From a virus, in IMG/VR virus record IMGVR_UViG_3300001419_000031, positions 1 through 29,064 of that record: a stretch of 29,064 bases of DNA. The stretch is one strand, 5' to 3'. The notes beneath the pieces were generated by a model. The model did not search any database. It saw only the letters and a list, made by a program, of their open reading frames with translations, and was not told the origin of the DNA. This document shows, piece by piece, positions 1 through 29,064 of the stretch; within the stretch, counting starts at the first letter, position 1, and every line of letters begins with the position of its first letter. The position numbers were made by a program, and so were the translations under genes.

Positions 1-31
1 CTACCTCCCCCCCCCTAAAGGGGGGGAGTAG
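1..31. repeat. C-tract/G-tract inverted repeat (strong hairpin)
   Basis: Positions 1-4 (CTAC) pair with 28-31 (GTAG), T6 pairs with A27, and C7-C13 pair with G20-G26, leaving one bulged C and a six-base loop. There is no T-run after either arm, so it does not look like an intrinsic terminator. Further G-runs at 36-41, 55-59 and 61-63 could form a G-quadruplex with 20-26. Confidence 0.6.
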
Positions 32-121
32 GATAGGGGGGTGAATACCCGAGTGGGGGCGGGTGGTTGCCGTCCCGCCCAACTGGCAAAGTGGGCAACG
101 AAACAGAAAGAAATCCCCAAA

Positions 122-147
122 AGAGCCAGACTCGCGAGAATGGCTCT
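122..147. promoter_or_regulatory. Operator-like dyad
   Basis: AGAGCCA (122-128) and TGGCTCT (141-147) are perfect inverted copies, and the centre CTCGCGAG (131-138) is itself a perfect palindrome. Taken as a 13+13 dyad centred at 134/135, 11 of 13 positions match. Its place upstream of the first gene suggests a regulator binding site. No cognate regulator is visible in the window. Confidence 0.35.
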
Positions 148-167
148 AGAATCGCTCAGAATCGACG
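137..167 (+). repeat. Three tandem AGAAT-type direct repeats, period 10-11
   Basis: AGAATGGCTCT (137-147), AGAATCGCTC (148-157) and AGAATCGACG (158-167) follow each other without a gap. The period is about one helical turn, and the first copy overlaps the right half of the 122-147 dyad. This could be an iteron-like protein-binding array or a chance low-complexity patch. Confidence 0.35.
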
Positions 168-342
168 CGAGCGGTTGGGGGTATCCTCGGAGGGGTAGAC
201 CCGTCCGAGCGCAGCACGGGCGACGCTAGGGGCCTTGTCGTCGATGCTGGGTGGTTGGTCTTGGCGATTCCGGCGATCGGCGAGCAGACCGACCCACTTC
301 CGACCACCTGCCGGCGGGCAGATCGTGCTACCGTCCGGCACC

Positions 343-582
343 ATGACCGACCTCGCCACGCTCTCCATCGACGAGCTCACCAGACGACTCGGCCGGCGCG
401 TCGGACTCATCGACGAAGTCTCGGATCTACTCACCGAGCTCGCCGATCGCGTGGATGACTTCGGCGAGCACGAGATCGCCGAGATCATGCGAGACCAAAG
501 CGACGACATCCGAGAACACGCGCGACGCATCGAGATCCTCGACGGCGAGAAGCACCTGGAACGGATCGGCGAAAAAAGGTGA
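343..582 (+). CDS. Small acidic helical protein of unknown function
   Basis: The 79-residue product is rich in Asp, Glu, Arg and Leu, and its pattern suggests two or three amphipathic helices; no membrane segment or known motif is visible. The ATG at 343 is preferred because upstream in-frame starts would add a Gly/Pro/Arg-rich stretch that does not look like protein. There is no good Shine-Dalgarno sequence. It is the first gene of the rightward cluster, 22 bases before the DUF3310 gene. I do not recognise the family; the length and charge suit a small regulatory or accessory phage protein. Confidence 0.55.
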   Translation: MTDLATLSIDELTRRLGRRVGLIDEVSDLLTELADRVDDFGEHEIAEIMRDQSDDIREHARRIEILDGEKHLERIGEKR

Positions 583-604
583 CCGCATCTGGTAGCCTGC
601 CGGG

Positions 605-895
605 ATGGAGAACCGGGAAGTCCTCGATCCGGCGCACTACTCGTGGATGCGAGAGGCCGTCGGGTGCGAGCCGAAAGACATAGCCGGACTCCTGCCATAC
701 CACCCAGGCACCGCGCTCGTCTACATTCTGCGAGCCGGACGCAAGGACTACCAAGGCAAGGCCGTCGATGAAGCAGCAATCATCGAATACGAAAAAGCCA
801 TCCGGCACCTCGGATTCGAAGTCGAACGTCTCCGCAATCGACTATCTCGGCAACGCAACGCCGAGAGGGAAACCACCGTCGATCATTGCGAATGA
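605..895 (+). CDS. DUF3310 family protein
   Basis: The 96-residue product carries the DUF3310 pattern: an N-terminal DPAHY (residues 8-12), a middle stretch on keeping the chain at a fixed length before ALVYILRAGRKD, and a C-terminal EYEKAIRHLGFEVERL helix. The family is common in phages and is often annotated as a SaV-like or nucleotide-kinase-associated protein; its biochemical role is not settled. The usual genomic setting is early or replication genes, whereas here it lies upstream of the terminase. The last 128 bases overlap the next gene in another frame. Family assignment is firm; function is unknown. Confidence 0.8.
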   Translation: MENREVLDPAHYSWMREAVGCEPKDIAGLLPYHPGTALVYILRAGRKDYQGKAVDEAAIIEYEKAIRHLGFEVERLRNRLSRQRNAERETTVDHCE

Positions 896-1079
896 GCCGG
901 AGACATACGATGCCGCGCTGCAATGGCTCAGAGCGCGCGTTAGTCGCACGTCATCCATCAGCTTTCGGCAGTTCTACGACGAATACCTTGTGCCAGTCCT
1001 GAAGACGAAATACTCGCACAAGGGCATCCTCGAAACCATCAAGGCCCGTCATGCCGAAGAATACGGGCAAATCAACTGA
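768..1079 (+). CDS. Hypothetical protein, possible helical DNA-binding C-terminus
   Basis: The 103-residue product has a Ser/Lys/Pro-rich, probably disordered first 35 residues and a helical C-terminal half (roughly 45-100) with a pattern resembling a small helix-turn-helix (FRQFYDEYLVPVL, then KGILETIKARHAEEYG). No ATG, GTG or TTG lies in frame between 768 and about 990, so the 128-base overlap with the DUF3310 gene appears real unless a rare start is used. It ends inside the start of the phosphoesterase gene (29-base overlap), so translation is probably coupled. I do not recognise the family; the helix-turn-helix reading is a guess from pattern. Confidence 0.5.
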   Translation: MKQQSSNTKKPSGTSDSKSNVSAIDYLGNATPRGKPPSIIANEPETYDAALQWLRARVSRTSSISFRQFYDEYLVPVLKTKYSHKGILETIKARHAEEYGQIN

Positions 1080-2109
1080 GGACTTCCTGGCTCAGGCCGA
1101 GCAAGACAAGCTCCGCCTTGAACGCGATCGCGTCGAACGAGCAGCACGCGAGGAAGTCAGACAGCTCCAGCGAATGCTTGAGCTTGAACGCGAGCGCGCC
1201 GAACTCGCCGAGCAGACGCTGGACTTCGCGCTGTCGATCCAGCACCCACCAAACAAGCAACCGATCCCAGTCAGATCGGACAAGGCCAACAGCGCCATCC
1301 CAGTCCTCGTTGCGTCTGACTGGCATGTCGGCGAAACCGTAGACGCACGCACCGTTGCCAACCGCAACACCTACGATCCAGACATCGCACGGAAGCGGGC
1401 CGTCGCGTTCTTCCAGTCCTCGGCACGACTCATCGAGCTCGCGCGATCAGGCGTCAAGATCGACACCGCAGTCCTCGCCATCCTTGGCGACATCATCACC
1501 GGCTACATCCACGAGGAGCTCGAAGAGTCGAACGCACTCTCGCCAACTGAAGAAGTCCTGTTCGCCATTGACCTGATCGTCTCGGGCATCGACTACCTGC
1601 TCGACAAGGCCAAGCTCAAGAAGCTGATCATCCCGTGCTGCTTTGGCAACCACGGACGCACCGGCAAGAAGCGCAAGGTCTCAACGGCCGCGCGCAACTC
1701 GTTCGAGTGGCTGATGTATCAGTTCCTCGGCAAGCTCTACGAAAAGGACAAGCGCGTCGAAGTCATCATCTCTGACGGCGCGCACCTCTACCTTGACCTC
1801 CACGGCCACGTGATTCGGTTTACGCACGGTGACGACATTCGATATCAGGGCGGTGTCGGAGGATTGTCGATCCCGATGCGGAAGGCCATCGACTCGTGGG
1901 ACCACTTCCAGGACTGCCAATACACAGTCTGCGGACACTGGCACCAGCTGCTGTTCGGGCCTGACTTCGTCGTCAATGGCTCGCTGATCGGCTACTCGGC
2001 CTACGCGCTGTCGGTCAAGGCACGGTTCGAGAAGCCACAGCAGGCTTTCTTCCTTATCGACAAAGACCACGGACGCACGCTTTCGTGCCCGATTCGAGTC
2101 GAGCCATGA
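1051..2109 (+). CDS. Metallophosphoesterase (calcineurin-like)
   Basis: The 352-residue protein has an N-terminal charged coiled coil (about 8-60) and a complete two-metal phosphoesterase core. Visible motifs are SDWHVGE (D90, H92), GDIITG (D147), GNHGR (N200, H201), HGD (H259) and GHWH (H296, H298), in the canonical order. Such enzymes hydrolyse phosphomono- or diesters. Phage members next to packaging genes are often annotated as DNA-repair exonuclease-like, but the substrate cannot be read here. It starts inside the preceding gene and ends in an ATGA overlap with the next, so it is part of one operon. All metal ligands being present argues for an active enzyme. Confidence 0.9.
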   Translation: MPKNTGKSTEDFLAQAEQDKLRLERDRVERAAREEVRQLQRMLELERERAELAEQTLDFALSIQHPPNKQPIPVRSDKANSAIPVLVASDWHVGETVDARTVANRNTYDPDIARKRAVAFFQSSARLIELARSGVKIDTAVLAILGDIITGYIHEELEESNALSPTEEVLFAIDLIVSGIDYLLDKAKLKKLIIPCCFGNHGRTGKKRKVSTAARNSFEWLMYQFLGKLYEKDKRVEVIISDGAHLYLDLHGHVIRFTHGDDIRYQGGVGGLSIPMRKAIDSWDHFQDCQYTVCGHWHQLLFGPDFVVNGSLIGYSAYALSVKARFEKPQQAFFLIDKDHGRTLSCPIRVEP

Positions 2110-2354
2110 AGCAGAGACCGCAGCCACAACTTGAGGAACTGTTCTTGGATCTGCTCGAATACCGTGACAAACTCCTACGCAGCATAGGTCGCGAAGAGTC
2201 AGTCCAAGATCGGCAGGAACTGAGGCAGCGCATCATCGAATCCATCTCGGACACCACCGAGATCCTTGTCGGTGAAGTCCTCGAACGGTTCCTCCGCGTC
2301 GAGTTTGGGCTGACGGCTGACCCGATCGAACCAGATCAAGATGATCCAGACTGA
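2106..2354 (+). CDS. Small acidic helical protein, unknown
   Basis: The 82-residue product is strongly helical and acidic, ending in a run of Asp/Pro/Glu residues. The ATG at 2106 is chosen because it forms an ATGA overlap with the phosphoesterase stop; an upstream in-frame start at 2085 would need a longer overlap. It overlaps the next gene by 14 bases. No motif or membrane segment is visible. Its place just before the terminase small subunit suggests a packaging or late-regulation accessory role, but that is only context. Confidence 0.6.
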   Translation: MKQRPQPQLEELFLDLLEYRDKLLRSIGREESVQDRQELRQRIIESISDTTEILVGEVLERFLRVEFGLTADPIEPDQDDPD

Positions 2355-2574
2355 CAAGACTGTCGGCGAGCAAATACGCATCGCCATCGTCGCTGCTTCG
2401 GAACTGTCGCGCGCTCTTGATACACTACAGCGCAGAGTGCACGGACCATTCGATAGCGCGCTCGTCGAGACGGCTGCGGCTGATGTGACTGCGATCTACA
2501 TCGCTCTCGGCGAAGCACTCGTTCGATGTGGCAACGGGCGCATTCGCCAATACACCGAAAAGCAGACTACCTGA
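2341..2574 (+). CDS. Small helical protein, unknown
   Basis: The 77-residue product consists mainly of Ala/Leu/Ile-rich amphipathic helices (about 6-62) and a short basic, polar tail. The start overlaps the preceding gene by 14 bases and the stop overlaps the terminase small-subunit start as TGATG, which supports expression as part of the operon. There is no recognisable domain. The helical pattern could support oligomerisation, but no function can be assigned. Confidence 0.6.
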   Translation: MIQTDKTVGEQIRIAIVAASELSRALDTLQRRVHGPFDSALVETAAADVTAIYIALGEALVRCGNGRIRQYTEKQTT

Positions 2575-3095
2575 TGGCAGCTAAGAAGAGGCCAGTCGGC
2601 AGACCGCGGACGGTCATGACCAACGAGGCGAAGGCCAAGATCGTCAAGTCCGTCGAGCTCGGTATGTGGCCGGAGCGTGCTGCTGAAATGCACGGCATCA
2701 ACGGCGCCACCATGCGAAGCGAGCGCAAGCGCGATCCTGTATTTGCCACCGCCATAAAAGAGGCTGAGTCCAACGCTGAGAAGTCTGTGCTGTCTCGCAT
2801 GTTCCGGCACATGGAGACGCAGTGGACGGCGTGCGCTTGGATGCTGGAGCGCAGATGGGCTGAACGCTGGCGCAAGCGCGACGGCGACGACATGGCGCGC
2901 AAGGTGCGCTCCGAGCCCGTCAAGGATCAGAAGGACATCCACTCGCTGCTGATGGACATGGTCAGCGCCGCGGCGTCTGGCAAGATCACGCCGAAGCAGC
3001 TCAAGGACATGGCGCAGTCGCTTGGCATCGCGTCTGACATCAGCGAGCGCGCCGATCTGGAGGAGCGCATCAAGAAGCTCGAAGGCAATGGGTAG
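2574..3095 (+). CDS. terS: Terminase small subunit
   Basis: The 173-residue protein begins with a basic KKRPVGRPR arm, followed by a helix-turn-helix-like segment (about 28-52), and contains ACAWMLERRWAERW (86-99), a motif characteristic of phage terminase small subunits. TerS recognises the packaging site on phage DNA and regulates the large subunit. The C-terminus (about 110-173) is helical and charged, ending in EERIKKLEGNG. The ATG at 2574 forms a TGATG overlap with the preceding gene; a longer start at 2526 lies inside that gene. The start of the large subunit overlaps its last codons by eight bases, the normal terS-terL order. Confidence 0.85.
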   Translation: MAAKKRPVGRPRTVMTNEAKAKIVKSVELGMWPERAAEMHGINGATMRSERKRDPVFATAIKEAESNAEKSVLSRMFRHMETQWTACAWMLERRWAERWRKRDGDDMARKVRSEPVKDQKDIHSLLMDMVSAAASGKITPKQLKDMAQSLGIASDISERADLEERIKKLEGNG

Positions 3096-4683
3096 ACCGC
3101 GCAGCGCGCTGCTTGTCCGCATCGACGAGCTCGAAGCCAACAGCGGACAGGCAGGCCAAGCTGTCATCGAGGACCTGCGGCGCACCGTCCAGGCCATGCG
3201 CGATTGCCGGCCGAACGAGGACACGCCCGCTGCTCGCCGCAAGGCAAAGGCTGCGCTGGAGATCCTGCCGCCCAAGTGGGCCGAGATCTTCGGGCGCTAC
3301 GACTACCACCCAACCCAGGCCCAAGCGCGCACCTCGCAGGCTCGCTATCGGGCGATCGAGGCCGGCCGCCGATCAGGCAAGACAGCAGACCGCAAGGCAG
3401 AGATCGTCGAGCGCGCGCTGGACCCTGACTGGTTCCAAGCCAACGGACTCTCGCAGAGGTTTATCGCTGTCGGCCTGCCAACCCAGCAGCAGACGCGCGA
3501 CCTCTACATGGACGACCTCGTCTCGCTGATCCCTCGACGATTCCTCGCAGGCGAACCGCGCTACTCTGACCCGCAGATGATCCGCACCGTCGCCGGCGGA
3601 CGGATCAAGCTCGCCGGCATGGACAGGCCGCAGCGCGCAGAAGGTGAACCGATCGACGATCTGTTCCTCGACGAGGTCGCCGACATGCGGCTCGGGCGAG
3701 CTGTCATCGACAGGCACCTTCGGCCATCGCTCTCGACGCGAGGTCGGCCACCCGGCTCTGTGACAGCCTACGGGACCACCGACATGGTCTCGGGCTCTGA
3801 GTTCATCGAACTGTGCGACGGATGGCTCACGCGCCAGCAGGACGGCGACAGCGAATACGCATACTTTCACTGGTCCTCGCAAGGCATCATCAGCGACGAG
3901 GAATGGGAGCGGCAGCGCACGCAGCTCGACCCGGCGACCTTCGCTGTCGAATACGAGGCACGGCGCGTCTCGACCGGCGACCTCGCCTACTGGTGCTTCC
4001 GTCGAGCCGAGAACGTCACGCCGTCGCTGCGCCTGATCCCGGACACGCCAGCCATCCTGTGCTTCGACTGGAACGTCAGGCCGGGCACCGCGACCATCCT
4101 TCAGGAGCAGTCGATCGAGGACTACACGACAGCCGACATCCTGCCGGAGAAGATCTCCGACGACTTCACGGCTGTCCTCGGCGAGGTATTCCTGCGCAAC
4201 AACGGCCAAGCGCCGCGCGTCGTTGGTGCTGCCATCCAGAAGCTACGCGAGCTCGGCCACCGCGGGACTGTCCTCGCCTACGGCGACCCTGCCGGCGGAG
4301 CCTCGCACGCAGCCGCAACCGAAGGCACCTGTCTTGAGCATCTCCGCAAGCTCGGGCGAGAGGCGTTCGGTGATCGGTTCTCGATGCGGTTCCGCAAGTC
4401 CGCGCCGGCAATCGTGGCTAGGCTCAACGCCGTCAACGGACGGCTCAGGTCAGCCGACGAACAGATCAGGATGCTCGTGCACCCGTCGTGCGTCGAGACG
4501 ATCAAGGACTTCGAGCAGGTCCACATCGAGCAGGCCAAGTCCGGCGCCATCCAGATCGAGAAGGCGACCAGCGGCCCGAAGAAGGACCGCACGCACCTGA
4601 CCGACGGTCTCGGCTACTATGTCGCCGCCGAGTTCCCATCGCGCACGCGGACGGGACTCGTGGACGCTGACCTTGGCGTATAA
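3088..4683 (+). CDS. terL: Terminase large subunit (ATPase-nuclease)
   Basis: The 531-residue protein is the DNA-packaging motor. The ATPase domain shows a Walker A motif GRRSGKT (93-99), a Walker B motif DLFLDEVADM with D195/E196, and a coupling motif TAYGTTDM. The C-terminal RNase H-like nuclease shows its acidic residues in CFDWN (D327), YGDPAGG (D400) and HLTDGLGY (D506). Length is typical. ATG 3088 overlaps the end of terS by eight bases and gives the natural MGRPRS start; a longer in-frame start at 3022 lies inside terS. The first 85 residues are helical and precede the motor, perhaps contacting TerS or the portal. Confidence 0.95.
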   Translation: MGRPRSALLVRIDELEANSGQAGQAVIEDLRRTVQAMRDCRPNEDTPAARRKAKAALEILPPKWAEIFGRYDYHPTQAQARTSQARYRAIEAGRRSGKTADRKAEIVERALDPDWFQANGLSQRFIAVGLPTQQQTRDLYMDDLVSLIPRRFLAGEPRYSDPQMIRTVAGGRIKLAGMDRPQRAEGEPIDDLFLDEVADMRLGRAVIDRHLRPSLSTRGRPPGSVTAYGTTDMVSGSEFIELCDGWLTRQQDGDSEYAYFHWSSQGIISDEEWERQRTQLDPATFAVEYEARRVSTGDLAYWCFRRAENVTPSLRLIPDTPAILCFDWNVRPGTATILQEQSIEDYTTADILPEKISDDFTAVLGEVFLRNNGQAPRVVGAAIQKLRELGHRGTVLAYGDPAGGASHAAATEGTCLEHLRKLGREAFGDRFSMRFRKSAPAIVARLNAVNGRLRSADEQIRMLVHPSCVETIKDFEQVHIEQAKSGAIQIEKATSGPKKDRTHLTDGLGYYVAAEFPSRTRTGLVDADLGV

Positions 4684-4724
4684 GCTGCTCGGCAGTGTAT
4701 GATCGACAACCGGACCCAATCACC

Positions 4725-5039
4725 ATGCGCTGCGCAATCTTGCTGACGATCCTGTGCCTGCCATCGTGCGGGCTGTTCTCGCCGGACACCAAGCCGGCAA
4801 CCGATGCGATGGTCATGCTTGAGCAGATCAACGCAGCGCGCCTTGAGCGCGAGATGGCACTCGCCGAGCGCATCACCGACGAGGACGCCCGCGCACAGTG
4901 GGTTGCGGCCTTTGAGCGCGACGCCGGGCAGGTCTCGTCGATGCACTCCAAGCTGCTCGAATGGGTGGATGCTGTCGGCGCGATCAACTGGAAGGAGCTC
5001 TACGAGTCCGTGCGGATTGAGCCGGGAGTCGAGCGATGA
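4725..5039 (+). CDS. Small predicted lipoprotein
   Basis: The 104-residue product starts with a short signal peptide: MR, a hydrophobic stretch (residues 3-12) and a lipobox-like LPSC ending at Cys15. The remaining 85 residues are soluble, acidic and helical. ATG 4725 is preferred over a GTG at 4695 because it puts the hydrophobic segment at the N-terminus. A mature lipoprotein of this size next to a holin-like gene fits an outer-membrane spanin-type or other envelope protein, but it lacks the proline-rich tract of classic Rz1. It ends in an ATGA overlap. Proline at position -2 of the lipobox is unusual. Confidence 0.65.
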   Translation: MRCAILLTILCLPSCGLFSPDTKPATDAMVMLEQINAARLEREMALAERITDEDARAQWVAAFERDAGQVSSMHSKLLEWVDAVGAINWKELYESVRIEPGVER

Positions 5040-5272
5040 CGCTGTTCAACGGCGAGCTGCCTGACCCAGGCGAGATCGACATCAGCCCGGCAGAGACTGG
5101 CGACATTCTGTCTCGGTTGGCTTCGATGACCGACGAGGAGTTCGAGGCCGTCTGGGTCAAGCTCGATGCCAAGGTCCACGAGGCCAAGTTCTACCGGCAG
5201 GTCTTTCTCTCGACGGCTCAGGCGCTCGAATCCCTGAAGCCAATCATCGCCATGCTGAAGGCTGCGCTATGA
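5036..5272 (+). CDS. Small acidic protein between lipoprotein and holin-like genes
   Basis: The 78-residue product has an acidic N-terminal half (residues 5-45, with a TDEEFEAVW helix) and a more hydrophobic C-terminal helix (about 48-78, with LKPIIAMLKAAL). There is no signal peptide and no clear membrane segment. It is joined by ATGA overlaps on both sides, so it is translated together with the lipoprotein and the holin-like protein. Its family is unknown to me; context suggests a role in the same envelope-related cassette. Confidence 0.6.
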   Translation: MTLFNGELPDPGEIDISPAETGDILSRLASMTDEEFEAVWVKLDAKVHEAKFYRQVFLSTAQALESLKPIIAMLKAAL

Positions 5273-5460
5273 ACAACCAAGCCATGACGAACGGCGGCAT
5301 CGCTGTCGCTGTCTCCACTTTGCTCGCATGGGCCGTTCGTGAGTTCGGCGACATCGAGATCCCCGCCGAAGTCGGCGCCGCACTGGCGACGATCGTCGGG
5401 TTCTTCATCGGTTGGCGGACGCCCACCCCGCCGGCCATGCTCAACGAGGCGCCGGAATGA
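5269..5460 (+). CDS. Holin-like two-helix membrane protein
   Basis: The 63-residue product has two hydrophobic segments (about 10-25 and 34-50) separated by an acidic turn with IPAEVGAAL, and a short proline-rich tail. This resembles small class II holin-type proteins of proteobacterial phages, whose second helix often follows a P-A/P-E-V pattern. A holin would permeabilise the inner membrane at lysis time. No endolysin gene lies in the window, so the lysis reading rests on topology and on the adjoining lipoprotein gene. ATGA overlaps on both sides tie it to the portal operon. Confidence 0.6.
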   Translation: MNNQAMTNGGIAVAVSTLLAWAVREFGDIEIPAEVGAALATIVGFFIGWRTPTPPAMLNEAPE

Positions 5461-7064
5461 CCGTCTGGGATCAGCGACCCGAATACGAGGCTGTGCTTGC
5501 CGAGTGGGAGCTGGTCCGCGATCAGCTCGCCGGCACGCCAGCCATGCGCGGTGTCTCGCCGTCGCAGATCGGTCAGCAGTCATACATCAATCAGGCCGAG
5601 CGGTCCTACGGCTCGTCGCCGTGGCTGCTTCGTCTGCCGACTGACACCGACGACAGCTACCGGCTGCGATGGGAGCGTGCGTTCTACTTCGGCGCCTACC
5701 CTGACGCCGTTCGACGCATCGCGTCCAAGCCGTTCCAGGAACCCGTCGTCGTGCGCGGCTACCCTGACGGGCACCTGATCGAAGAGATGAAGCAGAACGT
5801 GGACCGGCGCGGCTCAACGCTGCACCGATTCGCGTGCGGGCACTTTGAGACCAAGATCGCCTACGGCGTCTCGCACGTCATGCTCGCGAAGCCGGGCAGA
5901 GATCGCATCCCGGCCGAGTTCGTGCTGCCTGACGGATCAGTCTCTGAGCTTGGCTTGCGCCGATTCTCGCTGCGTCCGTATCTGCGCCGCGTGCATCCGA
6001 TGCGCGTGGTTGCGTGGGAGTTCGAGGAAGGCCCGGACGGTGCGCCTGATCTCGTTGAGGCCCGCATCCGCGATGACCAGTGGGAGCAGGTCGGCGGCGA
6101 ATACGTCTGGGTCGAACGCATCCATGTCTACTACATGGACAACGGCGAGGCCAAGCGCGTCACGCACCGCAGGCTCGCCGACAACCGCGACGAGACGGAG
6201 TCTGTTGAGGAGGAAGTCGGGCTCGGGCTTGGCTTCATCCCGCTCTACACCGACTCATCACAGGAGACCGAAGACCCTGACGAAGCGATGGTCTGCCGGC
6301 CGCCGATGGCGGACTTGCTCTACCTGAACCTCCAGCACTTTCAGGAGTCAGCCGAGCAGGCCGTTGCCTTGCTGATGGCTCGATCGGAAGGGCTCGTCGA
6401 GATCGGCGCTCGCGAGGAGGAGATCAAGCGACCGCTCGCGTTCGGGCTTGGTCGCGCCAAGCGCACGTCCTCGATGCCGAGCGAATACGAGCTCAAGTTC
6501 GTCGGCCCGTCTGGCATCGGCGTCCAGCGTGGTCGCGAGTCGCTGCAAGAGATCGAGTCTCGCATGGCGAAGCTCGGCGCGCAGCCGCTGATCCGTCAGA
6601 CGGCGAACGTGACCGCCCGTGGCACGATGGCTGATGAGGCCAAGGTCGAAGCCGAGTCCGAGAAGATGGCTCGCAGCACGGAGGACTTCTTCGAGCGCAT
6701 CTTCCGCGACATCGACGTGCTCGAATACGGCGCGGAAGGATCGGACGAGCGGCTTGAGGGCTTTGAGCTCGACATCTTCGCTGACTTCGGGTTCGACTTT
6801 GGTGACACGTCCGCACGCGCGAAGCTCGTGCTCGAACTCAACAAGGCCGGCATCTACCCGGACAAGCTCGTCATCGAGGCGTGGCGCTCGCTCAAGGTCC
6901 TGCCGGAGGAGATCGACGCCGACGAGGTGATGACCATGCTTGACGACCAGCGGGCCACGTCGCTTGAGCGGGCCGCCGGCATGATGTCAGACATGAGGCA
7001 GTCGCCCGACGACGAGGACGACGAAGACGACCTTGAAGACGAGGACGCCGATAGCGGCACCTGA
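5457..7064 (+). CDS. Portal protein (DUF4055 family)
   Basis: The 535-residue protein matches the DUF4055 portal type: an N-terminal segment (about 8-110) with LVRDQLAGT and ERAFYFGAYPDAVRRI, a central part with RPYLRRVHPMRVVAWEFEE, a long helical stretch ADLLYLNLQHFQESAEQAV, and SRMAKLGAQPLI before the C-terminal helices. The dodecameric portal is the DNA channel at the capsid vertex and the docking site for terminase and connector. The last 20 residues (517-535) are almost all Asp/Glu. ATG 5457 forms an ATGA overlap with the holin-like gene, and the stop overlaps the MuF-like gene as TGATG. Order terL-portal-MuF-scaffold-coat is canonical. Confidence 0.85.
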   Translation: MTVWDQRPEYEAVLAEWELVRDQLAGTPAMRGVSPSQIGQQSYINQAERSYGSSPWLLRLPTDTDDSYRLRWERAFYFGAYPDAVRRIASKPFQEPVVVRGYPDGHLIEEMKQNVDRRGSTLHRFACGHFETKIAYGVSHVMLAKPGRDRIPAEFVLPDGSVSELGLRRFSLRPYLRRVHPMRVVAWEFEEGPDGAPDLVEARIRDDQWEQVGGEYVWVERIHVYYMDNGEAKRVTHRRLADNRDETESVEEEVGLGLGFIPLYTDSSQETEDPDEAMVCRPPMADLLYLNLQHFQESAEQAVALLMARSEGLVEIGAREEEIKRPLAFGLGRAKRTSSMPSEYELKFVGPSGIGVQRGRESLQEIESRMAKLGAQPLIRQTANVTARGTMADEAKVEAESEKMARSTEDFFERIFRDIDVLEYGAEGSDERLEGFELDIFADFGFDFGDTSARAKLVLELNKAGIYPDKLVIEAWRSLKVLPEEIDADEVMTMLDDQRATSLERAAGMMSDMRQSPDDEDDEDDLEDEDADSGT

Positions 7065-8236
7065 TGGCGTCACGGCGGCGCAGACGGCCAGCGCAACCGC
7101 GCGGCGGGCCGAACGCAGACCAGCGCATCCTTGACGAGACGATCCGGCAGTCTGTGCTGCTGGAGCGCGTCAAGGCTACGCTCGCCGCCGAAGCCGCCAA
7201 GCCGTGGATCGACGCTGGCTCTGAGCTGGCTGCCTCGATCATCGCGCAGATCGAGCTGATCCAGGCAAGCGGTGCTACGCTGACCAGCCTCGATGTCCTT
7301 GAGGTGCTGCGCCGCGAGACCAGCCTGCGCTCGCGCGAGCTCGTGGCATCAGCTGCCGAGCGGATGGAGCGCATCATCACCGAAGGCATGGTGCGGATCT
7401 CGCAGATCGAGGCAACGTGGCTTGTCCGCACAGCCGAGCTATCCCTGCCGGCCGCAGTGTCGCTTGATGTCCCGCCGATCGACCAGATGCGCGCGTGGAC
7501 GACCTCCGCGCGGTGGCGCAAGTTCGGCGGAGACACGCAGCGGCCGCTCGTCCGGTGGTCGAAGGGGCTGCAAGCCGAAGCGCGTGCTGGTGTCCGCAAG
7601 GTTGTGGCTGAAGCGCTCCAGACGGGCGCTCCGATCCCTGAGGTGCGGCGAGCCGTCCAGAACGTCACGAAGCAGGTCAGCCGGCAAGCAGAGGCCGTTG
7701 CGAGGACTGGCATGAGCCACGCAACGTCTGTGGCTGACCAGATGGTCGCAGAGGCCAACGACGACGTGATCATCGGCGTGATGTGGCTGTCCACGCTCGA
7801 CTCGCGCACGACCATCACCTGCGCCAGCCTCGATCGCACGACCTACCGAGTCAACGAAGGCCCACGCCCGCCGGCGCACTTCAACTGTCGGTCACGGGTG
7901 ACGATGCTGACTCGCGACATCACCGACATCGCGCAAGGCAAGACAGGCAAGCCAACACAGGCCGAGATTGATGCTGCCGCCGAGCGGCGGACCCAAGGCA
8001 AGCGTGACGGGATCGACTACGACCAAGGCCGCGCGCGTCCGTTCGATGCGGGCACGTCATACGGGCAGTGGCTGAAGCGTCAGCCAGCAGCGATTCAGGA
8101 CGAGGTGCTCGGCCGCAGGCGGGCCAAGCTATTCCGCGAGGGGAAGGTCCAGATTGACCAGTTCGTGGGCGCTGATCATCAGCCGCTGACGCTCAAACAA
8201 CTGGAGCAGAAGCTGGGTATCGACCTTGACACATAG
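7064..8236 (+). CDS. MuF-like minor head (head morphogenesis) protein
   Basis: The 390-residue protein has a helical N-terminal two-thirds and the Mu F/SPP1 gp7-type domain at about 205-285. That domain shows RTGMSHATSVADQM, then WLSTLDSRTTITCASLD (D246) and PPAHFNCRSR (C275), the conserved closing motif of the family. These proteins bind the portal inside the procapsid and may be ejected with DNA. The C-terminus (about 330-390), with YGQWLKRQPAAIQDEVLG and LTLKQLEQKLGI, is also typical. It follows the portal with a TGATG overlap. No toxin domain is fused. Confidence 0.88.
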   Translation: MASRRRRRPAQPRGGPNADQRILDETIRQSVLLERVKATLAAEAAKPWIDAGSELAASIIAQIELIQASGATLTSLDVLEVLRRETSLRSRELVASAAERMERIITEGMVRISQIEATWLVRTAELSLPAAVSLDVPPIDQMRAWTTSARWRKFGGDTQRPLVRWSKGLQAEARAGVRKVVAEALQTGAPIPEVRRAVQNVTKQVSRQAEAVARTGMSHATSVADQMVAEANDDVIIGVMWLSTLDSRTTITCASLDRTTYRVNEGPRPPAHFNCRSRVTMLTRDITDIAQGKTGKPTQAEIDAAAERRTQGKRDGIDYDQGRARPFDAGTSYGQWLKRQPAAIQDEVLGRRRAKLFREGKVQIDQFVGADHQPLTLKQLEQKLGIDLDT

Positions 8237-8256
8237 CGCGCATATTGTCCAACATA
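8226..8256 (+). promoter_or_regulatory. Weak promoter candidate before scaffold and coat genes
   Basis: A perfect TTGACA (8226-8231) at the end of the MuF-like gene is followed by an unusually A/T-rich patch. The best -10 candidate, AACATA at 8251-8256, has a long 19-base spacer, so the match is poor. The 113-base gap (8237-8349) is one of the few real gaps in the cluster and precedes the most highly needed head genes. Confidence 0.2.
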
Positions 8257-8335
8257 CAACCAGAGTCCAATCCTTGAACGGCGCGATGCTGTTCGGTGAG
8301 GACTGGCGTGATGCCGACACGAGGCCGCGACGGCC

Positions 8336-8340
8336 GGGAG
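8336..8340 (+). promoter_or_regulatory. Shine-Dalgarno site that sets the scaffold start
   Basis: GGGAG lies nine bases before ATG 8350 and favours that start over in-frame or longer ones at 8296 and 8311. A small hairpin, GGCCG (8323-8327) with CGGCC (8331-8335), lies directly upstream. Confidence 0.6.
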
Positions 8341-8349
8341 AACCGACGA

Positions 8350-9213
8350 ATGAGTGATCGTAGCTTGAAGGCTATTCTCGACAACATCGACGACCTTGAA
8401 GAGCAGCTGGCGGCGCTCTATGTCCCGGGATCTGGCGATCTCGAAGGCCGCTACGTGCTTGGCGTCGAGGAAGTAGACGGGTTCGGCATTGCCAACCCAG
8501 GCAGCGCACACGGTGCGCTTGAGAAGGAGCGCAAGTCTGCCCGTGCAGCACAGCGCGCCAAGTCGCAGCTGGAGAAGGATCTCGCTGCCGCTCGCGAGCG
8601 CATCGCCGAGCTCGAAGAAGGCATGGCCGACGGTGTGCCTGATGCTGCCAGCGTCGAGAAGTCCATCCGTCAGAAGATCGAGCGCGAATACGAGCGCAAG
8701 ATGGAGGCCGCGCTGAACGGCAAGGGCGCCGAGCTCGAATCACTCGCCGGCGAGCGCGACAGCTTTGAGAAGCAGGTTCGCAAGCTCCTGATCGACTCGA
8801 TCGTCGATCGAGGCGAGACGGACCGCTTCCGCTACTCGCCGAAGGTCATCGGTCCGCACGTCCGCTCGCGCATCGCAGCCGAGCGCGACGAGGACAACGG
8901 CGAGATCGTTCGCCGGTTCCTCGATGCCAGCGGCCAGCCCGGCTACAAGGCCAACGGCCAGCCGTGGGACATCGACGACCTGCTGCACGACATCGCGCGT
9001 GACGCCGATCTCGGCAACCTGATCGCACGCAAGGACGGCCAGCCGCCGGCGCGTGGCACCGCTCCGCGCAGTCCTGACTCCGCACCTCGCCAGTCATCTT
9101 CCCGGCGTCGTCATTTGACGGCTGACGAGATGTCTGACTTCCGCACCTACTCGCGCATCGTCGAAGAGGCGGCGCGCGATGGAACCGAACTTGTCCCGCC
9201 CACGCAATCTTGA
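8350..9213 (+). CDS. Scaffold protein
   Basis: The 287-residue, highly charged protein has a long heptad-like coiled-coil segment (about 55-155, Ala/Glu/Lys/Arg-rich), a middle part with YSPKVIGPHVRSRI and GEIVRRFLDASG, and a Ser/Arg/Pro-rich linker (about 235-260) before a short C-terminal helix. This layout and the place between the MuF-like and coat genes are those of an internal scaffold; in P22-type systems the basic C-terminal helix binds the coat protein. No protease motif is visible. The ATG at 8350 has a good Shine-Dalgarno sequence. Sequence identity to a named scaffold family is not claimed. Confidence 0.75.
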   Translation: MSDRSLKAILDNIDDLEEQLAALYVPGSGDLEGRYVLGVEEVDGFGIANPGSAHGALEKERKSARAAQRAKSQLEKDLAAARERIAELEEGMADGVPDAASVEKSIRQKIEREYERKMEAALNGKGAELESLAGERDSFEKQVRKLLIDSIVDRGETDRFRYSPKVIGPHVRSRIAAERDEDNGEIVRRFLDASGQPGYKANGQPWDIDDLLHDIARDADLGNLIARKDGQPPARGTAPRSPDSAPRQSSSRRRHLTADEMSDFRTYSRIVEEAARDGTELVPPTQS

Positions 9214-9247
9214 ATAGGCGCGTCGGGCATCAACCACCAAAACGTTA

Positions 9248-9254
9248 GAGGAAG
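9248..9254 (+). promoter_or_regulatory. Strong Shine-Dalgarno site of the coat gene
   Basis: GAGGAAG lies six bases before ATG 9261, in a 47-base gap after the scaffold gene. It is one of the few strong ribosome-binding sites in the window, as expected for the most abundant protein. Confidence 0.7.
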
Positions 9255-9260
9255 AATCCA

Positions 9261-10439
9261 ATGGTGACTCCGGTTGTGTCCGGCGCTTGGAACGCGCAGC
9301 TCTACGCTCTCGAAGCGCTGCGCTACCTGAGCAACACTCGTCCGTTCCTGATGACCACGAACACTCGGTATGAGACCGAGCGTCGTGCGTTTGGCATTGG
9401 TGACACGATCACCATCAAGAAGCGGCAGACTCCGACGGTTCGGACTGATGCCGACCTGTCCTACGACTCGCTCGCTCCGGGAACGCTCCAGCTGACCGTG
9501 GACCAGTATCGGCACGCATCGAGCGAGATCGCCGACTGGGACCTCGCGTTCGCGGGCCAGGAGTGCCTTGACATGCATGTCTTCCCGGCGGTTGATGCGC
9601 TGGCGGACAACATCACCACGCACTGCCTCCAGAAGGCCTACCAGGGCGTTGGCCCTTACAGCGCGGTCAGCGACCCGGCTGCTGCTGCCGACATCACCGC
9701 CGCTCAGAAGGTGCTGATGACGAACAAGGCACCGATCCAAGACGAAGCCAACATGCACTTCGTCATCAGCCCGTCGATGAACGCCGAGCTCCTGAACCTG
9801 TCGGCGTTCACGCAGTGGCAGGGATCGGGTGCGACCGGCGTCCAGAACCAGCGGACCGGCCAGCTGACGCCGCGCTACGGCTTCAACTTCCACCCGACGC
9901 AGCTCCTGAGCACGCACGCTCCGGGCACGCTTGGCGGCTCGCCGCTGGTGAACGGCGCTGTCGCGAAGGGCGCAATCACGCTGTCGCTTGATGCGGCTGC
10001 GACCTCGGGCACCGTCAAGGCTGGTGATGCGTTCACCATTGCCGGCGACTCGACGGTCTACGTGGTCACGGAAGACGCGACGGCCAGCTCGGGCGCGATC
10101 ACCGGACTGAAGTTCGCGCCTGAGCTCCAGGTTGCGGCAGCCGACAACGCTGTGCTGGCCTTCGCGACGTTCCAGTCGGCGGTCGCTTCTGGCGACGTGA
10201 TGAACATCGCCTACCACAGCGATGCCTTCGCTTTCTGCGCGGTTCCGCTGCCGGTTGGCCCGCAGCACACGCAGGCCGCCGACATCGGCGTCGCGACCGA
10301 CCCGCAGAGCGGTCTCTCGCTGCGCGTGGTCATGGCCTGGGACGCCGCGAGCCGCAAGTCGAAGATGACCGTGGACGCGCTGTTCGGGTTCAAGGTCCTG
10401 AACCCGATGCTCGCCGTTCGCGCCTACCAGACCATCTGA
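9261..10439 (+). CDS. Major capsid protein, P22 coat type
   Basis: The 392-residue protein resembles the P22 gp5-type coat family. It has an N-terminal helix, then GIGDTITIKKRQTP, LQLTVDQYRHASSEI, and a C-terminal part with SGLSLRVVMAWD and VDALFGFKVLNPMLAVRAYQ. Between about 225 and 310 lies an insertion with VKAGDAFTIAG (252-262) and YVVTEDA, matching the KAGD-FTIAG segment seen in the inserted (I-) domain of this family. It forms the icosahedral shell on the scaffold. A Shine-Dalgarno sequence at 9248-9254 supports the start. The product appears complete. An HK97-fold assignment follows from the family. Confidence 0.85.
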   Translation: MVTPVVSGAWNAQLYALEALRYLSNTRPFLMTTNTRYETERRAFGIGDTITIKKRQTPTVRTDADLSYDSLAPGTLQLTVDQYRHASSEIADWDLAFAGQECLDMHVFPAVDALADNITTHCLQKAYQGVGPYSAVSDPAAAADITAAQKVLMTNKAPIQDEANMHFVISPSMNAELLNLSAFTQWQGSGATGVQNQRTGQLTPRYGFNFHPTQLLSTHAPGTLGGSPLVNGAVAKGAITLSLDAAATSGTVKAGDAFTIAGDSTVYVVTEDATASSGAITGLKFAPELQVAAADNAVLAFATFQSAVASGDVMNIAYHSDAFAFCAVPLPVGPQHTQAADIGVATDPQSGLSLRVVMAWDAASRKSKMTVDALFGFKVLNPMLAVRAYQTI

Positions 10440-10459
10440 GTCTGGCTGGCTGAAGTTTG

Positions 10460-10484
10460 GCTCGCCGTCCTTGTGGCGGCGGGC
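10460..10484 (+). other. GC-rich stem-loop after the coat gene
   Basis: Positions 10460-10469 pair with 10475-10484 (ten pairs, including U-G wobbles) around a five-base loop. No U-run follows, so it is not a standard intrinsic terminator. Its place directly after the coat gene and before a strong ribosome-binding site suits an mRNA-stabilising or attenuating structure. Confidence 0.5.
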
Positions 10485-10495
10485 CTCAACTCAAC

Positions 10496-10500
10496 GGAGG
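10496..10500 (+). promoter_or_regulatory. Shine-Dalgarno site for the post-capsid gene
   Basis: GGAGG lies four bases before ATG 10505. It decides for the 70-residue product over an in-frame start at 10457, which would run through the stem-loop. Confidence 0.6.
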
Positions 10501-10504
10501 AAGC

Positions 10505-10717
10505 ATGGATCGCATTGTGCCCACGCTGAAGCTCTGCAAGGGCGGTGACTATGTCGTCGTCAATCAGGCGGACGCAGAAGTTTGGCTCGCTGACGGCTGG
10601 AAGACTGCCGATGAGGTAGAATCAGCACCGGAAGCAGAAGAGCCGGTTGTCAATGAAAAGGCAGCTGCTCCTCGTCGGCGACGCACGCCGAAGGCCGACA
10701 ACCCTTTCGAGATCTGA
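10505..10717 (+). CDS. Small post-capsid protein, unknown
   Basis: The 70-residue product has a compact N-terminal part (1-40) with VVVNQADAEVWLADGWK, an acidic linker rich in Glu/Ala/Pro, and a basic RRRRTPK tail. Short proteins with a similar VN-D-W-GW pattern are common just after coat genes and before connector genes in phages. Their role is not established; decoration or neck functions are possible. The strong Shine-Dalgarno site suggests substantial expression. It ends three bases before the next start. Confidence 0.6.
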   Translation: MDRIVPTLKLCKGGDYVVVNQADAEVWLADGWKTADEVESAPEAEEPVVNEKAAAPRRRRTPKADNPFEI

Positions 10718-10720
10718 TCA

Positions 10721-13700
10721 ATGGCAGCACCCGCCGCTCCTTCTGCTGTCACACTCGCCGGCGACCACAAGGCTCTGACCGCTGCGTGGACTCCGGCAGA
10801 CGAAACCGAGACCCAGTTCGAGGTTCAGTCCAGCCTCGACGATGGATCGACTTGGAGCGGCACCTACTACTACGCAGCCGGCGTCACGTCGGCGACGTTG
10901 CTTGAGTCTGACGATGACGTGACCGCCAAGGTGCGCGTCCGCGCGACGAACGGAGACGGCAGTAGCGCGTGGGTCGCTTCGACCAGCAAGGTCATTCCTG
11001 TCGCGCCGGCAGAGATCACCAACGACGGCACGGACGTGGTCCTGTTCGTCGGAGAGCTCGTGGACGGCCATGCGGTGGCCTTCAACGGTGCGGGCTTCAC
11101 GAACGCATTGCTCTCGGGTGTATCAGTCACGGGCGCAGCTACCCTGACGGCGGCCGCGCAGGCAATTCGTGAAAGGGCCGTTGCCACGCACGCGACGCAC
11201 TGGGCCAAGCGGTTGGCTGGTGCCTCGATGCCGTTCCGCGCTGATGTCGCGTCGCTGATCTGGGATCACGTCGGCAACTCGATCCCGATCACGGCGGTCG
11301 CAGCGGACACGCCGGAAGTCGGCCAGACGCAGATCACGATCGCCGGCCCGGTTGCACGCGATGTCGGTGCGACGTTCTGGATTCGTGTCAGGGGCACCGG
11401 CCTCTCTGACATGGACAACCTAGAGTTCAACGTTGAGGTGGCGAGCTCGACGGAGCTGGTCATCTCGGGCTTTGTGGCAAGCAGCTCCGCCAGCACGGGC
11501 TTTGTGGACCGACCAAGCCTCAACAACTACGACTCCGACCTGAACGGGCACACGAACTTCCGTGCTGGCGGTGCTCTTCCTTCCAAGACCTACGGGTTCG
11601 AGGAAGAGGTCCTGCGCTACATGCAGGACAGGCGATCGCTTGCGCTCGGTGACAGCACCGGCGTGCCGACGATCGCGATCAAGCTAGGCAACCCGCAGCC
11701 GCTGATGAGTCGCGTTGTCGGCACTGCGAGCACGACGGCGCGCTGGTCACCTGATCTGACTGGCATCGCCAACAACAGCTACGACCAGCTCTCGCGCATC
11801 CTGACGGACGCCAAGGCGCTGATCGACGAGCGGGGCGCGACGCTGACGCCTCCGCCCTACCGGATCGCCGGCATCGTGATGATGCACGGCCTGAACGAGA
11901 CATCCGGCGACATCACCAAGATCCGCGCGATCAAGAACGTCGCTGCCGTGACCGTCACCGCTGATGTCGTCCGCATCCGCACGAGCACGGCGCACGGGAT
12001 GACGAACGTCGCCACGAAGCTCTACAACCTTGCGCGCATCACCGGCATCGGCGGCACGCTTGGCGACGAGCTCAACGGCAAGATCCGTCCGATCTCGGTT
12101 GTCGATGACGATGAGTTCGACATCCTCGACTTCGATGCGACGGGTCTGTCAGGCACCGTTGCGGCCGGCTCGACGCTGGCTGACCTTGGCGCTCCCTGCT
12201 ACTGGTTCGACGACCTGATCAGCGCGCAGATCGACGCCGTCCGCGCGCTCGCCATCAGCAAGTTCGGGACAGGCCAGGATGACGACCTCGTGCCGGTCGC
12301 GCTGATCCGGCCAGACTACGACCCCGAATACGAAGCACTGCTCGTCGGCCAGGACTCGAAGCTGTCGCTGTCCGTTGTCCGCGCGGCGGTCGAATCTGTC
12401 GCCGGCCGCAAGTCGCGCGTGGGTGTCGTCAACATCGACGACGTGCCGCACCGCGGCGACCCCGGCGGCCTGAACTCGCAGTTCTACTTCGGCCACGACG
12501 GGAACCTGCTCGTCGGCCAGCGGATCATCGAGTCGCTTGCGCGGCCTGTCTCGCTGACGACGACAGGCACGCCGAGCATCGTGGTCCCGATCATCGGGCA
12601 CTCGTTCGTGCAAGGGCGCAGCCTGCTCGCTGCCGGCTACAACTCCGACCCCGAGCTGATCAGCAAGCAGTCCAACCCGCAGAACGGCATGTTCGCTTGG
12701 AACATGACCACGCAGGCAATCGAGCCTCTGGTCCTCGATCCAGACATGCTCTCGGGCACCTACAACGGCTACACGAACCTGACCAGCAGCTCGGTCTACC
12801 ACCCGGGCGGATGGAACACTGCGAGCTTCCAGGTGGCCTACCTGCAAGAGCTCAAGATCAGGTTCCCTGACCACAACATCTACCTGCTCAACCTTGGCGT
12901 CAACGGATCGACGGCAGCCACGCACGAGACCGCGCTGACCAGCGGCGACGTGATCGAGTCTGTGACGGTCGCGTCTGGCGTCGTGACGATCAAGATCACT
13001 CTCCGCGCTGGCCAGAAGCCGATCAAGCGGACATCGACGTTCCCGGTCACGATCAGCGGAGTCACTGGCCTATCCACGTCGATCAACGGCAGCTTCACGG
13101 CAACGCCGATCAACGTCTCGACGACCGCGAACCTGCAAGGCACGCAGGAGTTCACGATCAACGTCTTCACAAGCGGGACGCCTGTCCTGACGGATGCCCG
13201 AGCCAAGTTCCCGGAGCCGATCTGGGACCCGAGCGCGAACGACATCTGGGATCACTTCGAGGCACAGACGGCCGCGTTCTTCGACGCCATGCACGCTGCC
13301 GGGATTCGTCCCGACTGCCGATGCGCCGCGATCGCGCTCGCCGAGAACGACATATTCCGGCAGACGGACGTGGAGAGCTACAAGGCCGCGATGCGCCGGA
13401 TCATCAACGGGCTGGTCACGCTCTACACGACCCGCACGCAGCCGCGCAACGACATCGCCATCTCGCTCATGAAGGCTGTGAGGCACGGCAGGTTCACCGG
13501 CAGCACCGACACGCTCTCTGAATACGAGGCAGCGCAGACGGCTCTTGCCGGCGAATACCCGAACGTCACGCTGGTCAACGTGGACGAGAACAACGACCGG
13601 CTGCTCGATCCGGTCACGATCAGCACCGACAACATCCACCCGGACTACAAGGGCTACGTGGCTCTCGGCTACCAGCTCGCCAAGGCGCTCGACAACGTGC

Positions 13701-13792
13701 CGAACTGGGATGCGCCGCGTGACACGAGCCTGTCAGGCAGCGGATCGGTTGCGGCGAGTTCCAGCGTGATCGGTGGAGGTGTCACCCCATGA
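10721..13792 (+). CDS. FN3 plus tandem SGNH-hydrolase-like protein (putative glycan esterase)
   Basis: The 1023-residue protein begins with a fibronectin type III domain (about 5-93). Two SGNH/GDSL-like domains follow. The second (about 620-1010) has a full motif set: GHSFVQG with Ser628, LGVNGST (725-731), LAEND with Asn876, and DNIHPD with Asp970 and His973. The first (about 105-610) keeps similar landmarks (GELVDG at 111, NGHTN at 275, HGLNE with Asn392, FGHDG with His592), but Leu113 and Tyr589 stand where Ser and Asp are expected. Small beta-domains seem inserted at about 188-255, 405-485 and 744-828. Such enzymes usually remove acyl groups from glycans. Its place between coat and connector genes suggests a virion protein. 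ATGA overlap with the next gene. Confidence 0.75.
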   Translation: MAAPAAPSAVTLAGDHKALTAAWTPADETETQFEVQSSLDDGSTWSGTYYYAAGVTSATLLESDDDVTAKVRVRATNGDGSSAWVASTSKVIPVAPAEITNDGTDVVLFVGELVDGHAVAFNGAGFTNALLSGVSVTGAATLTAAAQAIRERAVATHATHWAKRLAGASMPFRADVASLIWDHVGNSIPITAVAADTPEVGQTQITIAGPVARDVGATFWIRVRGTGLSDMDNLEFNVEVASSTELVISGFVASSSASTGFVDRPSLNNYDSDLNGHTNFRAGGALPSKTYGFEEEVLRYMQDRRSLALGDSTGVPTIAIKLGNPQPLMSRVVGTASTTARWSPDLTGIANNSYDQLSRILTDAKALIDERGATLTPPPYRIAGIVMMHGLNETSGDITKIRAIKNVAAVTVTADVVRIRTSTAHGMTNVATKLYNLARITGIGGTLGDELNGKIRPISVVDDDEFDILDFDATGLSGTVAAGSTLADLGAPCYWFDDLISAQIDAVRALAISKFGTGQDDDLVPVALIRPDYDPEYEALLVGQDSKLSLSVVRAAVESVAGRKSRVGVVNIDDVPHRGDPGGLNSQFYFGHDGNLLVGQRIIESLARPVSLTTTGTPSIVVPIIGHSFVQGRSLLAAGYNSDPELISKQSNPQNGMFAWNMTTQAIEPLVLDPDMLSGTYNGYTNLTSSSVYHPGGWNTASFQVAYLQELKIRFPDHNIYLLNLGVNGSTAATHETALTSGDVIESVTVASGVVTIKITLRAGQKPIKRTSTFPVTISGVTGLSTSINGSFTATPINVSTTANLQGTQEFTINVFTSGTPVLTDARAKFPEPIWDPSANDIWDHFEAQTAAFFDAMHAAGIRPDCRCAAIALAENDIFRQTDVESYKAAMRRIINGLVTLYTTRTQPRNDIAISLMKAVRHGRFTGSTDTLSEYEAAQTALAGEYPNVTLVNVDENNDRLLDPVTISTDNIHPDYKGYVALGYQLAKALDNVPNWDAPRDTSLSGSGSVAASSSVIGGGVTP

Positions 13793-14301
13793 CAGCGACG
13801 GCATACATCGCGGCGGCTGACGTTGAGACCTACTTCGCCAACTACGGCGAGGTCCCGGCTGTCTGGACGGCTGCAACGTCTACGCAGCAGGCCCAAGCCA
13901 TCGAGGTTGCCTCGCGCTGGATCGACTTCGAGTTCGGTATGCGCTGGAAGGGTCGCCGCACGAGCTCAAGTCAGATCCGCGACTGGCCTCGCACGGGAGT
14001 CTACGACCGCGACAACTACGCGGTCAGCTCCACGACCACGCCGACGGCCGTCCGCAACGCAGCCGCAGAGGCTGCCGTCCTCCACCTGTCGGGCACGCTG
14101 ACCACGTTCGGCAGCACGTCCGACGCGGTGCGGATCAAGTCCGAGACCATCAGCGCCGGCGGATCGTCGATCTCGGTGACGTTCATGGGCGGTAAGGCCG
14201 AGACTCCAGCCGACAGCAAGAAGTTCCCGAAGATCGAGGCCATGCTCATCGACCTGCTCGAAGACTACGGCGGCTCGGTCCAGTGGAGCCCGACGCTGTG
14301 A
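13789..14301 (+). CDS. Head-tail connector, DnaT-like family
   Basis: The 170-residue protein shows helices with ASRWIDFEFGMRWKGRR (about 44-60), then QIRDWPRTGVYDRD, and AVRNAAAEAAVLHL. This pattern matches the phage family annotated as DnaT-like ssDNA-binding protein, which in structural clusters acts as the gp6-type adaptor below the portal. The DNA-binding name comes from the family label and need not apply. It lies between the SGNH protein and the closure protein with ATGA and GTGA overlaps. The connector role is inferred mainly from order. Confidence 0.75.
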   Translation: MTATAYIAAADVETYFANYGEVPAVWTAATSTQQAQAIEVASRWIDFEFGMRWKGRRTSSSQIRDWPRTGVYDRDNYAVSSTTTPTAVRNAAAEAAVLHLSGTLTTFGSTSDAVRIKSETISAGGSSISVTFMGGKAETPADSKKFPKIEAMLIDLLEDYGGSVQWSPTL

Positions 14302-14690
14302 GCGAGCTTACGGACCGTCTGAAGGCCGGTCTGGAGAAGATCGCATCCAAGCTCGGCGAGGGCCTGACGGCCACGCTGACCCTTGAGCCATCCGAGACCT
14401 ACGACATCGCGACTGGCGAATACACCTCAACGGGATCGCCGGAGACGTGGACGTTCGCTTGCGCGCCGGTCTACTCGGCTCGCGAGTCTGCGCGCGGCGC
14501 CGACGACGAGGCGCTCGGCTCCAATCCTAGGTTCGTCATGCCAGCCATCGCGCGGTCAGACAACACGCTCATCACGCCTCGCCGCGGCGATCGGCTGACG
14601 GTCTCTGGTGTCACGTATCAGATCGTCGGCGTGATCCCGATCAGCATCGGCGACGGCGTAGCGGGCTTCAACTTGGAGCTCTCCACCTGA
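14298..14690 (+). CDS. Head closure/head-tail joining protein
   Basis: The 130-residue product has an N-terminal helix and then a beta-rich body ending in RRGDRLTVSGVTYQIVGVIP, the strand pattern usual for small head-closure or joining proteins. GTG 14298 is preferred because it forms a GTGA overlap with the connector stop; an upstream GTG at 14283 gives five more residues. Position between connector and HK97 gp10-like genes fits a stopper that seals the filled head and binds the tail. The family call rests on fold pattern and order. Confidence 0.65.
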   Translation: MSELTDRLKAGLEKIASKLGEGLTATLTLEPSETYDIATGEYTSTGSPETWTFACAPVYSARESARGADDEALGSNPRFVMPAIARSDNTLITPRRGDRLTVSGVTYQIVGVIPISIGDGVAGFNLELST

Positions 14691-15214
14691 TGGCAAAGCA
14701 GGCTGACAGGCTCAAGAACGTGCTCGGCCGCGTGGCTCGCAAGTTCCCGGCTGCCGTGGACAACATCGTCAAGGCTGTCTCGATTGAGGCGGCGAACGCG
14801 ATGATCGACATCACGCGCGTCGATACCGGCCGGCTCCGCAACGGTTGGGACGCCGGCATCGGTGCGCCGAGCGAATACAAGCCAACGCCCGGTGCCGAGA
14901 CCTACTCGGACGATGCCTCGAACCGCGTGGCACAGAAGGTCAGCAGCAAGCCGCTTGGTGCCGGCGTCTACATCACGAACAACGTCCAATACGCTGCGAT
15001 CTGGGAGACTGGTGCGTTCGAGCCCAAGAACCCAGGACCATCAAAGGGCCGTGGTCGCAAGGGCACGCGCCGGCAGCAGTCCAAGGAAGGCATCGTGCTC
15101 GTCGAGAACGGCTACCTGACCAGCACTCCGCAGGGCTTCTTGGCTGTCGGCATCGCAGCTGCTGAACGCCAGCTTCGCAAGCTCGACGACCTTGATCTCG
15201 GAGGCTCGGCATGA
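14690..15214 (+). CDS. HK97 gp10-like tail completion protein
   Basis: The 174-residue protein carries the HK97 gp10-type hallmarks: an N-terminal helix, VDTGRLRNGW (44-53), and VYITNNVQYAAIWETG (about 90-105), followed by a basic, Gly/Arg/Lys-rich loop and a C-terminal helix. These proteins act at the head-tail junction. The basic loop (about 112-130, with KGRGRKGTRRQQ) is longer and more charged than in many relatives. TGATG and ATGA overlaps bind it to its neighbours. Confidence 0.8.
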   Translation: MAKQADRLKNVLGRVARKFPAAVDNIVKAVSIEAANAMIDITRVDTGRLRNGWDAGIGAPSEYKPTPGAETYSDDASNRVAQKVSSKPLGAGVYITNNVQYAAIWETGAFEPKNPGPSKGRGRKGTRRQQSKEGIVLVENGYLTSTPQGFLAVGIAAAERQLRKLDDLDLGGSA

Positions 15215-15630
15215 CGTATCAGACAGTCGAGACCAGCCTTCGCACAATGGTGCGCGATCGCATTGAGACGCCAACGAGCGTCCCGGTCGCATATCCGAAC
15301 GCGCGGTTCACGCCTCCACGCAGTGCCTCAAACAGAGAACTGCCGTGGATGCGTATGGCTGTGATTTACACAGACCGGGACGACATCTACGCACAGGGCC
15401 GCCGCACCATTACCGGCCGACTTGTCGTATCTGTGTTCGTTCCGGTAGACTCAGGAACCGCTCGGCTGCTTGAGCTTTCGCAATCCATTGTGGATGCGAT
15501 CGAGCAGGGCGACGCTGGTTCGGTCCAGTTCTTTTCTCCAGCCTTGCAGCGCGTCGAGCTGTCATCGAACGAAGCCGCCGGATGGTTGCAAGCTAACGTG
15601 TCCGCAAACTTCTTCGCAGACGAGGTCTAA
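15211..15630 (+). CDS. Tail terminator protein (DUF4128-like)
   Basis: The 139-residue product has an N-terminal helix, VPVAYPNARFTPP (about 24-36), LPWMRMAVIYTD, and a ferredoxin-like alternation of strands and helices ending with LQANVSANFFAD. This resembles phage tail terminators of the DUF4128 type, which cap the finished tail tube and join it to the head. It lies directly before the tail tube gene, the canonical position. ATGA overlap with the preceding gene. Confidence 0.75.
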   Translation: MTYQTVETSLRTMVRDRIETPTSVPVAYPNARFTPPRSASNRELPWMRMAVIYTDRDDIYAQGRRTITGRLVVSVFVPVDSGTARLLELSQSIVDAIEQGDAGSVQFFSPALQRVELSSNEAAGWLQANVSANFFADEV

Positions 15631-15633
15631 CCC

Positions 15634-16899
15634 ATGGCGTCAGTTCGCGCTATCTACATCGGCGGCGGTCAGAGTGGCTCGGTTGTTCCGTCCACCACTG
15701 CTTCCGATTACATCGAAACGCTCTTCACGTCGGAAGGCGTTGCTGCTGTCGCGCAGACGACGCAGGACGACACCTTCAGCGCGAGCCGTCAGCCGCGCGG
15801 TTCGGTCCGCACGGGCTTCAACGTCGGCGGCCCGCTGAATGGCCGACTGCGATACGGCGCCTACGACCACATCATGGAGTCGGCGCTGTTCTCGCCGAAC
15901 TGGGCCACGCTCCAGACGGTCAGCGGTTCCGGCGTCAAGAAGATCTCCGCCAACATCACCGTCGATCACAGCGCGAAGACCATTGTCGCTGCGACCAACA
16001 CGCCGTTCACGGGACTGGCTGTCGGCGACTGGATCCGCCTTGAGAAGGACGGCTACCAGAACGACGGCATCTGCCTGCGGATCAGCACTTGGACCGACGC
16101 CAGCAACATCGTCTACGACTCGTGGTCGAAGCTGCCGACCACGGACGCCGGCTCCGAGACTGGTGTGACTGTTCGCGCCGGCGAGCGCATCACTGTCGGC
16201 ACGACTGACCGCCTGCACACCTACGTCAAGAAGCTGTCGCAGGTCACCGTGGACAGCTATCAGGCGTTCCTCGGCTGTCAGTTCGACCAGTTCGGCATCA
16301 GCCTGTCGCCGGGCGATCTGTCGTCCTTCTCGACGCAGGTGCGCGGCCGCAAGCTGGTCCCGGACTTCACTGGTGACTTCAACCTCGACACCAACGGCGA
16401 TCTCGTCGCGTCTGGCGGCGCGAACATCCAGATCGACACCTACACCGCCAGCGGCTACACTGCGGCGCCGTCAACGTCGGTGCTCAGCACTGCCACGAAT
16501 ACGGGCGGCTCGATCATGATCGACGGCGAGCCGTCGCTGGTCGTGTCGAACTTCGACTTCAACCTCGCCAACAACATCCAGGGCGAACAGACGATCTTCG
16601 TGTTCGGTGACTACGCAGTCGAGCCGGGCGTCGTTGGTCTGACGGGCAACCTGAACGCGATCTTCGCCGGCACTGACCTGCTGGAGAAGTTCGTGAACGA
16701 CCAGAGCGCGCGGCTGGCCTGCTACATCACCGGCACGGACGACAAGGGATACATCTTCGATGTCCCGAACGTCCGGCTTGGTGGCGGCGAGTCTGGCTTC
16801 AACAACGACGCGCTCGTTCGGCTCGGGTTCACTTGGTCGGCCGAAGTCGATGCGACCACGAGCCGAGCGTTCCAGGTGGTTCGCTTTGACGCGAGCTGA
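15634..16899 (+). CDS. Major tail tube protein
   Basis: The 421-residue, beta-rich protein shows GGPLNGRLRYGAYDHIMESALF (about 64-84, broken here as a landmark only), a later tube-like repeat with DFNLANNIQGEQ, and GLTGNLNAIFAGTDLLEKFV. It stacks in rings to form the tail lumen. Between about 110 and 172 lies a small beta-domain with TGLAVGDWIRLEKDG, of the kind often inserted in tube proteins. GAGG at 15622-15625 may serve as ribosome-binding site. The protein is longer than minimal tube proteins, consistent with the insertion. It is followed by the chaperone genes as expected. Confidence 0.82.
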   Translation: MASVRAIYIGGGQSGSVVPSTTASDYIETLFTSEGVAAVAQTTQDDTFSASRQPRGSVRTGFNVGGPLNGRLRYGAYDHIMESALFSPNWATLQTVSGSGVKKISANITVDHSAKTIVAATNTPFTGLAVGDWIRLEKDGYQNDGICLRISTWTDASNIVYDSWSKLPTTDAGSETGVTVRAGERITVGTTDRLHTYVKKLSQVTVDSYQAFLGCQFDQFGISLSPGDLSSFSTQVRGRKLVPDFTGDFNLDTNGDLVASGGANIQIDTYTASGYTAAPSTSVLSTATNTGGSIMIDGEPSLVVSNFDFNLANNIQGEQTIFVFGDYAVEPGVVGLTGNLNAIFAGTDLLEKFVNDQSARLACYITGTDDKGYIFDVPNVRLGGGESGFNNDALVRLGFTWSAEVDATTSRAFQVVRFDAS

Positions 16900-16920
16900 T
16901 CTGGCCGGTAAGAGATAGGC

Positions 16921-17322
16921 ATGGTCAATATCTTCAAGAGCAGGATCTCCGACAAGGCCCGTGATGAGGGACGCTGGTTCACGTTCGTGGATGGCACGAA
17001 GTGGAAGTTGGCGTCGATGTCGAGTCCTGCTTTCGTTGAGTGCCTTGCGAAGCTCAGGGAGCCGCACGCCGGTCTGCTGGCGGCGGCTCCTGACAGCGAA
17101 GAGGCCAACAAGATTCGACACAAGTCGATGATCCAGGCCATTGCCGAAGTGATCGTGAAGGACTGGAACGTCGAGGATGAGAAGGGGCCAATGTCCTGCA
17201 ACCCGAAGAACATCCTTCGCATCCTCGAAGACAGCGGCTTTGACGCGCACACCGCGTTCGTCATTCGCAGCTGCTCTGACTCGATGCACTACACGGTCGC
17301 GAGGGTAGACTCGGGAAACTGA
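16921..17322 (+). CDS. Tail assembly chaperone, G-type (zero-frame product)
   Basis: The 133-residue protein is mostly helical with some strands near the N-terminus (GRWFTFVDGTKWKLASM). It sits between tail tube and tape measure, where the lambda G-type chaperone lies. Its last codons are TCG GGA AAC TGA, so the stop immediately follows a GGGAAAC slippery heptamer. Most ribosomes should make this short form; a fraction should shift to -1 and add the T-type extension. The chaperone coats the tape measure during tail assembly. The family has little sequence conservation, so the call depends on position, length and frameshift signal. Confidence 0.8.
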   Translation: MVNIFKSRISDKARDEGRWFTFVDGTKWKLASMSSPAFVECLAKLREPHAGLLAAAPDSEEANKIRHKSMIQAIAEVIVKDWNVEDEKGPMSCNPKNILRILEDSGFDAHTAFVIRSCSDSMHYTVARVDSGN

Positions 17323-17369
17323 CTAGATGGCTCGATTGGCACATGCAACATGCGCCGAACGGGCCATCT
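17313..17369 (+). promoter_or_regulatory. Programmed -1 frameshift signal (slippery site plus stem-loop)
   Basis: GGGAAAC (17313-17319) is read in frame as G GGA AAC, a canonical X XXY YYZ heptamer, directly before the zero-frame TGA (17320-17322). After a five-base spacer a stem-loop runs from 17325 to 17369: 17325-17334 with 17360-17369, 17336-17340 with 17354-17358, and 17342-17345 with 17349-17352, around a three-base loop. That is 19 pairs (two of them U-G) and two single mismatches. The -1 frame is open from the heptamer into the next frame. Confidence 0.9.
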
Positions 17370-17648
17370 GACATCCGAGATTGGGCGGCTGCGACATACG
17401 CAGCTCCCCACCTTCACTCGCCGCTATCGTCCTATCCAAGCCTGCCGGATCACCTGATGCCGGTGGTCGAGGCTTGGATGACAATGCAGGGGCTGGAAGG
17501 CGGTATCAGGCCGTCAGATATCGTCGCCCATCTTGACGCTGTCGGTGTAGAATCACCAAGCGAGCGCCGGCGGATATACTTCGGGGTGATGGTCCTTGAA
17601 GGCAAGTCTCGGCAGCACCGCGCCCAGTCCATGCGGCAGAAGAACTGA
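17319..17648 (+). CDS. Tail assembly chaperone, T-type extension (made by -1 frameshift)
   Basis: The -1 frame gives eight linking residues (LTRWLDWH) and then 101 residues to the stop at 17646-17648. The complete GT-type fusion would be 242 residues. The extension contains SLPDHLMPVVEAWMTMQG (mid part) and a basic C-terminal tail with ESPSERRRIYFG. An ATG at 17343 is in this frame, but it lies inside the stem and has no Shine-Dalgarno sequence, so separate initiation seems unlikely. The T part in lambda-type systems recruits tail tube subunits to the tape measure. The stop overlaps the tape measure start as TGATG. Confidence 0.8.
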   Translation: MTRWLDWHMQHAPNGPSDIRDWAAATYAAPHLHSPLSSYPSLPDHLMPVVEAWMTMQGLEGGIRPSDIVAHLDAVGVESPSERRRIYFGVMVLEGKSRQHRAQSMRQKN

Positions 17649-20600
17649 TGGCTGAGATCCGCGAAAGCATTGTCCTTGAGGTCAAGTCAGAGGGCGCGCA
17701 GCAGAGCGCGCAGCAGCTGACGTTTGCGTTTGACAAACTTTCAGACGAACTCGCCAACACAGAGAAGAAACTTGACGGGGCATCAAGTGCCAGCGATGAG
17801 CTATCAAGAGCTGAGAAGAAGCTTGGCGACGAAGCCGGCAAAGCCACCAAGGCAGTAAAGCAGCAGAGGGATGAGCTTGGTCGCTTTGTTGGCGGGGCCA
17901 ACCAAGCAGGACGATCTCTTGATGTCTTCTCAAGGAGGTTCCGCGAGACAGCAAACAGAGCCAGAGAAGCCGTCGGCCCTCTGACTCGCATCGCGTCGCT
18001 GTTCGCCGGCGGCCTTGGTGTGCGGGCTGTCTCGGATAGCCTTGCCTCGTTTGATCGTGGTCTGTCGCAGGTCCAGGCCATCTCGCGCGCAACGGTGCCA
18101 GAGCTTGAGCGCATCAGGCAGGTATCGCTCGACCTCGGCGCCGCAACCAGCAAGTCAGCCAGCGAGGCGCTGCAAGGTGCTGTCGAGCTCGCGCGCGCTG
18201 GCTTCTCAGCGGTCGAAGTCCCGCAGGCTCTGCCGGCCACGCTCAACCTGTCGGTCACGGCCGGCCTCGACCTTGCGCGTGCGTCCGAGATCGCTGCGAA
18301 CGCCATCCGTCAGTTCGCGCTGAACGCCGACGACACGGTGCGCGTGACCGACGCGCTGACCGTCGTCGCGAACAACGCGAGCACGGACGTGCAGCAGCTC
18401 GCCGATGCGCTCGGGTTCGCGGGTCCGCTGGCTGCGTCGTTCGGCCTTGACATTGAGCAGACGGCCGCAGCACTTGGTGCGATCAGCGACGGCGGCATCA
18501 AGGCGAGCCGCGCAGGCACCGGCCTTGCCGGCATCCTTCGTCGGTTGGTCGATCCGAGCAAGGAGGCCCGGCAGGAGTTCGATCGGATCGGCATCGCGAT
18601 TCAGGATCTGGACCCGCGCACGAACGACTTCGCGAACGTCGTCGATCGTCTCGGCGAGGCATATCGGAACGGTGCCGACTTCACTCAGATCTTCGAGGCC
18701 GAGCAGATCGCGGCTGCGATCGTGCTGGCTCGTCTGGAGGAACGCTACGACTCGCTGTTGACCAAGCAACGCGAGAGCACTGATGCTGCCGGCGAGCAGG
18801 CCGATGCGTTCGGTCGCGACCTGCAAGGTGCGTTCGATCGGTTCGGCTCAACGCTCGAAGCTATCACGCTGAAGGCTGGTGACCAGGGACTCGGGCTCGC
18901 ACTCAAGCAGGTCACCGAGTTCGGCATCGAGACGTTGCAGGTGCTGGGTGGGTTGGATGACTCCAGCCGAGACGTAAGCGACGGCGCGCAGCTGGCAGCG
19001 TCCGCAATTGAAGGCGTTGGCGTTGCTCTTGGCGCGCTCCTGGCTCTGTCTGGTGGAGCCGCGCTGATTGCATCTTTGGCAAACCCGTTCGTGGCTGCCG
19101 CTGCCGCTGTCGGCGTGCTTGTGACCGCCGTCAGGAGTGCGTCGAGAGAACTCAAGGAGCTTGAGCAATCTTCTGTAGACGTATCCAACTCAATCGAGAC
19201 CGCAATCAAGAACTCAGCGGAATTCGCAGCTGAACTTGAAAAGCTGAGTCGGATTGGAGGCCTCCGCTTTGAGGCTCAAACGTCCCAAGATACTGAGCGA
19301 TTCCTGACTACGCTCATCAACCGGACCGTCCAGCTTGCTGATGAGACAAGGAGGCTAGCTGCTGATCCAAGCGCGCGACTGATTGTCAACAGCTTCTCCG
19401 ATCTCAACAACCAGATTCAAGAAGCAGAAGACAATGTAAATAGCCTTCAGCGCCAGCTTAGTGGCCTCCTTGATATTGGACCGCCGAGAGAAGAGTTCGG
19501 TGGCGAGCTTGATCTGTTTGTCAGGCAAACCACCAAACTAAGGAAGGAGATAGTAGACGCGAAAGCGGAGCTTGACATCCTTGTCGGTTCTGCCCGTCAG
19601 TCGCGTGGGATCACTTTCATTCCGATTGGCGAAGACATCCGTCTTATCGCTGAGCAGGCTGGACTTCTCGACCAGCTCGCGGAAGCGGAAAAGCGAGCCA
19701 CTGAAGGAGCGACCACGCTTGAGGACCGCGTCAGCCTTCTGACCACAGCGCAGGAGCGGCTTTCAGCATCGCTCGACCAAGTCAATGGCAAGAGCCGCGA
19801 GGCTGCCAAGGCTGCCGGCGAAGCCGCAGATGCGACCAACAGGCAGGCCGAAGCAGCTAGGGAGCTCGCCGATCAGCAAGCCCGCCAGCAGTTCGACGCA
19901 TCCATCGCAGGCCTGCGCCAGCAGATTGAGCTGATCGAGAGTCGCACCAAGGCGCTCCGCGACGCCGGCGCCGAGCAGGGCCGGTTCCTTGATGTCTTGC
20001 GCGAACAAGAGAACGAGGACGCGACGCGCACGCTTGCGTTGCAGGAGATCGCACGGCTGGAATCGCAGAACGTCGAGATCACCGAAGAGCGGACGCAGGC
20101 CATCTTCGATCAGGCTGCCGCGCTTGTCGCCGCTCAGTCCGGTCAGCAGGCGCTGATCGAAGCCTTGCGCGACGAGTTCCGCGAACGCGAGAAGCTGGAC
20201 CGCGCAGCCGGACGCGGTGCGTCGCGAGCTCGTGAGCGTGACTTCGACGCCGAGCAAGCGCAGCGCCGAGCCGCTCAGGCTCAAGAGCAAGCCGAAGCCA
20301 TCGCACGCGGTCTCCAGCTTGAGGCACTGTCCTACAGCCGGACTCGCGAGGAGGTCGAGCGCCTGCGGCTTGAGGAGCAGCTGCGTGGCACCGAAGTCTC
20401 GGAGAACCTCAAGGACGAGATCCGGCTGATCCAGCAACAGACGGAAGAGATCCGCGCCAGTCGCGAGGCCGCTGCCGCCATCGGGTCATCGCTTGCCGGC
20501 GGAGTCGGTGACGCGCTCCGCACTCTGCGAGAATCCGGCAGCGGTGCCGATGCGCTCATCGCTGGACTTCAGGGCGTCAGCGATCGGATCTTCCAGGCCA

Positions 20601-21226
20601 GCATCTCGCAGATCGAGCAGGCGCTCACGTCGGTCTTCACGGACTTCTTCGATGCACCGACGACTGGCGAGTCCCTGATCGTCGCTGCCGTAGGGCGCGT
20701 AGAAGCCGCTGTGCGCTCCTCTGCTGCGTTCGGCGGGGTAGGCGGAGTGGGAGTCGGCGTTGGCGGCGAGGCGGCTGATGGTGGCTTCTACGGGCCTCCT
20801 GTGCCTGCTGGCTTTGGCGCTGCCGGCGGCGGTGGCGGTGTGGTCGCTGGAGCTCAGGCTGGCGGATTCATCGGGCCGCCGATGACCGCTGCCGCATCAG
20901 GCGGGCTCTATGGGCCGCCAGTGCCGGATGGATTCCAGTTCGCCGGCGCGCAAGCACAGCCGTCCTTCTGGGACAGCTTCACCAGCAACCTCGGCACTGC
21001 CTTCGCCGGCGCGGCGATCTCGTTCGCGTTCAGCCTTGCTGCCAGCAGGCGTTCCGGTGACGGTCCTGAGCGCGCGCCCGGGTTCGGCGTGATTGGCCTT
21101 GAGGACCGCTTCGGCAGAGGCACCTACAACGACAACCGGAACGTCACGAACATCATCTCGCCGACGCCGCGCATCGCGCAGCAGAACTTCCGGCAGCAGG
21201 CCGAGCAACGACTTCGGCGATTCTGA
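17648..21226 (+). CDS. Tail tape measure protein (TP901 type)
   Basis: The 1192-residue protein sets tail length. An N-terminal coiled coil (about 10-70) precedes a TP901-type core (about 135-310) with LSQVQAISRATVPELERI, many Ala-rich helices and GIKASRAGTGLAGILRRL. A hydrophobic stretch (about 462-496) is a candidate membrane-active segment used during DNA entry. Long coiled coils (about 500-930) follow. The C-terminus has Gly-rich linkers with three GPP repeats at residues 1045, 1072 and 1085. With about 0.15 nm per residue, the tail would be near 180 nm long. Sections at about 17650-17960 and 19130-19680 are less GC-rich than the rest, hinting at recombination. Confidence 0.92.
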   Translation: MAEIRESIVLEVKSEGAQQSAQQLTFAFDKLSDELANTEKKLDGASSASDELSRAEKKLGDEAGKATKAVKQQRDELGRFVGGANQAGRSLDVFSRRFRETANRAREAVGPLTRIASLFAGGLGVRAVSDSLASFDRGLSQVQAISRATVPELERIRQVSLDLGAATSKSASEALQGAVELARAGFSAVEVPQALPATLNLSVTAGLDLARASEIAANAIRQFALNADDTVRVTDALTVVANNASTDVQQLADALGFAGPLAASFGLDIEQTAAALGAISDGGIKASRAGTGLAGILRRLVDPSKEARQEFDRIGIAIQDLDPRTNDFANVVDRLGEAYRNGADFTQIFEAEQIAAAIVLARLEERYDSLLTKQRESTDAAGEQADAFGRDLQGAFDRFGSTLEAITLKAGDQGLGLALKQVTEFGIETLQVLGGLDDSSRDVSDGAQLAASAIEGVGVALGALLALSGGAALIASLANPFVAAAAAVGVLVTAVRSASRELKELEQSSVDVSNSIETAIKNSAEFAAELEKLSRIGGLRFEAQTSQDTERFLTTLINRTVQLADETRRLAADPSARLIVNSFSDLNNQIQEAEDNVNSLQRQLSGLLDIGPPREEFGGELDLFVRQTTKLRKEIVDAKAELDILVGSARQSRGITFIPIGEDIRLIAEQAGLLDQLAEAEKRATEGATTLEDRVSLLTTAQERLSASLDQVNGKSREAAKAAGEAADATNRQAEAARELADQQARQQFDASIAGLRQQIELIESRTKALRDAGAEQGRFLDVLREQENEDATRTLALQEIARLESQNVEITEERTQAIFDQAAALVAAQSGQQALIEALRDEFREREKLDRAAGRGASRARERDFDAEQAQRRAAQAQEQAEAIARGLQLEALSYSRTREEVERLRLEEQLRGTEVSENLKDEIRLIQQQTEEIRASREAAAAIGSSLAGGVGDALRTLRESGSGADALIAGLQGVSDRIFQASISQIEQALTSVFTDFFDAPTTGESLIVAAVGRVEAAVRSSAAFGGVGGVGVGVGGEAADGGFYGPPVPAGFGAAGGGGGVVAGAQAGGFIGPPMTAAASGGLYGPPVPDGFQFAGAQAQPSFWDSFTSNLGTAFAGAAISFAFSLAASRRSGDGPERAPGFGVIGLEDRFGRGTYNDNRNVTNIISPTPRIAQQNFRQQAEQRLRRF

Positions 21227-22284
21227 TGGCATTTCACGACACAGCCTTCCTTCCCGTCGAATACAGCTACGGCTCTGCCGGCGGGCCGAGTCACGAGACG
21301 GTCATCCAGCAGACGCCGAACGGGCGCTCGCTGCGGATCGCGCGATCGGACGATCCGATCATGCGCTACCAGATCGACCTGCGCGTGCTCGATGAGAACC
21401 ACATCAGGATCGGTCCGCTCATCAACTTCGTGCGCGCGCGGCGAGGATCGCTTCACGGCTTCCGGTTGCTCGACTTCGCCGATCACTCGACGAACACCAC
21501 GCACATCGGCCAGATCGACGTGGACGACCTCGATGCTCGGCACGAGCTCGGCATCGGCGACGGGACGCAGGCCGTCTACTCGCTGATCAAGATCTACACG
21601 GACTCCGGCGAGTCTGTGACCCGTCGCATCGAAAAGCCGATGCGCGTCGCCGAAGCGAACACGATCAGCAAGATCTCGTGGCTGGCAAACGCCACGCGCA
21701 CCGTGTGGGTCTGGGTTGATGGCACGCTGAAGACTGAGGGCACGCACTACACCGTCGATTACGCGAACGGCAAGATCACGTTCGTGACTCCGCCCGCTCT
21801 CGGCGAGTCCGTTAAGTGGGCCGGATACTTTGCGGTGCCTGTCTTCTTCGGCCCGGAGGTGGACAAGTTCCTGCGGATTTCTGCGAGCAGCTACGCGGAG
21901 CGGCAGACTGACACCATCACGATGATCGAGACGAAGCAGGACACGGCATACTTGGCAATGGAGCGAGATCCACGAGGTGCAAAGCGTTGGGTTGTTTCTG
22001 CGTCCACCGTCGTTCACCAGCTCAGCTTCTACGATGGGCAAGTCCAGCTGTTCAATGCGGACGCCGTCGGAGCCAGCATCGACATCCATATGCCGGAGGC
22101 CGCCGACTGGATGCTAGGAGGGCCGCTGTTCTTCATCGGCAACAACGGCTCCACCGAGAACCTCGTCGTCAAGACCTACGGCGGTGCTGCCACGCTCTTC
22201 ACTCTCGGGCCTAGCGCGTCCGTCTCGATGTTCCTCTGCCCGGATGGTTCCGGCGGATATGACTGGGTCATCGTGAACGCATGA
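21226..22284 (+). CDS. Distal tail protein, DUF2460 (GTA gp12-like) with extra beta-domain
   Basis: The 352-residue protein begins with a DUF2460 domain (about 1-235). Landmarks are FHDTAFLPVEYSYGS, RSLRIARSDDPIMRYQID, ARRGSLHGFRLLDFADHS and YTVDYANGKITFVTPP, all close to the GTA gp12 family that forms the ring between tail tube and hub. Residues 254-352 are an extra beta-rich domain not usual in the family (with IDIHMPEAADWMLGGPLFF). A similar unit seems to form the next gene. TGATG with the tape measure and ATGA with the next gene show coupled translation. Confidence 0.88.
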   Translation: MAFHDTAFLPVEYSYGSAGGPSHETVIQQTPNGRSLRIARSDDPIMRYQIDLRVLDENHIRIGPLINFVRARRGSLHGFRLLDFADHSTNTTHIGQIDVDDLDARHELGIGDGTQAVYSLIKIYTDSGESVTRRIEKPMRVAEANTISKISWLANATRTVWVWVDGTLKTEGTHYTVDYANGKITFVTPPALGESVKWAGYFAVPVFFGPEVDKFLRISASSYAERQTDTITMIETKQDTAYLAMERDPRGAKRWVVSASTVVHQLSFYDGQVQLFNADAVGASIDIHMPEAADWMLGGPLFFIGNNGSTENLVVKTYGGAATLFTLGPSASVSMFLCPDGSGGYDWVIVNA

Positions 22285-22709
22285 AGACCACGCGCGCAGC
22301 AGCTGAGTTTGGCGGCGCGGCTCGCTGGCTGAACCAGACAACGCAGGACCGCAGGGTTCACCCTGCGCACTACCGGCTCTACGTCGTGAGCACGGCCGGA
22401 TCGGGTGACATCATTGACCTCGTGCTGCCGTCCGTTGAGGAGGCGCACAAGATGCTCGCCGGCACCACGCTCTACGCGCTGAACCGTGGCATCCAGGGCA
22501 ACCTGCGCTTCAAGCTGGCGTCGGGCTACTACTGGAACTTCACCGGCTCAGTCTGGCAGGGCACAGCGACCAGCGCGTGCCTGATCGGTCCAGGCTACAT
22601 CGGCAAGGCCGTCTACTTCGGCAGGCCAGCGTCCGGCGTGCCCGTGGACATGACGGACTTCCGCTGCTTCAAGCTGCAATCCAACACCCGCATCATGACC
22701 ATCGGATGA
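22281..22709 (+). CDS. Beta-rich tail tip protein, related to the DUF2460 extension
   Basis: The 142-residue product contains IIDLVLPSVEEAHKMLAGTT (about 38-57), which aligns by eye with the extension of the preceding protein (IDIHMPEAADWMLGG), including the following N-G-N-L-K pattern. It lies between the DUF2460 and DUF2163 genes, where RcGTA has no gene. ATGA overlaps on both sides. A baseplate accessory or host-contact role is likely by position; no named family is recognised. Confidence 0.6.
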   Translation: MKTTRAAAEFGGAARWLNQTTQDRRVHPAHYRLYVVSTAGSGDIIDLVLPSVEEAHKMLAGTTLYALNRGIQGNLRFKLASGYYWNFTGSVWQGTATSACLIGPGYIGKAVYFGRPASGVPVDMTDFRCFKLQSNTRIMTIG

Positions 22710-23665
22710 TTGACGTTCCCGCAGCACTGGTTCCGAGTCGCGCGTCGAGGTCGCTACAGATCTCGAAGTGCTATGCGATCATCGCGGTCAACGCGACGAC
22801 TCAGCTGCGCTGGGATCTAACGGACAACCAGCACGACATCCTGACCGTCGGATCGGACGGTTCGGTTGTCACGTATCAGGCTGCGAACGTCGTCGTCTCT
22901 CAGCCTCGCCGGCGTCAGTCGGGGATTCGATCAAACTCTGCCGAGATACAGATCGGGCTTGATGACCTGACCGGCGTCACCAAGGCCGACATCGACAAGG
23001 ACCTGCTGATCGGCGCGCGCGTCGTTGAGCTTGAGGTCGATGCGCTGCACCCGTGGATCTTCCACCGTCGGTTCTCGTGGTATGTCTCGGACGTTCGACA
23101 CGGCAAGGGCGTCGCGATCTTGTCGCTTGTCGGCATCAGCTCGAAGTTCCAGTCAATGGTCGGCGAGTCGATCACGACGCGCTGCCAGAACAAGTTCTTC
23201 AACTTCAACTGCAACAACGGCAACTCGCTGTCGTCGGTGCTTGAGGGCGGCACGCAGAAGTTCGGGTTCCGCGAATACAAGACAGCATCCGATCCGACGT
23301 ATCTGGGTCGGCGTCGCGTGCGGATCATGGAGGACGCCGACACGTTCCCAACCGACAGCCTGACGGCGGCTGATTGGTGGGCGCACGGCACGCTCAAGTT
23401 CGTCAGCGGCCCAGCTGCCGGCCAGATCGTCTACGTGGAAGCCAACGACCAGCCGTTCACGTCTGGCGGATTCCTATACTGCGACCTGACGCTAGCAACT
23501 CCGCTGGCGTTCAATCCGACATCGGGCAACGACCTAGAGCTGCGCGTCGGCTGCGGGCGGTATCTGGCTGTCTGCCGTGACAAGTTCAGCAACCTTGACA
23601 ACTTCCGTGGAGATCGCGACGTTGCCGGATCGGACAACCTCCAGCGCACGCCGTCTGCCGATTGA
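22706..23665 (+). CDS. Tail hub protein, DUF2163/BR0599 (GTA gp13-like), probable Fe-S binder
   Basis: The 319-residue protein has an N-terminal DUF2163 domain (about 1-150) and a C-terminal BR0599-type domain ending in LRVGCGRYLAVCRDKFSNLDNF. Four cysteines follow a C-x8-C (160, 169) and C-x6-C (283, 290) arrangement, like the [4Fe-4S]-binding tail tip protein L of lambda. It forms the hub through which the tape measure and DNA leave. ATG 22706 makes an ATGA overlap and gives the natural IDVPAAL start. The protein is complete. Fe-S binding is inferred from spacing and family. Confidence 0.88.
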   Translation: MIDVPAALVPSRASRSLQISKCYAIIAVNATTQLRWDLTDNQHDILTVGSDGSVVTYQAANVVVSQPRRRQSGIRSNSAEIQIGLDDLTGVTKADIDKDLLIGARVVELEVDALHPWIFHRRFSWYVSDVRHGKGVAILSLVGISSKFQSMVGESITTRCQNKFFNFNCNNGNSLSSVLEGGTQKFGFREYKTASDPTYLGRRRVRIMEDADTFPTDSLTAADWWAHGTLKFVSGPAAGQIVYVEANDQPFTSGGFLYCDLTLATPLAFNPTSGNDLELRVGCGRYLAVCRDKFSNLDNFRGDRDVAGSDNLQRTPSAD

Positions 23666-23669
23666 CATC

Positions 23670-24077
23670 GTGCAGCGAGCTCGTGGCGCGATCGGCACGC
23701 CGTTCCGGCATCAAGGCCGGCAGCCGCATGTTGGTCTTGACTGTCTCGGGCTTGTCGTGCACGCGATCGGTTCTGGCGCCAAAGCCGTAGACCAGCGCGA
23801 CTACGCAACCGTCCCGGATTCCATCAGACTAGATGCCGCGCTGCGTCGGTATTTCGATGCCGTTGATGTCGATGATCCGACAGACGCGCCGGAAGGAAGC
23901 GTGCTGGCATTCTGTGTGTTCGGCGACCCGCACCGATCAGTGCGTCATCTCGGGATCAAGTCTGACCGTGGTATGATCCACGCTCGACATGGCGCTCGGA
24001 ACGCCGTCGTTGAGATCACGATCGGCCCGGCTTGGCATGATCTGTTCATCGGAGCGTATCAATGGCGAGCGCAGTAG
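23670..24077 (+). CDS. NlpC/P60 tail tip peptidase (GTA gp14-like)
   Basis: With the GTG at 23670 the product has 135 residues. It begins with the family's first helix and GTPFRHQG, then GLDCLGLV with the catalytic Cys (residue 25), VRHLGI with the catalytic His, and MIHARHG. These tail-associated peptidases cut peptidoglycan stem peptides during infection. The start is uncertain: GTG 23670 lies four bases after the hub stop and has no Shine-Dalgarno; GTG 23577 or 23607 would add up to 31 residues overlapping the hub gene. The gene order hub, peptidase, gp15-like protein is that of GTA and related phages. The last 16 bases overlap the next gene. Confidence 0.88.
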   Translation: MQRARGAIGTPFRHQGRQPHVGLDCLGLVVHAIGSGAKAVDQRDYATVPDSIRLDAALRRYFDAVDVDDPTDAPEGSVLAFCVFGDPHRSVRHLGIKSDRGMIHARHGARNAVVEITIGPAWHDLFIGAYQWRAQ

Positions 24078-26962
24078 GACAAGCGGCTGGAACCGCAGCA
24101 GCCGGCCCAGTGGGCGCGGCTCTCGGTGGGTCAATTGGCGGGCTGATTGACCAGCTATGGATGTCAAAGCTGATAGCTTCGACCCGTCAGCCGATCCGCG
24201 CCATTGACATCCCGATTTCGCACGCAACAGACGGCACGGCGTCCACGCTGATCTTCGGAGACTATGCTCGCATTCCGCTGCACCTGACGTGGACTTCGCG
24301 GCCTTGGGTCATCCAGCAGAGCGGCACCGACAAGCGAGGCATCCAGGCTCCAGACAAGTGGCTTGTGCAAGCGCAGTGGATGGCTGCGAACAACGCCATC
24401 GGCGAGTTTGATCAGCTGATTGCCGAAGGCAAGCGCATCTACACCAAGCCGTTCACGTCGGGTGACTCACTCACGACGGGCACAGATGCAAACATCCTGA
24501 CGATCCGCCAGACGAACAACACCGACTTCATCACGCGGTTCAACATCTACAACGCCAAGGACGGACTTGGCGATCCTGTTGATGCTGATCTTGCGGAGTT
24601 CCTTGGATCGCTCGACGAAGGCAGCATCACGCAGTTTGTGATCAGCTCGCCGTCGATCAGCATTCAGACGAAGGTCATCTCGTCTCGAATCACTGACGCT
24701 GCCGGCAACGCCGAGCTCAAGCTGGAGCTGGACACGCCCTATGACACGGGCGGCAGCACGTCGCCTTGGGGCATCTTGCTTGGGTTCTCCAGCACGATGG
24801 TTTCAGGCGTCAGCATCTCGTTGACGAACACCGCCGTCCAGTATGACCCAAAGGTCTTTCCTGGCGGTGCGGCCAGCGTAGAGCTGAACCTCAACGGCGC
24901 GATCAAGTCGTCGATCATGGTCTCGGCAATCGGCAGCGACAACGTGCCGAAGAACCGGAACCGCGCCTACGTTGTGTGCGATGAGTTTTTGCTGTCGGGA
25001 TTCGGAAACCGGATGCCGAACATGTCAGCCGTCGTGGCTGGTCGCACTGGCTTCCTGACGCTGAACGACACGGTCGATTACGTTGCGCGCAACCTGACAG
25101 GACTGAACTCGGCGCTGTCGAACAACGACAACGTGCCGGCAGATCAGATGGATGGTCTGGCCGTCTATGCGCCATTCGAGCCCGGCGAAGTTCTGGAGAA
25201 GCTGCGCGCGTCGAACGGTCTGCTCTGGCGAGAAGGCAACGCCGGGCACACATCCATCTACGGCGAGTTCTTCATGGACTCGTCGAGGTCGATCAACTTC
25301 ATCGACTACTTCGGCTTCAACGCTCGCCGGCCGTCAGAGGACTTCGAGGAAGTCGATCTCAAGCTCGGCCGCATCGACAGCAACGAGCGCATCAGGAAGG
25401 TGGAGATTTCGTTCTCCAACAAGTTCGACAGCTGGCAGCGAGGCGTCGAGGCCGAAGAGCTTGAGCACGTTCCGCTCGGCAAGGAAGTTCGCATCAACCT
25501 TGACGACATGGTGATGACGCGCGCGGCTGCAAAGACGATTGCGCGGAGGATGCTGCACGAGTCGTGGAACCGCACCTATCAGGTGAGCTGGATCGCGTCA
25601 TGGGAGCACGCCATCTTCCAAGAGGAAGACATCATCGGCTTTACTGACGACGCCGGCGATGTCTGGACGGTCATCGTTGATCAGATCGACGAGACGGCGG
25701 ACTTCTTTGTCGAGATCACCGGCTGGGTCATCGCGCCCGAGCAGCTGTCGGACAACCCATCCAGCCTGAGCTCCACGAACGACAGCGACCCGCGCTACGA
25801 CGAGGGACTGCCGCGCGTGCCGGTCGCCTACACTCCGCTGACGACCTACGTCGTGGACGTGCCACCGATCTACGATGAGCACGTAGGTGAACCGGGGGTC
25901 TACGTGGCTGCCTGCAACGTCGATCCCACGCTGGCCTTCCAGGGAGCCGTGGTCTTCGTCAAGCGGCCTTCGGATCAGTCCTGGCACGCTGAGGCCGTCA
26001 TCGAGACTGCGGCGACTGTAGGGCGAACCACGGACGCTCTCGCGAGCGTTGTCAGCACGGCCAGCTACGACACGGTCAACACCGTCAACGTCGAGCTCGA
26101 AGGCATCGGCCAGCTGGCGACGGTCACGGAGGCTGAGGTCGATGATGCGGTCAACCTCGCGCTGATCGGCACGGAGGTCGTTGGCTTCCGCGATGCCACG
26201 CTTGAGGCGGACGGAACCTACACTCTCGACCACCTGAGCCGCGGCCGGATGGCAACGGAGGATCAGGTTGGCACGCACGCGGTCGCCGAGCCGTTCGTGA
26301 TGCTGTCGGGTCTGACTTGGCTACCGCTGGCGGCTGAGGACATCGGCACGACGATCGAGGTCAAGATGGTCCCGCCGGGCGCCACGATCGACCAAGTGCA
26401 GCCGATCAGCTACACGGTCACGCTGCCGACGTGCGTGCCAGTGCCGCCGGCAGACGTGACGATGCTGGACAACGGCGACGGCAGCCTGACGGCCTCGTGG
26501 ACGTATCGAAGTCTGCACACGATCAGGTTCCGCAATCCGGCGCAATCTCCGGTGCTGGCTGGTGACACGGTGCAGGTCAGCGCATGGAACGGCACGATCA
26601 GCGGAGATGCCGACTATGTGGCGAGCGTGCTGGCGTCGCAGTCCACCTTGACGCTGACGTATCCTGCGAACGAGGGGCTGGAAGGTCCGACGATCAACGC
26701 GCAGGTGAAGCAGGTCTCGGCAACGTTCGGTGCAAGCTCTGCGGCATCGGCTAGTCTGTCGGCCAGCTACGTGCCGGTCGTGGACCTTGAGGACACGATC
26801 CTTGGGCTTGATGCTGGCACCGATAGCGGCGGCGAGTTCCTTGTGACCGCGGGCAGCCAAGAAACGCGATGGGTGCGCGCTGCGAACTATGGTAGCATCG
26901 ACAATGACTTCGGGTCTGTCGCCGATGCTGCGTCTTCCGTGTATGATTACGGGAGCCTCTGA
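24062..26962 (+). CDS. Large tail tip protein, GTA gp15-like
   Basis: The 966-residue protein begins with a Gly/Ala-rich hydrophobic segment (about 5-30), as is usual for this family. The body contains FGDYARIPLHLTW, a middle hub-like section (about 380-580) with EDIIGFTDDAGDVWTV, and EVVGFRDATL followed by LDHLSRGRMATEDQVGTHA (about 706-740), a signature of GTA gp15-type C-termini. An FN3-like domain follows (about 796-885). RcGTA gp15 is longer and has a TIM-barrel glycosidase-like part that I do not see here. It is the central tip protein that carries receptor-contact domains. It ends with a TGATG overlap. Confidence 0.82.
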   Translation: MASAVGQAAGTAAAGPVGAALGGSIGGLIDQLWMSKLIASTRQPIRAIDIPISHATDGTASTLIFGDYARIPLHLTWTSRPWVIQQSGTDKRGIQAPDKWLVQAQWMAANNAIGEFDQLIAEGKRIYTKPFTSGDSLTTGTDANILTIRQTNNTDFITRFNIYNAKDGLGDPVDADLAEFLGSLDEGSITQFVISSPSISIQTKVISSRITDAAGNAELKLELDTPYDTGGSTSPWGILLGFSSTMVSGVSISLTNTAVQYDPKVFPGGAASVELNLNGAIKSSIMVSAIGSDNVPKNRNRAYVVCDEFLLSGFGNRMPNMSAVVAGRTGFLTLNDTVDYVARNLTGLNSALSNNDNVPADQMDGLAVYAPFEPGEVLEKLRASNGLLWREGNAGHTSIYGEFFMDSSRSINFIDYFGFNARRPSEDFEEVDLKLGRIDSNERIRKVEISFSNKFDSWQRGVEAEELEHVPLGKEVRINLDDMVMTRAAAKTIARRMLHESWNRTYQVSWIASWEHAIFQEEDIIGFTDDAGDVWTVIVDQIDETADFFVEITGWVIAPEQLSDNPSSLSSTNDSDPRYDEGLPRVPVAYTPLTTYVVDVPPIYDEHVGEPGVYVAACNVDPTLAFQGAVVFVKRPSDQSWHAEAVIETAATVGRTTDALASVVSTASYDTVNTVNVELEGIGQLATVTEAEVDDAVNLALIGTEVVGFRDATLEADGTYTLDHLSRGRMATEDQVGTHAVAEPFVMLSGLTWLPLAAEDIGTTIEVKMVPPGATIDQVQPISYTVTLPTCVPVPPADVTMLDNGDGSLTASWTYRSLHTIRFRNPAQSPVLAGDTVQVSAWNGTISGDADYVASVLASQSTLTLTYPANEGLEGPTINAQVKQVSATFGASSAASASLSASYVPVVDLEDTILGLDAGTDSGGEFLVTAGSQETRWVRAANYGSIDNDFGSVADAASSVYDYGSL

Positions 26963-27114
26963 TGCCTCCAAAGAGCAAGAAGCAAGAGCGGCTGATGCGC
27001 GCGGTTCTGAACGATCCTGCCTTTGCCCGGCAGGTCGGTATCTCGCAGTCTGTCGCTCGCGAGTATCTTGGCGAAAAGCCGAAGAAGAAGGCACCTCGTA
27101 GGCGGGCGCGCTGA
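26962..27114 (+). CDS. Very small basic phage protein (50 residues)
   Basis: The frame from ATG 26962 to the TGA at 27112-27114 encodes 50 residues and is joined by TGATG overlaps to both neighbours. The sequence has KKQERLMRAVLNDPAFARQVG, with QSVAREYL and a basic KKKAPRRRAR tail; a closely similar K-Q-R-FM-A / FA-KVG / QSV-EY pattern recurs in small proteins of many tailed phages. The function is unknown; the basic tail suggests nucleic acid or partner binding. The double overlap makes it a convincing real gene despite its length. Confidence 0.75.
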   Translation: MPPKSKKQERLMRAVLNDPAFARQVGISQSVAREYLGEKPKKKAPRRRAR

Positions 27115-28160
27115 TGGCAGAACAGGTCCAGCTCAGGCGAGGCACGACGGCACAGCACTCGACGTTCACGGGTGCTGTCGGCGAACTCACGATCGACACG
27201 ACGAAGAATACCGGCGTCGTGCACGATGGCTCCACGGCTGGCGGTATCCCGCTTGCCAAGGAAGCGGCAATCCTCACGTCGCTTGAGGTGCGGAGCGGAA
27301 CTAGCGCGCGCGAGGCGTTGATCTACAACACCTACACCGACGCGAGCAACTACGAGCGCGCAGCGATCGGCTTTCAGACGCTGTCGAACACGCTGACGAT
27401 CGACACCGAAGCAGCCGGCACGGGAACGGTGCGTGGTCTGTCGATTGGCTCAGAGACGCTCTACATCGACCCGGCAGAGAACCGCGTAGGGATCGGACTC
27501 GACACGCCCTACGCGACGCTAACGGTGCGCTCGCAGGGCACCAACAACACACGCGGCATCGCTGGCGAGCATACCGACAACACCACGGCCTTCTCTCAGT
27601 TCAAGTTTGTTGGCCGCCGCTCGCGTGGATCGCACGGCTCGCCGTCTGCTGTGCTCGCTAACGACTCGCTCGTCAGCTTCAACGGCGCCGGCTACAAGGC
27701 AACGGACTGGTCTGACACTGTCGGCGGGCTCTACGTCTACGCGCGCGAGAACTGGACGGACACGGCCACGGGCACGTTCATTACGCTGCGCGGTCCGAAG
27801 CCCGGGACGACAACGCCGCAGGAGTGGGCTCGGTTCCAGTCTGACGCTGTGCAGTTTACGCCTGAGTGGACGGCAGCAGGCACGACGTATACGGCGCTCA
27901 AGGTCAACCCAACGAACACGGCAAGTGCTGCGGCGACGAAGCTGCTGGACCTTCAGATCGGCGGGACTTCGAAGGTTTCTGTCGGCAAGGACGGCGACAT
28001 CTCGACCGTCTCGTTCGCACAGTTCGCCGAGATCAGCACGCCATCGACGCCGGCCGAGAACGAGTGCCGGATCTATGCCAAGGACAACGGATCGGGATTG
28101 ACGCAGCTCGTCGTGCTGATGCCTGACGGCGTCGAGACCGTTCTTGCCACTCAGACCTGA
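27114..28160 (+). CDS. Tail fibre-like protein with Mtd-type N-terminus
   Basis: The 348-residue protein starts with QLRRGTTAQHSTFTGAVGEL and HDGSTAGGIPL (about 5-48), the Mtd-type N-terminal motif that anchors fibres to tails. A beta-rich middle follows, with RVGIGLDTPYATLTV (about 123-137), a trimeric-fibre signature. The C-terminus has ENECRIYAKDNG and LVVLMPDGVETVL, common at the ends of such proteins. It probably contacts the host surface. I see no variable-repeat or C-type-lectin end typical of diversity-generating systems. TGATG overlap at the start. Confidence 0.75.
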   Translation: MAEQVQLRRGTTAQHSTFTGAVGELTIDTTKNTGVVHDGSTAGGIPLAKEAAILTSLEVRSGTSAREALIYNTYTDASNYERAAIGFQTLSNTLTIDTEAAGTGTVRGLSIGSETLYIDPAENRVGIGLDTPYATLTVRSQGTNNTRGIAGEHTDNTTAFSQFKFVGRRSRGSHGSPSAVLANDSLVSFNGAGYKATDWSDTVGGLYVYARENWTDTATGTFITLRGPKPGTTTPQEWARFQSDAVQFTPEWTAAGTTYTALKVNPTNTASAAATKLLDLQIGGTSKVSVGKDGDISTVSFAQFAEISTPSTPAENECRIYAKDNGSGLTQLVVLMPDGVETVLATQT

Positions 28161-28161
28161 C

Positions 28162-28165
28162 GGAG
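28162..28165 (+). promoter_or_regulatory. Ribosome-binding site of the spike base gene
   Basis: GGAG lies six bases before ATG 28172, in an 11-base gap after the fibre gene. It supports this start. Confidence 0.5.
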
Positions 28166-28171
28166 ACACAG

Positions 28172-28429
28172 ATGACCGCGCCATCCATTTCCAACCACAA
28201 CAACCCAAGCCCGGCCGAGTATGCCGAGATTGTGACGCCTGCGTCTGCGGACCTGCCGGCGATCACGCGAGCCATCTACATTGCAGCGGCCGGCAACCTG
28301 ACCGTCGTGATGGCGGGCAAGGGCAACACGTCCACGGTGACGTTCAACAACGTCGTGGCCGGTAGCGTGCTACCGATTCGCGCTCGCCAGATCACGGCCG
28401 CACCAGCGAACACCGTCGCGCTTTACTGA
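28172..28429 (+). CDS. Spike base protein, GTA rcc01079-like
   Basis: The 85-residue product matches the small family annotated as spike base protein, RCAP_Rcc01079 type. It shows EYAEIVTPASADLPAITRAIY, a VTFNNVVAGSVLPIRARQI segment, and ends in the typical VALY. In Rhodobacter capsulatus GTA this protein (GhsA) forms the base of the head spikes that bind capsule. Here it lies in the main structural cluster rather than at a separate locus. The next gene starts four bases after the stop and may encode the matching spike fibre. Confidence 0.85.
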   Translation: MTAPSISNHNNPSPAEYAEIVTPASADLPAITRAIYIAAAGNLTVVMAGKGNTSTVTFNNVVAGSVLPIRARQITAAPANTVALY

Positions 28430-28432
28430 GCT

Positions 28433-29064
28433 ATGAACCTCGGCATCGGACTCGGCGTCACCAACTACCTGCGCGTCCCGACGGTTGCGCTGGACCCAGA
28501 TGCTGCCATCGCCGCGCTGTTCCAGACGGGAACGCCCGGGGTCTACCACGAAGGCGCATGGTATGACCCGTCCGATTCGGCGACGGTGTTTCAGGATGCG
28601 GCTGGGACTACGCCTGCTGGTGTGGGCGATCCTGTTGGGCTCATCCTGGACAAGTCGCAGGGGCTGGCGCTTGGGAGCCAACAGGTGGTCGATGGCGGGT
28701 TCACCGACATCGCAAACTGGCCCGCAGAGGGAACGCCAACGATCCGAGAGATCGACGCGAACGGCGACCTCCATATTTCCGGTGCTCACAACACGGGCGT
28801 GACTCAGCAGATACCCGGGCTTGCTACCGGCTGGCATGAGGTCACGATCGAAGCAAGGGTCGTCACCGGGTCGATCAAGTTCCAGATGAACTTCTCCGAA
28901 ACGATCGGCCCAGCAGTGTGGGGACCGACATTCAGCACGGCCACATACAGGGTCCTGCTGAATCAAGGCAGAAGGGACGTCAAGATCGCTTGTGGCGGGA
29001 CTGCCGAGTTTTACGTCCGCAGCATAAGCATCAAGCCACTAGCAGGCAATCACGCAAGCCAAAG
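28433..29064 (+). CDS. Probable spike or fibre protein, 3'-truncated by the window
   Basis: The open frame from ATG 28433 runs through the window end (210 complete codons). Residues 37-75 hold GVYHEGAWYDPSD, FQDAAGTTPAGVGDPVG and LILDKSQG, a motif widespread in phage fibre and spike proteins. A jelly-roll, carbohydrate-binding-like domain follows (about 81-200, with ANWPAEG and TGWHEVTIEARV). After it, LAGNHASQ resumes the usual continuation of the first motif. Position directly after the spike base suggests a spike fibre (GhsB analogue). The C-terminal part is not visible. Confidence 0.7.
   Translation, partial: MNLGIGLGVTNYLRVPTVALDPDAAIAALFQTGTPGVYHEGAWYDPSDSATVFQDAAGTTPAGVGDPVGLILDKSQGLALGSQQVVDGGFTDIANWPAEGTPTIREIDANGDLHISGAHNTGVTQQIPGLATGWHEVTIEARVVTGSIKFQMNFSETIGPAVWGPTFSTATYRVLLNQGRRDVKIACGGTAEFYVRSISIKPLAGNHASQ

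Follow-up and report, generated by a model that had tools for sequence, protein, structure and literature searches.

Complete absence of GTAC from a tailed phage and its relatives, and a small phage gene that tracks the same absence elsewhere

An exact count over the window, meaning here the whole virus contig of 29,064 bases that was analysed (positions 1..29064), finds no GTAC on either strand, as the preliminary description had claimed, and the phage has very probably been purged of the site by selection from some GTAC cutter. In a separate phage-plasmid family, that of Rhizobium phage RHEph10, the same absence follows one small phage gene and not the class of the host, which means that a GTAC-free genome need not reflect evasion of a host enzyme.

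GTAC in the window phage and its relatives

The zero count contrasts with 98 sites expected from base composition, close to the hundred or so estimated beforehand, and with 34 and 40.0 expected from first-order and second-order (trinucleotide) Markov models, respectively. Synonymous-codon shuffles of the window's genes, with proteins and codon usage held constant, gave 81.3 +/- 7.3 sites, the lowest of 300 trials being 57. The compositional bias for GTAC is 0.0, below the observed/expected ratio of 0.1 taken as a mark of restriction-site avoidance, and the selection acts at synonymous sites rather than through composition, which is the other such mark. No other palindromic tetramer is depleted comparably; AATT and TTAA are few in this GC-rich sequence and CTAG stands at about half of its expectation. 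CCWGG-type sites are also few in the window (RCCWGGY 0 observed for 19 expected, CCAGG 40 for 85) and GATC is in excess (302 versus 214 by codon shuffle).

The window belongs to a tailed phage, with terminase, portal, scaffold, P22-type coat, neck, tape measure and tail-tip genes. The terminase large subunit lies on the plus strand at 3022..4683 (PHROG 2, E 1.8e-15; start codon provisional), followed on the same strand by the P22-type major coat protein (9261..10439; PF11651, PHROG 283) and the tail-tip block (21226..26962; PHROGs 2913, 778, 329 and 4271). A phage exonuclease of the metallophosphoesterase kind is encoded at 1051..2109 (plus strand; PHROG 284, E 5e-48), and no test made it a candidate GTAC cutter. 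A near-identical contig (pieces L001 and L004, 98.8-99.9%) extends the phage 7 kb upstream, into a region coding for a helicase, an N4/N6 methyltransferase, a MazG-like protein and a RusA-like protein, where GTAC is again absent; the phage DNA known in total amounts to 36,043 bases, with 0 sites for 43 expected.

Codon choice in the window and the 7 kb upstream is bent round the missing site, as had been noticed by inspection: before tyrosine, glutamate is encoded by 20 GAA and 1 GAG where 6 and 15 were expected, leucine by 17 CTC and 1 CTG where 6 and 8 were expected, and tyrosine after a G is TAT without exception. The control residues His, Asn, Asp and Phe show no comparable codon shift. 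The codon pairs before tyrosine have mostly moved to C-ending codons by transversion, which goes beyond mere G-to-A changes.

GTAC is likewise absent from the relatives L002/L003 (79% DNA identity over the L002 alignment), whose coat protein is 95% identical to that of the window, and L007 (80-86% in most matched blocks). From the observed substitutions, 15 new sites would be expected in the 79% relative and 10 in the 80-86% relative, none of which has arisen, and the window and its relatives differ by paired changes, CTAC to GTAT for example. These comparisons confirm that the removal of GTAC in this clade reflects strong selection that is still continuing, and long-term selection is supported because the loss is specific, falls at synonymous sites and persists across relatives.

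Eight hexamer palindromes, GTCGAC, ATCGAT, CTCGAG, CTGCAG, GCATGC, ACGCGT, TCCGGA and ACCGGT, are also at zero in the window and upstream region, and GACGTC and GGATCC occur once each there, with 11-34 copies expected for each of the ten. Since these hexamers were selected from the window itself, their joint depletion there is biased, whereas the contrast with relatives is unbiased: GTCGAC is found 0 times in the window and upstream (34 expected) versus 11 times in L002, and CTCGAG 0 times in the window versus 4 times in L007. The loss of GTAC is constant in the clade while the hexamer losses vary between relatives, and the latter look like the traces of changing host restriction.

A small gene and GTAC absence across other phages

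Whole phages of 104-176 kb also lack GTAC, with 0 sites for 123 expected in RHEph10, 0 for 125 in RHph_Y2_11 and 0 for 136 in Citromicrobium phage RXM, and metagenomic phages of 176, 132 and 97 kb contain 0 of 294, 0 of 242 and 1 of 167 expected sites. Losing one tetramer wholly from genomes of 100-176 kb requires very strong and constant selection. A literature search, made largely among papers outside subscription, returned no earlier report of GTAC avoidance in phages. Normal counts are found in phiCbK, R5C, RcXuper and S-H1, as well as in those parts of RHEph01, phiM12 and 16-3 that were read, and a universal alphaproteobacterial host factor was rejected, as unrelated phages of Rhizobium, Sinorhizobium, Caulobacter, Dinoroseobacter and Rhodobacter retain the site. 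The window, RXM and the phages G001-G003 are short of many hexamers and RHEph10 is not; many hexamers are gone throughout the G001-G003 and RXM-like phages (97-176 kb, GTAC 0 or 1; L160-L175, L188-L192, L176-L180, L101 and L305-L313).

Among the relatives of the RHEph10 terminase, GTAC is eliminated in 44 of 68 testable contigs and near expectation in most of the others, and no other tetramer behaves in this way, CTAG being generally low. On the terminase tree the GTAC-zero state involves 13 changes, at least 11 of them forced by well-supported branches. Named members that are GTAC-free in the stretches read come from Rhizobium, Sinorhizobium, Pararhizobium, Shinella and Methylobacterium, and GTAC is plentiful in those from Acinetobacter, Salmonella, Pseudomonas and Stenotrophomonas. 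Protection of the GTAC-bearing members by a methylase of their own was also considered, and a motif search gave no such pattern. Of the genes common to RHEph10, RXM and G001, the two least often matched in GTAC-bearing phages resemble ribonucleotide reductase subunits.

What the absence does follow in the RHEph10 phage-plasmid family is a small gene of about 140 amino acids with the motif N[YF]xxRGGxxQRYLP, located in RHEph10 at L181:10078-10494 (JX483881 50078-50494) and with homologues in L417-L450. All nine GTAC-free genomes carry the gene and its motif, three of them (G395, G396 and G400) as a diverged version, and the gene is absent or motif-broken in 8 of 8 GTAC-bearing or partly recovered genomes: it was not found in G403-G406, and the motif is broken in G409 (13 GTAC sites), G407 (41), G401 (153) and G402 (170). 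Fisher's exact test gives p 4e-5, ignoring kinship and with motif integrity scored by eye when GTAC counts were already known. A screen from RHEph10 alone at E < 1e-3 missed the gene, which was found at E < 1e-2 with all GTAC-free genomes as queries.

When viral contigs were scanned with the small gene, 34 loci were recovered, ranging from 37% to 66% GC, with GTAC at zero throughout (29/29 testable), the only other tetramer eliminated being GGCC, once. After deduplication, 26 loci with 470,809 bases hold 0 GTAC versus 535 expected, and the 21 loci recorded as not belonging to the discovery genomes hold 0 versus 428; intact copies occur at GTAC-free loci only. In named collections, ten records of Rhizobium phages and nine of plasmids contain the gene; all eleven GTAC-free named members measured have it, and the four gammaproteobacterial ones are absent from the matches. 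Moreover, the gene can be separated from host class, because a phage-type plasmid of the betaproteobacterium Cupriavidus metallidurans carries it and has 0 GTAC for 46 expected in 35 kb, while 43 sites for 40 expected are present in an Agrobacterium plasmid whose copy of the gene is unannotated and degraded.

The small protein belongs to no Pfam family and has weak PHROG matches to function-unassigned families. Its residues R23, Y25, D69, N112, R116, Q121 and Y123, numbered as in the L423 protein, are invariant. Its predicted structure is a confident model (mean pLDDT 87.3), for which the best match among solved structures is the fusellovirus nuclease D212 (probability 0.99), followed among the nearest by the homing endonuclease I-Ssp6803I; both similarities are weak (E 0.034 and TM-score 0.42, E 0.19 and TM-score 0.31, respectively), as are those to the PD-(D/E)XK nuclease fold, and no catalytic motif was identified in the protein. 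The nuclease resemblance of the model is suggestive and falls short of proof. In several records the annotation places an ASCH-domain gene at or adjoining the small gene, and the Cupriavidus plasmid has a metallophosphoesterase and an SMC-family ATPase (SbcD- and SbcC-like) near it, neighbours that would fit DNA degradation. For the RHEph10 family we favour a self-imposed purge, in which the small protein is probably a GTAC-specific nuclease working without a methylase and tolerated because the phage genome has no targets; a GTAC-binding repressor or toxin is another possible function.

Other words are missing from some of the sequences surveyed. CGATCG, which is methylated in Rhodobacter sphaeroides 2.4.1 (PMC6256690), is found 0 times for 100 expected in Dinoroseobacter phage R5C (L094), where GTAC is normal, and GGCC is wholly gone from phiM12 (L397), L093, L272 and L273 (0/36, 0/31, 0/32 and 0/28 expected). 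The contig L005 (IMGVR_UViG_3300024274_000087), with 26% GC, has no GTAC or CTAG and strongly reduced GATC, TCGA, AGCT and CATG. Additionally, the 215,656-base contig IMGVR_UViG_3300046694_000296 (L283 and L285) carries two related terminase genes separated by about 107 kb and is perhaps two joined phage-plasmids or a doubled assembly.

What may have removed GTAC from the window phage

If GTAC-containing DNA were cut at some stage of the phage life cycle, selection would purge the sites, and the agent slightly favoured for the window phage, at little better than an even chance, is a Type II restriction enzyme of the host with RsaI specificity. This reading is preferred because the phage has lost about eleven palindromes in all, GTAC among them, several of the others being removed in some relatives only, and because the 36 kb known show no detectable copy of the small gene and the phage, unlike RHEph10, avoids many hexamers. 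On the other hand, the constancy of the GTAC loss in the clade while hexamers change would be compatible with a phage-borne agent as well, and in other phages the absence follows a phage gene. The long-term escape from GTAC restriction proposed in the preliminary description stands as far as selection is concerned, and no host or GTAC restriction gene that could be linked to the phage was identified.

Evidence on the host comes from the host-specificity protein (24062-26962, plus strand), the last gene of the tail-tip block, whose matches are mostly to alphaproteobacterial phages, namely those of Caulobacter, Brevundimonas, Ruegeria, Erythrobacter and Sphingobium. These matches lend indirect support to the alphaproteobacterial host suggested earlier, although they tie no particular host to the phage. 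A search of 84,980 bacterial and archaeal genomes for relatives did not identify the host, as the coat protein had none there and the methylase relatives were taxonomically mixed, the closest being in a Planctomycetota MAG (80%) and then in a Rhodopila MAG (78%). In an alphaproteobacterial sample, a 20 kb stretch of genome G069 (L205) has 0 GTAC for 29 expected and low GATC, and this bacterium is a possible host with GTAC restriction.

Phage site avoidance is well known and is usually attributed to host enzymes. Complete or nearly complete elimination of a site was reported in about one tenth of the genomes in a viral survey (PMC6286503), and the window resembles those cases in having lost a Type II palindrome entirely, specifically and at synonymous sites; it differs in that no cognate host enzyme is known for it, and the RHEph10 group differs in that the trait follows a phage gene. 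RsaI, which had been ascribed to Rhodobacter sphaeroides, is indeed a GTAC m4C system and alphaproteobacterial, but it is now assigned to Rhodobacter blasticus 28/5 (PMC6256690) and has no link to the window phage. As for glycosylases, the PabI family (PF09522) was rejected as a common host cause, being present in 2 of 385 alphaproteobacterial genomes only, and PF09522 gave no match to the small phage protein. R.PabI itself is a GTAC-specific restriction glycosylase. In the alphaproteobacterial genome G240 (L222), a PabI-family restriction gene adjoins a gene with an NPPY methylase motif.

Less probable than a host enzyme, but a serious contender, is that the window phage encodes its own GTAC-specific nuclease, which would be safe only in a genome without GTAC sites and whose proposed purpose is to destroy host DNA or exclude rival phages or plasmids. 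The window shares the trait of the small-gene carriers, and the gene-by-genome association, the plasmid pair, the nuclease-like model and the clade-constant loss described above all speak for such an agent. Against it, a profile search in six frames found no member of the small-gene family in the 36 kb of this incomplete genome (window, L001 and L004) or in L006, L007, L002 and L003, none was detectable in RXM or G001-G003, and the nuclease activity of the small protein is itself deduced. The gene would then lie in the unassembled part or be too diverged for recognition; the window clade, RXM and G001-G003 would carry a different or diverged GTAC nuclease.

It is very improbable that the phage methyltransferase (L004:2998-3966) targets GTAC and brought about the loss of the site through mutation or through a mismatch with a host enzyme. 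This protein is of the N4/N6 type (PF01555) with an SPPF motif, and its gene adjoins that of the helicase; nevertheless, relatives 74-87% identical occur in about 80 other phage contigs, with GTAC eliminated in 0 of 45 testable ones, and no PF01555 gene is present in the other GTAC-free phages that were searched. Equally improbable, and refuted by the counts, is the idea that GTAC is simply rare in such genomes through composition or host mimicry, for although the site is somewhat under expectation in some sampled genomes, most alphaproteobacterial genome stretches retain it, other alphaproteobacterial phages have normal counts, and neither the codon shuffles nor the control residues agree with this view.

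Meaning for phage genomes

Across alpha- and betaproteobacterial hosts, and in a family whose tree forces at least 11 changes of the trait, the missing site goes with one small phage gene and its motif; genomes with a broken motif have GTAC. If the proposed activity is true, the small protein would be a compact new sequence-specific nuclease, in effect a restriction enzyme lacking a methylase, whose recognition of self would be encoded by the sequence of the entire phage genome, an unusual form of self/non-self discrimination by a parasite. Consequently, if the small gene cuts GTAC, a palindrome missing from a phage genome would not by itself attest to past restriction by the host.

Follow-up and report, generated by a model that had tools for sequence, protein, structure and literature searches.

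What would a large protein bearing the motifs of an SGNH hydrolase be doing when its gene lies among the head genes of a phage, between the coat and the connectors? The question is raised by a gene at 10721..13792 (+ strand, as are all features within it) in a virus record of 29,064 bases (G000), the whole of which is referred to here as the window. The gene is an intact ORF of 1023 aa with an ATG start, supported by the ORF call and by homologs at 100, 78, 79, and 61% identity. A sequence-only reading had divided the product into two tandem SGNH domains, an inactive first one and an active second one, designated here D1 and D2.

Genomic setting and distribution of the gene

The window carries a siphovirus-like structural module with terminase, a DUF4055-type portal, a Mu F-like protein, scaffold, and P22-type coat, then a 70-aa protein, the 1023-aa gene, Ad1, Hc1, neck, tail terminator, tube, chaperone, and tape measure, and a tail tip resembling Rcc01695/Rcc01698. 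The upstream neighbor is the P22-type major coat protein (9261..10439, + strand; PF11651, E 2e-16; phrog_283, E 2e-51). Downstream lies the head-tail adaptor Ad1 (13789..14301, + strand; phrog_477, E 7e-32), the start of which overlaps the stop codon of the 1023-aa gene in an ATGA at 13789-13792. The small 70-aa protein between the coat gene and the 1023-aa gene (10505..10717, + strand) is present at the same site in three related contigs (L003, L005, and L007) at 41-46% identity; its C-terminal part is basic and Ala/Glu-rich, and it is the fastest changing among the compared genes. Every relative that covers this region shows the same order of coat, small protein, 1023-aa gene, and Ad1; the placement between coat and connector genes noted earlier is a fixed feature of these relatives. 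Dinoroseobacter phage R5C, Pseudanabaena phage Pan1, and Vibrio phage MAR10 are more distant and have a related coat protein, and no SGNH protein was found in them at the matching site. This absence indicates that the 1023-aa gene is accessory and was fixed in one lineage. R5C and Pan1 carry a DNA transfer protein at the matching site, which was checked as a possible counterpart of the 1023-aa protein and rejected.

Other features of the window were also noted. An exonuclease-like protein is encoded at 1051-2109, upstream of the terminase genes (phrog_284, E 5e-48). The tail tip at 21226-26962 is of the gene-transfer-agent type, on a siphovirus with a P22-type coat, and comprises a DUF2460 distal tail protein (Rcc01695 family), a Gp84/BR0599 hub, and a megatron-like protein with the Rcc01698 C-terminal domain. 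The tail cluster closes with a tail protein (27114-28160) whose first 66 residues match phrog_9648; it is a probable fiber.

Viral contigs were searched with profiles of the whole protein, D1, and D2 and with motif patterns, and the same few contigs were recovered each time: L002 at 100% identity, L003 and L004 at 78-79%, L005 at 61%, and fragments in L006 and L007. Searches of phage records and plasmids yielded no match. Nor did one profile scan and one motif scan, by which distant relatives would be missed, reveal a homolog among 84,980 species genomes. Pattern matches in L017 and L019 were discarded as no such protein was seen in either, and no sign of homology was seen for L025, a motif match viewed untranslated. 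Between the window and L003, the 1023-aa protein is 78% identical while the coat proteins are 95% identical; of the genes set against their counterparts in L003, L004, and L007, only the 70-aa neighbor is more divergent. Such rapid change relative to the coat is consistent with a host-facing role, although it does not prove one.

An intact catalytic motif and a putative degenerate counterpart

D2 (aa 616-1000; 12566..13720) is, as judged from its motifs, a classical SGNH hydrolase with an intact predicted site. Ser628 (12602..12604), the predicted nucleophile, follows the first strand in VVPIIGHSFVQG and belongs to block I, IIGHSFVQG. Gly726 lies in NLGVNGS of block II (LNLGVNGSTAATHE; 12884..12925), Asn876 (13346..13348), a predicted oxyanion-hole residue, lies in block III, ALAEND, and Asp970-x-x-His973 (13628..13639) is found in block V, DNIHPDYKGY. 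These five SGNH positions are invariant among four homologs, down to 61% identity. Moreover, aa 839-1003 match Lipase_GDSL_2 (PF13472) at E 7.6e-5 and 23.7 bits, below the curated cut-off of 32.9 bits, which is a library threshold and not a biological feature. Like members of this family, D2 carries Ser, Gly, Asn, and Asp-x-x-His in blocks I, II, III, and V, respectively, and these blocks follow one another in the usual order; it differs from the family in having GHS instead of GDS in block I and a beta module of about 85 residues after block II. Together, the motif invariance and the family match bear out the earlier assignment of an intact second domain, including its residues (S628 in IIGHSF, NGYTN at 682, N876 in LAEND, and D970/H973 in TDNIHPD).

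Other family matches to D2 are weak. Two are to PHROGs, namely, phrog_4201 (tail fiber; E 5e-4, over the C-terminal stretch) and phrog_9703 (head decoration; E 0.003). The sialate O-acetylesterases (SASA/CE6; PF03629) match at E 0.024-0.1 (0.024 for aa 839-1003), but D2 lacks the hallmarks of that family, a Gln next to the catalytic Ser and an HQGE block III (PMC9487903), and has GHS and AEND in their place. A comparison with SASA through relatives of Escherichia coli NanS was abandoned, as nearly all matches were NanS-like and a useful profile was not obtained.

D1 (aa 99-612; 11015..12556) is a putative degenerate SGNH-like domain, an assignment drawn from its missing site, its strand-helix order, and a marginal resemblance to D2. 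The place of the nucleophilic Ser in its block I, VVLFVGELVDG, is occupied by Leu113 (11057..11059) in all four homologs, within an invariant GEL. The NGHTN landmark (aa 275-279; 11543..11557) aligns without gaps with the NGYTN of D2. A putative block III, IVMMHGLNET (11873..11902), contains Asn392 and is invariant at H389, G390, N392, and E393, and a putative block V is S586-QFYFG-H592 (12476..12496). No catalytic Ser, Asp, or His is present in D1 of any of the four homologs. The residues of D1 named in the sequence-only reading are all in place (L113 in VGELVDG, NGHTN at 275, N392 in MMHGLNE, VVNIDD at 569-574, and Y589/H592 in FYFGHDG), and its claim that the site is lost stands; in the profile alignment, the register of block V is shifted by three from the one given there, with S586 and Y589, and not Y589 and H592, facing D970 and H973. 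H592, the only nearby His, is Gln in L003 and L004, and Asp-x-x-His is lacking in D1 under either register (S586/Y589 or Y589/H592).

The description of the first copy as decayed proved misleading. Between the window and L003, dN/dS is 0.21 for D1 and 0.16 for D2; against L005, the values are higher, about 0.4-0.5, and rough, with synonymous sites partly saturated. At a dN/dS of about 0.2, D1 is under purifying selection and is therefore no decaying relic. Invariant positions make up 80% of block I and 76% of block III, compared with a D1 mean of 51%. Thus, the former pocket region is among the better-kept parts of D1, which favors a binding role.

Additional modules and the relationship of the two halves

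The protein begins with a fibronectin type III (FN3) domain (aa 1-95; 10721..11005), a feature overlooked in the sequence-only reading and new here. Residues 17-99 match phrog_10519, a virion structural protein (E 2.7e-5), and aa 2-97 match PDB entry 9vsf (E 1.1e-5). The Foldseek matches of the full-length AlphaFold model are FN3 domains, and the model, of moderate confidence in this region (pLDDT about 45-65), places the FN3 fold at aa 1-95.

The two halves also contain inserted modules. Insert 2, in D1 (aa 404-488; 11930..12184), is the only confidently modeled part of that half (pLDDT about 70-80), and AlphaFold and Foldseek identify it as a beta module resembling the FCCH domain of E1 enzymes. 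Its predicted structure has the FCCH fold, with the FCCH-bearing ubiquitin E1 UBA6 as the best PDB match (E 2.6e-4), and close viral models are found among phage baseplate and fiber proteins; the Pfam E1_FCCH profile matches it at only E 0.16, below the cut-off. Insert 3, in D2 (aa 744-828; 12950..13204), is related to insert 2 (62 residues aligned by hhalign at E 0.003; score reached by 1/300 shuffles) and is likely a second FCCH-like module. The FCCH-like modules, too, had been missed before and are new here. A further segment of D1, insert 1 (aa 196-263; 11306..11509), is of uncertain nature: its similarity to insert 2 was reached by 11/300 shuffles, and a shuffle test revealed no similarity to insert 3. 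The loops bearing inserts 2 and 3, which follow block III in D1 and block II in D2, lie on the active-site side of SGNH folds, and the modules could therefore shape binding clefts.

Whether D1 shares the fold of D2 was assessed by several comparisons. Pfam and PDB searches matched D1 to no family, and its one PHROG match was below threshold and to a family of unknown function. AlphaFold modeling returned low confidence both for the full protein with four homologs (mean pLDDT 35) and for D1 with three homologs (mean pLDDT 33), in which insert 2 was the exception. Confidence is low everywhere but in the FN3 domain and in insert 2, and fold searches are therefore uninformative on the core of D1. 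The earlier alignment of the two halves by shared landmarks survives as a colinear, marginal resemblance that is weaker than had been implied. A profile-profile comparison of the whole halves was not significant (hhalign E 0.1). In an unselected core-to-core test, the score was reached by 8/300 shuffles (3% level), and the best match falls in the equivalent, C-terminal place. At the level of segments, the VVNIDD...G...G...L match scored above all shuffles (0/200), the NGxTN match was equaled by 2% of shuffles, and the strand matches of blocks I and III were weak but colinear; these segments were picked with the previously named landmarks in view, and their shuffle tests are biased in consequence. 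An alternative register that aligns the inserts of D1 and D2, with MMHGLNE as block II, was unsupported in the segment alignment.

Two readings of D1 follow from these data. We think it probable that D1 is SGNH-derived. The somewhat unlikely alternative is that D1 has another alpha/beta fold, that the landmarks are coincidental, and that D2 is the sole SGNH enzyme; it draws on the want of any Pfam or PDB match to D1, the nonsignificant comparison of whole halves, the failure of AlphaFold to yield a confident fold, and the differing locations of the inserts. The matches between the halves nevertheless occur in the order expected of a common fold, from the block I strand through NGxTN to the VVNIDD segment, the core score is rarely reached by shuffles, and the strand-helix order of D1 in the low-confidence full-length model resembles, and is compatible with, that of D2. 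The internal duplication proposed earlier would rest on the same marginal core resemblance, and the position of the inserts in different loops speaks against a straightforward tandem duplication, in recent time, of a domain that already carried them.

Proposed role and alternatives

As a joint explanation, a virion surface protein combining an FN3 anchor, an active SGNH esterase in D2, and a non-catalytic, glycan-binding D1 seems to us evenly poised between right and wrong. The 1023-aa product would be located on the surface of the virion of a siphovirus-like phage, where the FN3 domain probably anchors or spaces it on the head or neck. D2 would remove acyl groups, probably acetyl, from a host surface polysaccharide, an activity suggested by the site seen in its sequence, with Ser628-His973-Asp970 and an oxyanion hole of Gly726/Asn876 as the predicted chemistry. 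D1, as a diverged SGNH-like domain maintained by selection, would most likely bind the same or a related glycan without catalysis, and the FCCH-like modules near block III of D1 and block II of D2 could contribute to the respective clefts. In combination, holding and deacetylating the polysaccharide may help the phage to stay or move at the cell surface until its tail engages. In favor of the model are the invariant motifs and GDSL match of D2, the missing site and purifying selection in D1, the fixed head-operon position with its ATGA overlap, the rapid change relative to the coat, and the FN3 and FCCH-like modules. Counting against it are the low-confidence models of D1 and its want of Pfam and PDB matches, the lack of such a protein at the matching site in R5C, Pan1, and MAR10, the tail-fiber family among the weak matches of D2, and the higher dN/dS against L005. 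A bolder form of this proposal, "grip and strip," in which a pseudo-esterase kept as a lectin and an active SGNH deacetylase form one chain on the capsid or neck and the head processes host polysaccharide, is speculative and, in our estimate, unlikely.

SGNH esterases on phage virions are already known, usually as tail fibers; the position in the head operon and the pairing of a domain that lacks the site with one that keeps it are new. Examples are the deacetylation of LPS by G7C gp63.1 and of O-polysaccharide by Possum gp66 (PMC9569702) among the known proteins, and tailspikes with esterase activity have been described (PMC11654681). These two proteins and the fibers of Klebsiella prophages are likewise phage SGNH esterases acting in glycan deacetylation, but they are located in the tail, whereas the 1023-aa gene lies between coat and adaptor and its product starts with FN3 and contains a partner domain that has no active site. 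In Erwinia phage RisingSun, gp136 (phrog_9703) has a C-terminal SGNH domain, to which the weak head decoration match of D2 refers; it differs in its length (493 aa) and N-terminal part, and no inactive partner was seen in it. RefSeq names the same protein (L020:4723-6204) "head decoration"; the original GenBank record has "putative SGNH/GDSL hydrolase."

Two other accounts of the gene product were weighed against location on the head or neck. It could be a tail-side or neck fiber, a receptor-binding protein merely encoded among head genes, with D2 an ordinary SGNH tail-fiber deacetylase. The best PHROG match of D2 outside head families is indeed the tail fiber phrog_4201, and SGNH domains are among the commonest enzymatic domains of Klebsiella prophage receptor-binding proteins (PMC13123978). 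Pseudomonas phage Psa374 offers a parallel in gp053, an SGNH protein detected in virions by mass spectrometry and called a tail fiber despite a gene number just a few ahead of those of portal and coat (PMC9796965); the likeness is by description, and gp053 is reported as a single SGNH-hydrolase. Against this account, the window has a distinct tail-tip and probable fiber cluster at 21226-29064, the 1023-aa protein has no recognized tail-attachment domain but an FN3 N terminus, and its gene keeps a fixed place next to Ad1 on the coat side; we regard a tail-side fiber as an unlikely explanation. A non-structural function, as a late intracellular or released esterase acting, for example, in lysis or in envelope modification against superinfection, appears very improbable. 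Phage esterase genes outside structural modules do exist, as in Arthrobacter phage Anekin (genes 31-32, near integrase and endolysin), but the FN3 domain, the FCCH-like modules with their baseplate and fiber counterparts, the size of 1023 aa, and the coupling to the adaptor gene all suit a virion protein.

Separate precedents exist for the inferred steps of the virion surface model, by analogy with other systems: virion location and deacetylation in the SGNH proteins above and, elsewhere, carbohydrate-binding domains in neck proteins and non-catalytic binding by an SGNH site. Lactococcal neck proteins bear a domain resembling the carbohydrate-binding module of carbohydrate esterases (PMC6669499), and the SGNH site of Clostridium thermocellum CtCE2 also binds cellulose non-catalytically (PMC2661963), although CtCE2 keeps its Ser-His dyad and D1 has neither residue. 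Tail fibers are where esterases of phages are usually looked for. If the virion surface model is true, the capsid or neck would itself act on the host surface, and D1 would represent an enzyme-derived module with which a phage binds glycans.
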